From NCBI GenBank assembly GCA_937872925.1, contig CALMUT010000067.1, positions 1 through 64,000 on the forward strand: a stretch of 64,000 nt of DNA, read 5' to 3'. Position numbers and translations under genes: made by a program. Shown here piece after piece: positions 1-64,000 of the stretch (the first letter of the stretch is position 1; every line of letters begins with the position of its first letter). The DNA is from an uncultured Myxococcales bacterium. GTDB taxonomy: Bacteria; Myxococcota_A; Polyangia; Polyangiales; Polyangiaceae. A model generated the notes under the pieces. That model was not told where the DNA came from. It did not search any database and worked only from the letters and a program-made list of their open reading frames with translations.

Positions 1-306
1 GCGAGCGCGGGGGATAGCGACGGTGCGACGCACCGCGCGGGCGCGACGGATAGCGCGGGCGCGACGGACCGCCACGGCACGACGGACTGCGCTGGCGCGA
101 CGGATAACGCTGGCGCGACGGATAACGCTGGCGCGACGGATAGCGCGGGCGCGACGCACCGCGCTGGCGCGACGCACCGCGACGGCGCGACGAGCCGCGC
201 TGGCGCGTCGGATAACGCTGGCGCGACGAACTGCGCCGACGCGGCAATAGGCGCGGACGCGACGAATGGCACGGACACGGTGAACCGCGCCGGCGGGACG
301 AACAGA
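1..306 (+). repeat. 17 x 18-bp in-frame tandem repeat (hexapeptide AGATDN-type)
   Basis: Seventeen 18-bp units run in phase from base 1 to 306 and encode a hexapeptide. The best preserved unit is gctggcgcgacggataac at 91-108 and again at 109-126. The third and fourth codons (Ala-Thr) are the most constant and positions 5-6 vary among D/H/N/S and N/S/R/C. Units become degenerate after about 235. The array may extend left of the window. Confidence 0.9.
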
Positions 307-681
307 GCGGATCCCGCCACGACGGTCAGCGCGACTCAAAGCAGCGTGGGCCGCGCCAGCGCCAGTCGTTATGTTCCCGCCGCACTGAAACGCGCGGTGT
401 GGGAGCGCGACCTGGCTCGCTGTAGCTACGTGGACGGACGCGGTTGCCGCTGCCGGGAAGCGGGCGGGCTCGAGATCCACCACGAGCAGGCGTTCGCAAA
501 AGGCGGCGAGATGACGCTGAATAACCTCACGCTTCGCTGCCGCCCTCACAACGACCTCGCGGCCCAGCAAGACTTCGGTCGCGAGTTCATGATGCGCAAG
601 AAGGGACAAGCGCGGCGGCGATCAAGCGAAAGAGTGGAGCAGGCCCGGCATTTCACGCGGGCCACAAGCAGGCTCGAATGA
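1..681 (+). CDS. HNH endonuclease domain protein, 5' end outside window
   Basis: The reading frame is open from base 1 to a TGA at 679-681, so only the last 226 residues are visible and the start lies upstream of the window. Visible residues 1-102 are 17 tandem hexapeptides close to A-G-A-T-D-N/S/R. Residues about 124-190 form an HNH nuclease domain: it begins YVPAALKRAVWERD, has Cys residues around CSYVDGRGCRC, a core LEIHHEQAFAKGG with tandem His, and ends with RCRPHN. In this phylum such domains often end long proteins with a DUF222-like helical N-terminus; that part cannot be seen here. HNH domains cut DNA with one metal ion, but the target and role of this protein are unknown. The repeat arm is unusual and is described separately. 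Confidence 0.85.
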   Translation, partial: ASAGDSDGATHRAGATDSAGATDRHGTTDCAGATDNAGATDNAGATDSAGATHRAGATHRDGATSRAGASDNAGATNCADAAIGADATNGTDTVNRAGGTNRADPATTVSATQSSVGRASASRYVPAALKRAVWERDLARCSYVDGRGCRCREAGGLEIHHEQAFAKGGEMTLNNLTLRCRPHNDLAAQQDFGREFMMRKKGQARRRSSERVEQARHFTRATSRLE

Positions 682-722
682 GGCCTCGCTCAGACTAAAT
701 CGAACGCACCGCCCTTGAGTTT

Positions 723-1051
723 CCGTCCCGACGCGCCGGCGCGCGTCAACGCGAATGGCGTCGCTCGGCACCGCGCCGCCAATGGGGCGAACCCGCCAAC
801 GTGGCGAACCCGGCGTCGTCAAAGGCGACAACTTGGAGAACCAAACACTGCGGCCAAGTTGCCGTCCCGACGCGCCGGCGCGCGTCAACGCGAATGGCGT
901 CGCTCGGCACCGCGCCGCCAATGGGGCGAACCCGCCAACGTGGCGAACCCGGCGTCGTCAAAGGCGACAACTTGGAGAACCAAACACTGCGGCCAAGTTG
1001 CCGTCCCGACGCGCCGGCGCGCGTCAACGCGAATGGCGTCGCTCGGCACCG
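723..1051. repeat. 139-bp tandem direct repeat, 2.4 copies
   Basis: Copies start at 723, 862 and 1001 (period 139), each beginning ccgtcccgacgcgccggcg. The first two are complete and apparently identical; the third stops matching at about 1051. Because 139 is not a multiple of three, long open frames crossing it are not credible genes. The stretch 682-1105 between the HNH gene and the protease gene holds this array and nothing else that I can recognise. It has no inverted termini or transposase. Confidence 0.9.
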
Positions 1052-1105
1052 GGTGAACAACATGGCGACCTTTCCGCGCGGGAACAACCGCAGGGCGCTG
1101 CTACT

Positions 1106-2236
1106 TCAGAGGCAGTTGTAGATCCCTTTGCCCGGGTCGAAGCCGCATGCATTGCACGACAGCTGCTTGACCTGGTCGTTCTCGCACCACACCACGCTCG
1201 TGCCGTTACAGCGACCCGCGTAAGTTTCGCCATTACATGGGTCGCTGCTGATGCAACCGTAGTAGCCCTCGGCCGCCTTGAACCCGCACACCTTTCCCTC
1301 TTGGGCGCAGTTCTTGGCGTAGACGGTCTGGTTCTCGCACCAGATCACCTCGTTGCCCTCGCAGCTGCCGGCGAAGGTGTGGCCGTAGCACGGGGCGTCG
1401 CCCGAGGTCGGCGGCGGATTGCCCGGCGGCGGATTGCCCGCAGGCGGATTGCTCGGCGGCGGATTGCTCGGCGGCGGATTGCCCGGCGGCGGGTTGCCGG
1501 GGTTGATCCCCAGGAACGACGCGTAGGGATCGACCCGGGTGTCCACTCCGTACTGCTGGCAAAACGCGTCTCCGTAGGACGTCACCCCTGCGACGAACCA
1601 CTCGTTGCCGACTTTCGCAAATGCCGGGCCGCCGCTATCACCGTGACAGGTGTTCTGACCGGGCGACTGGTACATGAACTGCGTCGGCATGATCTGCGTG
1701 AGCGCCATGGTCACGGAGCGCTTGATACCGCCTCCGCCACCGTTGCCGTTGGTATTGCCATATCCGACGAAGGTGACCTGTTTTCCATGCCATCCGCTGT
1801 CCATGCTCGGCAATGTCTTCATGGGCGCCACGGGTGCGTCCGCGCTCAGCGTCACGTAGCCGATGTCGTTGGTGAGTTGCTGCGCGTTGTATCCCGGGTG
1901 CGGCGTCACCGACACCACGGCGATGCTGGCCTCCGCCGCCGACAGACTCGCCCCGATCACGAAGCGCATCTTCGAAGGGTTGACGCCGACCAGGCAGTGC
2001 GCGGCGGTCAGCACGCGGCGCGGAGCAATGAGCGTGCCGGTGCAGTACATGCCACCATAGTGAGTGAGCGCCCCGGGGGGGGGGAACGCGCTCGTCGCCG
2101 TTCCGCCGCCGATGTCGTGGCGCGAAGAATCGGTGTCGGAAGGGGAGCCTGCTTCTTCCTGGCCCGGGGTGGCGGCGCAGCCGAGCGCGAGCCACACCAA
2201 AGCCAGCGCGTAGGAGGCGTGCTTGGGATGGGACAT
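1106..2236 (-). CDS. Secreted trypsin-like serine protease (S1 family) lipoprotein
   Basis: This 376-residue protein starts at the ATG at 2236, which places a lipoprotein signal (VWLALGC, Cys20) at the N-terminus. The S1 triad is complete: His80 in LTAAHC, Asp124 in NDIGYVTL and Ser201 in HGDSGGP. A linker made of repeated NPPPG/NPPPS units follows at about 250-285. Two related Cys-rich modules of about 45 residues end the protein, each starting PC-x-G-x-T and containing V-W/I-WCEN. The enzyme should be anchored to the outer membrane or exported; its substrate is unknown. It diverges from the kinase gene across a 371-bp region containing a minisatellite. An upstream in-frame extension to 2302 is less likely because it would bury the signal peptide. 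Confidence 0.88.
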   Translation of the reverse strand: MSHPKHASYALALVWLALGCAATPGQEEAGSPSDTDSSRHDIGGGTATSAFPPPGALTHYGGMYCTGTLIAPRRVLTAAHCLVGVNPSKMRFVIGASLSAAEASIAVVSVTPHPGYNAQQLTNDIGYVTLSADAPVAPMKTLPSMDSGWHGKQVTFVGYGNTNGNGGGGGIKRSVTMALTQIMPTQFMYQSPGQNTCHGDSGGPAFAKVGNEWFVAGVTSYGDAFCQQYGVDTRVDPYASFLGINPGNPPPGNPPPSNPPPSNPPAGNPPPGNPPPTSGDAPCYGHTFAGSCEGNEVIWCENQTVYAKNCAQEGKVCGFKAAEGYYGCISSDPCNGETYAGRCNGTSVVWCENDQVKQLSCNACGFDPGKGIYNCL

Positions 2237-2400
2237 GGTGTTTTTCCGGCGCGGGCATGAGAGGGAACGCGCACGCAGGGTGAAGACCCCGCCGCCGCGC
2301 AAGCTTGCGAATTCGACGGCATTTCGGTGGGTGAGTGTAGGCGCGGGTGGTCACACTCACGACACTCGCCCGCCCGCCCGGGGTCGCCGGCGGGGTCCAG

Positions 2401-2560
2401 CCCGAAGCCTGCGCCTGCAGCACGAGGCCAGCGCCTCCAGCACGAGGCCAGCGCCTCCAGCACGAGGCCAGCGCCTCCAGCCCGAAGCCTGCGCCTGCAG
2501 CACGAGGCCAGCGCCTCCAGCCCGAAGCCAGCGCCTGCAGCACGAGGCCAGCGCCTGCAG
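2401..2560. repeat. 8 x 20-bp minisatellite in a divergent promoter region
   Basis: Eight head-to-tail 20-bp units, each ending in cag, lie at 2401-2560. Two main variants alternate: cacgaggccagcgcctccag and cccgaagcctgcgcctgcag. They occupy most of the gap between the protease start at 2236 and the kinase start at 2608. There are no unique spacers, so this is not a CRISPR array, and 20 bp does not preserve a reading frame. Apart from the repeat, 2237-2400 and 2561-2607 show nothing I can name. Confidence 0.9.
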
Positions 2561-2607
2561 CAGGGCGGCCATCGGGACGCTGCAGCTGGTAGCCTCGCCT
2601 GGGGCAT

Positions 2608-4449
2608 ATGCTGGAGCCGACTCATCTCGCCCCTGGCAGCGTCGTGGCCGGGGACTATCGCATCCTGCGCGCCCTTGCGCGCGGCGGCATGGGAAGCGTC
2701 TACGTTGCGGAGCAGTTGAGCACTGGCCGGGAACGCGCGCTGAAAGTTCTGCACGCTCAACTGACGCAGCAGGGCGTGATGCGACGGCGCTTTGAACAAG
2801 AAGCGCGGATCGGTGCGAAGATCAAGAGCGAGCACGTGGTGGAAGTCATTGCCGCCGGTGTGGACGACGCCGCGGGCACTCCCTGGCTCGTGATGGAGCT
2901 CCTCGAAGGAGAGGACCTTGCAGACTACTTGAGCCGCACCGGCCCGCTGAGTCCTATGCAGACCGGCGAAATCATCGCGCAGCTGTGTCACGCCCTGGGC
3001 GCTGCCCACGCAGTGGGTGTCGTGCACCGCGATCTAAAACCCGAGAATGTGTTCCTGGCAACGTCGCGCCGCCTGGGCGCGAGCTTTACGGTGAAGGTGC
3101 TCGACTTCGGCATTGCCAAGGTCGTGGCCGAGGCCAAGTCGAACACCACCGACGCGGTGGGCACTCCGCTGTACATGGCCCCGGAGCAAACCAGCGCAGG
3201 ACAGTCCGTCGGTCCGCAAGCGGACGTATGGGCCTTGGGGCTCTTGGTGTTCCACATGCTCACGGGCCGCCCCTACTGGAAAGGCGGCAACACGGGCAGC
3301 TCGTCCGCCATGGCCGTGCTGCGGGAAGTCGTGATCGAACCGCTGGTGACCGCGTCGGAGCGAGCCCAAGCACTGGGCGCTGCCGAGGAGCTCCCGCCGG
3401 GATTCGACGACTGGTTCGCCCGGGCGGTCGCGCGCGAGCCCGCCGATCGTTTCCCCGACGCGGCCCAGGCCTACCGCGCCTTGGCAGCGATCGGGTTTTC
3501 TGGCGGTTCCGACACCGACGCCCTCGCCGCCACCCAGCCCCTGGACGCGGCGGCTGCCTTTGCGCCAACCATGAACCTCTCGGACGCGGCGACGGGCAAT
3601 GCCGCACTCACCCCGGACGCGGCGACGGGCAATGCCGCACTCACCCCGGACGCGGCGACGGGCAATGCCGCACTCACCCCGTCACCACTGAGCCGCACCG
3701 AAGACCCCGTCGACACGCTTTCCGCCGCCGGCGCGGGGCGCTTCCCGTGGCTGGGCGCGGCAGGGCTCGGGGCAGCGATTGTAGGCGGCTTGGTTTGGTG
3801 GGGCACAACCCGCAAACCGCCGGACGCACCGAGTCGCGCGGAAACGACCCGCAGCGCTTCGGTAACCACTGCGAGCCACGCAACCTCCGCTGCGCCGGCG
3901 CCTGCTCCGGGCAATGCCGCCAGCGCAAGTCGAGGACCACTGGTGCACGTATGCGGCTCCGACGAAGGCCAAGGGGATCGCACTCGATGCAAGGAACCGT
4001 CCTTCCCTTGGTGCAACAAGCAGGGACGCTTTGTCGCGTGTTGCAGCAAGAGCTTGGTGCCCTCGGGCAGCAGCGGTGCCTGCGAGTGCGCGCCGGGGGG
4101 CGCGGTATCCGATGAAGCAATCGCCGGGGGCTGTCCGAAAGCCAAGGGCGTCCAAGGCCTGCCAAAGGGCGTCGTGCAGGCCGTGATCAAGACCGCCACA
4201 ACAGAGATGCGTGACTGCTACGTGCGCGAGTTGGAGAAGAACCAAGTACTCAGCGGCCAGATCGAGCTCGGCATGGAGATCACGCCCTGGGGTGACGTCT
4301 TCGACGCCCGCATCCGCAATTCTTCCTTGCCCAATCCCCGCGCCCAGGAGTGTGTGCTCGCTGTGGTGCGCAATCTCCGCTTCCCGCCAATCCACGGCGG
4401 CGGCACTGTGAAGATCGGGTACCCGGTCCGCTTCGAGCTTGCGAAGTGA
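2608..4449 (+). CDS. Membrane Ser/Thr protein kinase with AgmX/PglI-like C-terminal domain
   Basis: This is a 613-residue Hanks-type kinase. The kinase domain occupies about residues 16-290 with Gly-loop ARGGMGSVY, ATP lysine K46 in ALKVL, catalytic D142 in VVHRDLKPEN, D166 in the DFG motif, and GTPLYMAPEQ in the activation loop. A low-complexity Ala-rich linker holds three identical copies of DAATGNAALTP. One transmembrane helix lies at about 381-400 (GAAGLGAAIVGGLVWW). The outer part has a Cys-containing segment (about 430-500), then a domain at about 515-613 with MRDCYVRELEKN and GQIELGMEI typical of AgmX/PglI C-terminal domains. It probably phosphorylates cytosolic partners in response to an envelope signal. 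The upstream minisatellite may affect its expression. Confidence 0.9.
   Translation: MLEPTHLAPGSVVAGDYRILRALARGGMGSVYVAEQLSTGRERALKVLHAQLTQQGVMRRRFEQEARIGAKIKSEHVVEVIAAGVDDAAGTPWLVMELLEGEDLADYLSRTGPLSPMQTGEIIAQLCHALGAAHAVGVVHRDLKPENVFLATSRRLGASFTVKVLDFGIAKVVAEAKSNTTDAVGTPLYMAPEQTSAGQSVGPQADVWALGLLVFHMLTGRPYWKGGNTGSSSAMAVLREVVIEPLVTASERAQALGAAEELPPGFDDWFARAVAREPADRFPDAAQAYRALAAIGFSGGSDTDALAATQPLDAAAAFAPTMNLSDAATGNAALTPDAATGNAALTPDAATGNAALTPSPLSRTEDPVDTLSAAGAGRFPWLGAAGLGAAIVGGLVWWGTTRKPPDAPSRAETTRSASVTTASHATSAAPAPAPGNAASASRGPLVHVCGSDEGQGDRTRCKEPSFPWCNKQGRFVACCSKSLVPSGSSGACECAPGGAVSDEAIAGGCPKAKGVQGLPKGVVQAVIKTATTEMRDCYVRELEKNQVLSGQIELGMEITPWGDVFDARIRNSSLPNPRAQECVLAVVRNLRFPPIHGGGTVKIGYPVRFELAK
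3583..3681 (+). repeat. 3 x 33-bp perfect in-frame repeat inside the kinase gene
   Basis: Three consecutive 33-bp units starting gacgcggcgacgggcaatg encode DAATGNAALTP three times in the juxtamembrane linker of the kinase. The copies look identical at DNA level, so the array is recent or kept uniform by conversion. Confidence 0.9.
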
Positions 4450-4551
4450 ACACCACACCGGGATGCGACTTCTCTAGTGGCGTTCGCCTAGGCCGAAAGG
4501 CCCCCACTGAAACGCCCGCGCTACCGTTCAGGGGATTAGCGGACAAGGAGA

Positions 4552-5484
4552 TCACCGAGGAGCCGCCCGCGCATGGGCTTTCTGCGGCGGGCGTGGCACT
4601 CCGAGCTGCCGGTCGTGCCAGAGCAGCATGGCCAGGGTACCGACTTCGCGTAGCCAGGGTTGGTTGTGAGGGCCAGGGAGGACAGACAGTGTGTTGGGCA
4701 CGTCGAGCTTATCTAGCTCCTTGCTCAACACCTCGTTGGCCTTCTTGTAGGGGTCTGCGCTGCTCGTGCCCATGCGGATCGAGCGTGGCCCGACGCGGCG
4801 GATCGCTTCCGCCAGCCTCTTCGCGTAGATCAAGGCCGTCGGAGCTCCGAAAGCAGACTGTACGCCGCCGAAACTACCAAAGAGCTCGGGCTTGCGTAGA
4901 AACGTCTCGATGCCGACGTAGCCACCGAGGGAACAACCATCGAGACCGGTGAACTCGGGACCGGATCCGATGTTTGCTTTCTCGCGCGCGGCCGGCAAGA
5001 GCGTCTGTTCGATCCAATCCGCATAGCGATCGATCGTCTTGGCGGCTGGCTGCATCTTGTAGGGATTCGGGGTGACGGGGCAGAGCAACGCCATGCCCCC
5101 GAACGGCTTCTGACTGAGACTCCTATTGACCTGCGCCAGGTGATCGTCAGTGAAATAGCGCAACTTGGGCAGCGCCCGCTCCACCGGCAAGGCCCGTAGC
5201 CGGTCGTAGCTCGTCACCAGACCGTAGCGATCGCCCCAAGCGTGGATCCCGAGCAACTCGTTGCCGGTTTCACCCAGACCGTGCAATAGGACCAGCACGC
5301 GCAGCCTCGTTCCGGAACTGATGTGCTTCGGCACCAAGAGCAAGCTGCGCCGAGCCAGGCGCTTGTCGCCGTCGAGCAGCAAGTCATGCATGACGAGCTG
5401 GTCACTTTTCGGCGTGGTGGCGAGAGCGCACGGTGAAGCAAGCGCCACCGCGCCGGATGCCAGAATGAACTCGCGCCGCTCCAC
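4552..5484 (-). CDS. Alpha/beta hydrolase, putative exported esterase
   Basis: This 310-residue protein begins MERREFILASGAVALA, a Tat-like or Sec signal peptide. The fold is an esterase-type alpha/beta hydrolase: oxyanion-region motif LVLLHGLGETGNE (about 64-76), nucleophile Ser185 in GLDGCSLGG, and a likely catalytic His at about 273 in PGPHNQPW. The acid is probably an Asp near SSADPYKK. Family members hydrolyse carboxylic esters; the substrate cannot be inferred. The gene diverges from the HupE/UreJ-like gene, with a 17-bp perfect dyad between them. It is tail to tail with the kinase gene. Confidence 0.8.
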   Translation of the reverse strand: MERREFILASGAVALASPCALATTPKSDQLVMHDLLLDGDKRLARRSLLLVPKHISSGTRLRVLVLLHGLGETGNELLGIHAWGDRYGLVTSYDRLRALPVERALPKLRYFTDDHLAQVNRSLSQKPFGGMALLCPVTPNPYKMQPAAKTIDRYADWIEQTLLPAAREKANIGSGPEFTGLDGCSLGGYVGIETFLRKPELFGSFGGVQSAFGAPTALIYAKRLAEAIRRVGPRSIRMGTSSADPYKKANEVLSKELDKLDVPNTLSVLPGPHNQPWLREVGTLAMLLWHDRQLGVPRPPQKAHARAAPR

Positions 5485-5523
5485 AAGTTTGGTCTAGCAC
5501 AGCTGCGCATCGCGGGATGAGAA

Positions 5524-5540
5524 GCACGCACGGTGCGTGC
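5524..5540. promoter_or_regulatory. Perfect 17-bp dyad between divergent genes (candidate operator)
   Basis: The arms GCACGCAC and GTGCGTGC flank a single central base. The dyad lies in the 141-bp space between the divergent esterase (start 5484) and HupE/UreJ-like gene (start 5626), a position suited to a regulator controlling both. No regulator gene is adjacent. Confidence 0.5.
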
Positions 5541-5625
5541 AGACACGCCACAGCGGCGCTGGCCCTGTGTGCATGGGCGCAGCGGCCTTGGCAGCGTTCG
5601 CTTTCGCGAGTATCTCTGGTCGCCA

Positions 5626-6729
5626 ATGCGTCGCGCCAGTTGGCCCCCCCTGCTACTGCTCTTGGTGGCGTGCGCGCTTTTTGCACAACAAGCAGCCGCA
5701 CACCAACGTGGCCGAAGCTTCTGCAGCGTGCGCACGGTGCCCGGCGGCATTGATGTCACCATGGAGACAGCCGGCGTTCACTTGGTGCCGATTTTGGGGC
5801 TGTCCGAGAAGAAGCCGTCGGACCGGGAGTTGCTCGGCGCACGAGACCGACTGATGCAGCAGCTCGAAGACCGCGTGCAGCCGCGCACGCCCACGGGTCC
5901 GTGTCGCTTCCGCGCGGGCCCGCTCGAAATTGTGACCCTCGACAGCGAGCGCGGCGTGAGTGCCACGGTCCATTTCGACTGTGACGGCGGTCCGGTCACC
6001 CTGCGCAATACCTTCGGCATGGATGTCGAGCCAGCGAGCGAGATCGTCTGCGCTATCGACGGCGCCGCGTGGGTGTACCGCATTGGCCTCGAAGAACGTG
6101 AGGTCGGAACCCCACCGACGCTGGCAGCCACTTTCGCGGGCTTCGTGCGCTCCGGCGCCGGGCACGTGCTCTCGGGCATCGACCACGTATTGTTCGTGCT
6201 GCTCTTGCTGATCGCAGCTGCGCGGGCGGCTCAGACGCAACTGTTCAAATCGGGGATCCGCGATGTCACGTTGATCGTGACCGGATTCACCCTCGGTCAC
6301 TCTGTGACTTTGATCGCGGCTGGCCTTGGCTGGGTGCAAGTCAACCCGCGTCTGACTGAGAGCCTGATCGCCCTGAGCATCGTTGCCATCGGCGTAGAGA
6401 ACGTAGTTCGCGAGCAGCCGCGCATGCGCATGCTCGCGGCTAGCATCTTCGGCCTGGTACACGGCTTTGGTTTCGCAAGCGTGCTCGCCGAAACGGCGCT
6501 ACCTGCACGCGGACAGGTCGGTGCGTTGATCAGCTTCAATATCGGCGTAGAGCTGGCCCAGCTCGGGATCGTGCTGTGCGTATTCCCGCTTTTGTGGTGG
6601 GCCGCAAAGCGTGACTTCTATGAACGAAACTTAGCACGACCGCTGAGCCTGAGCATGGCAGCGCTCGGCTCGATCTGGTTTTCAAAGCGTGCCTTTGATC
6701 TTTCGTTCTGGCCCTGGCTTGGGGGGTAG
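5626..6729 (+). CDS. HupE/UreJ_2-family membrane protein
   Basis: The ATG at 5626 gives a 367-residue protein starting with a clear signal peptide (RRASWPPLLLLLVACALFAQQAAA). The first half is a periplasmic domain of about 150 residues. The second half has about six membrane helices with the family signatures GIDHVLFVLLLL (about 183-195), TLGHSVTL and GLVHGFGFAS, whose His residues may bind metal. HupE/UreJ relatives are proposed nickel or cobalt permeases, but this two-part version with an exported N-terminal domain is common near unrelated genes and its substrate is uncertain. The longer reading from 5533 is rejected because it places 31 residues before the signal peptide. Confidence 0.8.
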   Translation: MRRASWPPLLLLLVACALFAQQAAAHQRGRSFCSVRTVPGGIDVTMETAGVHLVPILGLSEKKPSDRELLGARDRLMQQLEDRVQPRTPTGPCRFRAGPLEIVTLDSERGVSATVHFDCDGGPVTLRNTFGMDVEPASEIVCAIDGAAWVYRIGLEEREVGTPPTLAATFAGFVRSGAGHVLSGIDHVLFVLLLLIAAARAAQTQLFKSGIRDVTLIVTGFTLGHSVTLIAAGLGWVQVNPRLTESLIALSIVAIGVENVVREQPRMRMLAASIFGLVHGFGFASVLAETALPARGQVGALISFNIGVELAQLGIVLCVFPLLWWAAKRDFYERNLARPLSLSMAALGSIWFSKRAFDLSFWPWLGG

Positions 6730-6731
6730 TG

Positions 6732-6746
6732 AGATCGGGGCGATCT
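6732..6746. terminator. Short hairpin between convergent genes
   Basis: agatcg-ggg-cgatct forms a perfect 6-bp stem with a 3-base loop, three bases after the HupE-like stop and before the stop of the convergent histidine kinase. There is no T-run, so termination activity is only suggested by position. Confidence 0.35.
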
Positions 6747-6766
6747 GTTGCCTACGACTCAGCCCA

Positions 6767-8341
6767 CTAACTGTCGCCATTCTGTGAGGCCCGCGCGATG
6801 ATTTCCGCCAGTGCGGAAGCCGTGAACGGCTTTTCCAAGAAGCGCTCTGGATCGACCACCACACCACGGCGGTCGAGGGCATCTCCCGGGTACCCAGACA
6901 TGAATACGACGTTCCGAGCGCCCACTTTGCGCGCAAGGGTCGGTCCGTCCATCTCAGGCATCACCACATCAGTAAGCATGAGCTCGAAGCTATCCACGAA
7001 GCCGGGTTCACGCGCGAGTACTTCGCTCGGTCCTGCGACTGCGATCACCTCGTGGCCAGCATCTTGTAGCGCGCGCACCACGACGGAGCGCACCGCATCA
7101 TCGTCTTCGACGACGAGGATGCGAACTTTGCGGGTGGCGACTGGAGGCGCGGGCTTCTCCGTCTTCGCTTGTGCCTCGGTCAAAATCGGCCAGTACACAT
7201 CGAAAGTGGTGCCGCTTTCTGGACCGTCTTTCACTTCGATGCTGCCACCGGATTGGGTGACAATACCAAACACCGTCGCGAGACCGAGTCCCGTGCCCTC
7301 GCCGGGGCCTTTGCTGGTGAAGAAGGGCTCGAAGATCCGCTCTCGAAGTTGCGGTGAGATGCCCGCGCCGGAATCCGTGACTGAGAGGCACAGATACTCC
7401 GTTTGGTCTCGCTGCAGCTGAGTGGTCTCGATCGTGATACGACCGCCGTCCGGCATCGCGTCCCGGGCGTTGACGGCAAGGTTCAAGATCACCTGGGTAA
7501 ACTGGCCCGGGTCGCCCTGAATCAACCCCAGGTCGGCCTGGAGCTGCAGCTCCAGTTGCACGTCTTCTCCCAGCAGCCGGTGCAACATGCCCGCCGCTTC
7601 CTCAACGTATTCGTTGGGGGACATCACCTGCGGCCGTGTCACAGGGCGGCGACGACTAAACGCAAGTAGCTGTCGGGTGAGGTCTGCTGCGCGGTGGCTG
7701 GCGACGGCGATCTCCTCCAGAGTCTCGCTACCACTGCCCGCTCGGCGCATCAGATCGACGCTACCGATGATCACGGTTAGGAGGTTGTTGAAGTCGTGGG
7801 CGATGCCTCCCGCGAGCCTCCCCAGGCTCTCCATCCTTTCGGATTGTGAAAGGCGACGCCTGAGCTCGGATTCCTCGGCCAGAGCGCGTGCTCGCTCCGT
7901 GACGTCACGGATAACCGCGAGGATCTCACCGGGCCCCAGGCGCGTCACGCTCACCTCGACGCTGACGGCAGTTCCATCTGCGTGCCGCAGTTGACGCTCG
8001 ATGACGTAGCGGTCTTGGTCGCGAAGCCGCGCCAGCTGCATCGGGTTATCACCGAGATCCGCGATGCCCTCGCTGACGGACATGCCGAGGATTTGCTCCC
8101 GTGAGTACCCCAGCATGGAGCACAGTCGTTCGTTTACTTCGAGGGGACGCGCAGCGTCGTCCATGATCATGATCCCGTCGCCTGCCGCCTCGAAGAGACG
8201 CTGGTAGCGAGACGCCGTGCGCCGCAGCTCACTCAAATCTCCTGGCTCGACGCTGACATCGCCCCCCACTCGCCCACCGCCCACGGGGGAGCTCGCGCCG
8301 CTTCTGTCAGCTGGAGGCATCGCCGAATCGTGCCCTTTCAT
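6767..8341 (-). CDS. Hybrid PAS sensor histidine kinase with receiver domain
   Basis: This cytosolic protein has, in order, a PAS domain (about 45-150, FEAAGDGIMIMDDAARPLE), a HisKA domain with H-box GGIAHDFNNLLT (phospho-acceptor His about 183), an HATPase domain with N-box NLAVNARDAM and G-boxes DSGAGI and GTGLGLATV, and a C-terminal receiver (VVEDDDAVRS, phospho-acceptor Asp in LTDVVMPEMDG, KPF). The order resembles CckA-type hybrid kinases. There are no membrane helices, so the signal is probably internal and read by PAS. No response-regulator gene is adjacent. The start is uncertain: ATG at 8341 or 8320 are both possible, and a longer frame to 8440 has no support. Confidence 0.88.
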   Translation of the reverse strand: MKGHDSAMPPADRSGASSPVGGGRVGGDVSVEPGDLSELRRTASRYQRLFEAAGDGIMIMDDAARPLEVNERLCSMLGYSREQILGMSVSEGIADLGDNPMQLARLRDQDRYVIERQLRHADGTAVSVEVSVTRLGPGEILAVIRDVTERARALAEESELRRRLSQSERMESLGRLAGGIAHDFNNLLTVIIGSVDLMRRAGSGSETLEEIAVASHRAADLTRQLLAFSRRRPVTRPQVMSPNEYVEEAAGMLHRLLGEDVQLELQLQADLGLIQGDPGQFTQVILNLAVNARDAMPDGGRITIETTQLQRDQTEYLCLSVTDSGAGISPQLRERIFEPFFTSKGPGEGTGLGLATVFGIVTQSGGSIEVKDGPESGTTFDVYWPILTEAQAKTEKPAPPVATRKVRILVVEDDDAVRSVVVRALQDAGHEVIAVAGPSEVLAREPGFVDSFELMLTDVVMPEMDGPTLARKVGARNVVFMSGYPGDALDRRGVVVDPERFLEKPFTASALAEIIARASQNGDS

Positions 8342-8495
8342 TCGTCGAAAGTCATCGCTGGCCCATTCGACAGGTCTGGCAAGCAGGTCCCGGCAAGCTG
8401 GCAACCCGGTGGGAGGCCGATGACGCTCGCGGCGGCACACCCAAACTACCCAAAAAAGGCCTCAGGATCGGCGTTGTCAGGCGCGCTTGCCATGG

Positions 8496-10577
8496 CTATT
8501 TCGGCCCTTCAAGCGCACAGGTGTCGGAGCAGCCGTCGCCGGAGACGCTGTTGCCGTCGTCGCATTGCTCGCCTTGGCTCGACTGAATCGTGCCGTCACC
8601 GCAGCGAGGTCCGAGCACACACGTCTTCTCGCAGCCGTTGTAGCCACCGGCGTTTACGCCGTCATCGCACTGCTCTCCAAACAGACTGTCCACCTTAGCG
8701 TCGCCGCAGAAGGAGCCGAGCACGCAGCCTGGCGCGCAACCTGCGCTGCCCGTCGTGCTGTAAGTGGTGAGGTTCGTGCCGTCGTCGCATTGCTCAGGCG
8801 GATTCTGAGTCGTCGCGTCGCCGCAGCGGGGGCCCGGTGTGCAGTTCGGCATGCAGGAACCATAGCTTCCGTCGTTCTTGCCATCGTCGCAGGTTTCGTC
8901 ACCGGTCACGATGCCGTCACCGCATACGCTCACGCACTGGCTCTTGGCGCTAACGAAACCGCCCAGCGTCAAGTTGAAGTTGGATGCATTCGTGTGGCGC
9001 TCCGCGTGGAAGAGCGCAATCTCGTAGACCTTACCTTTGGTCAGACCGAGCTGCGCTTCGAGGGCGGCATTGATCGTGAAGGAACCCGAGCGCTGCGGGT
9101 GCAATCCGCCCAGGTCGAGGGCAAGCTTGCCAGCGATGAAGACCCACACGTCGTCATCCCCAGAGAAGTTGAGGGTCTCACCGCCCTTGTATTCGAACCA
9201 GTAGCGGATCTCGCTGGTGAAACCGAAGTTGTGCCCGCCCGAAGCTGCTTCTTTGCCTTGAGCAACCCAACCCTTGGCATCGAGGGGAAAGAATGTGGCA
9301 TCAGGAAAGAAGTAGGTGTTGTTGGGTTGCTTGTTCAGCGTGAGCTTCGTGATCTCTTTCACGTTCACGCCGGCAACATCGGTGTACCACTGGGCGAAGT
9401 TCGCAGCGGTGGTCAGCTGCTGACCATAGGGGCAGGGTGGATTCGGTGAGCCCGCGTTGGAGCAGATCCCGGCGAAGACGGGCTTGCCGCCGGCGTTCAA
9501 GCTGGTCTGCACCAGACCCTTGGTTTCCTGGCTGCCGCTGAAGATTTCGAAATCCGGGTGGCGCGTGGAACCGCCGGCAGGCAGCGCAACCTTGTCTCGG
9601 AAAACCACGGGCACGTTCAGCTGAGCAGGCAACTGACCCGTGACAACGGTGCAAGAAAACCCTGCTTCCTTCTTGCAGCTCGAAGAACAGCCGTCGCCGT
9701 TCTTGGTATTGCCGTCGTCACACTCTTCGGCATCACCAGGCAGGATCAAGCCGTCGCCGCAGGCAGACACGCAAGCGCCGGCGCTACAATTGGGTTCGAC
9801 TTCACAGAACGGATTGCAGCCGTCACCGATGATGCTGTTGCCGTCGTCGCAGGGTTCGTCGCCTTCCTTCTTGCCGTCGTTGCATACCGTCTTATGGCAA
9901 GCCTGCCCCGCCGGCCCGCAGGCGTGGCCCGGCTCGACCTTGCAAGTAGCAGAGCAGCCGTCACCCGAAGTCGGCGTGGCGTCGTCGTCTTCACATTCCT
10001 CGTTGCCGGCAATGATGCCGTCGCCGCACTTGTCGGCCTCACACTTGGCCCCCGGGGTGGGGCACTTCCAGCCGGGTTCCAGCACGCACTTGTCGGAGCA
10101 ACCGTCACCGGCCTTGGCGTTGAAATCGTCACAAGTTTCCTGTCCCGTTACTTTTCCGTCACCGCATACGACTGTGGACACGCAGGGTTTGCCCGGCTCT
10201 GGGCAGGCAAAGTTCGCCTCGACGTTCTTGCAGTTGGCAGAGCAGCCGTCGCCGGGAGCGCTGTTGCCGTCGTCGCAGGCTTCGCCGGGCTGGATCTTGC
10301 CATCGCCGCAGCCCTTTATCTCGACGCCGGCGTCGCCGTCGGGCCCGTCTGCTTGAGCGTCCCCGGGCCCAGAGTCGATGACGATCCCCGCACCGCTACC
10401 GCCGCTGCCACCGACACCCGCACTCCCAGCGGCGCCACCCTTTGCGCCGCTGCCGGCGTCGAAGAGGTTGACCTCGGGTTTACCGTCACCGCTGCAGTGC
10501 AGGAACACCGCCGCAGAGAGCGCAATTGTAGTGAATCTGAATACGTGGGACGCGGCCAAAGAACGAAAAGAACGCAT
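8496..10577 (-). CDS. Cys-rich lipoprotein with DUF4215 repeats and fibro-slime domain
   Basis: This is a 693-residue exported protein with a lipoprotein signal (AAVFLHC). A Gly/Ser-rich segment leads into about five DUF4215-type repeats (C-G-D-G-x-x-x-x-G-E-x-C-D-D-G-N) at about 90-330. The central part, about 345-525, matches the fibro-slime/PA14-like domain, with the hallmark FSGDDDVWVFIAGKLALDLG followed by GLH. Four further DUF4215 repeats end the protein. Fibro-slime domains are found in extracellular and surface proteins, so adhesion or binding of polysaccharide is plausible but not shown. The gene is followed downstream by the histidine kinase on the same strand after a gap of 155 bp or more. 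The start at 10577 is an ATG. Confidence 0.85.
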   Translation of the reverse strand: MRSFRSLAASHVFRFTTIALSAAVFLHCSGDGKPEVNLFDAGSGAKGGAAGSAGVGGSGGSGAGIVIDSGPGDAQADGPDGDAGVEIKGCGDGKIQPGEACDDGNSAPGDGCSANCKNVEANFACPEPGKPCVSTVVCGDGKVTGQETCDDFNAKAGDGCSDKCVLEPGWKCPTPGAKCEADKCGDGIIAGNEECEDDDATPTSGDGCSATCKVEPGHACGPAGQACHKTVCNDGKKEGDEPCDDGNSIIGDGCNPFCEVEPNCSAGACVSACGDGLILPGDAEECDDGNTKNGDGCSSSCKKEAGFSCTVVTGQLPAQLNVPVVFRDKVALPAGGSTRHPDFEIFSGSQETKGLVQTSLNAGGKPVFAGICSNAGSPNPPCPYGQQLTTAANFAQWYTDVAGVNVKEITKLTLNKQPNNTYFFPDATFFPLDAKGWVAQGKEAASGGHNFGFTSEIRYWFEYKGGETLNFSGDDDVWVFIAGKLALDLGGLHPQRSGSFTINAALEAQLGLTKGKVYEIALFHAERHTNASNFNLTLGGFVSAKSQCVSVCGDGIVTGDETCDDGKNDGSYGSCMPNCTPGPRCGDATTQNPPEQCDDGTNLTTYSTTGSAGCAPGCVLGSFCGDAKVDSLFGEQCDDGVNAGGYNGCEKTCVLGPRCGDGTIQSSQGEQCDDGNSVSGDGCSDTCALEGPK

Positions 10578-10629
10578 GGCACTAGGTATGCACTCTCACA
10601 GAAACGTCGGCAACGCGGCGACGGCTTTT

Positions 10630-11574
10630 TTATCGCTCGGAACGCCGGCTCACGTTGACGAGCACGGCTCCGCCGACACTGAGCATGGCTGTGAAGTGCG
10701 GCAGCTCAAGGTTCAGCGGGCTGCCGTAGGTTTGAGGACGCATGCGGTAGCGACCGGCGAGACCGAACCACAAAGCGTAGTCGCTGACATATAGTGCGCC
10801 TACCCCGCCGACTTCAGCGACGCCGCTGGCGATGGCGGAATCGGCAGCCGTACCGTTCACGGAGAACCAATCGACACCAATCAGTGCCTTGGCGCCGACG
10901 TTGTGGCGTGCGTCGTAGGGCGCGCCCCATCCTACTCCCACGCCGACATCGTAGCCGAAGGTCGGACCGCGTGGCGCAGATCCAATCCGCGCACTTTCGC
11001 TGAGCACAATGCTCAGCAGCCCCAAACCGACGCCGACGTCGAAGCGACCGCCCAAGGGAGGCGACAGTGGTTCAGGCAATAGCTCGATGGATGCACCGAG
11101 GCTCAGACCGCCATGGGTGAACTGACGGACGGTCTGCGGCGCAGGCCCAGCGGTCTGCGGCGACGATTCCGGGATCGGTTCTGGCGCTGTCGGCGATGCT
11201 GGGTTCGGCGTGGGCTCCGCGTTTGCTTCGGGTGCTTTCCCTTGGCGCAGCCGCGCCTCGATGGCTTCGAGCACTGATTCGATGAACTGCGGCCCAGGCG
11301 CGACTTTCAACAGCTCCGCCGGCGGCACGTCCCAGATCACCCACGCCCGGCTGTCGTCGCAGGCCACGACCACACTTCGAGGCAACTCGGTCTGGGCGCT
11401 TTGGGCACTGAGGGTCAACGCGATGCGAGATGCCAGCTCATCTGCTTGCTCCGCGCTGACCTGGGCGCAGGTCGTTTGCACCAGGGGAGCTTTCCGCGGC
11501 GACGGCTGCGCGCTGGCAACCAAGGCTGGGCCCAGGGCGCCGACAAACCCCAAGATCGCCGCTGAACTTCGCAT
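10630..11574 (-). CDS. Secreted protein with Pro-rich linker and beta-rich (barrel-like) domain
   Basis: The ATG at 11574 gives 314 residues with a signal peptide (RSSAAILGFVGALGPALVASA). A domain of about 100 residues with two Cys (TTCAQ, VVACDD) follows, then a Pro/Ala/Glu-rich linker (about 125-160), then about 150 residues of alternating Gly/hydrophobic strands resembling an outer membrane barrel. No named family is recognised. It is transcribed divergently from an ECF sigma gene across 71 bp containing a dyad. A protein with the same plan lies next to the second ECF sigma gene at 25919, so it may be a target or sensor of the sigma system (inference). Confidence 0.65.
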   Translation of the reverse strand: MRSSAAILGFVGALGPALVASAQPSPRKAPLVQTTCAQVSAEQADELASRIALTLSAQSAQTELPRSVVVACDDSRAWVIWDVPPAELLKVAPGPQFIESVLEAIEARLRQGKAPEANAEPTPNPASPTAPEPIPESSPQTAGPAPQTVRQFTHGGLSLGASIELLPEPLSPPLGGRFDVGVGLGLLSIVLSESARIGSAPRGPTFGYDVGVGVGWGAPYDARHNVGAKALIGVDWFSVNGTAADSAIASGVAEVGGVGALYVSDYALWFGLAGRYRMRPQTYGSPLNLELPHFTAMLSVGGAVLVNVSRRSER

Positions 11575-11599
11575 CGTCACCTCGAATCCTAGACCGGAC

Positions 11600-11623
11600 C
11601 GATCCTGGGCGCTGTCAGGATCG
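11600..11623. promoter_or_regulatory. Dyad (8-bp arms, 8-bp spacer) between ECF sigma and barrel genes
   Basis: CGATCCTG and CAGGATCG are perfect inverted arms separated by ggcgctgt. The element lies in the divergent promoter region between the barrel-like protein (start 11574) and the ECF sigma gene (start 11646). It could be an operator for both genes. Confidence 0.5.
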
Positions 11624-11645
11624 ACTAACATAGTACGAGAGTTTC

Positions 11646-12269
11646 ATGGCCGAAGAAGGGTTGCTCGTCCCGACTGCGGGAGCACAGGCGGACGCGTTGC
11701 AGCGCACGCTGAGCGACGCGGAGGACCGCGAGCCGTCGGCGCTGGCGGGGACGTCGCTGCCGAGCACAGCAGAGCTGCTCGCATTGCTGTACCGTCAAGT
11801 CGCCGCACTGGCCGGGCCGCGCCAGGATCTGGATGACTTGGTGCAAGCCGCTGCGGAGCGCGTGCTGAAGTCGCTCCACCGCTTCGACGGTCGTTGCTCC
11901 ATGACCACGTGGACGTACACCATCGCATACCGCACCGTCGTTGACAGCGTTCGCTGGAGCACGCGCTTCCGGCGTCGCTTTGTCAGCAGCGAAACCACGG
12001 AACTCGACCGCTGCAGTTCCGACTGGGACTCTGATGCAGCGCTGTTGCAGCTGGAGCGCGCACGACGGCTGCACCGCGTCCTAGACACGTTGCCGCAGAA
12101 GAAGCGTGCCGTCGTCGTACTCGTGGAATTTGAGGGGCTCGCGCTGCGTGAAGTGGCGCAAATCGTCGGGGCGAACGAACGCACCGTGCGGTCACGTCTG
12201 CGGGACGCGCGCAAGAAGCTCGCACAAGAGCTCGCCGCAGACCCGCTATTCGGAGGGAGTCAGCCATGA
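11646..12269 (+). CDS. ECF-type RNA polymerase sigma factor
   Basis: This 207-residue protein has sigma region 2 (DLDDLVQAAAERVLKSLHRF, then CSMTTWTYTIAYRTVVDSVR) and region 4 (LDTLPQKKRAVVVLVEFEGL, then the helix-turn-helix ALREVAQIVGANERTVRSR). Region 1 and most of region 3 are absent, as usual for extracytoplasmic-function sigma factors. The N-terminal 45 residues are extra and unordered. Its stop overlaps the start of the next gene by ATGA at 12266, so sigma and its membrane partner are translationally coupled. It probably controls its own operon and the divergent barrel-like gene. Confidence 0.87.
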   Translation: MAEEGLLVPTAGAQADALQRTLSDAEDREPSALAGTSLPSTAELLALLYRQVAALAGPRQDLDDLVQAAAERVLKSLHRFDGRCSMTTWTYTIAYRTVVDSVRWSTRFRRRFVSSETTELDRCSSDWDSDAALLQLERARRLHRVLDTLPQKKRAVVVLVEFEGLALREVAQIVGANERTVRSRLRDARKKLAQELAADPLFGGSQP

Positions 12270-13015
12270 GCGAGGACCTCTCCATTGCAGAACTGCGCGC
12301 CCTCGACACGGCGCGCGACGTCTGGCCCACCGCGGTGCCCAACGACGCGGACATTGAGGCGGCAGTGCGGCGGCTGCGACCGCGAGTCCGCAGCACGAAG
12401 CGGCGACTGTTGCCGCGGCAACTCGGGCGGCTCTCGGTGATCTTCGTGGTGCTGGGCTTCGGCTTGGCCTGGGCGGCAGGAGGCAAGAGCCAGCTCGCTA
12501 GCTACGTGCATCCGGCGGCGCCTGCGAGGCTGCAGAGTGAGCTCGGCGCTGGCGCGCACGCCGTGGCCCGAAGCGTTGTGCACGCACGCCCCGCCACGGC
12601 GCGCCCCAGTCCCCAGGCGAATTCTGACGAAATAGCGAAGCACCCGGAAGCCTCTAAGGACCCGGCGCTCGCGAAGGTGGCGGCGCCGGCCTCGAGACGG
12701 CGTGTCGCGGGGAAAGCGGCAACAGCCGGCCGCGCAGATGCGATTCCGACGGATCCCGCGCCGGCGTGGAAAAAAGTGCGCGAGGCGCTCGCGATTGGCA
12801 GCGCACACGGTGCAGAGCAAGCGCTCTCTGAACTGACGACACATGCAGAACCAGAGACCCAGCTGAAGGCTCAGCTGGGGCTGGCTCAGCTGGCGCTTTC
12901 CCGGGGCGACTGCAAACGGGCGTCGGCGATCAGCACGCAAATCCTCTCGAAACAAGGCGCGGGCCCGATCCAAAAGCGCGCCCTCGACATCGCCGCGCGC
13001 TGTCACGGGCAGTGA
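12266..13015 (+). CDS. Putative membrane anti-sigma factor with helical C-terminal domain
   Basis: The 249-residue product has a cytosolic N-terminus of about 50 residues (RALDTARDVWPTAVPNDADI), a single membrane helix at about 55-72 (LSVIFVVLGFGLAWAAGG), a Pro/Ala-rich segment, and a C-terminal helical domain (about 160-249) with ALAIGSAHGAEQALSEL and LGLAQLALSRGDCKRASA that looks TPR-like. No zinc-binding ZAS motif is present. The ATGA overlap with the sigma gene and the topology support an anti-sigma role. The TPR-like part may bind a periplasmic partner. Confidence 0.7.
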   Translation: MSEDLSIAELRALDTARDVWPTAVPNDADIEAAVRRLRPRVRSTKRRLLPRQLGRLSVIFVVLGFGLAWAAGGKSQLASYVHPAAPARLQSELGAGAHAVARSVVHARPATARPSPQANSDEIAKHPEASKDPALAKVAAPASRRRVAGKAATAGRADAIPTDPAPAWKKVREALAIGSAHGAEQALSELTTHAEPETQLKAQLGLAQLALSRGDCKRASAISTQILSKQGAGPIQKRALDIAARCHGQ

Positions 13016-13055
13016 TGCTTAGGCGCAATGCGCCGGCGCTGGTACGATTGAGTGC

Positions 13056-14609
13056 ATGTACCGAGTTGTGTTCCTGGGTGTGACCTCCGTATTGCTCACG
13101 TCGTCCCTCACCGCACAGGCGGCCGAATGCGGCTGCGACCACAGCGTTGAAGTCGGCACGACCAACGTGAAGGGAGCGGACCTAGGCGTGCAGCCTGGCG
13201 ACGTGGTGTGTGTGCAGGCAGGGGAGCGTCCGTTTTTGGTCCTGGAAGGCTTCGTCGGCACTGCGGCGGCGCCAGTTGTGATCAAGAACTGCGGCGGCCA
13301 GGTAAAGATCAAGAACGCGGACCGCGGCTACGGACTTTTGATCAACGCCTCGTCGTTCTTTCGACTGACGGGCACGGGCGATCCCGCGTTCGAGTACGGC
13401 TTTGACGTGAGCGCCACTCGCACGGGTCCGGACTACTCGGCTTCCGGGGTGCCGGTCGGGGATCTCAGTACCGACTATGAGCTGGACCACCTCGAAGTGC
13501 ACCACACGGGCTTCGCGGGTTTCTCTTTGAAGACCGAATCCCGCTGCGACGGCAGCGCCAACCTCGGGAATTTCGTACAGAAGAACACCCGAGTGCACCA
13601 CACCTACGTGCACGACACGGGCGGCGAAGGCTTCTACGTCGGCAGCACTGGCTACGGCGGCCGGGATTTTCAATGCAACGGCCAGACCGAGAAGCTCTTT
13701 CCCCACGAACACTGGGGCGTCAACATCAGCGACAATCGCATCGAGAATACTGGCTGGGACGGCCTGCAGATTGGGGTCACTCCCAAGGATTGCGTGGTCA
13801 GTCGCAACGTGATCACTGGCGTTGGCCGAACCGCCTCGGACAAGGTGCAGACCCGAGGCATCCAAATCGGTGGTGCGTCGGTGTGCAACATCACGGACAA
13901 CTATCTGGCGGATGGTCCGACTATCGGCATATTCGTGTTGGGCGCGGGCAGCACGTTGGTGCAAAACAACGTCGTGGTCGACTTTGCGGAGGACGGGATC
14001 TACGGCAACGACCAGCAGAACAACGCCATCGCGGGCGCATCGTACGTGTTCTTGCACAACACCGTAGTGCGCTCCGGGGACACCGGCGTTTCGCTATTCG
14101 GCACGCTCATTCAAGGCAACGCCGTGGTGAACAACTTGTTGGTGGAAAGTGGCGGCAGCGCCCTCGGCGTGGGTGGCAACGTCGATGCAGTGCAGCAGGG
14201 CAATCTCGAGGTTGCCACCACCGGGGAGGCGGGCTTCCAAGACGCAAAGGCCGGCGACTTTCACCTGACGGCTGACTCCGCCGCCCGAGACGTCGGGGAG
14301 CTGGTCAGCGGCTTCAGTACCGAAAAGGACCGAGACGGCGTGACCCGGGACGCAAAGCCAGACGTGGGTGCCTACGAGTACAGCGACGCACCTCCACCCG
14401 ACGGCGGCACTCCGATCGGAACGGGTGGTGGCGGCAACGCGCCGGGCTCGGGAGGCTCCGGCAACTCGGGCAACACTTCGGCCCCAACGAACGCAGACGA
14501 TGCCGGGGGCTGCGGCTGCCGCAGCGTCTCGAGCGCTCCGGCGACTCCCCTTGGCCTGGGATTCTGCGCCCTATTGCTGACGATTTGGCGACGCAGACGC
14601 CGGGCCTAG
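13056..14609 (+). CDS. Secreted right-handed beta-helix protein with MYXO-CTERM-like tail
   Basis: This 517-residue protein has a signal peptide ending near TAQAAECG. Residues about 60-420 contain repeated strand-turn units rich in N, G and V (for example NVVVDFAEDGIYGNDQQNN, NLLVESGGSALGV) typical of pectate-lyase-like parallel beta-helices. A Gly/Ser/Asn-rich linker follows. The tail GGCGCRSVSSAP, a hydrophobic helix and RRRRR fits the MYXO-CTERM signal that directs cell-surface anchoring in Myxococcota. No catalytic residues can be assigned, so binding or degradation of polysaccharide is a guess. It faces a lipoprotein gene, with a GC-rich hairpin between the two stops. Confidence 0.8.
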   Translation: MYRVVFLGVTSVLLTSSLTAQAAECGCDHSVEVGTTNVKGADLGVQPGDVVCVQAGERPFLVLEGFVGTAAAPVVIKNCGGQVKIKNADRGYGLLINASSFFRLTGTGDPAFEYGFDVSATRTGPDYSASGVPVGDLSTDYELDHLEVHHTGFAGFSLKTESRCDGSANLGNFVQKNTRVHHTYVHDTGGEGFYVGSTGYGGRDFQCNGQTEKLFPHEHWGVNISDNRIENTGWDGLQIGVTPKDCVVSRNVITGVGRTASDKVQTRGIQIGGASVCNITDNYLADGPTIGIFVLGAGSTLVQNNVVVDFAEDGIYGNDQQNNAIAGASYVFLHNTVVRSGDTGVSLFGTLIQGNAVVNNLLVESGGSALGVGGNVDAVQQGNLEVATTGEAGFQDAKAGDFHLTADSAARDVGELVSGFSTEKDRDGVTRDAKPDVGAYEYSDAPPPDGGTPIGTGGGGNAPGSGGSGNSGNTSAPTNADDAGGCGCRSVSSAPATPLGLGFCALLLTIWRRRRRA

Positions 14610-14613
14610 AGGT

Positions 14614-14643
14614 CACCCCCCCCCGCAGGACCCGCGGGGGGTG
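14614..14643. terminator. GC-rich hairpin between convergent genes
   Basis: A C-run followed by gc (14619-14626) can pair with gcgggggg (14634-14641) around a 7-base loop, giving a stem of eight G-C pairs between the beta-helix stop at 14609 and the lipoprotein stop at 14668. Its position suits a bidirectional terminator; no T-tract is present. Confidence 0.55.
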
Positions 14644-14667
14644 GCAGCGGCAGACACGGAAAACAAG

Positions 14668-15198
14668 TCATTGGCACACCGGGTTTTCCGGCTCTGTGCG
14701 GCACGTCGCGCCGCCTTCTTGAGTACTGTGGAACTCGCTGCCATCTCGGATGCAGTAGGAGCCGGCTAGCTCGGCGGAACCGAGGCCGAGATCGTCGAAT
14801 AGCTTCGCGCAGGTGAACCCAGATGGACACTCGCAATAGCGCGCGTTCGGATCAGGGCCATCGCAACGACAAGAACAATGAACCGTCTTCGACGCCGGTC
14901 GATCCGTATCCCAACCGCGTATTGGAACGGTCACCTGCAGCCCCGTGGCCGTCTTGCACGCTCCGGTGCCGTCGTCTTGTCCTTGCGGACACCCCACGCG
15001 GCCTTGGAAGTGGTTCACCAAGCACAGCCGGCTCTCGCATTGCACCGAGCGTGTCTCAAGACTGACCTCGTTCATTGAGAAACCAGGAAAGTCAGCGTTG
15101 GCCTCGTCTTCAGGCACACAAGGGTCGCCGACGCCCGCGGTCTTGCCGCACGAACAAACCATTCCAACCGCGAGCGCTAACAGCAGATGCCGCACCAT
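14668..15198 (-). CDS. Cys-rich lipoprotein of unknown function
   Basis: The ATG at 15198 is preceded by GGAGAGG at a good distance, so it is preferred over the GTG at 15216. The 176-residue product has the lipoprotein signal LLLALAVGMVCSC and about 14 further Cys, including CSCRCDGPDPNARYCEC. I do not recognise a named domain. It is exported and probably disulfide-bonded. The gene is monocistronic and convergent with the beta-helix gene. Confidence 0.7.
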   Translation of the reverse strand: MVRHLLLALAVGMVCSCGKTAGVGDPCVPEDEANADFPGFSMNEVSLETRSVQCESRLCLVNHFQGRVGCPQGQDDGTGACKTATGLQVTVPIRGWDTDRPASKTVHCSCRCDGPDPNARYCECPSGFTCAKLFDDLGLGSAELAGSYCIRDGSEFHSTQEGGATCRTEPENPVCQ

Positions 15199-15339
15199 TC
15201 GAAAACCTCTCCGCACGCCTGATGCGGCGTCCTTCTAAGTTAGTCGTCCGGACTTCGCACTTTGAGCGGTGCGCGATCGGATTCGAAGCAGGTGCACGCA
15301 GAAGCAGCGGCGCTCGGCGACGCTATGCGGCCGCTTGTA

Positions 15340-15534
15340 TCAGTGAGGCTGCTTCTTTTTGCCACCACTCTTGGGCGGTGGCGCTTTCTTGGACGGCTTC
15401 TTCTTCTTCTGCCCTTGGCAGTGCGGGCAGTCGCACTTGCCGCCGCCGCACAGGGGCTCGGCCGCGCCAGCGGGGTTGCTCGCAAGCAAGAACGCGGTGG
15501 CGGCGGCGACGAACGCAGAACGCAAAGAGAACAT
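15340..15534 (-). CDS. Small exported Lys-rich protein with CxC-CxxC motif
   Basis: The ATG at 15534 gives 64 residues: a signal peptide (MFSLRSAFVAAATAFLL ending near AGAA), then CGGGKCDCPHC, then a tail of KKKK, PSKKAPPPK and GGKKKQ blocks. The Cys cluster could bind metal or form disulfides, and the basic tail could bind nucleic acid, lipopolysaccharide or acidic polymer. No family is recognised and the ribosome binding site is weak, so the gene call rests on the signal peptide and composition. Confidence 0.5.
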   Translation of the reverse strand: MFSLRSAFVAAATAFLLASNPAGAAEPLCGGGKCDCPHCQGQKKKKPSKKAPPPKSGGKKKQPH

Positions 15535-15653
15535 GTCGGCGAATCTGCCGCAGCGCCCGGGGCCGGCCAACGACCCCCATCATCTGCGACAAATTGCCGC
15601 ACATCGCCGCTTTCACGGCGCCGCCAGCCACTCAAAAAACTTTCGCCATAAAC

Positions 15654-15680
15654 TAGACAGGTTTTCAGTACTGGTAATAT
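15654..15680 (+). promoter_or_regulatory. Candidate near-leaderless promoter with CAGTACTG palindrome
   Basis: TAGACA at 15654-15659 and TAATAT at 15675-15680 are spaced 15 bp apart, 9 bp before the ATG at 15690. The 8-bp palindrome CAGTACTG at 15666-15673 lies between them. If used, transcription would start almost at the ATG of the winged-helix gene, which may bind the palindrome itself. Confidence 0.35.
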
Positions 15681-15689
15681 GAGTAGTTC

Positions 15690-16088
15690 ATGACACTTCG
15701 TGACCAAGAAATCCTCGTATTGACCGCATTTTCCGAGCTAGCCCAGCAAGACCGGGCCGCAACCCGAACCGCGCTGAGCCTGGCAACGGGTCTGGCCCCG
15801 GCGGATCTGTCGAGCTGCCTGCGGCGCCTCGACGCCCTCGGCCTCGTCGACCTGCGGCGACTACGACTCACGCTGTCCGGACTTTGCGTTGGGGTGAGCG
15901 CCGCGACGCGCTCTAGGCCGCAGCCGGTGCGCCAAAAGCTCCAGCCAGTGACGCGAGTCAGGCGCCAGCGCGCCGCGACATCGGTAGGCGACCGCGCTGG
16001 ATGGACGCAGGGCCGGCGTCCAGTTCGTCGAGCAGCTGTCTCCAGCTCACGCCATTGTCGACCCCAAGCACCTTCGCGAGTTCTTTGA
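15690..16088 (+). CDS. Small winged-helix (MarR-like) protein
   Basis: Residues 1-75 look like a winged helix-turn-helix: MTLRDQEILVLTAFSEL (helix 1), TRTALSLATGLAPADLSSCL (HTH), RRLDALGLVDLRRLRLTLSG (wing). The remaining 55 residues are Arg-rich and low in order, and they overlap the tail of the opposite-strand TerB-like gene by 131 bp. Either the genes really overlap or the original stop was lost by a frameshift near residue 75-85. It is probably a transcription regulator, perhaps of itself. The N-terminal part is well supported, the C-terminal end less so. Confidence 0.6.
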   Translation: MTLRDQEILVLTAFSELAQQDRAATRTALSLATGLAPADLSSCLRRLDALGLVDLRRLRLTLSGLCVGVSAATRSRPQPVRQKLQPVTRVRRQRAATSVGDRAGWTQGRRPVRRAAVSSSRHCRPQAPSRVL

Positions 16089-16485
16089 GGGCGGCGACTT
16101 CTTCCGGCACCACCGCGTTGGGTGCGTCCAAAGCGTGTTCGGTGGCACGCGCAACCGCTTCGGCATGGGCAAGTAGCTCGTGCAGCTCTTCAGGATGAAT
16201 GAGCGGCTCCCCCTCTTCGGTCTGAGCCAACAGGAACAGCTCCTGCAGGCCAAAGTTGAAGTACTCCCGACTCGGACGCTCGATCAACCAGTTGTCCAAG
16301 ATCGCCAGACCGCGCGTACCCAGGTGGAACTTTTCCTTGGCGATCTCGTCGATGCGCGCGATCTCCACTTCTTCGAGCTTGCCGTCGGCCCAGGCCACGT
16401 ACACCAAGGGCAACAGCATCAGCACACGACAGTTTTCTGGTGTGAAGCCCAAAGTGGCTAGAGATTCTTTGATTTCGGCGTCCAT
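15958..16485 (-). CDS. TerB-like domain protein
   Basis: The ATG at 16485 gives 175 residues. The segment LMLLPLVYVAWADGKLEEVE and the following helices (ARIDEIAKEKFHLG) match TerB/DUF533-type helical domains, in which acidic residues may bind metal. TerB homologues occur in tellurite-resistance and stress modules but also alone, as here. A second helical half (about 90-160) follows. It diverges from the MATE exporter gene across 78 bp. The long upstream open frame to 16881 is antisense to the exporter and is not used. Confidence 0.7.
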   Translation of the reverse strand: MDAEIKESLATLGFTPENCRVLMLLPLVYVAWADGKLEEVEIARIDEIAKEKFHLGTRGLAILDNWLIERPSREYFNFGLQELFLLAQTEEGEPLIHPEELHELLAHAEAVARATEHALDAPNAVVPEEVAALKELAKVLGVDNGVSWRQLLDELDAGPASIQRGRLPMSRRAGA

Positions 16486-16563
16486 TTGCTTCGCTTGGCG
16501 GCGCGAAAGTGTCACCCTCTCGCCCTTCGCTGGCAAGAATAGACCGGTGCTTTCGAGACCACA

Positions 16564-17958
16564 ATGTCCCCGCTGAAGCGTTTGCTCGACTTCCTTCGAC
16601 TCGCGCTTTCCAGCCACGATTACGACTTCACCGCGGGCAGCCTTGTGCGCGGAGTCCTGTTGCTTTCGGTGCCAATGGTGCTGGAACCGATGATGGAGTC
16701 GCTCTTCATGCTGGCGGACGCCTTCTATGTCGGGCGCCTTGGGCCAGACGCGCTCGCTGTGCTCGGGCTCACCGAGGGCTTGGTGGTGTTGGTATTCACC
16801 GTGGGCATGGGCTTGGGCATCCCGGCGACTGCCATGGTGGCGCAGCGCGTCGGCAAGAAGGACAACGAAGGCGCGGCCCAAGCTGCAGCGCAGGCAAACT
16901 GGGTGGCACTTTTCGTCGCATTGCCCCTCGCACTCTTGGGTGGGTACTTTGCGAGCGAAGCCCTAGCGCTGATGGGCGCGAGCGATGACGTACGTGCCAT
17001 GGGCGTGCCCTACGCCACGATCACCCTGGCCTCGACGCCGATCATCGTCCTGCTGTTCGTAAATGCCGCGGTGCTTCGCGGCTCTGGCGACGCAGCTTCG
17101 GCGCTGTGGGCGCTGTGGCTCGCCAATGGCCTCAATATCGTCTTGGACCCGCTGTTTATTTTTGGGCTGGGTCCGGTGCCGCCCCTCGGCGTCACCGGCG
17201 CCGCGGTAGCAACGCTGCTCGGAAGAAGTGTGGGCGTTGTCTACCTGCTGTGGCGGCTGACTCGCAGCTCGCCGCGGCTGCGGGTGGGTCTGCGGCACTT
17301 CGGCATCCGGCCAGCGCTGCTTCGGGAACTGAGCCGCATGGCCGTCGGCGGCATGGGGCAACTCATCGTGGAGACGAGCAGCTGGGTACTGCTCACGCGC
17401 ATCGTCGCACTCAGCGGCAGCGCGGCTGTAGCGGGCTACACCATCGCGCTGCGGTTGCTCTTATTTGCGCTGCTCCCAGCGTGGGGTTTGAGCGGGGCAG
17501 CCGCCACCTTGGTGGGTCAGAATCTCGGCGCGGGGCACGTGTTGCGCGCGCGGCGCGCCGTGCGCGTGACGGGATTTGCGAACGCCGTGTTCTTGGGGAT
17601 CGTGACGCTCTTTTGCGTGCTGCTGCCCGTGCAGATGGTGCGAGTGTTTACCGACGATCCAGTGGCGATACGCCTCGGCGCCGAGGGAGTGCGAGTCGTC
17701 GGCCTGGGCTACGTCTTTTACGCTTGGGGCATGGTGCTGACGCAGGCCCTGAACGGTTCGGGCGACACACGCACCCCGTTTTTCATCAATCTGGTGTGCT
17801 TCTGGGCCTTCAAGCTGCCGCTGGCGTACTTCCTCTCGACGCAGCTGACTGCAACCCACGGCACGCTTGGAGTGTTCATCGCCATCACCATCGCCTACTG
17901 CCTCAACGCGGTGCTCGCTGGCGTCGCGTTCAAGCGCGCGCAGTGGAGTGCGGCGTGA
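16564..17958 (+). CDS. MATE-family multidrug/sodium antiporter
   Basis: The 464-residue protein has about twelve hydrophobic helices in two related halves, as in MATE exporters. Typical segments are LLLSVPMVLEPMMESLFMLA near the start, ATAMVAQRVGKKD in half one and AATLVGQNLGAGHVLRARRA in half two. Family members expel cationic drugs or metabolites using H+ or Na+ gradients. The gene stands alone after a divergent TerB-like gene, with no adjacent regulator, so the substrate is unknown. Confidence 0.9.
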   Translation: MSPLKRLLDFLRLALSSHDYDFTAGSLVRGVLLLSVPMVLEPMMESLFMLADAFYVGRLGPDALAVLGLTEGLVVLVFTVGMGLGIPATAMVAQRVGKKDNEGAAQAAAQANWVALFVALPLALLGGYFASEALALMGASDDVRAMGVPYATITLASTPIIVLLFVNAAVLRGSGDAASALWALWLANGLNIVLDPLFIFGLGPVPPLGVTGAAVATLLGRSVGVVYLLWRLTRSSPRLRVGLRHFGIRPALLRELSRMAVGGMGQLIVETSSWVLLTRIVALSGSAAVAGYTIALRLLLFALLPAWGLSGAAATLVGQNLGAGHVLRARRAVRVTGFANAVFLGIVTLFCVLLPVQMVRVFTDDPVAIRLGAEGVRVVGLGYVFYAWGMVLTQALNGSGDTRTPFFINLVCFWAFKLPLAYFLSTQLTATHGTLGVFIAITIAYCLNAVLAGVAFKRAQWSAA

Positions 17959-18017
17959 TTCTCGCAACTTGACGGCGATCGTTGCGCGGTGGCGACGAAG
18001 CGGCATGCTTTGGGACC

Positions 18018-18242
18018 ATGCGACTCTGGACGATTCTAGTGTGCGTCGGGACTCTAACCGGGGCGAGTGCCTGCAACGCGCCCGGTTACTCGGTGCCTGG
18101 CGGTAGCCAGTCTCCGGCAGAAAAGAAGCCCACCGGAACGGCTGCCAAGAAAGCACCCGCCGAGAAGAAGGCCGAAGCGGATGACGACGCCCCCGCGCCG
18201 CCGCCAGACCTGCCCGGCTACGCGCCCATCAAGTCCAAGTAG
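18018..18242 (+). CDS. Small Lys/Ala/Pro-rich lipoprotein
   Basis: The ATG at 18018 follows GGGA and gives 74 residues with a lipoprotein signal (ILVCVGTLTGASAC). The mature part is low complexity, rich in K, A, E and P (EKKPTGTAAKKAPAEKK, then DDDAPAPPPDLPGY), and probably spans the periplasm or tethers to the wall. Its stop is three bases from the stop of the convergent P450 gene. No family is recognised. Confidence 0.65.
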   Translation: MRLWTILVCVGTLTGASACNAPGYSVPGGSQSPAEKKPTGTAAKKAPAEKKAEADDDAPAPPPDLPGYAPIKSK

Positions 18243-18245
18243 CCG

Positions 18246-19589
18246 TCACTGTAGCAACATGCGCATGCCGTGGCGCGGCGTCAGCGTGATGCGTGGCAAG
18301 GCTTGTACTTTCTGCCCCGGCGCGACGCGTGCGCGAAAGCGCTGCGCCAATGTCGCCAGAATGATCTTGGCTTCGATCATGGCGAACACTTTGCCGATGC
18401 ACGCACGCGGGCCAGCACCAAAAGGCACGTAAGCGCCGCGGCGGATCTTTGCTTTCGCTTGTGGTGCAAAACGTTCGGGACGAAAGGCGTCTGGCAGGGC
18501 AAACCAGCGAGGATCCCGATGCGCCCAGTAGATCCACAGCGCCAGTTCTGTGCCAGCGGAGACCTGAACGTCTCCCACGGTGGTGTCGCGCTCTGCGCGG
18601 CGCGCCACCATGTACACCGGCGGGTAGAGGCGCATGGACTCTTCGAGCACTTGTTCTGTGAACGTGAGGCGCTGGAGGTCCTCATAGTCCGGAGCGCGCC
18701 CGCCGAGTTCCCGTGACAGCTCCTGGTGCAGCGCGGACTCCACTTCCGGATGCTGCGCAAGCAGGAACCAGGTCCACGTCAGCGCTTGCGAGGTCGTTTC
18801 GTGCCCGGCCAGAAACAGCGTGACCAACTGATCGCGCACTTCCGTTTCGGTGAGCCCTTGGCCGTCACCTTCTTCGTCCACGGCGGCAAGCAGTCGTGCC
18901 AAGAGATCTGTACGCGGCTCGGCCCCCGTAGCGATTTCCGATTTGCGCTCGCGGATCATGCGAAACATGATCGCGTCCAGGGTACCGACGGCATTGTGTA
19001 GTGCTTTGCGGCTCGGCGACGGCATCCAGCTCGGCAGAACGTCCGGGCGAGCAATGGAGTCCTGAAACGCGCTCATTGCACGGTTGACGTCATCGCGATC
19101 GGCGCTCGAATCGTGACTGAAGAGGGTGCGACACACGATATCCAAAGTGAGCCCCATCATCGCGTCACTCATCTCGACGCTGCGCGGGGGCGCGAGTTCA
19201 TCGGCAAGGCGCTCTGCTTCAGCCCTCATTTCGGCGGCGTACTCAACAAGACGCGCCCGCTGGAACGCTGGTTGGATCATGCGACGATGGCGGCGCCACA
19301 CGTCTCCGTCCGAATTCAAGAGTCCGTTGCCAAGAACGCGTCCGAGTTGCTCGAAAGCGGTGTGCTGCTTGGAGAAATCAGCGGCCTTCTCCACAAGCAC
19401 CTCGTACAAATGATCCGGGTGGCGCAGCACTAAAAGGCCCGGTGCGTGGGTCACGAAGTACATGTCGCCGTAGCGACGAAAGCGCTTGCCCACGAAGTTC
19501 AGGGGCTGCGTCGCGAATCCCAGGAGCATCTGCGCGCGCCCCAAAGCGCCGGGCATAGGGCCTGGGACCTCGTGCAGGTGTCGCGTCAT
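18246..19589 (-). CDS. Cytochrome P450
   Basis: This 447-residue protein has all core P450 motifs: I-helix LFLAGHETTSQAL, ExxR in EESMRLYPP, the PERF-like PERFAP segment, and heme loop FGAGPRACIG with the thiolate Cys at about 396. The sequence is closest in feel to bacterial CYP110/CYP102-like fatty-acid or terpene hydroxylases. It needs a ferredoxin and reductase, none of which is nearby. Its ATG immediately follows the TGA of the upstream gene (TGAATG), which suggests translational coupling to the DUF4349-like barrel protein. The substrate is unknown. Confidence 0.93.
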   Translation of the reverse strand: MTRHLHEVPGPMPGALGRAQMLLGFATQPLNFVGKRFRRYGDMYFVTHAPGLLVLRHPDHLYEVLVEKAADFSKQHTAFEQLGRVLGNGLLNSDGDVWRRHRRMIQPAFQRARLVEYAAEMRAEAERLADELAPPRSVEMSDAMMGLTLDIVCRTLFSHDSSADRDDVNRAMSAFQDSIARPDVLPSWMPSPSRKALHNAVGTLDAIMFRMIRERKSEIATGAEPRTDLLARLLAAVDEEGDGQGLTETEVRDQLVTLFLAGHETTSQALTWTWFLLAQHPEVESALHQELSRELGGRAPDYEDLQRLTFTEQVLEESMRLYPPVYMVARRAERDTTVGDVQVSAGTELALWIYWAHRDPRWFALPDAFRPERFAPQAKAKIRRGAYVPFGAGPRACIGKVFAMIEAKIILATLAQRFRARVAPGQKVQALPRITLTPRHGMRMLLQ

Positions 19590-20861
19590 TCAGATCCGTC
19601 CGGAGAAGTCAGAGATGTGCCCGGCATAGCCCAGACTCACGATAAACGCCTGAGCGCCCATGAGCTCACGATACTCGAAGCCGACTTCGAGCCCGTCGCG
19701 GGCTTCGCTGTAACCGCCTTCCCGATCGCGTTCGGAGATCACGACGTGCAGCGCGCCGGAGAGTTCGTCGCCAAAGGGTGCGAGTTCCGAGCCCTGCTTG
19801 CGATCCTCGGACGCGACCACCCATCCGTCGCGCAGGGTCAATTTGGTTGCGAGTAGGCGGCTCATGTCCCAGCTGACGTTCAATTCGATAGGGAATGTGA
19901 CACCGAAAGGCACTGTGCTGGTGACGCCCTCTATACCGGGGCCGCTCGCCACCCCAATGCCAAGACGTTCACCGATGGGCACGCCCGCTCCGAGCATCAG
20001 CTGCAGCTCGTACGCAAGGCCGCTGCCTCCACCCAGTGCGGCGTCCACCCCGCCGAAAATTCCGACGGGGGTGGCCTCCCCGAGCACGCGCATGTTCAGC
20101 GCAGCCTGGGCCACGTTGAGGTTCTTTGGAAGCTCGCCGGCTTGGTCCGCGTGCATGCCCTCGAGACGAAAGGCACCGTCCAGGTAGTTGCGCAGCTCGC
20201 GACGCTCCCGCTCCTCCACTGAAGACGGATCATTCAACGCTTGGGGCCCGATCGTCTCAAGCCAAGGGATGGGCAAGCGCGCGGGTTCGATGCGCTCACC
20301 CTCGGGAGCATCCAGCTGCACGCGGATCCGCGTGGCCACCGACCGCTGCTCCAACTCCCGGACGCGGATTTCACTGAACTCGACACTCTCCTCGGCCGCG
20401 CGCCGCGCGCGCTCCAACTCCAGGCCGTCTTTCACATTCGTTGCCCCAAGCCGCCGCATGCGCTCTTCACTGGCACGGGCGACACGCAGCGCGGCGCGCG
20501 CCTGTTCGAGCTGCCCGCTGAGGTCCGACGTGGACGTGCGCTGATCCCGCACCTCGCCGAGGGACTTGATGTGACGCAGGGCAGCGGATTCTTTTTCCGG
20601 CGCGACGTCGAGTTCAACCCAACGCTCGGTCTCTCGCACGAGGCGCCCGAACCGCCCCGCGTCGCGCACGATCCCTTGGCGGGCGGCATGGGCGCTCTCA
20701 ACGGACAAGCGCACGCTCACTGTCCTTGCTAGGGCCGGGCTGGCGACGGTCAGCGCTTGCGGCTCTGCCAATGCCGGTGCGCTAGCGCAAAGCCACGAGA
20801 CCAGAACTAGCAGGAGACAGCCACGCGCCACGGCTTGTTCGTAGCATGAAAGGGCCGCCAC
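19590..20861 (-). CDS. Exported DUF4349-like protein with C-terminal beta-rich domain
   Basis: This 423-residue protein has a signal peptide (GCLLLVLVSWLCASAPALA). Residues about 45-200 resemble DUF4349: a ferredoxin-like half, a coiled-coil (QLEQARAALRVARASEERMR) and RELEQRSVATRIRVQLDAPE. The last 200 residues are strand-rich with many Gly and end in aromatic/charged strands like an outer membrane barrel (FEYRELMGAQAFIVSLGY). DUF4349 proteins are usually membrane lipoproteins of unknown function. The stop abuts the P450 start. The start (GTG at 20861) is uncertain, with another GTG ten codons in. Confidence 0.7.
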   Translation of the reverse strand: MAALSCYEQAVARGCLLLVLVSWLCASAPALAEPQALTVASPALARTVSVRLSVESAHAARQGIVRDAGRFGRLVRETERWVELDVAPEKESAALRHIKSLGEVRDQRTSTSDLSGQLEQARAALRVARASEERMRRLGATNVKDGLELERARRAAEESVEFSEIRVRELEQRSVATRIRVQLDAPEGERIEPARLPIPWLETIGPQALNDPSSVEERERRELRNYLDGAFRLEGMHADQAGELPKNLNVAQAALNMRVLGEATPVGIFGGVDAALGGGSGLAYELQLMLGAGVPIGERLGIGVASGPGIEGVTSTVPFGVTFPIELNVSWDMSRLLATKLTLRDGWVVASEDRKQGSELAPFGDELSGALHVVISERDREGGYSEARDGLEVGFEYRELMGAQAFIVSLGYAGHISDFSGRI

Positions 20862-20945
20862 GCGTGGTCCTGCTCATCCTTTGCTCAGCGGTAGCGCCCG
20901 GGACGCACGGCATGTCGAAGCGACGTTAAATGCTACGCTGCGGCC

Positions 20946-22340
20946 ATGAACTCAGTGCTGCGGCGTGTCCCAGTGGTCCTTGCTTCCGCAGCGCTGCTTG
21001 CGAGCTGCGGGGATTCGGACGAGTCACCCAAGAAGCCCACCTTCCAACCGAGCAGCGTGGTCACCACGCCACGGGCGCCCAATGCGCGAGGCTTCCTGGA
21101 CCGCCGCGGCTTGATCCACGCGCATAGCGTGTACTCACATGACGCTTGCGACGGAGAGCCGCGGGACCCGACCACCGACGCCATCAACGCTCCCTGCCTA
21201 GACGACTTCCGCCGTGGCGTTTGCCAAACGAAGCACGACTTCGTCATGCTCACGGACCACGGCGAGAGCTTTTCGCGCACGGAGTTCCCTGATGTGCTCC
21301 TTTACGACAGCAGCCGAGGCGACACGCTGATCGAGCGCGGAGGCGGACCTGTGGCCAACTGGCTGGCGTGCCCCGACCAAGAGCCCGCATTAGTGCTGGC
21401 CGGGACGGAAAACAAAACCATGCCCGTCGGCCTGGAGGGACACGTTGCTCCAACGGAAGCCGAACGCGACGCCGTCTACGGCCAGAAGACCCCAGAGGCG
21501 ATTCAGAAAGCCCAAGCGCAAGGCGCCGTCACGTTGTTGCAGCACACGGAAGACTGGACCGTGGACGAGCTGTCAACGCTTCCCATCGATGGCTTCGAAA
21601 TGTTCAACCTGCATGCCAATACGTTCTTGGCCTTCGGGGCCGTGTTGGAGTTGGCGGGCAAGTTGACCCAGCCGGAGCTAGTGCCGCATTCGGATCTCGT
21701 CATGCTGCCGATCGTGAGTGAAGACGAGGCTTATCTGAGTCGGTGGGGCAGTGTTTTGGCTCGGGGGGTCAAGCGTGTCGGGACCATGGGCACGGACTGC
21801 CATCGCAACACCTTCCCCGGGCTGTTGCCCGACGGCGAGCGTATCGACAGTTACCGGCGCATGATGATTTGGTTCTCGAACCATCTCTTGGTCCAGCCCA
21901 GCGCGGATGGAGGCTTCGATGACCGCGGACTGAAAGACGCCCTACGCGCGGGTCGGCTATACGGCGTCTTCGAGTTTCTGGGCTATCCGGACGGTTTCGA
22001 CTTCTTCGCAAAGAGCGGCGGCACGACGCACGAAATGGGCGCAGAGCTGAAGCTGTCCGACGGAGTGATGCTGACCGCCAAGGCACCCAAGGTGTTGGGA
22101 GTCTCGAGCGCAGACAAACAGCCCGAAATCCGCACGGTGATCTGGCGCGCCAAAGACGGAGGCTGGGACGAGGTTGCTAGCGGCACGGACACGGCAAGTC
22201 TTGACGTTGATCAGCCCGGCGCCTACCGCGTGGAGGTGCGCATGAAGCCCTGGCACCTAGAGCGCCATCTTTCGAGCTACGCGGAGCTGGCGAAAAAAGA
22301 GGTCGTGTGGATCTACGCCAACCCGATCTACGTCCGTTGA
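20946..22340 (+). CDS. PHP-domain lipoprotein, putative metallo-phosphoesterase
   Basis: This 464-residue protein has a lipoprotein signal (LASAALLASC). It carries PHP metal-binding motifs: GLIHAHSVYSHDAC (motif 1 H-x-H), MLTDHGES (motif 2), LLQHTEDW, and MGTDCHRN (late D-x-H). Residues about 360-464 form a separate beta-sandwich-like part. PHP enzymes hydrolyse phosphoesters with two or three metals; an exported lipoprotein form is common in myxobacteria and its substrate is unknown. The next gene, arfB, starts 16 bp downstream. Confidence 0.8.
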   Translation: MNSVLRRVPVVLASAALLASCGDSDESPKKPTFQPSSVVTTPRAPNARGFLDRRGLIHAHSVYSHDACDGEPRDPTTDAINAPCLDDFRRGVCQTKHDFVMLTDHGESFSRTEFPDVLLYDSSRGDTLIERGGGPVANWLACPDQEPALVLAGTENKTMPVGLEGHVAPTEAERDAVYGQKTPEAIQKAQAQGAVTLLQHTEDWTVDELSTLPIDGFEMFNLHANTFLAFGAVLELAGKLTQPELVPHSDLVMLPIVSEDEAYLSRWGSVLARGVKRVGTMGTDCHRNTFPGLLPDGERIDSYRRMMIWFSNHLLVQPSADGGFDDRGLKDALRAGRLYGVFEFLGYPDGFDFFAKSGGTTHEMGAELKLSDGVMLTAKAPKVLGVSSADKQPEIRTVIWRAKDGGWDEVASGTDTASLDVDQPGAYRVEVRMKPWHLERHLSSYAELAKKEVVWIYANPIYVR

Positions 22341-22355
22341 AGCGGGAGCGAATCG

Positions 22356-22778
22356 ATGAGTGAGGATCTGGAGATCCGCCCCGGCGTTGTCATCCCGGCC
22401 CGGGACCTAAGCTTTCGCGCGCTCCGGGCTTCTGGCCCCGGCGGGCAGAACGTCAACAAAGTCAGCTCCAAGGTGGAGCTGAGCTTCGACCTGAACGCCA
22501 ACACCAGTCTGCGCCCGGAGGTCAAAGCCCGCCTGCGTCGGCAGAACCCCAGCCGCCTGTCGAGCGACGGTGCGCTCGTCATCACCTGCCAAACCACTCG
22601 CAGCCAGCAGCAGAACCTCGAAGAGGCTCGGGGCATTCTCAGCGCGCTCGTCATCACGGCGCTGACGGTGCCAAAGCGTCGCAAACCCACGAAACCGTCC
22701 CGAGCTGCGAAAAGGCGGCGGCTCGACGACAAGCGCAAACAGAGCGATAAGAAGCGCGAGCGCCGCCTCAAAGATTGA
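22356..22778 (+). CDS. arfB: Ribosome-rescue peptidyl-tRNA hydrolase ArfB (YaeJ)
   Basis: The 140-residue protein has the class-I release-factor-like domain with the GGQ motif in SGPGGQNVNKVSSKVEL and a basic C-terminal tail (KRRKPTKPSRAAKRRR and KKRERRLKD). This size and tail are typical of ArfB, whose tail enters the empty mRNA channel of stalled ribosomes while GGQ hydrolyses peptidyl-tRNA. It lacks the stop-codon-reading domains of RF1/RF2. A GGGAG ribosome binding site precedes the ATG. It closely follows the PHP gene and may be cotranscribed. Confidence 0.93.
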   Translation: MSEDLEIRPGVVIPARDLSFRALRASGPGGQNVNKVSSKVELSFDLNANTSLRPEVKARLRRQNPSRLSSDGALVITCQTTRSQQQNLEEARGILSALVITALTVPKRRKPTKPSRAAKRRRLDDKRKQSDKKRERRLKD

Positions 22779-22896
22779 TCAGACTCCGCTCAGGGTTTGC
22801 TCAGGGATTGATAGGGCAAAAGCGGACTTGATCGCTGGCATCTCTCCCCTGGGCGATGCATTCTACGAGTCGACACTTTGCCCCAAGGAGCCGCAA

Positions 22897-24120
22897 ATGA
22901 TTCGAGTCCTCGCACGCACCGCACTTCCCCTTGGTTTGATTGCGTTGATGCCCATGAGCTGCGGAGGCGATGACAGCCGCACCTTCGTCGAAGACACCGG
23001 AGGCACGGGAGGCACCGCGGGGGGCAGCGCCGGAACCGCAGGCACAGGCGGAACCAGTGGCAGCGGCGGCAGCAGCGGCGCAGACGCCAGCGCGGGCACG
23101 GGCGGCGGAGACGCGGGCAAGACGTGCTCGGGGGCGTCGGACTGCGACGACGGGCTGGCCTGCAATGGCGTCGAGACCTGTGAAGGCAATCTATGCAAAG
23201 CCGGCACCAATCTGAAAGACGGCACAGCGTGCGATCTCAGCATCGACGGCGGCGTGGGCGACTCGGGCATCACCTTCAGCTGCGTCTCCGGTGAGTGCCG
23301 CGCCGTTTGCAAAGACGATACAGACTGCGACGACAACGACGTGTGCACGGGCAAAGAGATATGCAACCCGACTACAAAGACCTGCCAGAGCGGCACGCCC
23401 CTTGACTGTGACGACACGAATGACTGCACCACGAACGAGTGCGACGCGGTGAAAGGTTGCTACAACCCGCTGATCGACCAAGACAAGGATGGCCACGCGG
23501 CCACGAGCCTGGGTAGCTGCGGGGACGACTGCAACGACAACGAGAAGACCATCTACAAGGGCGCCCCGGAGTTGTGTGACGGCAAAGACAACGACTGCGA
23601 CGGCAAGGTGGATGGTTCAGAGCCCACTTGGTACGCGGATTGTGACAAGGACGGCTTCGCCCCTGCAGGCGCCACGGCCATCAAGGTCTGCACGAAACCG
23701 ACAACGCCGCCAACCAGCTGTAGCGGTGGCGGCTGGACCGAAAAAGCCCCTGGCCCAGGCACGACGGACTGCTTCGACACCAACGCCGCCGTGCACCCGA
23801 TGACCGCGGCCGAAAGCAATGCGGCCTGGACGAGCAGCGCCATCCCTGGTGCAACCACGGCCGTGGACTTTGACTACAACTGCGATGGCACCGAGGAAAA
23901 GCGCTTTACCAAGAGCTTCGTCCCCACGAACTCCTCATGCGCAAACGTGGTCTCTCCCCCGGGCTGCACCGGGCTCTGCGCACTGGTCTGCACCGGTGCT
24001 GCGGGCTATTCAGGAGCAGTGCCCGCCTGCGGTGACACCGGCACCTACTCGAGCTGTGCCAAGCAGATCCTGGGCTGCAAGCGCGTGATCACCACTGCGA
24101 AAGCTCAAGAATGCCGCTGA
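22897..24120 (+). CDS. Cys-rich lipoprotein with MopE-type metal-binding motif
   Basis: The ATG at 22897 has a strong AAGGAG six bases upstream. The 407-residue product has a lipoprotein signal (PLGLIALMPMSC), a Gly/Thr/Ser-rich linker (GGTGGTAGGSAGTAGTGG), then about 20 Cys in EGF-like spacing (SDCDDGLACNGVETC, DTDCDDNDVCTGKEIC). At about 200-260 it carries the MopE-type signature DDCNDNEKTIYKGAPELC followed by CDGKDNDCDGKVD, associated with copper or calcium binding. It is surface-exposed or periplasmic. A precise function is not known. Confidence 0.8.
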   Translation: MIRVLARTALPLGLIALMPMSCGGDDSRTFVEDTGGTGGTAGGSAGTAGTGGTSGSGGSSGADASAGTGGGDAGKTCSGASDCDDGLACNGVETCEGNLCKAGTNLKDGTACDLSIDGGVGDSGITFSCVSGECRAVCKDDTDCDDNDVCTGKEICNPTTKTCQSGTPLDCDDTNDCTTNECDAVKGCYNPLIDQDKDGHAATSLGSCGDDCNDNEKTIYKGAPELCDGKDNDCDGKVDGSEPTWYADCDKDGFAPAGATAIKVCTKPTTPPTSCSGGGWTEKAPGPGTTDCFDTNAAVHPMTAAESNAAWTSSAIPGATTAVDFDYNCDGTEEKRFTKSFVPTNSSCANVVSPPGCTGLCALVCTGAAGYSGAVPACGDTGTYSSCAKQILGCKRVITTAKAQECR

Positions 24121-24154
24121 ACCCCTGCTTGCATGTGAGTGCGGCGTAGTCAGC

Positions 24155-24994
24155 TCATGACGGCAGCGCCGCGTGGGGTTCCACGCGGCGCATGCAATGC
24201 ACGCAGCGCGATGCTTCCGGATGGATGCGCCCAGTGCAGTGCGGGCACGGCACGCGCTCGGGTTCCGCGTCTGAAACGATCCGTGACGCCGCGTCCGAAA
24301 TACGGACTTCGCTCGCCGTGCTCGTAGACTCCGACGCGGCGCCGCCAGATTCCGACGCGGCGCCGCCAGACTCCGCCAGCAGCGAGTGGTCGCCGTTTTC
24401 GCGCGCGTCCTTCGCCGCGTCATCCGTCTCGGACACCTGCTGCTCGGTTGTGATGGCAATGGCTTGCACGCGACTGGCCGCTTCGGCGGTCCAGGGCTCG
24501 GGGATGGTGCTTGTCGGCCCACTCAAGAATGCGTTGGCCTGTGACGCGCTGGGTTCCTCGTTTGGGTACGCATCCGGCGCAGACGACCCGGTGTCCGGCA
24601 GACTGGAACCGACTGCTGGCGGCCCGTCGGCCACAGGCGCAGCCACTAGCGACGCTTCGCTGCCCGCGGGTTGCGCCGCAGTTGCCCGCGCCGCGCGCGC
24701 CTTCTTTGGACGGGCCAGCGCGTCGAGCTTCGCTTCGACGTCCAGAATGCTTGGCAGGAAGCGTGCAACGGCACTGTGGAACATGCCGCTGCCCCACACC
24801 AGCGCGCCGAACAAGAGCACCGCCAGAGAGATCAGGCTGAATCCGATGCGATCGTCCGAGCGGCGCAGATTCAGAGCGACCAGGACGCCGAGGATGGATC
24901 CAACCATCACCGTAGCGCCGATGATGCGCACCACCAGTCCCGCAGTCTTCAGTTTGCGCGCATAGCGCAGGCGTTCGTCATTCGGGTCGACCAT
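24155..24994 (-). CDS. Two-helix membrane protein with C-terminal zinc ribbon
   Basis: The ATG at 24994 gives 279 residues. Two membrane helices lie at about 18-40 and 50-72 (VVRIIGATVMVGSILGVLVA; ISLAVLLFGALVWGSGMF). A long Ala/Ser/Glu/Pro-rich linker follows, including repeats of ESGGAAS. It ends in a zinc ribbon, CPHCTGRIHPEASRCVHC. The order helices-then-ribbon places the ribbon in the cytosol or at the membrane surface. The gene is divergent from a Cys-rich lipoprotein. No named function. Confidence 0.65.
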   Translation of the reverse strand: MVDPNDERLRYARKLKTAGLVVRIIGATVMVGSILGVLVALNLRRSDDRIGFSLISLAVLLFGALVWGSGMFHSAVARFLPSILDVEAKLDALARPKKARAARATAAQPAGSEASLVAAPVADGPPAVGSSLPDTGSSAPDAYPNEEPSASQANAFLSGPTSTIPEPWTAEAASRVQAIAITTEQQVSETDDAAKDARENGDHSLLAESGGAASESGGAASESTSTASEVRISDAASRIVSDAEPERVPCPHCTGRIHPEASRCVHCMRRVEPHAALPS

Positions 24995-25158
24995 GGCTGT
25001 CCGGGCGGAGGAGCGGCGGGGCTTCAGGCTAACACCGCCAGACCGAGCGTGGGGCACGTGGGGAGCGACCCCCGACTGAGATGCTGGCAGCCATGGCGAA
25101 GGTTCCGTCCACTGCGGGCACTCACAAAGGTCTGGCTGGCGTGGCAAGGAGTAAGCGC

Positions 25159-25860
25159 GTGAAAAGAATCATATTTCCATGGTTGGCCCTCGCGTGCCTG
25201 ATCGCTGCGTGCAGCGGCAGCACCGAGGATGGGGGCAGCTCCGGTGGGGCGGCAGGCGTGGGCAACAGCGCGGGAGCGGCGGCCGCAGGCGGTTCCGCAG
25301 GCAGCGGCGCCGCTGCGGGGAGCTCCGGGGCGCCCGCGGGCGGCAACGCCGGCACGAGCAGCGGCGGTAGCGCAGGAGCATCGGGCGGCAGCGCCGGAGC
25401 GTCGAGCGGAGGCAGCGCAGGAGTCGGTGGCGCGGGCGGCGCGAGTACCGGCGGCACGGGCGGCGCGAGTACCGGCGGCACGGGCGGCGCGCCCACGCCA
25501 TGCGTTGGCGGCTGCGAGTGCAACGGACAGAACTGCAACTACGAGTGTGGCGCCGGCTGCACTGACATCAAGTGCAGCGCCGCCACGTGCAGCGCTGACT
25601 GCAAACCGGGCAAGTGTAATCTCGATTGCGACGTGCAGAGCACGTGCAACTTCGGGTGCAGCGGGGGCGGATGCGCCTTTGATTGTGACGTAGCGTCCAA
25701 CTGCACGCTGAACTGCCAGGGCGGCGGCTGCGACGTCACCTGCGACGCCGGGTCCACCTGCAACGTGGTCTGCGGCGGCAGCGCGCCGTGCACCGTTACC
25801 TGCGAAGCCGGCGGAAAGCTCGCAAGCTGCAGCGGCAACTGCATCAAGAAGGGATGCTAG
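25159..25860 (+). CDS. Cys-rich lipoprotein with 19-residue repeats
   Basis: The start is a GTG at 25159 preceded by AAGGAG with 8-base spacing. It gives 233 residues with lipoprotein signal FPWLALACLIAAC. Residues about 25-115 are Gly/Ala/Ser low complexity (GGSAGASGGSAGASSGGSAG). The C-terminal 115 residues contain about 28 Cys. From CNLDCDVQSTCNFGCSGGG on, they follow a period of 19 residues (C-x3-C-x5-C-x3-C-x4) for three and a half turns. I do not recognise this repeat. It may be a small disulfide-ladder solenoid exposed on the cell surface. Confidence 0.75.
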   Translation: MKRIIFPWLALACLIAACSGSTEDGGSSGGAAGVGNSAGAAAAGGSAGSGAAAGSSGAPAGGNAGTSSGGSAGASGGSAGASSGGSAGVGGAGGASTGGTGGASTGGTGGAPTPCVGGCECNGQNCNYECGAGCTDIKCSAATCSADCKPGKCNLDCDVQSTCNFGCSGGGCAFDCDVASNCTLNCQGGGCDVTCDAGSTCNVVCGGSAPCTVTCEAGGKLASCSGNCIKKGC

Positions 25861-25918
25861 GCGAAGTGCATTCCGCTGGCGTGCCCCAGTCGCCGCGCAC
25901 TGATAAGCTGGGAGTCCC

Positions 25919-26914
25919 ATGCCCCGAGCGAACCCGATCCCCAGCTGGGGCCGTTTGGCATTGCTTCTGATGCTAGGCGCGAGTGAAGCCCGTGGCGGGG
26001 AGTGCGCGCCTGCGGTCGTCCTGTCCGGCGACGCGACCCTAGTGAGCGAGCTCGCAACTCTACTGCAGAGCAACGGAGTGGCTACGCAAGCAGCCCCAGA
26101 CTGCCCGGTGGCACAAGCGAAGCTCAGCCTGCGCGCGGGGGAAATCGACTTGGATCTGTCCGATGGTTTTGGCCGCAGCCATTCCAGGACGGTGAGTTCG
26201 ACCAAGACAGCGGCCGCCTTGATCGAATCATGGCTGACGGTCAGCGCAGCCCCCGAAAACCACGCTGCATCGACCACTATCGAGCCACGACCGGATGCGC
26301 CCGCTCCGAACACCACGCCAGCGCCCGCTCCGTCCCCGCCAACGCGCGATGCGCCGGTTCGCGGGGAGTCCGCGCCGACGCACGCGGTGGCGCCGGCCCG
26401 TGCCGCCTTCTTGCTCGAGGCATCTGTCGCCAACGACGGTTCCCTTTGGGGCGCAGCCACCCTGCGCGGCTGCGTGCGGCTGGGCCCGGTCTGCGGTGGC
26501 GGCTTGGTGCGCGGCGCCGAGGACACCCGCGTTGGCGGAGACGCGCCGCGCCATGACAGCGAGCGCATCGCGGCCGACGTGCTACTGACCATCGGGCTCC
26601 CGACTCAACTCGGTAGCGCCACATTCTCCCCTGGCATCGGAGCCGGCTTGAACTGGGTGCACATCACCAGCCGCCTGCCCAGCAAGGTCGAAGCGGGCGC
26701 CATCGTCGACGACGACTCCGCTAGTCCCGCCCTCGAGCTGTTTGCGGATCTATCCTGGCCCATCGCGCAAGGCTTGGCCTTTGACGTGCGGCTTGCGGCG
26801 CAAGCTGCACCGCTGTCCCACACGGACACGTTCTTCGACGAAGGCGTGATCGTCGCGGGCGCGCCTTGGGGTCGGGTGTTCGGGGGGTTCGGCTTGAGCT
26901 ACGGCACCCCATGA
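25919..26914 (+). CDS. Secreted protein with Pro-rich linker and beta-rich domain, next to ECF sigma
   Basis: This 331-residue protein has a signal peptide ending near SEARGGEC, an N-terminal domain of about 95 residues with two Cys (GECAPA, APDCPV), a Pro/Ala-rich linker (about 120-160), and about 170 residues of Gly-rich alternating strands resembling an outer membrane barrel. It ends in the ATGA overlap with the next gene's start at 26911. The plan matches the protein at 10630-11574, which also neighbours an ECF sigma gene. It could be the envelope sensor of the operon (inference). Confidence 0.65.
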   Translation: MPRANPIPSWGRLALLLMLGASEARGGECAPAVVLSGDATLVSELATLLQSNGVATQAAPDCPVAQAKLSLRAGEIDLDLSDGFGRSHSRTVSSTKTAAALIESWLTVSAAPENHAASTTIEPRPDAPAPNTTPAPAPSPPTRDAPVRGESAPTHAVAPARAAFLLEASVANDGSLWGAATLRGCVRLGPVCGGGLVRGAEDTRVGGDAPRHDSERIAADVLLTIGLPTQLGSATFSPGIGAGLNWVHITSRLPSKVEAGAIVDDDSASPALELFADLSWPIAQGLAFDVRLAAQAAPLSHTDTFFDEGVIVAGAPWGRVFGGFGLSYGTP

Positions 26915-27507
26915 AAGCCGCCAAAGTCGTCCCCTTGCGCCGGATTCAGGGCGCCCCCGAAGAGATGGCGGATGCCGCTCTGCTGGCGGCGTGTGCGGTA
27001 GGTGACGCCGCCGCGCTCGGAGCGCTGTTCGACCGGCACCACTCCGCGGTGTATCGATTCGTATCTCGCAGCATCGGGCTACGCGCGGACGAGCTCGATG
27101 ACGTGGTGCAGAGCACGTTCATGCAGGTGTTGACCTCGGCCGGCGCATTCCGCGGCGACTCTTCTGTGCGCACCTGGCTTTTTGGCATTGCGCTCAACAT
27201 CGGCCGCCACCACATACGCGGGGAGGTGCGACGCCGCGCCGCTTTAGCCAGCGCACGCGAGCGTCCCACTGGCAGCGCACGCACCCCCCACGAACAAGTT
27301 GCGCAACAGGAACAACTGCGCATTCTCGAGCGTGCCCTTGAGTCGCTACCCACAGAGCAACGCGTCGCCTTCGTCATGTGCGATCTGGAGCAAGTGCGCG
27401 GCGTAGACGCGGCGCAGACCTTGGGAGTGCGCGAAGGCACACTGTACCGGCGGCTGCATGACGCGCGCCGGACGCTACGTGCGGCGCTGCAGGGAGAGCG
27501 CTCATGA
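26911..27507 (+). CDS. ECF-type RNA polymerase sigma factor
   Basis: The ATG at 26911 overlaps the stop of the upstream gene. The 198-residue product has region 2 (YRFVSRSIGLRADELDDVVQ, then RGDSSVRTWLFGIALNIGRH) and region 4 (LESLPTEQRVAFVMCDLEQV, helix-turn-helix VDAAQTLGVREGTLYRRLHD). It is typical of ECF sigma factors. Its own stop overlaps the next ATG at 27504, so three proteins are translated in a chain: barrel-like protein, sigma, anti-sigma. Confidence 0.88.
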   Translation: MKAAKVVPLRRIQGAPEEMADAALLAACAVGDAAALGALFDRHHSAVYRFVSRSIGLRADELDDVVQSTFMQVLTSAGAFRGDSSVRTWLFGIALNIGRHHIRGEVRRRAALASARERPTGSARTPHEQVAQQEQLRILERALESLPTEQRVAFVMCDLEQVRGVDAAQTLGVREGTLYRRLHDARRTLRAALQGERS

Positions 27508-28760
27508 CGACTGCACCCTGCCCCTTCGAGTCAGAAGCGATGCGCCTGGGCGCCCACGAACTCGGACCCGAGCTGCAAGCACACGCGGAAGCATGCGCGC
27601 GCTGCGCGGCGCATGTCGAAGCGAACCGGGAGCTGAGCGAGCTGGCGTCACGGCTGCCTTGGGACGCCCCGGCTCCCGATCGAGTGGAGCAGCTCCGGAC
27701 CAAGCTGCTGGCCGAAGCACCGCGAGGGAAGCTCCAGGTTCCAAGCCCCGAGCCTAGTCCGCGGACGACCCGACGCCGGGCATACCTTGGAGCACTAACA
27801 GCGGCTGCCGCAGTCATGCTGCTGTGGTTCGGCCTGCGTGGACGGCCGGCGGCAAGTGCCGGAGTGCCGCGCGTCGCGCTGCGGCCTGCCGCCGGTGCGG
27901 TCTATACGGACCTCGACACGAGTCCGGACCGCATCGTCCGGCTCACAGAAGGTTCTCTGCTGATTGAGGTCGAAAAGCTCAACCCCGAGCAACGCGTACG
28001 CGTGGTCACTGGAGATGCCGAAGTCGAGGTACGCGGCACGTCCTTCGACGTCGTCGCGGCGAAGGATCGCCTGGTGTCGGTGTGGGTGCTGCACGGCAAA
28101 GTCGAGGTGCGTCCGCGGCAGGCGGCGCCGGTGCTTCTGGCTCAGGGCGATCGCTGGGAGGCAGTGCCAGAGACAGCAAAGGCACCTGCAACGATCGGCC
28201 AAGGCGCGACGACGCAGCCGAGTGCGGTTGCCCAACCCGCCATGACTGCGACCGAAGCGGCGCCGCGTCCTGCTCCACCGCATGCCACCAGCGACCAAAG
28301 GACCGCTGCCCGCTCGGTGCCTGCGCGCAGCACGCCGGTGCGGAGCGCGCCGCCCATGGACGACCCTTCCGAAGCGGCCTTTCGTGAGGGCTGGAAAGCG
28401 CTCAAGTCCGGCAACACCAGCGCCGCAGAAAGCGCCTTCGCGCGTGCCGAAAAGGCGCCCACCTCTGCCGTTTCCGAAGACGCTCGCTTCTGGCGCGCGG
28501 TGGCGCTGTCACGGGCTGGGAAGAACTCCGAAGCAGTCGCGGCGTTTCGCGCGTTCATTGCCGCGCACCCGCATTCCGCGCGGCGCGGCGAGGCCTCGAC
28601 GCTGCTGGGCCGCTTGCTCCTGGAGTCGGGGCAGCATGCAGCCGCGCGCGAACGCTTCTTGGACGCACAGCACGACGCGCGCCCAGAAGTGAAACGCGCT
28701 GCCGAAAGTGGGCTTGCGGACAGCAAGGACAGCGCTTCTCAGAACCAGAAACAGAAGTAG
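27504..28760 (+). CDS. Anti-sigma factor with zinc-finger-like, FecR-like and TPR domains
   Basis: The 418-residue protein begins with a short helical part with an anti-sigma zinc-like motif (HAEACARCAAHV, H-x3-C-x2-C). One membrane helix at about 93-111 (AYLGALTAAAAVMLLWFGL) follows. Next comes a FecR-type domain at about 130-230 (RIVRLTEGSLLIEVEKL, VVTGDAEVEVRGTSFDVVAA, LVSVWVLHGKVEV). After a Pro/Ala linker, residues about 285-400 are a TolPal/YbgF-like TPR (FREGWKALKSGNTSAAESAF, EAVAAFRAFIAAHPHS). Such proteins hold the sigma factor and read a periplasmic signal. Confidence 0.85.
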   Translation: MTTAPCPFESEAMRLGAHELGPELQAHAEACARCAAHVEANRELSELASRLPWDAPAPDRVEQLRTKLLAEAPRGKLQVPSPEPSPRTTRRRAYLGALTAAAAVMLLWFGLRGRPAASAGVPRVALRPAAGAVYTDLDTSPDRIVRLTEGSLLIEVEKLNPEQRVRVVTGDAEVEVRGTSFDVVAAKDRLVSVWVLHGKVEVRPRQAAPVLLAQGDRWEAVPETAKAPATIGQGATTQPSAVAQPAMTATEAAPRPAPPHATSDQRTAARSVPARSTPVRSAPPMDDPSEAAFREGWKALKSGNTSAAESAFARAEKAPTSAVSEDARFWRAVALSRAGKNSEAVAAFRAFIAAHPHSARRGEASTLLGRLLLESGQHAAARERFLDAQHDARPEVKRAAESGLADSKDSASQNQKQK

Positions 28761-28826
28761 AAGCACGGCGCAAGTCAGCCCCACGGCCCATCTCGTCCCC
28801 ACTGCGCCGACTGGAACACCAGGCCA

Positions 28827-29714
28827 CTAGCGCGGCGCGCGATCGTTGGGGAAGATCTCCAGCTCGCACACGCCGTCGTTTTCGTAGCGGACCACCTTGG
28901 GAAAGCGCCCGTGGTAGACGTAGTCTTCCAGAGTCACCCACCCCGCGTCAGCATCGCTGTAGTCGGTACCGTCATCGAGGTCCGACAGAAGTACGTCGCC
29001 CAACTCGTCGAGGGTCACCTCGCCGTCCGTGTTGGCGTCGGCTGCTGCAAAGGCATCGAAACGCAGCCGCGCGCTCTTGGCATCACGGCTGGTTTGGAAT
29101 GGAGCTGTGCCGTGCAGGGTGACCGTCGCGCTCTTGGTTTCGTGTTCACGAATGCGGATCCCGGCGCTGGGCACGCCGTTTTCGAGCGCTGCGCAAGTGG
29201 AGTAGTCGATGCGGTTGCGGTAGGGCCAAGCAAAGCGCTTGGTCACTCCGCCTTTCGTAGCCGTACCCACCAAGTGATAGCTGACGCCACCTTCCGGCAC
29301 GTAGGTATCGGAGCCCGGCGTGCGCAAGAAATCCCGATCCGCGGCGGTGGTGCCGGCGCCTAGCGGACTGTCTTCTTTCGGACTGGAAAGCTCGATGTCG
29401 AGCTCGCACAGGCCGACGACGAAGAGCGTGTTGATCTTCTGCGCCCCGGAGCGCAGGCCGTCGAGCACCCGTGCATAGTCCGGATCGTTGTACGCCGTGC
29501 AGTCGTCGCCCTCGGCGGATGCATGCCCGACGGAAACCAGCAGCTGCTCGAAACTCAGCGCCCAGCCGTCATCCGTGACTACGCCAGCAAGGGTCGCTTC
29601 CTCCGTGCGCGCGACGACGTTGAGGGTGCCCGGCGGCGGGCGCGTGTCCGTCGGCAGACAGCCGCCTGTGGCAAGGGCAAGTGCGAGCGCCGACAGTGAC
29701 CGTGTGCAATGCAT
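28827..29714 (-). CDS. Lipoprotein with EF-hand-like motif, coupled to TonB receptor
   Basis: The ATG at 29714 overlaps the receptor stop (TGATG). The 295-residue product has a lipoprotein signal (LALALATGGC). A conserved-looking domain follows (LAGVVTDDGWALSFEQLLVS; TLFVVGLCELDIELSSP; PYRNRIDYSTC). Near residue 240 an EF-hand-like loop DANTDGEVTLDEL precedes LGDVLLSDLDD. It probably binds the same ligand as the receptor or calcium. Similar lipoproteins follow TonB receptors in this phylum, but I cannot name the substrate. Confidence 0.7.
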   Translation of the reverse strand: MHCTRSLSALALALATGGCLPTDTRPPPGTLNVVARTEEATLAGVVTDDGWALSFEQLLVSVGHASAEGDDCTAYNDPDYARVLDGLRSGAQKINTLFVVGLCELDIELSSPKEDSPLGAGTTAADRDFLRTPGSDTYVPEGGVSYHLVGTATKGGVTKRFAWPYRNRIDYSTCAALENGVPSAGIRIREHETKSATVTLHGTAPFQTSRDAKSARLRFDAFAAADANTDGEVTLDELGDVLLSDLDDGTDYSDADAGWVTLEDYVYHGRFPKVVRYENDGVCELEIFPNDRAPR

Positions 29715-31723
29715 CAGAAGCCTCCCTCCAGCCCCAGGCTGGGGATCGTGACGGGGCCGATCTCTTCGGAGCTGCCCGCCGATGAAGCGAACGTCTCTTT
29801 GTTCAAGGTTGTGTTCAGCACTTCGAGCACCCCAGCCATCCAGCCGCTCTTTCCAACTTTCCAGCGCTTTTCCAGGCGCACGTCGACGCGATAGAACGCC
29901 GGGCTGCGCTCCGGGTGCTTGGGCCGCGGATTGACGATCAGCCCGCTGGTCGGCGACGTCTTGGGCACGCCGCTGTACACCACTGCCCGAGTGCCAGCGC
30001 GCCACTTCTTTCCTAGGTTGTAGGTCACGACAGCATTGCCAACATGGGTGCGATCGAACGCGCTGGGAAACTCTTCACGCCCTACGCTACGCATGGACCG
30101 CGAAAGCGTGTACGACACTAGGCCGCCCAGGCGCTTGGTGAGGTGCCGTCGCACCATCAGCTCCAGACCGATGGCGGAACCGAGGGCGCGTTGATCCGCG
30201 AAGATGTCGAACTCGCCGGAGGACGTGCTCAGTGTGTCCGTCATGTTGAAAAACGCATTGTGGAAAGCCGTCGCTGTGGCGGTGAAGTCTTCGGGCAGGT
30301 CGGCTTCCACGCCAGCGCTCGTCTGGAATGCGCGCTGCAATCCACCCTTGAGGGTGCCTGGCTTGAGGCCAGGAATGGGCACCACGAAGGACGGCGGCTG
30401 GTGCGTGATGCCGTAGGCGTGCACGATGCGGAATTTGTCCGTCACGAAAAAGCGCGCAGCGATGCGCGGGTCCACGCCCACCCGCGCGGCACCGACGGAC
30501 GTGTACAGATCCATGCGCACGCCCGGTGTGACCTCGACCTCCGGCGCCACGCGCATGGTGGCCTCCAGGTAGCCACCCAGGGCCAAGTCGCGGCGTTTCG
30601 GGAAGAGCGCGTTGCGCTTCTTCACCTCCGGATCGTCCGGGTCGTCAAACTCGAGCTCCGTAGAACCGAAGGAATCCAGAGTCACGTCGGCGCCCGTGCG
30701 CACCGTGATCGTTTCGTCCACGGGATGCACGATCTCGACGCGGCTGGCGACCATGGTGCTGATGGCATTGCGCTGCTGCGCCACGCGGGTCTGGTCCCAA
30801 CCGAGCGTCACCGCATAGCGCAGCCGACTGGAGTGCCCGAAAAAGTGGTCGTAGCGCGTGTCGACCCGGTAAAACTCGGAGCCAAACAGAATATCGAGCA
30901 CGCCGTTGCGGGTTTCGCCCAACAGATCATAGGCGCCAAAGCTGAACACACTGATGCGGTCGCGCGGCGTCACGTCGTAGCTGACCCGCGCTTGGTAGTC
31001 CCGGTAGTCCAGGGTCACGTCCCCGGCAATGAGCGATAGGATTGCAGCGGTGTACGAATAGCGCGCACCGACGAGCGCTGTGCCGCGTCCTTCGTCAAAA
31101 CCGGTCTCGACCATGGCGCCGACGTCAAAGACGCGCAGGTTGCCTTCGCCGTGGAGGTCGTTGCGCGGCTCCGTCGTCTCCCCCGCGACGATGCCACCAG
31201 CGTAGCGTCCGAAGCGCGCCGGATATCCGCCGGGGTACAAGTCGACTTGGCGCACGATGCCCGGATGCACGATGGATGGGCCGAGCCCGATGTGGAACAG
31301 GTACGGCACGCGGATGCCGTCCAGGTAGTAGCCCACGTTGCCTGGCGGCGCGCCGCGCACGTAAAAGAAGGGCACGCCCGACGCGATCGGTGTCACTCCA
31401 GGTAGCACTTCGATCGCGCGGAAAGGATCGCCAAAGGCTCCAGGCAGCTGGCGAACCTCCTCGCGTGAGAAGCTCTTTGCCTCAGGCGGCGCGCGCTCTC
31501 CTTCGACGGTGACTTCGAGCACCGCAGGCGGTTGCCTGACGGGCGGGGCTTGGGCAGCGGGCGGCGGCGCGGGATGTTGTGCAGGCGCGGCTGCCGTCCC
31601 TGTAGCGGGTTCCGCTTCCGCGCCAGTGTCCGGCGCCGGCTGGCCCAGCGCCGTGATGGAGCTCAACCAATACGTCAACCCAAGACCCGCAAGGGGAAGG
31701 GCTCTGGGACCGAAGATGCGCAT
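29714..31723 (-). CDS. TonB-dependent outer membrane receptor
   Basis: The ATG at 31723 (or GTG at 31738) gives about 669 residues with a signal peptide, a Pro/Ala-rich segment, and a plug domain at about 75-190 with PGVTPIASGVPFFYVRGAPP and YYLDGIRVPYLFHIGLGPSI. The rest is a beta-barrel of about 480 residues with the family look (HVGNAVVTYNLGKKWRAGTR, YRVDVRLEKRW). Such receptors take up siderophores, glycans or other large ligands using TonB energy. An energy-coupling TonB/ExbBD set is not in the window. A coupled lipoprotein follows. Confidence 0.88.
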   Translation of the reverse strand: MRIFGPRALPLAGLGLTYWLSSITALGQPAPDTGAEAEPATGTAAAPAQHPAPPPAAQAPPVRQPPAVLEVTVEGERAPPEAKSFSREEVRQLPGAFGDPFRAIEVLPGVTPIASGVPFFYVRGAPPGNVGYYLDGIRVPYLFHIGLGPSIVHPGIVRQVDLYPGGYPARFGRYAGGIVAGETTEPRNDLHGEGNLRVFDVGAMVETGFDEGRGTALVGARYSYTAAILSLIAGDVTLDYRDYQARVSYDVTPRDRISVFSFGAYDLLGETRNGVLDILFGSEFYRVDTRYDHFFGHSSRLRYAVTLGWDQTRVAQQRNAISTMVASRVEIVHPVDETITVRTGADVTLDSFGSTELEFDDPDDPEVKKRNALFPKRRDLALGGYLEATMRVAPEVEVTPGVRMDLYTSVGAARVGVDPRIAARFFVTDKFRIVHAYGITHQPPSFVVPIPGLKPGTLKGGLQRAFQTSAGVEADLPEDFTATATAFHNAFFNMTDTLSTSSGEFDIFADQRALGSAIGLELMVRRHLTKRLGGLVSYTLSRSMRSVGREEFPSAFDRTHVGNAVVTYNLGKKWRAGTRAVVYSGVPKTSPTSGLIVNPRPKHPERSPAFYRVDVRLEKRWKVGKSGWMAGVLEVLNTTLNKETFASSAGSSEEIGPVTIPSLGLEGGF

Positions 31724-31830
31724 GAAAAAAACGCCCACTCACACTGCGGGCACATCCTGGGTACCCGGAGCGGCGATTTCCTTCGCGAGATCCCTCAGGA
31801 TCGCCCCGGCCTGATGGCGCCAACGAGCGA

Positions 31831-33144
31831 CTAGGCCGGGACTTCCAGCGACGAATGCGAAATCTCGCCCACGACGCCGGCGCGGCCTTGGCTCGTCAGC
31901 AGGACCGAACGCGACGGCTCGATCACCTGAGCAATGGCTTCCTGAACCGCCTGCGCGGAAGCTGCCGGATCGAGTCGCCCGAACTCCGCCGCCCCGGGGC
32001 TAGCTGCACGGAACTCAGCCGCGCGTAGACGCGCCACGCCGCGAGCAAAGGCGGCATCCACAGTGGCGCGCAGCTCGGGGCCCGATTGACCGAGCGCCCA
32101 GGAGACGAACCGAAACGCCGCTTCCGCGTGGCGTGTCTCGTCCTCCACGATTTGCGACAAGACGGCGCGCACACTTGGATCCGTGGCGTGCTCCAGCTGC
32201 CGGGCGGCCAGCAACGCGCCGGCAGTCTCGGCACAGCACGCCTCCTCCACCACTGCGGCAACGATGCTAGGCAAGTCCGCGCGCGGGGTGATCGCCGATG
32301 CCTGCAGTGGACCGGGTCCGTGCGAATTGCCAGCGAATGCGTCTGCTAGGCCAAAGCACAGCTGAGCATGCCGCACCTCATCTTGGGCCGCAGTAAGCGC
32401 GCTTTCCAGATGCAACGCGGGGGCGCCGATACTCGCGAGCTCCAGGACGAAGTTTGCAAAAGCCGCGATGGATGCGTGCTCCAAGAGCGCATCTTGTCGC
32501 CAGGCCGCAGCCAGCTCCGTGCGAAGTGCGGGCGAAAGATCCTGCGCGCGGCGCGCCAAGTCTGGTGCTTGCCGACTCCAATCGTTCCGCGCACACAGCT
32601 CCGCGGTATGCGCCTTTCCGGCAACCAGCAGAGCGCGCCCGCAAGGTGCCACGAGCCCCGTGCAACCGACGTAGCAACACTGCTTGCCGTCGAAAACCGG
32701 ACCTTTGCTGGCGTAGAAGCCCTCACATGCGCCGCTGACGCGGTCGCCGGAAAGGCAACCGTTGAGGTCGTACTCCCCTGGGCTCGGAGGGATTTGTCCC
32801 ACCTGCGCATTGGGAGGCACGCAGCGCCGCTTGGGCGTCGCGCACGTCTTGCCCGGTGTTGGTGGCGGATGCTTGGCGATTGGCGTCGTGGTTGCGACCG
32901 CCGACGCGGTCGGCGCTGGCAGCACTGGCTCGCCGGCCGTCGGCTGTGGCTCCGGTGCGTCTTCCGCAGCGACTAGGTCCGCGCCCTGTGGCGACGGGGG
33001 CGCTGTTGCGACTGTGGGCTCTGGTGGCGGTGGGGGCTCTTGCCGTGCGCCGCGGTCTGGAACCTGGCACCCGCCCAACGCCATGGCAGCTCCGGACGCC
33101 GCTGCAGCCGTCAACCGCATCCGCAAGACAAGCGCGTAGTTCAT
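31831..33144 (-). CDS. Ferritin-like domain lipoprotein
   Basis: The start at 33144 has GGAG just upstream and lies 10 bp after the stop of the upstream gene. The 437-residue product has a lipoprotein signal (GAAMALGGC), a Pro-rich linker, a Cys-rich segment (about 95-175; CATPKRRC, DGKQCCYVGC), then a four-helix ferritin-like domain (about 215-400) with EHASIAAFANFVLELASIG, DEVRHAQLCFGLAD, EEACCAETAGALLA and EDETRHAEAAF. The two E-x2-H motifs fit a di-iron site. An exported ferritin-like enzyme is unusual; its reaction is unknown. It follows another di-iron protein gene. Confidence 0.8.
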   Translation of the reverse strand: MNYALVLRMRLTAAAASGAAMALGGCQVPDRGARQEPPPPPEPTVATAPPSPQGADLVAAEDAPEPQPTAGEPVLPAPTASAVATTTPIAKHPPPTPGKTCATPKRRCVPPNAQVGQIPPSPGEYDLNGCLSGDRVSGACEGFYASKGPVFDGKQCCYVGCTGLVAPCGRALLVAGKAHTAELCARNDWSRQAPDLARRAQDLSPALRTELAAAWRQDALLEHASIAAFANFVLELASIGAPALHLESALTAAQDEVRHAQLCFGLADAFAGNSHGPGPLQASAITPRADLPSIVAAVVEEACCAETAGALLAARQLEHATDPSVRAVLSQIVEDETRHAEAAFRFVSWALGQSGPELRATVDAAFARGVARLRAAEFRAASPGAAEFGRLDPAASAQAVQEAIAQVIEPSRSVLLTSQGRAGVVGEISHSSLEVPA

Positions 33145-33154
33145 CGCTGCTCCG

Positions 33155-34270
33155 CTACTCAGCCGCGCTATCCGCCGGCCGGAACAGCGGGAGCGGCGCG
33201 GCCAGTTCGGCCCAATCGATCTCGCCGTCGTGCCCCAAGTTCTCCAGCTCCAGCACTCCTAGCTTGTCGTAGAGCGGACGCACCTTGTCAGTGATCAGCC
33301 CTACCTTCTTCAAGTTGGGCATGATGCGCGTGAAGAGCAGCTTGCGGAACTCATCCATGATCTTGGCTTCGAGCACGACCTGCCGCGATGCTTCTTCGGG
33401 CCAGCCGAAGTACGCAAAAACGTCGGTGCCGATGATGCGTTCGCGCATGATCACACAGGCTTCGTAGGCGAATTGCGCGCGGTCTTCGATCTCTTCGGGG
33501 GAGAGCGCTTTGACGAAGTCCTCCATGTACGTGACACCGAAAGCCACGTGGCGCGATTCGTCACGGATCACCAAGTCGACGATGTCCGCAATCAGCTTGT
33601 CCTTGGCGATCATCTTCTGCGTGTTGAACGCCGCCAGGGCCAGGGACTCTACGATGAGCTGCATGCCGATGAACTTCAAATCCCAGCGCTCGTCGGTGAG
33701 GATCTTGTCCAAGAGTGACTTCAGGTGCCGGTCCACCGGATACATGAAGCCGATCTTCTCGTTGATGTAGCGCCCGAATGCCTCGACATGCCGCGCTTCG
33801 TCGAAGGCTTGGGACGCCGCGTACAGCTTCGCATCATAGGTTGGCGCGCAGGAAACGAGCTGCGACGCCACCAGAAGCGCACCCTGCTCGCCGTGCAAGA
33901 ACTGCGACAACGACCAGCACTGCTGGTGCCACGCAAAGTCGACGCGCTGCTCCGGCGTCATCTTTTCGAACGGCGCGTAACCCACGAATGGGTTGAACAT
34001 CTCCTGCACCGGGGACTCATCACGCGGGAAGGTGATGGACCAATCCACGTCCGTGTCCGCGTTCCAGTTCCGCTCCTTTCCGAGGCGATACAGCTTGCGG
34101 ATCTTCTTGTCGGCTTCCTCGTAGTTCCACACGTAGGCGCCCGTCAGCGGAGTGTGAAAGATCTCCGCGATCTGCTGCACGTCCTTCGCGTTCATCCGGG
34201 CCGCAGGGTCATCCGCGTTCGGACTGAACTTCACTTCACGGGGCGGACCATCGACAAATTGGATCGGCAA
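33155..34270 (-). CDS. Di-iron ferritin-like protein, putative oxygenase
   Basis: Translation appears to start at TTG 34270 with GGAG seven bases upstream. The 371-residue protein has helices carrying a full carboxylate di-iron set: FLHGEQGALL, FDEARHVEAFGRY, IVESLALAAF, RDESRHVAFG. This resembles the R2/AurF-type oxygenases and R2-like ligand-binding oxidases rather than iron-storage ferritins. No reductase partner is seen. The next gene, a ferritin-like lipoprotein, starts 10 bp downstream, so the two should be cotranscribed. The substrate is unknown. Confidence 0.8.
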   Translation of the reverse strand: MPIQFVDGPPREVKFSPNADDPAARMNAKDVQQIAEIFHTPLTGAYVWNYEEADKKIRKLYRLGKERNWNADTDVDWSITFPRDESPVQEMFNPFVGYAPFEKMTPEQRVDFAWHQQCWSLSQFLHGEQGALLVASQLVSCAPTYDAKLYAASQAFDEARHVEAFGRYINEKIGFMYPVDRHLKSLLDKILTDERWDLKFIGMQLIVESLALAAFNTQKMIAKDKLIADIVDLVIRDESRHVAFGVTYMEDFVKALSPEEIEDRAQFAYEACVIMRERIIGTDVFAYFGWPEEASRQVVLEAKIMDEFRKLLFTRIMPNLKKVGLITDKVRPLYDKLGVLELENLGHDGEIDWAELAAPLPLFRPADSAAE

Positions 34271-34341
34271 GGCGGACTCCTTCGGCAGCGGGTTCGCAAA
34301 GCTCTTCGACCTCTGCGTCGAGCGAGCCCGGCACCGGCAGT

Positions 34342-34680
34342 CTACACCCCGCCGCTGCCGCTCGCACCCGCAGTCCCGCCTGCGCCGCCAGTGCTGCTTG
34401 CACCGGCGTTTCCTGCCGAGCCCGCGCTGCCCCCTGCTCCGGCGCTCCCGCTCGAGCCGCCGGATCCCGAGCTACCGCCACTGCCGCTGTTGCCACCGCT
34501 CGAGCTGCCCGCGGCTCCGTCGCCGCCGCCGTCAAGGGCAGCGCACTCGGAGTCCGCCGCGCGCACGCTGCCGCGCGTGTCCTCGGCGCAGGTATCGCAC
34601 CCGCTACCGTTACCGCAACAGCCCTGCAACATGGCCAACGAAGCCGCACCAGAAAAGAGCATGGAAGCCAAGATCCTCAT
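34342..34680 (-). CDS. Small Gly/Ser-rich lipoprotein
   Basis: The ATG at 34680 gives 112 residues. The lipoprotein signal LFSGAASLAMLQGC is followed by a Cys cluster (CCGNGSGCDTC), and the second half is almost only G and S (GGNSGSGGSSGSGGSSGSAG). It resembles the N-terminal part of the longer Cys-rich lipoproteins in this window but has no C-terminal domain. It may be a spacer lipoprotein or a truncated copy. The upstream extension to 34941 is antisense to the UPF0016 gene and not used. Confidence 0.6.
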   Translation of the reverse strand: MRILASMLFSGAASLAMLQGCCGNGSGCDTCAEDTRGSVRAADSECAALDGGGDGAAGSSSGGNSGSGGSSGSGGSSGSAGAGGSAGSAGNAGASSTGGAGGTAGASGSGGV

Positions 34681-34789
34681 GGTGGCACTGCTTCGCAATT
34701 CGCGTGCCGCATGCGTGGACGGCTCGAAAATCTCTGAGCCACGCGCGGGAGATCTGACAATTCTGTCACGGTCGGCTAGACCAAGCGGC

Positions 34790-35062
34790 ATGGACTGGAA
34801 GCTGTTTGCAACTGTCTTTGGTTCCGTGTTCTTGGCCGAGCTGGGCGACAAGACGCAGCTTGCCACGTTCCTGTTTGCGTCTGACGCCAAGGCCTCCAAG
34901 TGGACCGTGTTCTTCGCGGCGGCCTTGGCCCTGGTGCTCACGTCCGCCTTGGGCGTGGCATTGGGCGCCGTGGTGTCTCGCCATGTGAGCGAGAAAGTCC
35001 TGACCTGGGCAGCAGGCGTGGGTTTCGTGGTGATTGGACTCTGGACCCTCGCGCGGGCGTAG
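34790..35062 (+). CDS. Half-size UPF0016/TMEM165-family cation transporter
   Basis: The ATG at 34790 gives 90 residues with three membrane helices and the family signature ELGDKTQLAT near the N-terminus. UPF0016 (Gdt1/TMEM165/MneA) proteins usually have two such repeats in about 200 residues and move Mn2+ or Ca2+ against H+. This is a single-repeat form that would need to dimerise. Manganese export is the likeliest role. It sits between the small lipoprotein gene and the carbamoyltransferase. Confidence 0.8.
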   Translation: MDWKLFATVFGSVFLAELGDKTQLATFLFASDAKASKWTVFFAAALALVLTSALGVALGAVVSRHVSEKVLTWAAGVGFVVIGLWTLARA

Positions 35063-35158
35063 TATTTTGTTTTTTTTGGGTCGTGGCGCTTGGGCGCGTT
35101 GGGCCGCTAATCCCACCCAGGGCCGCCCTTGCACGCTATCGTTGGGACCGACACCTCG

Positions 35159-36865
35159 ATGAAGAACTACGTCGGACTCGCCTGCACTGTGCACGACCCT
35201 GCTGTCGCCATCGTCGACAGCAACGGAGCGCTCGTGTTCGCCGAAGCCACAGAGCGGCGCAGCCAAAACAAGCGCGCGCACCAACGCCCGCCGGATGACC
35301 CCATCGAGATTGGCCGCATCCTGCGCGCATACGCGGAGCCGGACGCGGATATCGTGATCGCACTGAGCTGGAAGCGTCGCACCTGGCACAGCCTCGCCGC
35401 CCGCGCTGCGTTCTTGGCTGCCCGGTGGCGACTCTCTCCGCTGCTCCGCCCCACCCTCGTGGGCCAGACGAACGCCTTCGATCTAGCTGGTCTCAACCTG
35501 CGCTACCGCCTGCACGAAGCGGCACCGAACAAACCTGCTCCCGAGACGCGCGGCTACGATCACCATCTAGTCCACGCCGCCAGCGCGTGCTGGTCCAGCC
35601 CCTTCGAGGAAGCCGTGTGCGCGGTGATCGACGCCAACGGCGAGAGCGCGTCTGTTGCCTTCTACAGCTACGATTGCGGCAGGCTGACGCGGCTCGATCC
35701 CGAGCCGCTGCGCGGATTCGGCAAGAACGGCAGCTTGGGTGCTTTCTATGCAGGGCTGTGTTTTGCGTGCGGCTTCGATCCCGTCGCGGGCGAAGAATGG
35801 AAGGTCATGGGCCTGGCTCCCTACGGGAAGAAGGACGACGCGCTGTATCGGACCATGCGCGGTTGGTTCAAAGTCGACGGCCTGGCGCTGATCGCCAATA
35901 ACTTCGAGGTGCTGCGCCAGTTTGAGGCGATGCGCAAACACCCGCCCGCCGCGCCCCTTGAAATGCGGGACCTGGCGCATACGGGGCAGGCGGTATTCGA
36001 AGACATCGCGACGGAGCTGCTCTCCAACCTGGCGGCACAAACACGGTCGAAGAACCTGGTGCTCTCCGGTGGCTGCGCGTTGAACTCGTCCTTCAACGGC
36101 AAGGTCCTCGAGCGCACGGGATTCGAATCGCTATACGTTTTCTGCGCACCCGCGGACGACGGCAACGCTGTCGGCGCCGCACTGCTCGCCTATCACGACG
36201 ACCACCCCGTGGAGCGGGCACCCGCCGCGTTGCGGACGCCCTATTTGGGTAGCAGCGCGGATCCGACCACGCTGCAGCGACTGCAGACGCTAGGCGGCCT
36301 GAAGAACTCCCTGGCCACGGGACAGCGCGCCATGCAGCGAGCGGCGGAGCTGATCGCACAGGAAAAGATCGTCGCGGTGTTTTCCGGACCAGCGGAGTTT
36401 GGCCCACGTGCGCTGGGCAATCGGAGCATTTTGGCGGATCCGCGTTCGAGCAAGATGAAGGATCGCCTCAATTCGGAAGTGAAGTTCCGGGAAGAGTTCC
36501 GGCCTTTCGCGCCCAGTGTGCTCGCTGAACACGCCAGCGCCTGGTTCGAGCACTACCAACCCTCGCCATATATGGAGCGCACGCTGGGTTTTCGCCCGGA
36601 GCGCCGCGCAGAGGTGCCAGCAGTCGTGCACGTCGACGGCACCGGGCGCCTGCAGACCGTGACCAAAGAACTGTCCCCGCGCTTTCACGAGCTCATCACC
36701 CACTTTCATTCGCTCACCTCCGTGCCCATGGTGCTCAACACGAGCTTCAACGTGATGGGCAAGCCCATCGTGCACTCCGTGGAAGACGCCATTTCGGTGT
36801 TCTTCACATCCGGAATCGATGCGTTGGTGATCGAAGACTGCTTGTTCGAGAAACATGCCCGCTGA
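35159..36865 (+). CDS. Carbamoyltransferase (NodU/CmcH/TobZ family)
   Basis: The ATG at 35159 (preferred to a TTG at 35129) gives 568 residues. Family motifs are present: YDHHLVHAASACW (metal His), EEWKVMGLAPYGKKDD, SGGCALNSSFNGK, the C-terminal YrdC-like EFGPRALGNRSILADPR, and PMVLNTSFNVMG. These enzymes make carbamoyl-AMP from carbamoyl phosphate and ATP and move the carbamoyl group to an O or N of a natural product or sugar. The stop overlaps the amidase start by 11 bp, so the two act together. No biosynthetic core enzyme is adjacent, so the acceptor is unknown. Confidence 0.88.
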   Translation: MKNYVGLACTVHDPAVAIVDSNGALVFAEATERRSQNKRAHQRPPDDPIEIGRILRAYAEPDADIVIALSWKRRTWHSLAARAAFLAARWRLSPLLRPTLVGQTNAFDLAGLNLRYRLHEAAPNKPAPETRGYDHHLVHAASACWSSPFEEAVCAVIDANGESASVAFYSYDCGRLTRLDPEPLRGFGKNGSLGAFYAGLCFACGFDPVAGEEWKVMGLAPYGKKDDALYRTMRGWFKVDGLALIANNFEVLRQFEAMRKHPPAAPLEMRDLAHTGQAVFEDIATELLSNLAAQTRSKNLVLSGGCALNSSFNGKVLERTGFESLYVFCAPADDGNAVGAALLAYHDDHPVERAPAALRTPYLGSSADPTTLQRLQTLGGLKNSLATGQRAMQRAAELIAQEKIVAVFSGPAEFGPRALGNRSILADPRSSKMKDRLNSEVKFREEFRPFAPSVLAEHASAWFEHYQPSPYMERTLGFRPERRAEVPAVVHVDGTGRLQTVTKELSPRFHELITHFHSLTSVPMVLNTSFNVMGKPIVHSVEDAISVFFTSGIDALVIEDCLFEKHAR

Positions 36866-38174
36866 CCCAACCGATGTGCGCCTGAGCGAGTGGCCCACAG
36901 TCTGGCAGGCGGTAGAGCAAATCCGCGCACGCAACGGCGCGCTGAACGCGCTGAGCCTGGATCTAACCAAGCGGGCGCTGCTCGTCGCTGCGGCCCCTCA
37001 GCCAAGCGACCTCCCGCTGAGCGGCGTGCCGTACAGCTTGAAAGACGTGTGGGACACGCGTGAGGCACCGACGACCGCAGGTTGCCACCGGTACCGCTCA
37101 CGACGGCCGGAAGTCGACGCTCCTGTCGTGCGCGCGCTACGGCGCAGCGGCGCCGTATGCGTTGGCAAGAGCAACGTGCCGGATCTCGCAGCCACACCCG
37201 AGTGCGACAGTTCGGCCTTTGGGCGCAGCAAGAACCCCTTTGACGAATCGCGCACGCCCGGCGGTTCGAGTGGCGGTGCCGCCGCTGCGGTCGCGAGCGG
37301 CATGGCCGCGTTTGACTGGGGCTCGGACTTCGGGGGCAGCATTCGACTTCCTGCGGCGTTCTGCGGTGTCGCGGGCCTACGCCTCTCGAGCAAGGCCTGG
37401 CCGGTATCGGGCCACTTCCCCTTCGTGCCGCGGGACCTCGGGCTGCAAGGGCAAGGGCCACTGTCGCGCAGTGTCCGCGGCGTACGCACAGTGCGCGACG
37501 CGCTGGCCCCGTATCTAAGGACCGCGCCCGCAGCACCCTTCGAACTACGCGGCGTGGTTGTCCTGGGAGTGGACGCCTTCAGCGCCGGCCAGTGGCCCTA
37601 CGCGGAAAAGGAGATCCGCGCGGCGCTTTCCGAACACCACGTGCGACCCGCAAGCGCGGATCTTCCGGCGCCGCGGGTGATCCATCACGCGTTCGCCGCC
37701 TTGCTTGCCAACCATTGGCTGCGTCTATTCGGGCCGCATGTATTCGGGGGCAACATCGGCGCACTGACCTGCGGCACAAGGGGGCTGCACGCACAGACGC
37801 GCCGCATCATTGCGGAGCTTTCTCTGGCCGACCTGAGCGTGTATCGCGATCGCCGGCGCACGGCACAAGCCGTGGCGGAGGTACGGCATTTGTGCGCGGC
37901 CGCATTCGCGCAGGGCTATTTGATCGCCTCCCCCACCACGACCTACCCGGCTCCCGAGTTCGACAGCGCCCACGCACTTCGAAGCCTGGGCGCCTTCGTC
38001 AAGCTCGGAAACTTGCTAGACGCCACCGCGCTCGCGTTCCCCTTCGGCAGCTTTGCCTCGGGCATGCCGCGCAGCCTGCAACTGATTGGCCCCGCCGAAG
38101 CGGAAGACTGCGTGCTGTCGCTGGGAGAGAAACTAGAGCAGGCATCTGTGCGCCGGGGATTTCATGATCGGTAG
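36855..38174 (+). CDS. Amidase-signature hydrolase
   Basis: This 439-residue protein has the amidase-signature triad: K63 in PYSLKDVW, the Ser pair at 138-139 in TPGGSSGGAAAA, and nucleophile Ser162 in DFGGSIRLPAAFCG. It starts inside the end of the carbamoyltransferase gene. Amidase-signature enzymes hydrolyse amide bonds or act as transamidases. Coupling to a carbamoyltransferase suggests it edits, unmasks or condenses a carbamoylated substrate (inference). A 39-bp segment encoding LGAFVKLGNLLDA occurs again, slightly diverged, at 41683. Confidence 0.85.
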   Translation: MPADPTDVRLSEWPTVWQAVEQIRARNGALNALSLDLTKRALLVAAAPQPSDLPLSGVPYSLKDVWDTREAPTTAGCHRYRSRRPEVDAPVVRALRRSGAVCVGKSNVPDLAATPECDSSAFGRSKNPFDESRTPGGSSGGAAAAVASGMAAFDWGSDFGGSIRLPAAFCGVAGLRLSSKAWPVSGHFPFVPRDLGLQGQGPLSRSVRGVRTVRDALAPYLRTAPAAPFELRGVVVLGVDAFSAGQWPYAEKEIRAALSEHHVRPASADLPAPRVIHHAFAALLANHWLRLFGPHVFGGNIGALTCGTRGLHAQTRRIIAELSLADLSVYRDRRRTAQAVAEVRHLCAAAFAQGYLIASPTTTYPAPEFDSAHALRSLGAFVKLGNLLDATALAFPFGSFASGMPRSLQLIGPAEAEDCVLSLGEKLEQASVRRGFHDR

Positions 38175-38287
38175 CAAGACAGACGACCTCTACAATTGCT
38201 TGGATAGGTCTGCTACTCGAAATGCTCCCCTAGCACTTGTGTGTTAGCGGCCACGCCGCAAGAGTTCAGGACGAACCCCAATACTGG

Positions 38288-39994
38288 CTAGCGCTTTGCG
38301 CGGCTCTTGGTCGGCGTAGGCCCCGAAAGTCGCCGGATCGCTTGGTCGATGTGACTCATGCGGTTGGTCCAGCCAAAGGCATTGCGAGTTTCTTTTGCAA
38401 AGCGAAGGTGCGCCAGGGCGGCCTTCTGATCACCTCGAGCCTCCGCGACAACCGACTGCGCGACAAACGTGTCCACCTGGAACACTCGATTGTCCATGCG
38501 CGTCTTTCCCTTACGGGCTTTCGCCAGATCGCGCGCGACGCGAGGCCTAACTATCTCCAACGCTTGTTGCATGAAGGCTTCCGCCTTTGCGAGGTGCTGC
38601 GCACGTTCCATCTCGGTGAGTTTCCTGCGTCCCTTCTTGGGGCGCACATCGCACGGGTCGGCTCCCGACGCCCAAAGTGCGTGCGCGCGTGCCAGGCGGG
38701 ACCAACCCGCCGCCACGAAATCCATGTGATCCCCGACGGCGAACATGCTGCCCGCGAGTTTCAGAGTACCGCCGGCCTTGGACAGCAGCTCCGTAGCAGC
38801 CAGATCGCGCGTCGCACCGTCGTCGTCGCCGAGCGCAGCGAGTGTTTCCCATCTGGTGTGATACCCGCTCCCGACGTTGATGCCGTGTCGGATCTGGACA
38901 TCGAGCAGTGGTCGGCATTCGGCATAGGCTTGTTCCTGAAAGAGCTTGAATCCGAGCGCCTCAACACCGGTGAGCGCAGCCTCCTGAACATAGGGCTCGG
39001 CATCGTCTGCCAATCGGAGCAGTCCAGGGGATGCAAGTTCCGCAAACCTCAAGTGATTGCTGTACGAGAGTTCACCCACCACATCGTTCAACAGCAGCGC
39101 GGCAGTGAGACGATCGATGACCGAGCGTTTCTTGGCGTAGGGTAGAATGGTCTTCACTGCAGTAGTGAGGGCGCAGTCGAGGGACTCCATGGTCTTGGAC
39201 AACGGGCTTGTCTGAGCAATCTGTTTGATAGTTTCCTTCGCAATGCGTGCGTCCGGATCGTCGATGTCGTCCCCGAAGCCACTCGACTTGATGTATGCCC
39301 GGCGCAGCGTCAGCACGCCTTCGGCGGTGGCGCCACGTTTGAGCGCGGCGATGCCAAGCTCCGCCATCGGCTGCACAATCGTGAATTCAAGCTCCATGGT
39401 GCGGCCCAGCGTGGGCACGAAGACCGGGCACAGTCGATAGAGATCCGGCGGAAGCGAACAGGCGAAGTAGCTGCCCGCAAGCGCCATGATCGCGGACGCG
39501 CGTCCTTGCACGCGACGTTGTCCAAATCGCGAATCGACGCGCAAGCTGAGGTCGGCGCCGGCTTCGGTGAGGGTGAATGGCATGGGCGGTGGCGCCTTGC
39601 TTCCCCAATAGAGTTTGCCGAACGCGGCGAACACCTGCACCAGGGCTTTCTGGGCGTCGGACGCTGCTGACGTTCGTGCCTGTCGCGTCGCGACGCGGGC
39701 TTTGGGCGCTTTTGCTTTCGTGGGCGCGGCCTTCGTTTTTGGCGCGGTCTTCGTTTTTGGCGCGGCCTCAGCCTTTGCTGCGGGTGCCTTCTTCGTCGAG
39801 TAGCCCTTGGCAAGCTTGCTCGCGACGAGCTTCTTCGCATCCGTGCTCGCGGCCTGGGGCGAGGCAAACGTCTTTGTCTTGCTTTGACCCGACGACCCGA
39901 TCCGCCCGAAGGTCACGGTGTGCCGTTTCCCCGAAACTTCCACATGCCAAAACTTGCGCGACGCTCCCTGTATAAACTCCAGATACGCCTTCAC
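38288..39994 (-). CDS. WGR-domain protein with helical repeat-like body
   Basis: The likely start is GTG at 39994, giving 568 residues beginning VKAYLEFIQGASRKFWHVEV, which fits a WGR domain (about 1-75; TVTFGRIGSSGQ). The WGR domain is followed by a Lys/Ala-rich linker with repeats of KTKAAP, then a long alpha-helical body (about 110-560) of HEAT-like look. Bacterial WGR proteins are poorly understood; eukaryotic WGR domains bind DNA ends in PARP1. A longer start at TTG 40030 is possible. The gene converges with the amidase; 38175-38287 between them is featureless. Confidence 0.8.
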   Translation of the reverse strand: MKAYLEFIQGASRKFWHVEVSGKRHTVTFGRIGSSGQSKTKTFASPQAASTDAKKLVASKLAKGYSTKKAPAAKAEAAPKTKTAPKTKAAPTKAKAPKARVATRQARTSAASDAQKALVQVFAAFGKLYWGSKAPPPMPFTLTEAGADLSLRVDSRFGQRRVQGRASAIMALAGSYFACSLPPDLYRLCPVFVPTLGRTMELEFTIVQPMAELGIAALKRGATAEGVLTLRRAYIKSSGFGDDIDDPDARIAKETIKQIAQTSPLSKTMESLDCALTTAVKTILPYAKKRSVIDRLTAALLLNDVVGELSYSNHLRFAELASPGLLRLADDAEPYVQEAALTGVEALGFKLFQEQAYAECRPLLDVQIRHGINVGSGYHTRWETLAALGDDDGATRDLAATELLSKAGGTLKLAGSMFAVGDHMDFVAAGWSRLARAHALWASGADPCDVRPKKGRRKLTEMERAQHLAKAEAFMQQALEIVRPRVARDLAKARKGKTRMDNRVFQVDTFVAQSVVAEARGDQKAALAHLRFAKETRNAFGWTNRMSHIDQAIRRLSGPTPTKSRAKR

Positions 39995-40129
39995 GACGGC
40001 GAGTTTCTCGCCTCCCCCAGGGCAGCGCAAGGGCTGCGGAATCGGTTGGCGGGACGATCAACTGTGCGCCGGCCACAATTTCTCATCCACCGTCTCCGGT
40101 CGGCGGCCTAGCATCGACACAGACCCCAG

Positions 40130-41043
40130 CTCGCAAAGGGACCTCTCATGCCCAACCTCAAACCTGCACTGAAAGCTGCCTTGGCGCATGGAAGGCGTCC
40201 TTCGGCGCATGCGATTGGCCGGAGCGGCCTTTCTCGGTGAGTGTGAGCGGTCCCGACCTGATTCTTCAGATCGGCGGGAACGATGTTCGCGGCAGAGCCA
40301 GTGCCCTTCCTCTCTTGTGCGCGGCGTATTGAGCTACAGCCACGGGCAGCCAAGCGCCACATTTGCCGTCGCTTTCCTCGGCCAACCTCAAGCCGTTCCT
40401 GGATCAAGTCCGCGGGCCTCTTCTGCAGATCGCGGAGCACCACCTCGCCGCCAAAGAATCTCGCGAGGCTGTGTCGTGTGCTCGCCGCGCCGGTGAAGGA
40501 TTGTTCCCTGTCGGCTTCATCCCTGCCGAGAAAGTTGCGAGGGCTTTTCTTCAGGACCCGAATTGACCTGCCGCTCCACGAGCAACTCAAAGACCGAATG
40601 GGACTGTTGAGCGGGACGTTGCAGCGCCATCGCTGAAGCGACCGACCGCTTGTAGCGCGGTTGCCGCTGGTGACTTGAACTTGGCCAGGCGCGCTTGCGG
40701 GAGTTTGAGGCGCTGGCGCGAGCACTCCAACTGGGGCCGCTCGATCTGGGCTACGTTGCGAGTCCGCAAGTGGCCTGCGCTATGACCCTTGTGTACGCGG
40801 CGGAGTCGATCGTCAATCGGTTCCCGACTCGTGGACGCAAGAAGGCGGCGGCCCTTCGAGACTCGCTCGCACGCGCGACATCCTTACTCGACCAAGCCGA
40901 TGATGAACTGCCAAAGAGTTCTCCTGAGCGCCCGGCGCTGGTGCGCGTGCGCAGGTAGCTCAAAGAGCTTGAATAGTTTTTCGCGTTGCGTGGACTCGAG
41001 TCCACTCAGGTTCTCGGAGGCCCTGGGAACCGCCGAAGCGTCC
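40130..41043. other. Degenerate region with broken coding fragments
   Basis: From the WGR gene start to the next gene at 41044 there is no intact recognisable gene. An ATG at 40149 with AAGGGA upstream opens a 30-codon frame (MPNLKPALKAALAHGRRPS) that soon stops. Another frame, 40243-40566, encodes PDLILQIGGNDVRGRASALP, an internal TGA near 40332, then ANLKPFLDQVRGPLLQIAEH and ends AFLQDPN. This looks like one gene broken by stops and frameshifts. The 135 bp nearest the WGR gene should hold its promoter. The rest is unexplained. Confidence 0.5.
40695..40958 (+). CDS. Hypothetical short ORF, possibly a 3' gene remnant
   Basis: This 87-codon frame starting at a TTG encodes REFEALARALQLGPLDLGY, ESIVNRFPTRGRKKAAALRD and a charged C-terminus. 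Composition is gene-like, but no family is recognised and there is no clear ribosome binding site. Lying directly after a degenerate stretch, it may be the surviving end of an eroded gene. Confidence 0.35.
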   Translation: MREFEALARALQLGPLDLGYVASPQVACAMTLVYAAESIVNRFPTRGRKKAAALRDSLARATSLLDQADDELPKSSPERPALVRVRR

Positions 41044-41514
41044 TCAAGTCGGCTCCACTGCAACGGAGATCGCTGGGCGCTCTTCCAGCGGCGTCGTAGG
41101 GCCGCCGCGCTCGTGGGCCGTGACCGATACCGTCGCGAGCTGGTCGCCGTCCACTTCGAAGCGCTCCTTTGTCTTGGCGACAAAACGATAGCCCTTCAGG
41201 TACGAGAACACTCCGTGACCGTCGCCGCGAAAGGTGAGCGCGACGTGCAGATCATGCTCGCCGGCTTCGATCACGCCGTCGTACACGACGAACTCCGGTT
41301 GCGCGAGTTCCCCCTGCCGCTCGTATATTTTCTTTTCATCCAACATGAGCGTCGCGCCGATCAGCCGAAAGCTCTTGCTCATGCGGTTCCGAACGACCAC
41401 GCGCACCTGCGCCGATCCGAAGTACCGACGCGCCGGGCGCTGAGAGCTGCCGCAGCCGAGCAGGCCCAGCGCCGAGAGCGCGGCCGCGGTCGACAGCCAA
41501 TCGCGTCGCGCCAT
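41044..41514 (-). CDS. Small lipoprotein of unknown function
   Basis: The ATG at 41514 gives 156 residues with a lipoprotein or Tat-lipoprotein signal (ARRDWLSTAAALSALGLLGC). The mature part is a beta-rich domain: VRVVVRNRMSKSFRLIGATL, DGVIEAGEHDLHVALTFRGD, YLKGYRFVAKTKERFEVDGD. The pattern of a structural transition from core to edge strands suggests a small beta-sandwich. I recognise similar single-domain lipoproteins in myxobacteria but no function. Confidence 0.7.
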   Translation of the reverse strand: MARRDWLSTAAALSALGLLGCGSSQRPARRYFGSAQVRVVVRNRMSKSFRLIGATLMLDEKKIYERQGELAQPEFVVYDGVIEAGEHDLHVALTFRGDGHGVFSYLKGYRFVAKTKERFEVDGDQLATVSVTAHERGGPTTPLEERPAISVAVEPT

Positions 41515-41596
41515 AGCACCCTGGCACCCTGGCTGGTTCCCCATGCGGGACGCGTAACACAGTGTGCGCGCGGCCCGTAGAGTCTCGAAGTGCCGC

Positions 41597-41682
41597 TTAG
41601 GCGCGTATCAGCGCGGCGCGTGGGCTCAGTGCACGCAGGTCCTCGGGGTCGGAAGTGACGATCTTGTGTTTGTGTGCTCGTG
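41597..41682 (-). pseudogene. 3' end of a PIN-domain (VapC-like) toxin gene
   Basis: Read on the minus strand, the frame ending in TAA at 41597-41599 encodes ARAHKHKIVTSDPEDLRAL, the typical C-terminal signature of PIN-domain toxins (I/V-x-T-S-D-P-x-D-L), then SPRAALIRA. The open frame cannot be followed upstream past about 41683, where opposite-strand amidase homology begins. It is a remnant of about 28 codons with no catalytic core. Confidence 0.6.
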
Positions 41683-41763
41683 CTGGGTGCCTTCGTCAAG
41701 CTCGGGAACTTGCTAGACGCCTCCCTTGCCAGGTCGCCGCGCTGGGAAGTCGCTCCAACCTGA
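41683..41763 (+). pseudogene. Fragment of an amidase-signature gene
   Basis: Bases 41683-41721 match 37986-38024 of the intact amidase over 39 bp with two mismatches, both third-position synonymous changes, encoding LGAFVKLGNLLDA. After 41721 similarity is lost and the frame ends at TGA 41761-41763. The synonymous pattern means the donor was a functional amidase homologue, perhaps not the gene at 36855 itself. Confidence 0.6.
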
Positions 41764-41770
41764 CCAAGAG

Positions 41771-42232
41771 TTACCAGCGATGGTACGCCGGGTGGCCCGG
41801 TTTGACGGCCACGAAGGTCCCCCGACACGTGGCGGTGATCTTGCCATCCACTTCCAACGTGGCGTCCACCACGCACTTGTCGCCGTCCACGCTAACGGGC
41901 TTGGCGCGCAGCCGCACGTTTTTGTCCATGGGCGTCGGCGCGCGCAGTTTGACGTGAAAGTCCGCAGTGACGGTGCACGGAGGCACGTCGTCTCCGCGTT
42001 CCGTCATGAGTTTCCAGGCTGCTGTCCAATTGCTGTGGCAATCCAATAGCGCGCCGGCAATGCCACCATTGAGCACTCCGCCGAATGCCTGGTGGTGCGG
42101 TTCGGGCGTGAACTCTGCGACCACTTCGTCGCCCTCCACGCGGCTCTTGATTCGCAGCCCCTTTTCGTTCGCCGGTCCGCAGCCGAAGCACTGATTGTTC
42201 GGCGCGTATCGGTCTTGTAGCGCTTCGCTCAT
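41771..42232 (-). CDS. PaaI/YbgC-type hotdog thioesterase
   Basis: The ATG at 42232 gives 153 residues. The N-terminus CFGCGPANEKGLRIK followed by HHQAFGGVLNGGIAGALLDC is typical of the 4HBT/PaaI hotdog family, with the conserved G-G-x-x-x-x-G-x-x-x-x-x-x-D stretch. VTADFHVKLRAPTPMDKNVR fits the second half. Members hydrolyse acyl-CoA thioesters. The gene ends next to the gene-fragment junction and has no metabolic partner nearby, so the acyl group is unknown. Confidence 0.85.
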   Translation of the reverse strand: MSEALQDRYAPNNQCFGCGPANEKGLRIKSRVEGDEVVAEFTPEPHHQAFGGVLNGGIAGALLDCHSNWTAAWKLMTERGDDVPPCTVTADFHVKLRAPTPMDKNVRLRAKPVSVDGDKCVVDATLEVDGKITATCRGTFVAVKPGHPAYHRW

Positions 42233-42293
42233 GTGCACACTGTACCGCTCGCGTCGCCGGGCTGGCTACTGCCGCCTCCGCTCTTCCGATTGC

Positions 42294-42641
42294 CTATTTT
42301 GGCAGGTCCAGCATGAACACGTCACGGCGTCCGCTCTGGCCCCAGGTGCTCGTAAACGCCACGAAACATCCTTCGCGACTGATATTCGCCCGCGGTGAGT
42401 CGAAGTAATCCCCATAGACGGAGTGGTGATGCGCCAGGCGCCGCACGGCTTGGCTCCCATCCGTCGCCAGCTGAATGATTTCGCTATGGAACAGTCCGTC
42501 CACATGTGCCGCTGCTTGGTACAAGCTGATCAGCACGCGGCTCTGGTCTCGCGCCAAAGCAGACACGTGAAAGTCCTGAGCCCAATCCTGCCCCAAGTCG
42601 AGCACCGGCGAGTGCTGGTGGGGCGACGCCAGTTTGCGCAC
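42294..42641 (-). pseudogene. C-terminal remnant of a beta-propeller-like protein
   Basis: The frame is open from a GTG at 42641 and cannot be extended past a TAG at 42687-42689. It encodes 115 residues that look like the last blades of a TolB/WD40-type propeller: HSEIIQLATDGSQAVRRLA and NISREGCFVAFTSTWG ending GRRDVFMLDLPK. The start of a complete gene with a signal peptide is missing. A shifted frame just upstream (EPTWDTKFEVADHTRV) could be the continuation, which would indicate a frameshift. It could also be a genuine short ORF. Confidence 0.45.
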
Positions 42642-42757
42642 GGTGACAGGAACGCTCGCGGCGCGCGCCCACGCGCGTGTGGTCGGCTACTTCAAACTTT
42701 GTATCCCAGGTGGGTTCTGCCCCTGGGCGTTCAGCTGGAAGTGGACGCGACTTTTTC

Positions 42758-43825
42758 TCAGCGGCCGAGGATCTGCTTGCGACGGCGATACGCCTTCGTG
42801 ATGTCTCGCCAGCGTTTCTTGCGATTGGCTTGAGCCTGTTTGTCCTGTCGCTGCGCTTGGAATGAAAGCTCACGCGCGAGCTTGTTGCGGCTCTTCAGCC
42901 TGCGCTCGTCCAGTTCGCCACGCGCGATGGCAGCTTGTACGGCGCAGCCGGGCTCCGCCGCGTGACTGCAATCAGCGAAACGGCACGACGCACTCAAGGC
43001 GTCGATGTCGGCGAACGCGCCAGGCAGGATCTCGTCCTCGGACCATAGGGATACCTCCCGCAACCCGGGGGTATCGATCACCAGACCGCCGCCGGGCAGT
43101 GGAAACATCTGACGCGCGGTGGTGGTATGGCGCCCCGTGCCGTCCTGATCGCGTACCGCCTGCACGCGCTGTGCCTCGGTGTCCAAAATCGCGTTCAGCA
43201 AGCTCGACTTGCCAACACCGGACGAACCGATGAAGACCAGGGTCCTGCCGGGACGGTCGTAGGCGGACAGTTCGTCCAAACCATGGCCGGTCTGCACAGA
43301 CGTGAGAATCACCGGCGCCTCGCCAGCGACAGCATGTGCTTCGCTAATGGTCGCCTGAGGGTTTTCGGCGAGGTCGAGTTTGGAAAGCACCACCGCGGGC
43401 CGGGCACCGCTCACGGAAATAGCTGCGAGGTATCGCTCCACACGCGCGGAACTGAAATCCGAACCGAAGGACGTCACGATCAGCACGTCGTCCACGTTTG
43501 CAGCAATGACCTGTTGCTCCGTTCGCCGGCCCGCGGCCTGACGCGCGAGCACGGTGCGGCGCTCCAGGACGCCAACGACGCTCGCCCGATCTGCGTCGAT
43601 GGGTTGCAGCAATACCCAATCACCCACCGCTGGCCAGCGCGCTCCGGCAAAGCGCAGTTGGCCGGTGGGTGTGGCCGTCAGAGGGCCGTTAGCGCCCACT
43701 ACCTCCCAAGTTTCAGCATGCGCAGCAAAGACCCGCGCGGGAATGAGTCCGGAGGACTCGCTGTCGACTTGATTCTGAAAAAACTCTGACCAGCCCAGCT
43801 GATCGAGGGTGCGATCTGATTGCAT
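42758..43825 (-). CDS. rsgA: Ribosome small-subunit-dependent GTPase RsgA
   Basis: This 355-residue protein has an OB-fold N-terminus and a circularly permuted GTPase domain: VLSKLDLAE (G4), GSSGVGKSSLLNAI (G1), RHTTTARQM (G2), VIDTPGLREV (G3). A C-terminal zinc site follows: CRFADCSHAAEPGCAV (C-x5-C-x-H-x5-C). RsgA checks and completes 30S maturation, releasing RbfA and other factors. The basic tail (KKRWRDITKAYRRRKQ) is typical. It is a single gene after a propeller-like remnant. Confidence 0.93.
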   Translation of the reverse strand: MQSDRTLDQLGWSEFFQNQVDSESSGLIPARVFAAHAETWEVVGANGPLTATPTGQLRFAGARWPAVGDWVLLQPIDADRASVVGVLERRTVLARQAAGRRTEQQVIAANVDDVLIVTSFGSDFSSARVERYLAAISVSGARPAVVLSKLDLAENPQATISEAHAVAGEAPVILTSVQTGHGLDELSAYDRPGRTLVFIGSSGVGKSSLLNAILDTEAQRVQAVRDQDGTGRHTTTARQMFPLPGGGLVIDTPGLREVSLWSEDEILPGAFADIDALSASCRFADCSHAAEPGCAVQAAIARGELDERRLKSRNKLARELSFQAQRQDKQAQANRKKRWRDITKAYRRRKQILGR

Positions 43826-44179
43826 TGTTCCAGTCCACGGTGGCTCCGAGACCCAAGCGGGTCCGGAACGCTGGCGCAGCGGGTTGCTGCGCGAGCAAAA
43901 GCGATTCGGGCGCGCTGACGCCCTTCACAAACGCGGATGCTTCGACGAATCGAGGCTCGACGCGTAGGTCGGTCGGGACAGTTGCTAGGTCGCCAACACA
44001 GAGGCGACGCTCGAAGTTTCTAGAACAATCATCGGGTGCCTCCTTTTGCTCTGCCCCATCGGGCCTGGGAAGCATGGCAACCCTCCGCGAAGGAGTCAAA
44101 TGCGTGCGCCGGGCGGCTGGAGGCGGTACTTCTGGGCTGGCAGCGGCCGCCGGGCATGCTGCGGATTGCGACCGGGACC
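43826..44179. other. 354-bp gap without a convincing gene
   Basis: Between rsgA and the VOC gene no gene is recognised. A minus-strand frame here runs into rsgA and encodes PTDLRVEPRFVEASAFVKG and FRTRLGLGATVDWNNAI, which look coding-like, but it has no start signal, signal peptide or homology I can name. It may be another remnant. Confidence 0.4.
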
Positions 44180-44701
44180 ATGATCACCAGTTTTGACCAC
44201 CTGCACCTGTACTCAGCGGACTTAGGGGCGAGCCTCCGGTTCTACGAAGGAGTATTGGGCGCTGAGCGCGTCGGCAAGATCCCGAACGATCACGGCGACT
44301 ACAACCACGTCCTACTGCTTGGCGGACAGTACTTGGTCTTCAGCCACTACCCAACGGGCATGGCGGCGCGCCCTCCACCGGGCCACGCGGACGGCGCACT
44401 CACTCACGGTTTCGGAGTCGCGCACCTCGGCATCAACGTGCGTCGACTCGACGCAATGATGGCGAAGCTCGAGGCCGCAGGCATGGTTGTGCACGACGCC
44501 CCGCGCGGCGGAGGCGCGGTACGTTATGTCTACTTCACAGCGCCGGATGGTGTCGTGATCGAACTCACGGAGTACGTCGTGCCCGAAGGGCTGCGACCCG
44601 CTATTGCGGCGCTAGACGCCTTCAACAAGTTCGTGCATCTGGCGCGACGCAGCATTGGCCGCGTGTTGATCGCGCGAGCGACGGCGTCAAACGACCGTTA
44701 G
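44180..44701 (+). CDS. VOC-family (glyoxalase/dioxygenase-fold) protein
   Basis: The ATG at 44180 gives 173 residues with the vicinal-oxygen-chelate fold: FDHLHLYSADLGASLRFYEG at the start and GVAHLGINVRRLDAMMAKLE, YFTAPDGVVIELTEYV in the second half. The metal ligands would be the His in FDHLH, the His in VAHLG and the Glu in IELTE. The C-terminal 30 residues are extra. Family reactions range from isomerisation to ring cleavage; none can be assigned. The next gene starts 55 bp downstream. Confidence 0.82.
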   Translation: MITSFDHLHLYSADLGASLRFYEGVLGAERVGKIPNDHGDYNHVLLLGGQYLVFSHYPTGMAARPPPGHADGALTHGFGVAHLGINVRRLDAMMAKLEAAGMVVHDAPRGGGAVRYVYFTAPDGVVIELTEYVVPEGLRPAIAALDAFNKFVHLARRSIGRVLIARATASNDR

Positions 44702-44756
44702 CCTGCTGCGGCGGAGACGGTTGACCTCGACTCGCGCCGGTGGAAGGACTTCCTGA

Positions 44757-45251
44757 ATGGGGGATTCCGTGCCCGAACTTGCCGTGCTCAAGGCAAATCT
44801 CCGCTGGCGCCGATCGATCTACCTGGGGATCACGATCGCTGGCGGGTTGCTCTGCGTGCCCCTTGCGCTGTACCTGGGGACCGGCGGGGAGCTTGAGGGG
44901 GCAGCGATCGCGTTTGCAACCCTCGCTCCTGGCGCGCTGCTGATCGGCCTCGCTTTGCTGCTGCCGAACTCGCGCGTGGAAAGCTCCGCCGTGGTCCGCC
45001 TGCTGAGGGAGCGACCACAAGCGATCCGCCGCATTGGCCTCAAACGCACGGAATCCAACATCGCAGGCGTCGACGCAGCACGCTACGAGTGGATCGTACT
45101 CGAAACCGGCACCAAAGACCGGGTGGACGATCGACTGGAGGTCCTCGTGAAGCAGCAGGAGCTACGGACTGTGCTGGCGGAAATTCGCGCCTGTGCACCC
45201 GACGCCGACTTTGACCGGCAAGTGGACGTGCAGCGACTCAAGGTGCGGTGA
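44757..45251 (+). CDS. Two-helix membrane protein overlapping an SGNH hydrolase gene
   Basis: This 164-residue protein has two membrane helices at about 20-42 and 48-68 (SIYLGITIAGGLLCVPLALY; AFATLAPGALLIGLALLLP). A cytosolic or periplasmic domain of about 90 residues follows, with VVRLLRERPQAIRRIGLK and an RT-x-L-A-E-I end. No family is recognised. Its stop overlaps the next GTG start (GTGA at 45248), so it is made together with the SGNH hydrolase and may anchor or regulate it. Confidence 0.65.
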   Translation: MGDSVPELAVLKANLRWRRSIYLGITIAGGLLCVPLALYLGTGGELEGAAIAFATLAPGALLIGLALLLPNSRVESSAVVRLLRERPQAIRRIGLKRTESNIAGVDAARYEWIVLETGTKDRVDDRLEVLVKQQELRTVLAEIRACAPDADFDRQVDVQRLKVR

Positions 45252-46360
45252 GCGCCAGGGCCCCTAACCCGAAGACCGGGTCGTGGCAAAAGAACGCCGC
45301 GTTATTGGTTGTCTCTGTTTTGGGTTCACTGCTCCTGGTCGAAGGTGCGATGCGAGCGTTCGACGTGCGCCCCATTCCCTTCGAAAACTCCCGGCATCGC
45401 AAGTCCATCCGGCCCCTCGCGCCGCCCCGCGATTATGGCTTCGTGCCCGGCTACTCCGGCGAGATTGCGGAGACGCCCATCGCCATCAACTCCCTTGGGT
45501 TCCGCGGCGCGGAACCCGCAGCCCCCGCACCCGCGACGCGAATTGTCGTGCTCGGGGACTCCGTCGCGTTCGGCCTTTTCGTTTCTGAAGAGGAGACGTT
45601 CGCGCGCCAGTTGCAGCACAAGCTTGCCGCCGCGAATCGCGTTGCCGAGGTGTCCAATGTCTCCGTGCCGGGGTACGACACCCACCAGGAAGTAGCGTTC
45701 CTTGAGGAACTCTATCCGCGACTACGCCCACAACACGTGGTGCTTCAGGTGTGCCTCAACGACGTGAGTGTTGCTTCGCCACTCCTGGGATTGACGATGG
45801 TCAGCCAGCTATACTCCGGCGCACTCACTTCTCGTTCGCGTCTGCTGCAGTGGCTCACCACGCAGTACTATCGCCGACGTATCGAGCAATTCAACAATTG
45901 GTCCAACGATGCGGAAGTGTTTCTAGAGAACCACCGGAATTTCGTTTCGCCAATCCCAAGTCGCGAGTCTGAACTGCTGGCGCGCATGGCGCGGGTTCGC
46001 GAGGCATTCCCGGTTGGAGAAAACCCGCCCGCATGGTTTGGAGATCCAGTGCGCGTCGGGTGGCTGCGCCACGGGTTTGAGCAACTGGCGGAGCATCGCG
46101 AGCGACACGGATTCAGTGTCACGGTGTTGCTCGTTCCCCTATTCGAGGAGTTCGAAGGGAAGTACCCCTTCGGTCTGGTGCACCCGGTTGTGGAGCACGA
46201 AGCAAGGCGGCTCGGATTCGGTTTCTTGGACGTCACCGGTGAGCTGGAACCGCGTGGGATGAAAAAGATGCGTGCGCGCGAGTTTGACAACGTGCATCCA
46301 AGCGCAGAAGCCCACGCGCTGATCGCGGCGGCCTTGGCGCAGGGGGCGTGGCTGAAGTGA
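45248..46360 (+). CDS. Membrane-anchored SGNH/GDSL hydrolase
   Basis: The GTG at 45248 overlaps the upstream stop. The 370-residue protein has an N-terminal signal anchor (NAALLVVSVLGSLLLVEGAM), block I Ser in VLGDSVAFGLF, a Gly in the block II region (VSVPGYDTHQE), block III Asn in VCLNDVS, and the Asp-His pair in FDNVHPSAEAH. SGNH hydrolases are esterases or acyl transferases, often acting on cell-surface glycans. An outside-facing role in envelope polymer modification fits. A coupled two-helix protein precedes it. Confidence 0.8.
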   Translation: MSARAPNPKTGSWQKNAALLVVSVLGSLLLVEGAMRAFDVRPIPFENSRHRKSIRPLAPPRDYGFVPGYSGEIAETPIAINSLGFRGAEPAAPAPATRIVVLGDSVAFGLFVSEEETFARQLQHKLAAANRVAEVSNVSVPGYDTHQEVAFLEELYPRLRPQHVVLQVCLNDVSVASPLLGLTMVSQLYSGALTSRSRLLQWLTTQYYRRRIEQFNNWSNDAEVFLENHRNFVSPIPSRESELLARMARVREAFPVGENPPAWFGDPVRVGWLRHGFEQLAEHRERHGFSVTVLLVPLFEEFEGKYPFGLVHPVVEHEARRLGFGFLDVTGELEPRGMKKMRAREFDNVHPSAEAHALIAAALAQGAWLK

Positions 46361-46406
46361 ATAAACCCAAGGCGCGGATCGCAGTAGGCGCCGTCAGCCC
46401 CGACGG

Positions 46407-47219
46407 TCACGCACTCAGCTTGTGCAGCGCCATCTGTTCTTTGGGAGCAGGGTAACCCGCCTCAGCGCCGACCTCGCGGATGGCCACGTTCGTGTCGAAA
46501 TAGACCTGCCAGTAGTGGTCCGTGTGGGTATAGGGACGCACGGCGAGCACAGGCCCGGACAGGGTGAAGCGAAGCACTTCGACGTCCGGAGCGGGCTCCG
46601 TGGTCACGTTTGGGATCTTGGCGAGTCGCTCTTTCAGCAAAGCCACCGCCTGCTTCGGATCGACGGAGACATCGAGCTGGGCCTCAAGATCGACACGTCG
46701 GTACGGATTGGCGGAGTAGTTCTGGATATTGTCGCCTAGGAGCTTGTTGTTGCCGACATAGGTTTCGACGTTGTCTGGAGTGTCCATCACCGTAACGAAC
46801 AAGCCGATTTCCTTGACCGTTCCAGTGATGCCTCCAGCGGTCACGAAATCCCCAACCTTGATCGGGCGCAGAATCACCAAGAACACGCCGGCAGCAAAGT
46901 TGGCCAAGAGTCCGCTCCAAGCCATTCCGATGGCGATGCCTGCTGCGGCAAAGATTGCGGCAAAGCTCGTGGTTTCGATGCCAAAGTACCCGAGCAGTGC
47001 GACAACCAAGGCGATGTTGAGCAGCACGCTGACGATGTTTCCAAGGTAGCGTTGCACCGTCGCATCTACCTGGCGCGCAGTGAGCGCGCGGCGCATCAGC
47101 GAGATCGCTACGGAAATCAGCCAGCGACCGGCAATGTAGGCGATGACAGCGCCGAGGAGCTTGATTCCTATTTCGACGCCCTTGGTTTGGATGGTGGTCA
47201 TCAACGCATCGGTATTCAT
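46407..47219 (-). CDS. MscS-family mechanosensitive channel
   Basis: The ATG at 47219 gives 270 residues. Three membrane helices end in the pore-lining TM3 (AAAGIAIGMAWSGLLANFAA) with the Gly/Ala packing typical of MscS, followed by the beta domain (IKVGDFVTAGGITGTVKEIG, YVGNNKLLGDNIQNYSANP). MscS channels open on osmotic downshock. The size is close to E. coli MscS. It lies 108 bp after the CPBP protease-like gene on the same strand. Confidence 0.9.
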   Translation of the reverse strand: MNTDALMTTIQTKGVEIGIKLLGAVIAYIAGRWLISVAISLMRRALTARQVDATVQRYLGNIVSVLLNIALVVALLGYFGIETTSFAAIFAAAGIAIGMAWSGLLANFAAGVFLVILRPIKVGDFVTAGGITGTVKEIGLFVTVMDTPDNVETYVGNNKLLGDNIQNYSANPYRRVDLEAQLDVSVDPKQAVALLKERLAKIPNVTTEPAPDVEVLRFTLSGPVLAVRPYTHTDHYWQVYFDTNVAIREVGAEAGYPAPKEQMALHKLSA

Positions 47220-47327
47220 GATGCGGCAGCGCGTAGCAGCAGCCGTGCCAAGGTGAATTTCTGCCAAAACCCATGCCGCGCGGCGTTCCCCGCAGTCGGC
47301 AACCGACAACAAACTGTTGCTTGCAAC

Positions 47328-48179
47328 CTACGCTGGCGGCGGTTTGGAGACCCGCTGCTGCCGCAATACCGCGACGCCAGCGGCGATCAGCACGGCCCCA
47401 AAAAGCAGGGGAGCAATGCTGATCTCGTGTTCCGTGACCTCCGCGGAGAAGCGCACGACCAGAAGCACGACCGCGTTGTAGACGCCGTGGGCGATCATGC
47501 TGACGCCGAGGCTGTCTGTGCACAGCCGAGCGTAGCCAAACGCTGCGCCAAGCAGCACCGTGCCCGCAGCCTGCGTCGGCTCCAAGTGGAACAGCCCGAA
47601 CATGACGCTGGGTACGACCACGGCCAGGAGCATGTTGTTGCGAAAAGCGGCGGTGATCAGCCCGCGGAAGAGTGCTTCCTCCACTAGCGCGGGCACAACG
47701 GCCAAGCTGAACAAGAGCAGCACGAGTTCCGCGTCCGATGCGCCGCGCGCCGCAGCAACCACGACGCGAGACGCCGTCACGTCGTTCTTGACCACTCGAT
47801 GAACGAGCTCACCGACGGCCTCAGCGTAGGGCGCGGTGCCAAAGGTCAGTAGCAGCGCGCCCAGCACCGCAAGGGGCCGCGGGGAGCCCAAGGGCATCGC
47901 TTCTCGTGGGGCTTTGAGCTTGAACCACCAGAGGGCAAAGGCACCCAGCGCTGCCGCCTCGTTGACCAGGGTACCGATGGCGATCCAGGTCGGATCGTTC
48001 AGCAGCGGTGACCTCGCGGGGTCCGAAAGCAGATCCTTGGCGTCCGGCCCACCCAGCACCTGTGCCAGAACCAGCCCGAAGACAAGGCTGGCAACCACTA
48101 GCAGCAGAGCCGCCGTCAGCCAGATTTGTAGCGCCGAAAACGCAGTGATTTGCGGACGCGCTTTTTCGGGCTCGGGCAC
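47328..48179 (-). CDS. CPBP-family intramembrane protease-like protein
   Basis: This 283-residue protein starts at GTG 48179 and has about eight hydrophobic helices. The CPBP (CAAX-type) motifs are present: EEALFRG (E-E-x3-R), FGLFHLEPT (F-x3-H) and IAHGVYNAV (H-x3-N). Family members cleave membrane peptides or process bacteriocins and prenylated proteins; many bacterial copies have no known substrate. A large hairpin lies 12-47 bp upstream of the start in the 5' leader. It diverges from a lipoprotein gene. Confidence 0.87.
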   Translation of the reverse strand: MPEPEKARPQITAFSALQIWLTAALLLVVASLVFGLVLAQVLGGPDAKDLLSDPARSPLLNDPTWIAIGTLVNEAAALGAFALWWFKLKAPREAMPLGSPRPLAVLGALLLTFGTAPYAEAVGELVHRVVKNDVTASRVVVAAARGASDAELVLLLFSLAVVPALVEEALFRGLITAAFRNNMLLAVVVPSVMFGLFHLEPTQAAGTVLLGAAFGYARLCTDSLGVSMIAHGVYNAVVLLVVRFSAEVTEHEISIAPLLFGAVLIAAGVAVLRQQRVSKPPPA

Positions 48180-48190
48180 GAATCCACGAG

Positions 48191-48226
48191 CCTAGTGCAT
48201 CGATTCTCTTGAATCGATGGGCTAGG
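48191..48226. promoter_or_regulatory. 36-nt two-part inverted repeat in the CPBP leader
   Basis: The inner arms ATCGATTC and GAATCGAT around a TCTT loop and the outer arms CCTAG and CTAGG, separated by 3x3 unpaired bases, form an almost continuous hairpin. It begins 12 bp upstream of the CPBP start in the 221-bp divergent gap. It could be an operator or an RNA structure in the leader of the CPBP mRNA. Confidence 0.55.
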
Positions 48227-48400
48227 CGTCCGAGGTCAGAGCAGCGGGCCTCCACGGCGGCGCCCCCCCGCGGGAAGAAATCCGAGCTCCGCTGAGTTCG
48301 TAACGCTATGCTTTGACAAGGCTTTTTTCTGGGCTCCGGCGATATCCGCCGCTTTCGTGCCGAATGAAATGGGCTGGGGTATCGTCCACCAGAGACCACT

Positions 48401-49198
48401 ATGAAAGCGCGCGGACTACTCCTCCTGGCCCTGGGCCTGAACCTCTTTTCCTGTAGCAGCGAGAAGGACGGCGCGGCCGCCGTCGACCCGTACCGTTCTG
48501 AAGAGTCCTTTTGCGGTGAGTGGGCCAAGGCGGCCTGCAACAAATCCGTCGTGAACAAATGCTCGGGGGGCGGGGACGACACCGAGGCCTGTGTCCAAAA
48601 GCAGACCAGCTTCTGTTTGGCCGCACTGCCCGAAAACTACGCTCCCACCAAAGCCAAGACCTGCGTGGAAGCCGTGCGTAAGGCGTACTCAGACGCGAAA
48701 CTCACCGCAGACGAGATCAAGATCGTTCGCGCCTTCGCCGCACCCTGCAATCAACTCAGCAAGGGGCCGAAATCCGAGGGCGACAGCTGCCTCCGGAGCT
48801 CGGACTGCGACACGGTCGCGGAAGTAAGCTGCGTCATTCGGCCCGGAGACAGCGAAGGAAGCTGTGAAGTCCCGGTGGAGGCCGGGGGCGGAGACCCGTG
48901 CAGCGAAAAACACCAAGTTTGCGCGGACACGCACTATTGCGACGGGTCGAACTGTCTGACCAAGGTGCAAGAAGGCAAAGCCTGTGATGCCAGCATGCCC
49001 TGTGCTCCGGGCCTGCGCTGCGCGGATATGTCCGGTGCCTTCACCTGCATTTCGAAGCTAAGCACCGCCGCAACCTGCACCGCAGATGACGAATGCGTCA
49101 GTGGAGTCTGCGCCAAGGGCAAGGGCGCCACGGAGGGCACTTGCGTGGAAACCCTTGAGTTAGGCGTAACCGTCGGGTTCTGCGGCGACCTGTCCTAA
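48401..49198 (+). CDS. Cys-rich lipoprotein of unknown function
   Basis: This 265-residue protein has a lipoprotein signal (LLLLALGLNLFSC). The N-terminal half (about 20-130) is helical with several Cys (FCGEWAKAACNKS, ACVQKQTSFC). The second half has about 16 Cys in Dickkopf-like or EGF-like spacing (EGDSCLRSSDCDTVAEVSC, DPCSEKHQVCADTHYC, TCTADDECVSGVCAKG). Such lipoproteins are numerous in this phylum and lack assigned functions. The upstream gap is divergent to CPBP. Confidence 0.75.
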   Translation: MKARGLLLLALGLNLFSCSSEKDGAAAVDPYRSEESFCGEWAKAACNKSVVNKCSGGGDDTEACVQKQTSFCLAALPENYAPTKAKTCVEAVRKAYSDAKLTADEIKIVRAFAAPCNQLSKGPKSEGDSCLRSSDCDTVAEVSCVIRPGDSEGSCEVPVEAGGGDPCSEKHQVCADTHYCDGSNCLTKVQEGKACDASMPCAPGLRCADMSGAFTCISKLSTAATCTADDECVSGVCAKGKGATEGTCVETLELGVTVGFCGDLS

Positions 49199-49237
49199 CG
49201 TCAGCGCATCCCCGCGCTGGATCTGTAGCATTAGGCT

Positions 49238-49268
49238 CTCCCGCGGCTTGACCGCGAGGGCGCGGGAG
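49238..49268. terminator. Inverted repeat between two lipoprotein genes
   Basis: Arms CTCCCGCG (49238-49245) and CGCGGGAG (49261-49268) surround a 15-base loop in the 86-bp gap between two same-strand lipoprotein genes. It may be a terminator for the first or a regulatory site for the second; there is no T-run. Confidence 0.35.
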
Positions 49269-49284
49269 CGCTTCAATCTCGGGC

Positions 49285-50058
49285 ATGTCGCGTTCGCCCC
49301 GGTTCCTGTTTGGGTTTGGAGTCGCCTTGGTCTGGCCCTGGCTGGCCGCCTGCGACGACAGCCCGCCGCCAAAGAACCCCTTCGACCCCTCCCCCTCGGC
49401 AACCAAGACGCCGCCCCCAGCGACGGCCGCGCCCAAGCCAACGACGGCGCCGCTTTTGAGCATCGACGACATGGGCGTGAAGATCGGTTACTCCCAAGTG
49501 CTACTGGACAAGCCCGAGGGGCGGGACAAGTTGGACACGGAGCTTCAGGAGCATAAGAGCCACTTTGAGGGCAAGGAGACCTCCCTCGCGGTGGTTCGCA
49601 AGGCCAAACTGAACCACGTGGTCACGATGGTCACCGCGCTAGAAAAAATCGGCGTCACGAAGGTGACGATAAAGACCGAAACGCGAAAGGAGTACCCCGC
49701 CGAACTACCCTTTACTCCCCAAGCGAAAGCAAAAGATCTTGAGCCTTGCACGGTCGTTGCGATGGTCCTGGACGATCGCGGGACCGCGGTGTGGAAGATT
49801 TCCGGGGGAACCGCGAGCAAGCGCGCAAAAGGCTTCGCGGGGCCGGATCTCACGATGACCGGCGATACCATCGAGCGCTTCGCAAAGGCTTGCAAGACGT
49901 CGACTACGTTCATGGTGTCGGCGGCAGAGGGAATCGAATGGGGCTTGGCGTACGATCTGGCCGCCTCCACGAAGAAGATCGAAAACGTCAGCTTCGACCG
50001 CTACGTGCTGCTGAAAGAGACTCCGATCGCCGGCAGAAAAGTCGACCTAGACGGCTGA
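49285..50058 (+). CDS. Lipoprotein with ExbD-like domain
   Basis: This 257-residue protein has a lipoprotein signal (VALVWPWLAAC) and a Pro/Ala/Thr linker. The middle segment (about 90-140: LAVVRKAKLNHVVTMVTALE, KIGVTKVTIKTETR) resembles the periplasmic domain of ExbD/TolR. The C-terminal part (AFAGPDLTMTGDTIERFAKAC and VSAAEGIEWGLAYDL) looks like a second copy of the same fold. It may interact with a Tol/Exb-type motor but no such motor is nearby. The next gene starts 31 bp downstream. Confidence 0.6.
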   Translation: MSRSPRFLFGFGVALVWPWLAACDDSPPPKNPFDPSPSATKTPPPATAAPKPTTAPLLSIDDMGVKIGYSQVLLDKPEGRDKLDTELQEHKSHFEGKETSLAVVRKAKLNHVVTMVTALEKIGVTKVTIKTETRKEYPAELPFTPQAKAKDLEPCTVVAMVLDDRGTAVWKISGGTASKRAKGFAGPDLTMTGDTIERFAKACKTSTTFMVSAAEGIEWGLAYDLAASTKKIENVSFDRYVLLKETPIAGRKVDLDG

Positions 50059-50089
50059 CGTCCCTAGCGCAAACGGCTATATTCCCTCC

Positions 50090-50698
50090 GTGAAGTTCCG
50101 AACACTGCTCCTGGGCCACCGCGACGACCACCAAAAATCGCGACTCAGCGATGCGCTCGACCGCATGGATCCGCAGAGCCGGCTTTGGACGGCGATGAGC
50201 ATCACTCCCAAAGAGCAGCGGGTGCTGTGGGAGATGTTCGAATCGGAGGCACCAGATGCGAGTCACTTCGTGCCCTCCGGGACGGAGCCGTTGAAGGAAG
50301 TGATCCATCACGGCAAAAACACGCTGCCAGCGTTTAACTTCTTTCAAAAACGCTTCTGTCTGAGCGACGACGACTCAGGCGACCTGTGGGGCTACAACCA
50401 CGGGGAAACGTCCTTCGCGATCGGTCCCGGCTACTACATTGCCCATCCCACGGATGACGAGGAATCCCCCCCAAGCAGCTACGTCATCGACTACACGCGT
50501 CTGCCCAAGAAGAAGCCGGAGAGCTGGCCGGAAATCCTGCCAAACGAAGCCAAACTCGGTCGTTTCGTGTACTCGGGCATGAAGGACTACATGCGCAAAG
50601 TCAGCGAGCACATCTCGATCGGGCGCGCGTACAAGGGCGGGAAGTCGATGAACGCTTGGTTTCTGCTGTGTCGAGAAGACCCCCCGGACGAGAGCTGA
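50090..50698 (+). CDS. Conserved-looking cytosolic protein of unknown function
   Basis: The start is a GTG at 50090, giving 202 residues with no signal peptide or membrane helix. Distinct segments are LLGHRDDHQKSRLSDALDRM, SITPKEQRVLWEMFESEAPD, GYNHGETSFAIGPGYYIAHP and FVYSGMKDYMRKVSEHISIG. I recognise no family. It has the composition of a real single-domain protein and follows the ExbD-like lipoprotein closely, so it may belong to the same transcript. Confidence 0.65.
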   Translation: MKFRTLLLGHRDDHQKSRLSDALDRMDPQSRLWTAMSITPKEQRVLWEMFESEAPDASHFVPSGTEPLKEVIHHGKNTLPAFNFFQKRFCLSDDDSGDLWGYNHGETSFAIGPGYYIAHPTDDEESPPSSYVIDYTRLPKKKPESWPEILPNEAKLGRFVYSGMKDYMRKVSEHISIGRAYKGGKSMNAWFLLCREDPPDES

Positions 50699-50796
50699 GC
50701 CCTCACGGGAAAGCCGCGGAAGCTCGCCAGCACCGGAAAGCGCGCTACGGGGCGGCTGAGCCACGCAAATCCGCGACAATTTTCCCTAAAATGCGC

Positions 50797-50810
50797 AAAC
50801 CCGTGGGTTT
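50797..50810. promoter_or_regulatory. AAACCC/GGGTTT inverted repeat upstream of pseudokinase
   Basis: AAACCC and GGGTTT are separated by two bases in an otherwise AT-richer stretch, 12 bp before the pseudokinase ATG at 50823. It could be an operator or a hairpin near the ribosome binding site. Confidence 0.35.
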
Positions 50811-50822
50811 CGGGCTATCGTC

Positions 50823-53102
50823 ATGACAATGGCAGCGTCGCGCACGCTAGGTCGCTACGAACTCATCTCGGAATTGGCAAAAGGCCAATTGGGCTCGGTT
50901 TGGTCCGCAAAGGCGACGGACAACGACGGCAACGTGAAGCTGGCGATGATTCGCCGGGTTCCGACCAGCGCTCCCGTTACCAAAGACGAGATCGACCTAC
51001 TTTCCGAAGGGGCCTGGTGGGCCCTTGAGCTGGTGCACGACAACGTGGCGCACACCACCGACGTCGTCATGGTGGACGGCGAGCTGGGCGTAGCCATGAC
51101 CTACGTCGAGGGCGAGGTCCTACGTTCTTTGCTGCGCTTGGCGAGTTTCAAGCGCAAGGCCATCCCGGTTTCTGTTGGAGCCCGCATTGCGCTCGACGCG
51201 CTGGACGCCATCCAGCTGCTTTCCGCGGACGCCCCCCCCGCCTCGGGCTCGGGTCGAAGCCTGGGATTTGGCGGACTCGTGCCCGACAGCGTCCTGGTCG
51301 GCTCTGACGGCATCACCCGCGTGATGGACGCGGGTGTGTCCGCGGCCGCCTCGCACATCGGCCCCTTGAATCGCCATCCCGAGATGACGGCCTATGCCGC
51401 GCCTGAGCAACTCGCGGGCGAAGCGCTCGACGAACGCGCGAGTGTCTATGCGGTGGGCGCCATGCTCTGGGAAATGCTCGCTGGCAAACGTTTGTACGTT
51501 GGCTCGACCCAGTCAGCGGTCGCCGAAAAAGTAAAGGCCGGTGGCGCAGCGCGGCTAGACGCACAGAAGCCGGTGGGCGGCGATACCATCTCTGAGAAGG
51601 TCGCGGACGTCATCGAGAAGGCGCTGTCCGTCAAGCGTGACGATAGATACGAAAGCGCGCAGGCGTTCGTGGACGCGCTGCGGGAAGCCGCGGACGTGGC
51701 GGATCACGAAACCGTCGGGAAGTTCGTTGAAGAGCTCGCGGGCAATACCTTGAGCACCCGGCGCAAGGTGCTCGACCGAGCGACCCATGCGGGGTCCGTG
51801 GGCGGGGCAAGTAGCGCAGCGAAACCCGCCGCAGCACGTCCCGCTCCACCCAAGCCCACTGCAGCGCAGAGCCCGAAGCCTCCCGCGCGCATCGCGAAAC
51901 GTACGTTGCTCGGCATCGCGCCGGTCGTCGACGCGCCGCCGCCACCGCCGGCACGCGCGCCGATGGAGTCCTTGGACTCTGAGCTGCTGGAGGTCGCGGA
52001 AGACTCGGGAAGCATCGACGTCAAGTCGCTCACCAAAGAGGCCGCGGCTGCCCACGCGGAGCAAAGCGCGAGCGCCGATTCTGACGCGGGCAAGCCCGCG
52101 TTTGCGGACAACCCGTTTTCCGCTGCGGCCGCTGCTGGCGCTGATGTGCCACCGCCGCCGTGGAACACGGGGTCCAAGTCCGACAGCGATGACGCCGAAA
52201 AGGCGGAACCCCTCGACAAGGAGACGTCGGACGCGCCGGACAAAGCGGCCGCAGGTGCAGTCACCGCGAGCCTCGAAGAGCGCGCCGAGGCGGGCAAGCC
52301 CATCAAGACGATGTTGTTTGGCACGCCTGCGCCGGCGCCGACTGCAGACGACGATGAGCCGCCGGTCTCCCTGGAGCCCATGTCCTTGGACCCCGTTTCG
52401 CTGGAGCCCATCTCCCTCGACGCGGACAATTTGGAGCCAATCGCAAGTTCGAAGCCCGCGCAAGACACGCAGGACGCAGATGCTGGCGACATGGACGCCA
52501 AAGCAACCAGCGTCCCGGCGACGGCGCCGCCGCGCGGTCTCGACGTTCGCCAACCCTCCAAAGCGGTGATCATCGCGGACGCCGAAGAAAAGGACGCTGC
52601 GCAGGAGGAGAAAGACAAGTCTGAGAAAGACAAGTCTGAAAAAGACAAGTCAGCCGTAGCGTGGATTGGGCCACCGCCCGGGGAAGCCCTCGCCGAAGTA
52701 GACATGCCGGAAGAGGAGGTCCCGGTCTCCATCCGCACCCAGAAGGCGCGCAAGATGGTCACCTACGTGATGGCCGGACTCGGAGCTGTGGTCGTGATCG
52801 GGATCTTGGTCGTGGCATTCCGCGGAGGTGATGAGCCGAAAGAGGAGCCTTCGGAGCCAACCAGCACGACCACGGCCGCCGCGGAGCCACCCAAGCCGGA
52901 ACCGAAGCCGGAGCCCAAGCCGGAGCCCAAAGAGGAACCCAAGGAAGAGCCCAAGGAAGAGCCCAAGGAAGAACCCAAGGAAGAACCTGAGGAAGCCGCG
53001 CCCAAGCCGGCTCCGAAACCGGTGGCTCGCCCCTACACCAGCCGGCCCCGCCCGAAACCCAAACCCAAACCCAAACCCACCTTCATCCCGAAGGGGATCT
53101 GA
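50823..53102 (+). CDS. Pseudokinase membrane protein with TonB-like periplasmic arm
   Basis: The 759-residue protein has a Hanks kinase fold at about 10-290 (GRYELISELAKGQLGSVWSA; MTAYAAPEQLAGEALDERAS; VYAVGAMLWEMLAGKRLY). The catalytic residues are gone: the VAIK Lys region reads LAMIRR, the HRD loop reads GLVPDSVLV, and DFG reads MDAGVS. A long acidic, Pro/Ala-rich region follows, with SLEPMSLDPVSLEPISLD repeats, then one membrane helix at about 645-668. The tail has repeats of KEEP, then KPKPKPKP, like a TonB periplasmic arm. It should act as a scaffold or allosteric partner. The next gene lies 15 bp downstream. Confidence 0.82.
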   Translation: MTMAASRTLGRYELISELAKGQLGSVWSAKATDNDGNVKLAMIRRVPTSAPVTKDEIDLLSEGAWWALELVHDNVAHTTDVVMVDGELGVAMTYVEGEVLRSLLRLASFKRKAIPVSVGARIALDALDAIQLLSADAPPASGSGRSLGFGGLVPDSVLVGSDGITRVMDAGVSAAASHIGPLNRHPEMTAYAAPEQLAGEALDERASVYAVGAMLWEMLAGKRLYVGSTQSAVAEKVKAGGAARLDAQKPVGGDTISEKVADVIEKALSVKRDDRYESAQAFVDALREAADVADHETVGKFVEELAGNTLSTRRKVLDRATHAGSVGGASSAAKPAAARPAPPKPTAAQSPKPPARIAKRTLLGIAPVVDAPPPPPARAPMESLDSELLEVAEDSGSIDVKSLTKEAAAAHAEQSASADSDAGKPAFADNPFSAAAAAGADVPPPPWNTGSKSDSDDAEKAEPLDKETSDAPDKAAAGAVTASLEERAEAGKPIKTMLFGTPAPAPTADDDEPPVSLEPMSLDPVSLEPISLDADNLEPIASSKPAQDTQDADAGDMDAKATSVPATAPPRGLDVRQPSKAVIIADAEEKDAAQEEKDKSEKDKSEKDKSAVAWIGPPPGEALAEVDMPEEEVPVSIRTQKARKMVTYVMAGLGAVVVIGILVVAFRGGDEPKEEPSEPTSTTTAAAEPPKPEPKPEPKPEPKEEPKEEPKEEPKEEPKEEPEEAAPKPAPKPVARPYTSRPRPKPKPKPKPTFIPKGI

Positions 53103-53117
53103 GAGAGACTCACGCTC

Positions 53118-54140
53118 ATGACTGGACGGCGCGCACTTCGAATCGTTCGCACTTGGTCGTTGGGTGCTGCCCTGATGGCGGCCTCCAGCGTCTGCTTCGC
53201 GCAAGGCGCGTCTTTGGACAGCGCGACGGACGCACAGAAAAAAGCCGCGCAGAAGGCGTTTATCAAGGGCGCCAGCGCCGCGGGCAAGGGCAAACACGAG
53301 GAAGCTCTGGCGTCCTTCAAAGAAAGCTACGACGCAGTCGCCAGCCCAAACTCCCACCTCATGTATGCGCGAGAGCTAGTCGCCGTGGGCCGTCTGACTG
53401 AGGCTTACGAGGAGTTCGAGAAGATCGTTCCTGAAGCCGAAGCGGCCGCCGCAACCGACGAAAAGTACCGCCAGGCCGCCGAGGCCGCGCGCAAGGAAAT
53501 GACGGACCTCGAACCAAAGATCGCTCTGGTGACAGTGACCGGTGCCGGCGAGGGCGACATTGTGCGGGTCGGCGGACGAGAGCTCGCAAAGGAGCGGTGG
53601 GGCAAGCCCGTTCCAGTCATGCCGGGAAGCGTCAAAGTCGAGCTTGTGTCTTCCGACGGTAAGGAGCGAGCAAAAGAGCTGGATGCGCAAGCCGGAGGTC
53701 GCCTGGACGTGGACATGGCTCCGGAAGTCGTCGCGCCACCCCTGGCCGCACCGGAAGAAAAGCCGGACACCGTCTCGACGGACTCAAGCAAGTGGGACAA
53801 GCGAACCTGGGCCTACGTCGCTGGCGGCGTGGGCGCAGCCGGCATTGTGACCTTCGGCGTGTTCGGATTGATGAGCAACTCCAAGCACAGCAAGCTGGAA
53901 GACGACTGCAAGAACGGCATTTGCCCCAAAGGTGCAGAGGACGATCGGGACACCGGGCAGACGTACCAGACGGTCGCCAACGTCGGGCTCGTGGTGGGCA
54001 TCGTCGGCCTGGGTGCCGGAACTGCGCTGTACTTGATGAGCGAGCCGAAGACTGAGAAACAAGCGCGCCGGCAGGCCCCCAAACCCCGGGTAGACGTTGC
54101 GGTGGGGCACCAGTCGGTCACGGTCTTCGGAACGTTCTGA
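53118..54140 (+). CDS. TPR/PEGA-like exported protein, partner of the pseudokinase
   Basis: This 340-residue protein has a signal peptide (LGAALMAASSVCFA). It has a TPR-like helical pair (KAFIKGASAAGKGKHEEALA, FKESYDAVASPNSHLMYARE), a PEGA-like beta segment (about 135-200; IALVTVTGAGEGDIVRVGGR, VMPGSVKVELVSS), then two membrane helices at about 232-255 and 290-312 around a C-x5-C loop. The arrangement places both ends in the periplasm. It follows the pseudokinase by 15 bp, so the two are probably one signalling unit. Confidence 0.75.
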   Translation: MTGRRALRIVRTWSLGAALMAASSVCFAQGASLDSATDAQKKAAQKAFIKGASAAGKGKHEEALASFKESYDAVASPNSHLMYARELVAVGRLTEAYEEFEKIVPEAEAAAATDEKYRQAAEAARKEMTDLEPKIALVTVTGAGEGDIVRVGGRELAKERWGKPVPVMPGSVKVELVSSDGKERAKELDAQAGGRLDVDMAPEVVAPPLAAPEEKPDTVSTDSSKWDKRTWAYVAGGVGAAGIVTFGVFGLMSNSKHSKLEDDCKNGICPKGAEDDRDTGQTYQTVANVGLVVGIVGLGAGTALYLMSEPKTEKQARRQAPKPRVDVAVGHQSVTVFGTF

Positions 54141-54154
54141 CGATTTTCGACGAT

Positions 54155-54173
54155 GTGCTGACAAAGTCAGCAC
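54155..54173. promoter_or_regulatory. 19-bp perfect dyad upstream of RpoH-like sigma gene
   Basis: GTGCTGAC and GTCAGCAC are separated by AAA, 15 bp after the TPR gene stop and 92 bp before the sigma ATG at 54265. It can be a rho-independent-like hairpin for the upstream operon (no T-run) or an operator for the sigma gene. It is not a CIRCE element. Confidence 0.5.
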
Positions 54174-54264
54174 GTAACGCCTGCGTCATCGACAACGGCC
54201 TGACGTACCAGGCAGCGGGACCCAACACTCAGGGTCCCTCGATTCGGAGCACCGCCGCAGACTC

Positions 54265-55353
54265 ATGGCCGCCGCCAAAACACGGAAACGCAAGGCGAAA
54301 CGGGCAAAGGCCCCGTCCATGCCCCATAGCGACGCGAGCGAGTCCGACGACTCCGACGAGTCCGCTGAAGAAGAGGACGATCTTTCCGACGAGGCATTGG
54401 AACGCGAAGGCGCTATCGAGACGACCGCGGAGGTCGTCGACGATGGCGAGTTGGGCGCCGTCGTTGCGAAGAAGGCGAAGAAATCCGAAACCGCGATCAG
54501 CCGCGTCGACCCGATGCAAATCTACATGCGGGAGGTACAACGCCACCCGCTACTGACGCCGCAAGAAGAGCATGAGCTCGCGGTGCGGTATACCGAAACC
54601 CAAGACGTAGAAGCTGCAGCACGCATGGTCACGGCAAACCTGCGACTCGTCGTCAAGATTGCGTACGAGTACCGCCGTGCCTACCGCAACATGATGGACC
54701 TGATTCAAGAGGGCAATATCGGTCTGATGCAGGCTGTGAAGCGCTACGACCCATACCGGGGTGTGAAGCTGTCCAGCTATTCCGCATGGTGGATCCGAGC
54801 GTACATTTTGCGGTTCATTCTGAACAACTGGCGCATGGTCAAGATCGGCACGACCCAGGCGCAACGCAAGCTGTTCTTCAACCTGAACAAGGAAAAGGCG
54901 AAGCTGACCGCCATGGGTATCGAGCCCAGCCATGCGGAGATCGCCAAGCGGCTGAACGTGGAGGAGAAGGAAGTCATCGAGATGGACCGTCGTCTATCTC
55001 GCGGCGACGCCTCGCTGGACGCGCCCGTTGGAGAGTCCGATGGGCGTCAAACCAGCCGGGTAGAGCTTTTGCCCTCTTCCAGCCGAGGCCCGGGCGAGAT
55101 TGCGGAGAGCATGGAACTCCAGGACATTGTCCGACAAAAACTGGACGAATTCCGCACGACACTCTCGGGTAAGGATCTGAGCATCTTCGACAAACGTCTG
55201 GTCGCCGAAGACCCCTTGACCTTGCAGCAACTCGGAGACGAGTTCGGCGTGTCACGCGAACGCGTGCGGCAGCTTGAAGCGCGGATCACCGGAAAGCTGC
55301 GCACGTTCTTGCGCGAGACCCTCGGGGATGCCGTAGGCGTCGGCGGGCAATGA
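54265..55353 (+). CDS. Sigma-70 family factor of the RpoH (sigma-32) type
   Basis: This 362-residue protein has an acidic N-terminal extension of about 70 residues (SDASESDDSDESAEEEDDLS), then region 1.2-2 (DPMQIYMREVQRHPLLT, LRLVVKIAYEYRRAYRNMMD, LIQEGNIGLMQAVKRYDPYR, SSYSAWWIRAYILRFIL), and the box typical of RpoH factors, TTQAQRKLFFNLNKEKAKLT. Region 4 is EDPLTLQQLGDEFGVSRERV. It belongs with myxobacterial SigB/SigC-like factors and probably controls heat-shock, developmental or envelope-stress genes. The stop overlaps rsmI by ATGA. Confidence 0.9.
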   Translation: MAAAKTRKRKAKRAKAPSMPHSDASESDDSDESAEEEDDLSDEALEREGAIETTAEVVDDGELGAVVAKKAKKSETAISRVDPMQIYMREVQRHPLLTPQEEHELAVRYTETQDVEAAARMVTANLRLVVKIAYEYRRAYRNMMDLIQEGNIGLMQAVKRYDPYRGVKLSSYSAWWIRAYILRFILNNWRMVKIGTTQAQRKLFFNLNKEKAKLTAMGIEPSHAEIAKRLNVEEKEVIEMDRRLSRGDASLDAPVGESDGRQTSRVELLPSSSRGPGEIAESMELQDIVRQKLDEFRTTLSGKDLSIFDKRLVAEDPLTLQQLGDEFGVSRERVRQLEARITGKLRTFLRETLGDAVGVGGQ

Positions 55354-56204
55354 ATTCCCAGCACGGGGAGCGCGGGAGGCTCTTCGTCGTGGGCACTCCC
55401 ATCGGGAACTTGCAGGACATCACCCTGCGCGCGGTGGAAACGTTGAAGGACGTCGCTGTCGTGGTGGCAGAGGACACCCGGCGCACGCGTGCGCTGCTAA
55501 GCCATCTTGGGATCTCGAAGAAACGCCTGCTTGCCGTGGACGCGCACGCCACAGACGGACGGATCGCCAAAGTTGTGGCCGCCTTGCTGGACGGTCAGAA
55601 CGTTGCACTGGTGACGGATGCGGGAATGCCCAGCGTGAGCGACCCCGGCGCTGCACTCGTGGGCGCAGCGCGAGGGCAGGGCATCGCTATTGAAGTCGTG
55701 CCGGGACCGAGCGCCGTGACGACGGCAGCTGCGGTGTCTGGGCTCGTGGATGGTCCTTTCTGGTTTGCCGGCTTCTTGCCGCGCAAGGGAAAGAAGCGCA
55801 GGGAAGTAATGGAACGCATCCGTCACACCCACGACGCGGTGATCCTATTCGAAGCGCCGAATCGGCTTCATACAACCTTGGCAGAACTCGCCAAATCCCA
55901 GCCAACGCGCAACGCTTGTGTCTGTCGAGAGCTCACCAAACTACACGAAGAAAACCAGCTGGGTACCCTTGCAGAGCTCGTCGACGCTTCGATCTTGGAG
56001 CGCGGCGAGTTCACACTGGTGCTCGCTCCGGTGCAGGCGGAGGCCGCCGCAGAAACACCGGAGGCGTGCATTCCTGAGATGGACGCGATGTTGGAAGCTG
56101 GATCGAGTGTGCGCGACATTGCGCGCGAGCTGGCGGAACGAACCGGTCATTCGCGACGGGATCTGTTTCAATTGGCTCTGACGCGTCGTGGCAAGGATAG
56201 CTGA
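55350..56204 (+). CDS. rsmI: 16S rRNA (cytidine1402-2'-O)-methyltransferase RsmI
   Basis: The ATG at 55350 overlaps the sigma stop. The 284-residue protein has the SAM-dependent tetrapyrrole-methylase-like fold: FVVGTPIGNLQDITLRA, VVAEDTRRTRALLSHLGI, ALVTDAGMPSVSDPGAALV, VVPGPSAVTTAAAVSGL, and a C-terminal helical domain. RsmI with RsmH modifies C1402 in the ribosomal P site. Translational coupling with an RpoH-like sigma factor is unusual and links this modification to stress-sigma synthesis. Confidence 0.95.
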   Translation: MNSQHGERGRLFVVGTPIGNLQDITLRAVETLKDVAVVVAEDTRRTRALLSHLGISKKRLLAVDAHATDGRIAKVVAALLDGQNVALVTDAGMPSVSDPGAALVGAARGQGIAIEVVPGPSAVTTAAAVSGLVDGPFWFAGFLPRKGKKRREVMERIRHTHDAVILFEAPNRLHTTLAELAKSQPTRNACVCRELTKLHEENQLGTLAELVDASILERGEFTLVLAPVQAEAAAETPEACIPEMDAMLEAGSSVRDIARELAERTGHSRRDLFQLALTRRGKDS

Positions 56205-56293
56205 GCCGAGGCTTTTCAGCCGGTTTCCATCCTGCGGCGGGACGCGTCTGTAGATCAATTCCGCCGGGTTCGGGGCAAGCGTATAGTCGATTC

Positions 56294-57574
56294 ATGACCG
56301 TCCTGGCCGAAGGCCTACAGGTCACACCGACCATACGTCTCGTGAAACCGCTCGGCGCTGGCGGCATGGGAAGCGTGTGGTTGGCGCGCCACACACGGCT
56401 GCACAGCGACGTCGTGGTTAAGTTCTTGGCGATGCGCCTCGTCGCTGACGAAATCAGCCGGGCGCGTTTTGCACGGGAGGCTGCCGCTGCAGCTCAGGTG
56501 CGCAGTCCACACGTCGTTCAGATCTTTGACCACGGCGTTACCGACGAGGGCATGCCCTACATCGTGATGGAGCTGCTCGAAGGTCGCGATCTGTCGCAGC
56601 TGTTGCGAGAGCGCACACTGCAGCCGGTGGAGCTTGCACACGTCATCGAACATGTGACCCTGGCCCTCCAACGCGCGCACGAGCGCGGCATCGTTCATCG
56701 CGATATCAAACCCAGCAACATCTACTTATGCGACATGGGCGGGGATGATCCCTTCGTCAAACTCCTGGACTTTGGCATCGCCAAAGGAACGGGGGAGGAC
56801 CTCACGACCACGGGGCAACTCTTGGGCACGCCCTCCTTCATGGCCCCTGAGCTTTTGCATCGAGAAGACGCCGACGTACGCAGTGACATCTGGTCCCTGG
56901 GAGTCGTGGCGTTTCGCGCGCTGACGGGCAAAATGCTCTTCACGGGCCAGAGCGTGGGTCAGCTCATGGGCGCAATCCTGAACGCACCCATCACGATGCC
57001 GTCCACGCTGCGCCCAGACCTACCGCTGGAGATCGACGAGTGGTTCGCCAAAGCTTGCCACCGTGATCCCGAAAAGCGCTTCCAGACGCCGCGCGAAATG
57101 GCCGAAGCACTTTGGCTCAGCCTGGGGGTATCCAAGCCGCCGACTTCGCGTGCCGGCTTCGGCGTGCCGCGCTCCGCGCCGGACGCAGTGACCGAGGCCA
57201 TGACCACCGGCACGCTGCGCTCCACCATCGGCAGCCGCGCCACCGTGCCACCCGTGCCCTCGCGGCTGCGCTGGGTGCTCGTCGGCGCAGCGCTGCTTGG
57301 CACCATGGCGCTTTCCGGCTGGGCGCTTTCCGTGGCCCTCGAACCAACGCCGACGGTCGAACGCCTGCAGCGGAGCATGCTGGGGGCGGCGCGCGCGACC
57401 AGCCTAGTGAGCGGACGCCTGAGCCCCCTTGAGCTCACGCCGAAAGCGGAGCCCGCGGACGAAAAGCCCGCGGACGAAATGCCTGTGGCGAAACCAACCG
57501 TGAAACCAGCGCGCCCCACCCATGCGGCGCCGGCACCGAAGCCCAAGCCCGCCGAAGACGATTTGGGTTTCTAG
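56294..57574 (+). CDS. Membrane Ser/Thr protein kinase
   Basis: This 426-residue Hanks kinase has PLGAGGMGSVWLA (Gly loop), VVVKFL (ATP Lys), GIVHRDIKPSN (catalytic), LLDFGIAKG (DFG) and GTPSFMAPE. The kinase domain takes about residues 13-280. A Thr/Ser/Pro-rich segment leads to one membrane helix at about 320-342 (WVLVGAALLGTMALSGWALS), and the outer part is a short Pro/Lys/Ala-rich tail ending DLGF, without a sensor domain. It follows rsmI by 89 bp and converges with a lipoprotein gene. Confidence 0.9.
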   Translation: MTVLAEGLQVTPTIRLVKPLGAGGMGSVWLARHTRLHSDVVVKFLAMRLVADEISRARFAREAAAAAQVRSPHVVQIFDHGVTDEGMPYIVMELLEGRDLSQLLRERTLQPVELAHVIEHVTLALQRAHERGIVHRDIKPSNIYLCDMGGDDPFVKLLDFGIAKGTGEDLTTTGQLLGTPSFMAPELLHREDADVRSDIWSLGVVAFRALTGKMLFTGQSVGQLMGAILNAPITMPSTLRPDLPLEIDEWFAKACHRDPEKRFQTPREMAEALWLSLGVSKPPTSRAGFGVPRSAPDAVTEAMTTGTLRSTIGSRATVPPVPSRLRWVLVGAALLGTMALSGWALSVALEPTPTVERLQRSMLGAARATSLVSGRLSPLELTPKAEPADEKPADEMPVAKPTVKPARPTHAAPAPKPKPAEDDLGF

Positions 57575-57601
57575 GCTCGCGCGTCGCGCTGCACCCGCGA
57601 C

Positions 57602-58264
57602 TCAAGGTGTGGCGGATTGGAAAGGGATGGCGCCGTCCGGCAGCGGCGGCAGCGGGCGATCCTTGTATGCTTTGCGCCAGGCGGCGGGGGTCGTGAGCAG
57701 CGGGGCTGCAGGCAGACCAACGCGATCCTGCACGACACGCAGCTGCTCATCGCTGAGCTGCGGCAGCTGCCCCACGAAACTTGCGCCCATCACGCGTCGA
57801 CACGCTCCACAGCTGACCAGCTGGATCCAAAGCCGCTCACCCTCCAGGGCCACGACGAGGGAGCGCCCGGGCGCAAACTCTTGGCGTGGCTCACGCCGCA
57901 CGATCTCCGCGCCCTCGGGAGGGACTCCGCTCACCGTGTCAACGGGGACCCAAACGCCGACTACGCGTCCCCGAGCGCTGCACATCACCGTTGCGACCCG
58001 GGCACCTGAATCTGCGGTGTCGCAAGACTGGCCAAGCGCCCGAAATACGTCGGGTAGCGGCGTGAGCGCACTTGCCTTGACGGTCGCATCCGGCGCCAGC
58101 GCAGTTGGCGCCCGTGCATCAGCCGCCGGAACTGAAACGTGCACAGGAGTGCCGGAGCCTTGACTTTCGTGCTTGCCCGGACACGCAACCAAAACGAGCG
58201 CGACGGACCCAGTCAGGAAAAACAGCGCGGAGCGGGACGCTTCGCGAGTGCGGGGGGCAGGCAT
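57602..58264 (-). CDS. Lipoprotein of unknown function
   Basis: The ATG at 58264 gives 220 residues with a lipoprotein signal (FFLTGSVALVLVAC). The mature part has two Cys pairs (LGQSCDTADSGARVATVMC; LVSCGACRRVMG) and strand-rich segments (VVGVWVPVDTVSGVPPEGAE, SLVVALEGERLWIQLVSCGA). I recognise no family. It diverges from ffh across 149 bp in which TAATAT at 58359 may be a promoter element. Confidence 0.65.
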   Translation of the reverse strand: MPAPRTREASRSALFFLTGSVALVLVACPGKHESQGSGTPVHVSVPAADARAPTALAPDATVKASALTPLPDVFRALGQSCDTADSGARVATVMCSARGRVVGVWVPVDTVSGVPPEGAEIVRREPRQEFAPGRSLVVALEGERLWIQLVSCGACRRVMGASFVGQLPQLSDEQLRVVQDRVGLPAAPLLTTPAAWRKAYKDRPLPPLPDGAIPFQSATP

Positions 58265-58413
58265 GGACGGCCATCTGCTTTCGGCGGTGGCGCGCGCGCG
58301 TCAACACCGGCGCGGGCTTGCAGAGGACCTGTACGCCACACAAACATCTGAAATCACTTAATATTCCGCTGCCTGCCCCGGGACCGCATCTGTGGTAAGA
58401 CCGGACCCCCGCC

Positions 58414-60042
58414 GTGTTCGAAGCGCTTACAAAAGGTTTCCGGGAGGCGCAAAACCGCCTCGCCGGGCTCACCGATCTCAACGACAACAACATCAAGCCC
58501 GCACTTCGCGAGGTTCGCCTCAGCTTGCTCGAAGCGGATGTGGAGCTGGGTGTCGTCAAACGCTTTCTCGCCAAGGTCGAAGAAAAAGCCTTGGGCCAGA
58601 CCGTGCAGGTCAAGGTCAAGCAAGGCGGCGAGACGCACCGCGTTTCCGCTAGCGACCAGTTCGTCAAGATTTGCCATGACGAGCTGGTGCAGATGATGGG
58701 TTCCGAGACGGAGCCCGTGTCCTACGCACAGCGTGGCCCCACGGAAGTGATGATGGTCGGCCTGCAGGGCTCCGGCAAGACGACGACGTCCGCCAAGCTC
58801 GCGCGTTGGTTCGACAAGCAGGGCAAGAAGCCGCTGCTCGTCGCCGCGGACATGCAGCGCCCCGCAGCGGTGGAGCAGCTCAAAGTCCTTGGCGGCCAGC
58901 TCTCCCTGCCCGTGTTCAACATCGAGGGCGAGACGCCCGTGAACATCTGCGGCGCAGCAGAGGCCGAGGCGAAGAAGCTGGGTTGCGACGTCATCATCTA
59001 CGATACGGCGGGGCGCCTCGCCATCGACGAAGAGCTGATGTCGGAGCTCGCGCAGATCAAAGACCGCGTCGACCCTGAAAACATTTTCTTGGTCGTCGAC
59101 GCCATGATCGGTCAGGACGCGGTCCAAACCGCAAAAGGCTTCAACGAGCGGTTGGGCATCAACGGTGTGGTGCTCACGAAGTTGGACGGCGACGCCCGCG
59201 GCGGCGCAGCCCTCTCGGTCCGGGAAGTCACCGGGGCGCCCATCGCCTTCGTCGGCTTGGGCGAAACCCTCGACAAACTCGACATCTTCCGCGCCGAAGG
59301 CATGGCCAGCCGGGTCCTGGGCATGGGCGACGTTGTCGGCCTGATGCAGGACTTCGAAGGCGTCGTCGATCAGAAGAAAGCCGAAGAAGACGCTCAGCGC
59401 ATGATGAGCGGCGAGTTCACCCTCGAAGACTTCCTGAATCAGGTGAAGATGATCCAGCAGATGGGGTCCCTCAAGGACCTCGTCGACAAGATCCCGGGTA
59501 TGGGCGGCATGATCCCGCCAGGGGTGAACCTGGACGACAAAGAGCTCGTGCGAATCGAAGCGATGATCCAATCCATGACTCGCCAAGAGCGCGCCGACCC
59601 CAACGCCCTGGTCCGCGAACCGGGTCGAGTCAAGCGTATCGCCAAGGGCTCTGGCCAGCCCGAGCAAGGCGTCTCTGAGCTGGTCCAAAAATTCCTGTTC
59701 ATGAAGCAGATGATGGGCGGCATGGGCGGCAACGCGGGCCTGATGGGTCGCATCCCCGGCCTGAAGAACTTGGCGCAAGCGCGTAACATCAAGAAGGCCA
59801 TGAAGAGTGGCCAGTTCCCGCCGGGCATGGGCATGCCGGGCATGCCGGGCATGGGCATGCCGGGCATGGGTCTGCCGGGAATGGGCATGCCGGGCATGGG
59901 TCTACCGGGCATGGGCATGCCAGGCATGGGCGGCGTCGAAACCCCGCGGATGAAGCAGCTATCGCGTGCCGAAAAGAACGCTAAGAAGAATCAGCGCAAG
60001 CGTGAACGCACTGCGCGCAAAAAGAACAAGGGCCGAAAGTAA
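58414..60042 (+). CDS. ffh: Signal recognition particle protein Ffh
   Basis: The start is GTG at 58414 ([20 protein letters not shown]). The 542-residue protein has the N domain, a G domain with [15 protein letters not shown] (G1), [16 protein letters not shown] (G3), [15 protein letters not shown] (G4/G5) and [12 protein letters not shown], and the Met-rich M domain with RIAKGSG. The C-terminal tail is extended by Gly/Met/Pro repeats ([14 protein letters not shown]) and a Lys-rich end. Ffh binds 4.5S RNA and targets membrane and exported proteins. I did not find the 4.5S RNA gene nearby. Confidence 0.96.
59821..59937 (+). repeat. Gly-Met-Pro tandem repeats in the ffh tail
   Basis: A run of 9- to 18-bp units based on ccgggcatgggcatg encodes GMGMPGMPG-type repeats at the end of the M domain. 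The array is a plausible site of copy-number variation, and its Met side chains may extend the signal-peptide-binding surface. Confidence 0.8.
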
Positions 60043-60668
60043 TGCATGGGCTAAGTCGGAAGCTGCTGGGGTGTGCTGCCGTCCTCGTCAGCGCACTCGG
60101 ATGCAATTCAACGGAGCAGGCTCCCAAAGCACAGGAACTGGAGCCGTCGCTTCGCGCGTACGTGCTCGACGCAGTCCCGAGCGACGTGGACAACCGGACC
60201 TTCGTAGACTTCGGAGGCAAAGTGCACCTGGTCGGCTACAAGGTCGAGCCGCAGAGCATCGTACGCCCGGGTGAAAGCTTCAAAATGACCCTGTATTGGC
60301 GGTCCGTCTCGCCACTGTCGCCGGGCTGGGGCCTGTTCACGCACCTGACCAGCCCCCGCGGCCGCTTGGACAACCCCGACAACGTCGGGCCACTGCGAGA
60401 CAACGCCAGCGGCGAGCAAGCGCTGCCCCCTAGCCGCTGGCAACCTGGCAAAGTGTACGTGGACGAACAGTCGCTCACCATGCCCCGCAACATCGTTGAC
60501 CCTGTCGTCACCGTTACGGTGGGCGTGTGGAAGGGCAATGCTCGCCTCGACATCCTGAGCGGCCGCGCGGACGCCGATCAGCGAGCAATCGTTGCACACA
60601 TTCGTACCGGGCTCGTGGCACCCAAACCCGTGGCCAAGAAGGTCGAGCCGAGCGCAGAGGTGCGCTGA
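60042..60668 (+). CDS. Lipoprotein with PMT-C-like beta-sandwich domain
   Basis: The ATG overlaps the ffh stop by one base (TAATG). The 208-residue protein has a lipoprotein signal (AAVLVSALGC) and one domain of about 150 residues: FGGKVHLVGYKVEP, VRPGESFKMTLYWRSVSP, WGLFTHLTSPRG, DNVGPL, WQPGKVYVDEQSL, TVTVGVWKGNARLDIL. This pattern (PG..h.h.hYWR, h.hFhHh) resembles the beta-sandwich found at the end of some membrane glycosyltransferases. It is a paralogue of the N-terminal half of the next protein. Its function is unknown. Confidence 0.7.
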   Translation: MHGLSRKLLGCAAVLVSALGCNSTEQAPKAQELEPSLRAYVLDAVPSDVDNRTFVDFGGKVHLVGYKVEPQSIVRPGESFKMTLYWRSVSPLSPGWGLFTHLTSPRGRLDNPDNVGPLRDNASGEQALPPSRWQPGKVYVDEQSLTMPRNIVDPVVTVTVGVWKGNARLDILSGRADADQRAIVAHIRTGLVAPKPVAKKVEPSAEVR

Positions 60669-60685
60669 AGCGTTGAGGAGGAAAG

Positions 60686-62104
60686 ATGCGGAAAGTTTTT
60701 GCCAGCCTGGTCCTGGTGTCTTTGGCAATGTCCGGCTGCGTGGGTGGTTCGACGGACACGAGTAAAGAAGACAAAGAGCGGTTGAAGTCTTTCGTGCTCG
60801 ACAAGGCTCCCGACAACATTCCCCACAAGCTAAACGTCAATTTCGACGGGAAGGCCATGCTGCTCGGCTATCGCATCGATCCGGAAGGACCGGTCAAACC
60901 CGGCGGCAAGGTCAAGCTGATCATGTATTGGCGCTGCGACAAAGACATCGAGGATGGGTGGAACCTCTTCACCCACGTGCTCGACGGCTCCGGCGAACGC
61001 GTGATCAACATCGACAACGTCGGTCCCATCCGAGAGTGGCGCGGCAACCGCCAGGCCATGTCGCCAAGCGTCTGGGAAGCCGGCAAGGTCTACGTTGACG
61101 AGCAAGAGTTCACGATCCCCGCCAACGTCAAGACGGCGAAGATCCAGGTCACCACGGGCATCTGGAAGGGCAACGACCGCATCAAGATCACCGCAGGTCC
61201 GACGGATCGTGAACACCGCGCATTGGTCGTGAGTCTAGATACCGGCGTCAAGCACACGCCGCCTCCGCCCGACACCCGGGTGCCGCTGCTGCGAGTCGAC
61301 AAACTCGAAAAGGACGTGAAGATCAAGGTGGACGGCAAGCTGGACGAAGAAGCATGGAGCACCGCCGCGGTGGCGGGCCCCTTCGTGGACGTCGCCACTG
61401 GCCGCCCCAATGCGACCTTCCCGGTCAACGGCAGCGTCAAGCTGCTGTGGGACGACGCCGGCATGTACCTAGGATTTGACGTGAAAGACCCAGACGTGGT
61501 CGGCGGCTTCGAGAAGAAAGCCAAAGATCCCAAGCTCTGGACCAAAGACACCGTAGAAATCATGGTCGACCCCGATGGGGATGGCGACAACAAGGACTAC
61601 TACGAGATCCAAATCAATCCGCAGAACCTGGTCTTCGACTCGAGATTCGACGAATACAACACGCCGAAGAAAGATCCCGACGGGCCCTTTGGCCACCAAG
61701 ACTGGTCGGCGAAGCTAAAGAGCGCCGTCAGCGTGAAGGGCACGCTGGACAAAGACGGCGACAAGGATGAAGGCTACGTGATCGAAGCGATGATCCCCTG
61801 GAAGAGCTTCGACAAGGCAAAGCAGGTCCCGCCAAAGATCGGAGACACCTGGCGCATGAACTTCTACGCCATGCAGGAGAACAATGGCGTCGCCTGGTCT
61901 GCGATCTTGGGCCAAGGCAACTTTCATAAGGCCTCCCGCTTCGGCAAAATCACCTGGGCTGAAAAGGGCTGGCAAGCGCCCGGCACAGCCCCCGCTCCCG
62001 CCGGCTCCATGGCGCCGGGCGTGGGCGTGCGCCCCCGGGTGCTGATGCCCAACAAGGATCTGATCAAGCGGCTGAAGCTGCCGAAGGCGGCACCCACGAA
62101 CTAG
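60686..62104 (+). CDS. Lipoprotein: paralogous beta-sandwich plus CBM9-like domain
   Basis: The ATG at 60686 follows a strong GAGGAGGAAAG. The 472-residue protein has a lipoprotein signal (SLVLVSLAMSGC), an N-terminal domain (about 28-190) clearly related to the preceding gene (GKAMLLGYRIDPEG, LIMYWRCDKD, NLFTHVLD, NIDNVGPIREW, EAGKVYVDEQEF, VTTGIWKGNDRI), and a C-terminal domain (about 205-430) of the carbohydrate-binding family-9/DOMON type (VDGKLDEEAWSTAAVAGPFV, LLWDDAGMYLGFDVKDPDV, DTVEIMVDPDGDGDN, YVIEAMIPWKSF). It probably binds sugar on the cell surface. Confidence 0.78.
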   Translation: MRKVFASLVLVSLAMSGCVGGSTDTSKEDKERLKSFVLDKAPDNIPHKLNVNFDGKAMLLGYRIDPEGPVKPGGKVKLIMYWRCDKDIEDGWNLFTHVLDGSGERVINIDNVGPIREWRGNRQAMSPSVWEAGKVYVDEQEFTIPANVKTAKIQVTTGIWKGNDRIKITAGPTDREHRALVVSLDTGVKHTPPPPDTRVPLLRVDKLEKDVKIKVDGKLDEEAWSTAAVAGPFVDVATGRPNATFPVNGSVKLLWDDAGMYLGFDVKDPDVVGGFEKKAKDPKLWTKDTVEIMVDPDGDGDNKDYYEIQINPQNLVFDSRFDEYNTPKKDPDGPFGHQDWSAKLKSAVSVKGTLDKDGDKDEGYVIEAMIPWKSFDKAKQVPPKIGDTWRMNFYAMQENNGVAWSAILGQGNFHKASRFGKITWAEKGWQAPGTAPAPAGSMAPGVGVRPRVLMPNKDLIKRLKLPKAAPTN

Positions 62105-62149
62105 CCCGGCCGCGGGATCGCCTGGTGCCGGTCACGGGCGGCCGAACTA

Positions 62150-62170
62150 TTGGCGTTTGCCCGACGCCAA
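62150..62170. terminator. Hairpin between convergent lipoprotein genes
   Basis: TTGGCGT and ACGCCAA form a perfect 7-bp stem around TTGCCCG, in the gap between the CBM9-like gene (stop 62104) and the convergent lipoprotein (stop 62175). There is no T-tract, so a termination role is only suggested by position. Confidence 0.45.
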
Positions 62171-62174
62171 GCGC

Positions 62175-62648
62175 CTACTTCAGGCCGTACGCCCGAACGA
62201 CTTCGCCTTCGAGATCCGCACAGCGCCGTGTTGCCACGCGGGAAGCCGCCAGGTCTTTTTCTGCGAGGGCCAGCTGGGCGGCGGCGCCGTCGACCCCGGC
62301 GTCGCGGGCAAGGTCCGCACTGAGCGCCTGAGTCGCCGCTTCCCCGCGCTGGTGCAGCGCGTAGGCGTCCGCACACTCGTCGCGCAGGACGCATAGTTTG
62401 GGCACTTCGCATGGCATCAAGCGCAAGCGATCGATGCCCGCGGCCTTGCCACTGGAGTCGGCAGCGCGAACAGAGCGCACGGCCAGGACGATGCGCTCGG
62501 CGTCGCCTTGTGCCTTTGCGCGCGCCTCGTCATCGCAGGCCGCGAGGACCGCAAGCAACCCCAGACAGACCCAGCAGAGCCTCGAACGACGCCGAGCGTC
62601 AGTCCGCGGCTTTGGGGGGTGGCCCCATCTGAATGCGCTCGCCCACAT
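62175..62648 (-). CDS. Small helical lipoprotein
   Basis: The only in-frame ATG, at 62648, lies 50 bp inside the end of the upstream gene and gives 157 residues. A long positively charged n-region (PRTDARRRSRL) precedes the lipoprotein signal CLGLLAVLAAC. The rest is helical with five Cys (LMPCEVPKLCVLRDEC, RRCADLEGE). No family is recognised. The overlap means it is translated together with the zinc-ribbon membrane protein. Confidence 0.6.
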   Translation of the reverse strand: MWASAFRWGHPPKPRTDARRRSRLCWVCLGLLAVLAACDDEARAKAQGDAERIVLAVRSVRAADSSGKAAGIDRLRLMPCEVPKLCVLRDECADAYALHQRGEAATQALSADLARDAGVDGAAAQLALAEKDLAASRVATRRCADLEGEVVRAYGLK

Positions 62649-63135
62649 ACGCGCCAATCAAAGTGAAAAGCACGCCGAGGGTGCTCATCAATACGTACAT
62701 GAAGGCCGGCATCGTCTTGACCGTCTGTGCGCGGAACAAGAAGAACGCAGTCGGGATCGCGATCAGGAAAGAAGCCACGACGGGCTCGATGAACGTCTTG
62801 CCCGGGGACACCAAGCCGACGAAGAGCCCTCCGATGAACCACACCGGGATCGCGACGATCATGCCGGCGGAACCCTCAAAGTCGAAAGCCGGCAGCACGA
62901 TGGGGAGGAAGACGACGATCGCGGCGGTGAGGACGCCCATGATGCCGATGGACACGCCGAACCACAGCGGGCTGAAGCCCTCCTGCTGATAGCGGCGTTC
63001 GAGCTCCTCCTGGCGCGACAGCACCCGTTTGAGGTCGTCGTTCTTGGCGCCGCACGACACACAACGGTTGTTGGGCAGCGGGGCGGTATTCTTGAACCCA
63101 CAAGAGGGGCAGATGATTTTCTTTACTTGAGCCAT
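62599..63135 (-). CDS. Zinc-ribbon membrane protein
   Basis: The ATG at 63135 gives 178 residues. The N-terminus is a zinc ribbon (CPSCGFKN ... RCVSCGAKN; C-x2-C pairs at about 8-11 and 25-28). Then a charged helix (RVLSRQEELERRYQQEG), and four membrane helices follow (WFGVSIGIMGVLTAAIVVFL, GMIVAIPVWFIGGLFVGLV, EPVVASFLIAIPTAFFLF, AFMYVLMSTLGVLFTLIGAY). The longer frame up to 63813 lies antisense to the next gene and is not used. Function unknown. Confidence 0.75.
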   Translation of the reverse strand: MAQVKKIICPSCGFKNTAPLPNNRCVSCGAKNDDLKRVLSRQEELERRYQQEGFSPLWFGVSIGIMGVLTAAIVVFLPIVLPAFDFEGSAGMIVAIPVWFIGGLFVGLVSPGKTFIEPVVASFLIAIPTAFFLFRAQTVKTMPAFMYVLMSTLGVLFTLIGAYVGERIQMGPPPKAAD

Positions 63136-63345
63136 CCGACTCGCCCGGTGCACCCTCTTTTGGGCGCCTTTCGTGACGACTGTCGCACAAATCCGCCGCG
63201 CGTGGAAACCACCTGAATGCATCGCTGCGGAAAGCGCATTTTTCCCGTCCGGGCGGGTGGCCGAGGGGTTTTCGGGGTATAGATTGACCGGGCCGGGGTG
63301 GGCTTCTTGGAACCTCCTCGGCAACCCGTTGTCGGACCCTTGATC

Positions 63346-64000
63346 ATGGCCCATCCCCACGAAACGGCCGAATTGCCCCTGAGCGTGGCAGAGGAGCGCG
63401 ATCCAGAGCTGGAGGCGCTGCCGGAGCCCCGACGCCCCGGCCGAGCCCTCACCTTGGCGACCCTGACCGCAACAGCCGTTGCCTCGCTGGCGATGGCCTT
63501 CGCCCTGCGCTCCGAGGCCGGCTATGCCCTGCAACAAGGGGCACCGGTGGCCCTGGGAAACCTGGCAGAGCTGGCCCCCGGGGCGGCCCAAGAAAACAAG
63601 TGGGTCCAGGGAGAAGCCCTGCTCGGCTCCAGCCGGGCGATCCGCTACGGCCGGCCCCTGGAGGGCGACAGCTATCGACTCGCGCCGGTGGCCGGCAATG
63701 ACAACGTCTGGGTGCAGGTCCGTGTGCCCCAGGGCATGGAAGGGCCTCGATTTGTCCCACCCACGTCCTTCGTCGGTCGTCTGGTGCCCATCCACGCGCC
63801 CGGTCTGCGTCATTCCGGCCTCGGTGCCGCCATCGAGTCAGCCGGCGCGGGCACGCCGCCCCCCGGTGCATGGCTGCTCATCGACGGAGAAGCCCCACGC
63901 ACAACCCGATGGGCCCTCGGTCTGATTGCTCTATTCATCGGATTCGCGGGGTTTTCTGCATACGGTTTGTTCCGCTTGCTGCGGCGTGCGGAGCCCGAAG
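63346..64000 (+). CDS. Membrane protein of unknown function, 3' end outside window
   Basis: The frame is open from ATG 63346 to the right edge (218 codons), beginning MAHPHETAELPLSVAEERD. One membrane helix lies at about 33-55 (LTLATLTATAVASLAMAFAL) and another near residues 188-208 (WALGLIALFIGFAGFSAYGL), with a periplasmic domain between them that is strand-rich (APVALGNLAELAPGAAQEN; YRLAPVAGNDNVWVQVRVPQ). No family is recognised. It diverges from the zinc-ribbon gene across 210 bp. Confidence 0.65.
   Translation, partial: MAHPHETAELPLSVAEERDPELEALPEPRRPGRALTLATLTATAVASLAMAFALRSEAGYALQQGAPVALGNLAELAPGAAQENKWVQGEALLGSSRAIRYGRPLEGDSYRLAPVAGNDNVWVQVRVPQGMEGPRFVPPTSFVGRLVPIHAPGLRHSGLGAAIESAGAGTPPPGAWLLIDGEAPRTTRWALGLIALFIGFAGFSAYGLFRLLRRAEPE

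Follow-up and report, generated by a model that had tools for sequence, protein, structure and literature searches.

A recurring module of ECF sigma factor, membrane partner and secreted two-domain protein in Myxococcota as a candidate route from the outer membrane to transcription

Two loci in the window (the whole stretch of 64,000 nucleotides analysed) combine the gene of an ECF sigma factor with that of a membrane partner and that of a secreted third protein, a plan which other sigma loci of the host genome show too. With reasonable but far from full confidence, we take each such module to be a three-protein pathway running from the outer membrane to transcription, in which the third protein would act as sensor or transducer; this proposal is based on the linkage and co-inheritance of the genes, on the domain plan, on fold predictions and on a conserved promoter. 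A sequence-only reading of the two loci had suggested that they repeat one plan, and this plan turned out to be far more general than that.

In module A, the secreted third protein SecA is encoded at positions 10630..11574 of the minus strand (open reading frame and gene call); its likely start is the ATG at 11574, the reading frame also permitting a start at 11631. Along the same strand, SecA consists of a signal peptide (MRSSAAILGFVGALGPALVASA; 11509-11574) and, as delimited in an AlphaFold2 (AF2) model, an N-terminal domain (~11242-11484), a disordered Pro-rich linker (~11119-11241) and an eight-stranded barrel (~10654-11115). The gene is divergent from sigA (11646..12269, plus strand), the likely start codons lying 71 bp apart, and sigA overlaps partA (12266..13015, plus strand) by an ATGA at 12266-12269. 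PartA is a single-pass membrane protein and putative anti-sigma factor, with a cytosolic N-terminus of ~50 aa, a transmembrane segment at ~aa 54-72 and a C-terminal TPR-like domain at aa ~166-249. PartA itself gave zero Pfam matches, and its C-terminal helical repeat was recognised by a weak TPR score in its relatives; an HX3CX2C motif is absent from PartA, as is, according to Pfam, a FecR domain from PartA and its relatives.

Module B lies entirely on the plus strand, where secB (25919..26914), sigB (26911..27507) and partB (27504..28760) are chained in this order by two ATGA overlaps. SecB has an N-terminal domain (~26012-26245, from single-sequence AF2) followed, after a Pro-rich linker, by a beta-rich C-terminal domain (~26405-26911). 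PartB combines a zinc-type anti-sigma N-terminal domain, putatively sigma-binding and marked by an HX3CX2C motif at aa 27-34, with a transmembrane segment, a FecR domain (aa 135-201; Pfam FecR, 5e-9) and a TPR region (aa 294-396; Pfam TPR_16, 7.5e-10). Both sigma factors contain regions 2 and 4 only, as is the rule for ECF proteins (Pfam Sigma70_r4_2 and Sigma70_r2, 8e-14 and 1e-10 for SigA, 4e-12 and 1e-10 for SigB). The open reading frames, the Pfam searches and the single transmembrane segments thus agree with what had been read from the letters, namely a sigma gene overlapping its partner gene by ATGA at both loci, a secreted two-domain protein placed divergently in one and first in the operon in the other, and partners that differ in kind.

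The two third proteins had also been called similar, which holds for their plan and for the topology of the N-terminal domain and fails for their sequence. Neither SecA nor SecB matches a Pfam or NCBIfam family, and neither BLASTP nor profile-profile comparison, applied to the whole proteins and by domain, detected homology between them, so that their likeness is one of plan and N-domain topology. Each family has two invariant cysteines. AF2 models were obtained for SecA from a 12-sequence alignment and for SecB from its single sequence. The SecA model has a mean pLDDT of 82.8 (73-98 over the barrel blocks) and shows an N-terminal domain of beta-alpha-beta-beta-beta-alpha order (mature residues 9-89), a low-confidence linker (~90-130) and eight long strands predicted with high confidence (132-285). 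The single-sequence model of SecB gave the same order of elements for residues 5-82 (pLDDT ~80-95), and nothing usable beyond them; unrelated folds, which would have spoken against a common plan, were thus not what the N-terminal domains displayed.

The barrel-like domain foreseen in the earlier reading was recovered for SecA, whose C-terminal domain is, in the model, an OmpA-class closed barrel of eight strands, an assignment that applies to SecA only. Its matches include NspA (Z 16.7, rmsd 2.6 over 145 residues), OprF (Z 15.7) and OmpA (Z 15.4). Conservation is lowest in the predicted surface loops (0.32-0.51) and higher in the strands (0.57-0.70) and in the periplasmic turns (0.58-0.64), which are well kept and include an invariant GAP motif; the strands also carry six invariant acidic or arginine residues (E142, D157, E171, R174, D187 and R255). 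Since an even number of strands places both termini of SecA in the periplasm, its N-terminal domain would face the periplasmic part of the partner. The barrel filled the match list of SecA, and the N-terminal matches concern SecB, whose domain resembles the DUF330 protein 2iqi (Z 9.0, rmsd 2.5, 80 residues), TolB (Z 8.1) and LptE (Z 8.0); anticodon-binding domains score nearly as well. This likeness is by fold only, no TolB_N, LptE or DUF330 profile of Pfam being matched, and since the fold is a common one it has no bearing on function.

Relatives of both third proteins are regularly found beside ECF sigma genes, as had been asked of them. The systematic genome searches were carried out within Myxococcota, and in the set used the nearest named relative of the host is the MAG Polyangiaceae bacterium ACE_MYX3, of the same genus. 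In 116 related genomes, all full-length relatives of SecA and SecB adjoin a SigA- or SigB-type sigma gene and the matching partner gene. To avoid circularity, the SigA alignment alone was then used as query against named genomes, which yielded 14 loci, ten of them with close SigA relatives (46-67% identity). All ten have a divergent SecA-type protein and have kept a TPR-type partner of the PartA kind, and none of the four distant sigma loci has a SecA-type protein. One of the ten SecA-type proteins, at L097, has diverged beyond the reach of BLAST and was assigned by its two-cysteine N-terminal domain, Pro-rich linker and beta-rich end; at two others the gene is duplicated in tandem, both copies being divergent from one sigma gene (L090, 2974-4742; L098, 2979-4786). 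When 183 genomes of the order were searched with a profile, SecB relatives turned up in five other genomes, with a sigma gene immediately 3′ in 5/5, an ATGA overlap with it in the two new relatives, and HX3CX2C in the partners wherever the sequence covered them.

A third type of protein, larger and of the same plan (founding example at L040), extends the module well beyond these families. It is weakly alike to SecB (single-pair E values of 0.0001-0.004, probability at most 56%) and its relatives occur in 55 of 97 genomes searched within the order, a single genome having as many as 12 matches. An ECF sigma gene was present in the 1.5-kb flanks of 27 of 30 third-type loci, the chance expectation from sigma gene density being ~1.6% per 3 kb; among third-type loci taken across the phylum, a set that overlaps the former, a sigma gene was nearby in 25/30. 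The gene order is mostly fixed as third protein, sigma, partner, with the last two overlapping, and loci from further classes of the phylum have this order too (L198, L199, L201 and L207). If the plan were shared by coincidence, Pro-rich linkers and small barrels being abundant among the common architectures of myxobacteria, this would fit the lack of sequence homology between SecA and SecB, as well as the outcome of a crude screen for the architecture near sigma genes, in which enrichment was not significant (4/156 versus 2/287). The weakness of that screen is mostly due to gene starts and split calls that missed known cases, and the profile-based linkage of 27/30 and 10/10 with fixed order contradicts coincidence, which we regard as highly improbable.

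The host genome, a 9.39-Mb Polyangiaceae-like bin, gave 52 Sigma70 region-2 matches, and about 14 of its ~50 ECF loci appear to bear the module. This figure comprises eight loci with third-type profile matches beside the sigma gene (L036, L037, L040, L043, L048, L051, L052 and L082), modules A and B, and four judged by inspection of their architecture, without profile support (L038, L075, L081 and the first module of L082). For the type represented by this last module, a sigma gene lay within ~4 kb of 11 of 17 relatives, several of the others being on short contigs or weak matches. Two third-type proteins depart from the usual form: that of L075 (3175-4773; 532 aa) has short Gly/Asn-rich, beta-helix-like repeats inserted between the linker and the C-terminal domain, and that of contig G000:C226 (L197, 3635-4531) lies ~2.6 kb from a sigma gene and not adjacent to it.

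The regulation of module A bears on what the third protein does. An ECF-type promoter, GGACCGATCC-N16-CGACTAAC, leads into sigA (11596..11629, plus strand). Seven distinct loci have GACCGATCC-N16-CGACTAA upstream of sigA, with small variations such as CGACCAA, and the spacer is constant at exactly 16 nt though its sequence differs. A perfect match to GGACCGATCC-N16-CGACTAAC occurs once per genome in G000, G001, G014 and G353, in the first three of them at sigA. A variant with three mismatches to the consensus, GCACCGCTCA-N16-CGACTAAC (15239..15272, minus strand), is located 22 bp before a gene for a Cys-rich lipoprotein (14668..15216, minus strand) that lies 1.7 kb downstream of partA and has homologues beside the module in L088, L091 and L089. 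Before the adjacent homologue, G001 and G007 carry a comparable element at this place with the same spacer, and the one in G040 is weaker. From these sites, SigA probably autoregulates and controls the nearby lipoprotein gene as part of its regulon. The lipoprotein family, apparently undescribed, is a general one with members in 102 of the 116 genomes examined from the order, so SigA control would concern this copy only. A regulon search with a 15-nt spacer, the negative control for the 16-nt search, returned noise at control level, and a two-mismatch site at G000:C116 was discarded as a SigA target because it precedes no clear gene. No shared ECF promoter stood out above shuffled sequences in the third-type operons, so that autoregulation is supported for SigA only.

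These data also weigh on the most serious rival explanation, according to which the third protein is an output, that is, an envelope protein controlled by the adjoining sigma factor, with the partner alone sensing as in envelope stress systems of the RseA/DegS type. The divergent position of secA, the SigA-type promoter of the nearby lipoprotein gene and the fact that many outer-membrane proteins are sigma targets would all suit an output. However, the conserved promoter of module A points toward sigA and not toward secA, the third-type operons are without a common ECF-type promoter, and the third gene heads most of these operons, and module B as well, directly upstream of sigma, a place expected for a stoichiometric component. 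We consider the output explanation unlikely, while giving it more weight than any other alternative to a sensor role.

The partners share a transmembrane segment and a C-terminal TPR-like domain, to which PartB and the partners at L081 and L082 add a FecR domain; by analogy with the FecA and FoxA systems, each of them is the likely anti-sigma factor of its sigma. The parts of the module co-diverge (pairwise Mantel r 0.43-0.56, p 0.0005). Genes of one operon co-diverge even without contact, and with sigma and barrel controlled, the distances of N-terminal domain and partner TPR gave r 0.10 (p 0.11), which does not single out this pair. In the pathway that we favour, the third protein would be a small barrel of the OmpA class embedded in the outer membrane, with its TolB-N/LptE-like domain tethered in the periplasm by the disordered Pro-rich linker, and the partner would be a single-pass anti-sigma protein with a TPR end in the periplasm, plus a FecR domain in some cases. 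The periplasmic domain of the third protein would dock on the TPR/FecR part of the partner, and a change at the barrel, be it a ligand or outer-membrane damage, would alter this contact. The partner might then be inactivated, possibly through proteolysis of the kind seen in FecR-type systems, freeing the sigma factor; SigA, once freed, would transcribe its own operon and the neighbouring lipoprotein gene. The same periplasmic domain could instead make the third protein a periplasm-spanning tether or assembly factor, similar to LptE or LpoB, for an envelope machine monitored by the sigma pair, since its fold is that of TolB-N, LptE and DUF330 lipoproteins, which serve envelope assembly. No machine genes recur beside the modules, though, and up to 12 copies per genome suit sensors better than one machine, which leaves this an improbable explanation.

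The proposed pathway is best read as an analogue of FecA-FecR-FecI surface signalling that would operate without TonB, the barrel protein being its likely transducer. FecA uses its N-terminal signalling domain to bind the anti-sigma FecR at the periplasmic end (PMC9249621), and FoxA/FoxR provides a further precedent (PMC11637429). As in these systems, and in FpvA and PupB, an ECF sigma gene is clustered here with the genes of a single-pass, putative anti-sigma protein and of a predicted outer-membrane protein (PMC9249621, PMC11637429); the likeness extends to a barrel, as predicted here, preceded by an N-terminal periplasmic domain, and to the FecR domain of PartB. In contrast, Fec receptors have a plug and a 22-stranded barrel, while the SecA model has eight strands and no plug, and the partners of the modules end in TPR, some of them having no FecR domain. 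Neither SecA, SecB nor the third type matches a TonB receptor in Pfam or NCBIfam, nor was the STN domain matched in Pfam, the best fold matches listed for the SecB N-terminal domain being those to DUF330, TolB and LptE. The missing receptor match, the eight-stranded SecA barrel and the TPR end of the partner place the modules outside TonB-dependent surface signalling.

Other known systems come close in single features. VreA-VreR-VreI (PUMA3) of Pseudomonas aeruginosa likewise has a small third component that is not a TonB receptor, but VreA has STN-like and TolA/TonB-like domains and no barrel (PMC2729926), whereas a barrel and a TolB-N/LptE-like domain are predicted here. SigX of the same species has been proposed to be coupled to the OmpA-class porin OprF, with CfrX and CmpX (reviewed in PMC8999054). 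SecA has the OprF barrel among its closest matches by fold, but the modules are without an OmpA C-terminal domain, no CfrX- or CmpX-like neighbour was noticed, and they include a membrane partner that is a putative anti-sigma factor. The SecB N-terminal domain shares its fold with the TolB N-terminal domain, LptE and DUF330 lipoproteins (Z 8-9), but precedes a linker and a beta-rich domain, where the latter have a propeller or a lipid anchor. A literature search, the 2021 ECF classification apart, retrieved no description of the module, and the third gene may already be listed there as a neighbour.

In myxobacteria-like genomes, ECF sigma factors number in the dozens and their inputs are unknown; if the barrel proteins are sensors, they would be concrete, testable candidate receptors for a large share of them; signalling from outer membrane to gene would then operate with a minimal eight-stranded barrel and no TonB energy. 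A possible generalisation, which we put forward more tentatively than the pathway itself, is that Polyangia and other Myxococcota possess a large and expanded family of surface-signalling systems that do without TonB, with sequence-unrelated small-barrel transducers that carry a tethered TolB-N-like domain, each with its own ECF sigma and TPR anti-sigma factor, which would account for about a quarter of a genome's ECF sigmas. The conserved SigA promoter offers a ready reporter for signal hunting.

Some neighbours of the two loci deserve mention. Converging on partB (the gene with the FecR domain), the minus strand of the window encodes a TonB-receptor-like protein and a lipoprotein at 28827-31738; a tie between this receptor-like gene and module B was considered and dropped, the arrangement not being seen in L062 or L063. 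At 13056-14609 (plus strand), 40 bp after partA, there is a gene for a secreted beta-helix-like protein whose C-terminal tail, rich in Cys and Arg, looks like a MYXO-CTERM sorting signal; this protein was not seen at the other SigA loci. Adjoining secA, the minus strand at 8496-10577 encodes a large secreted protein that has an internal domain as well as numerous CGDG...CDDGN...GDGCS repeats.
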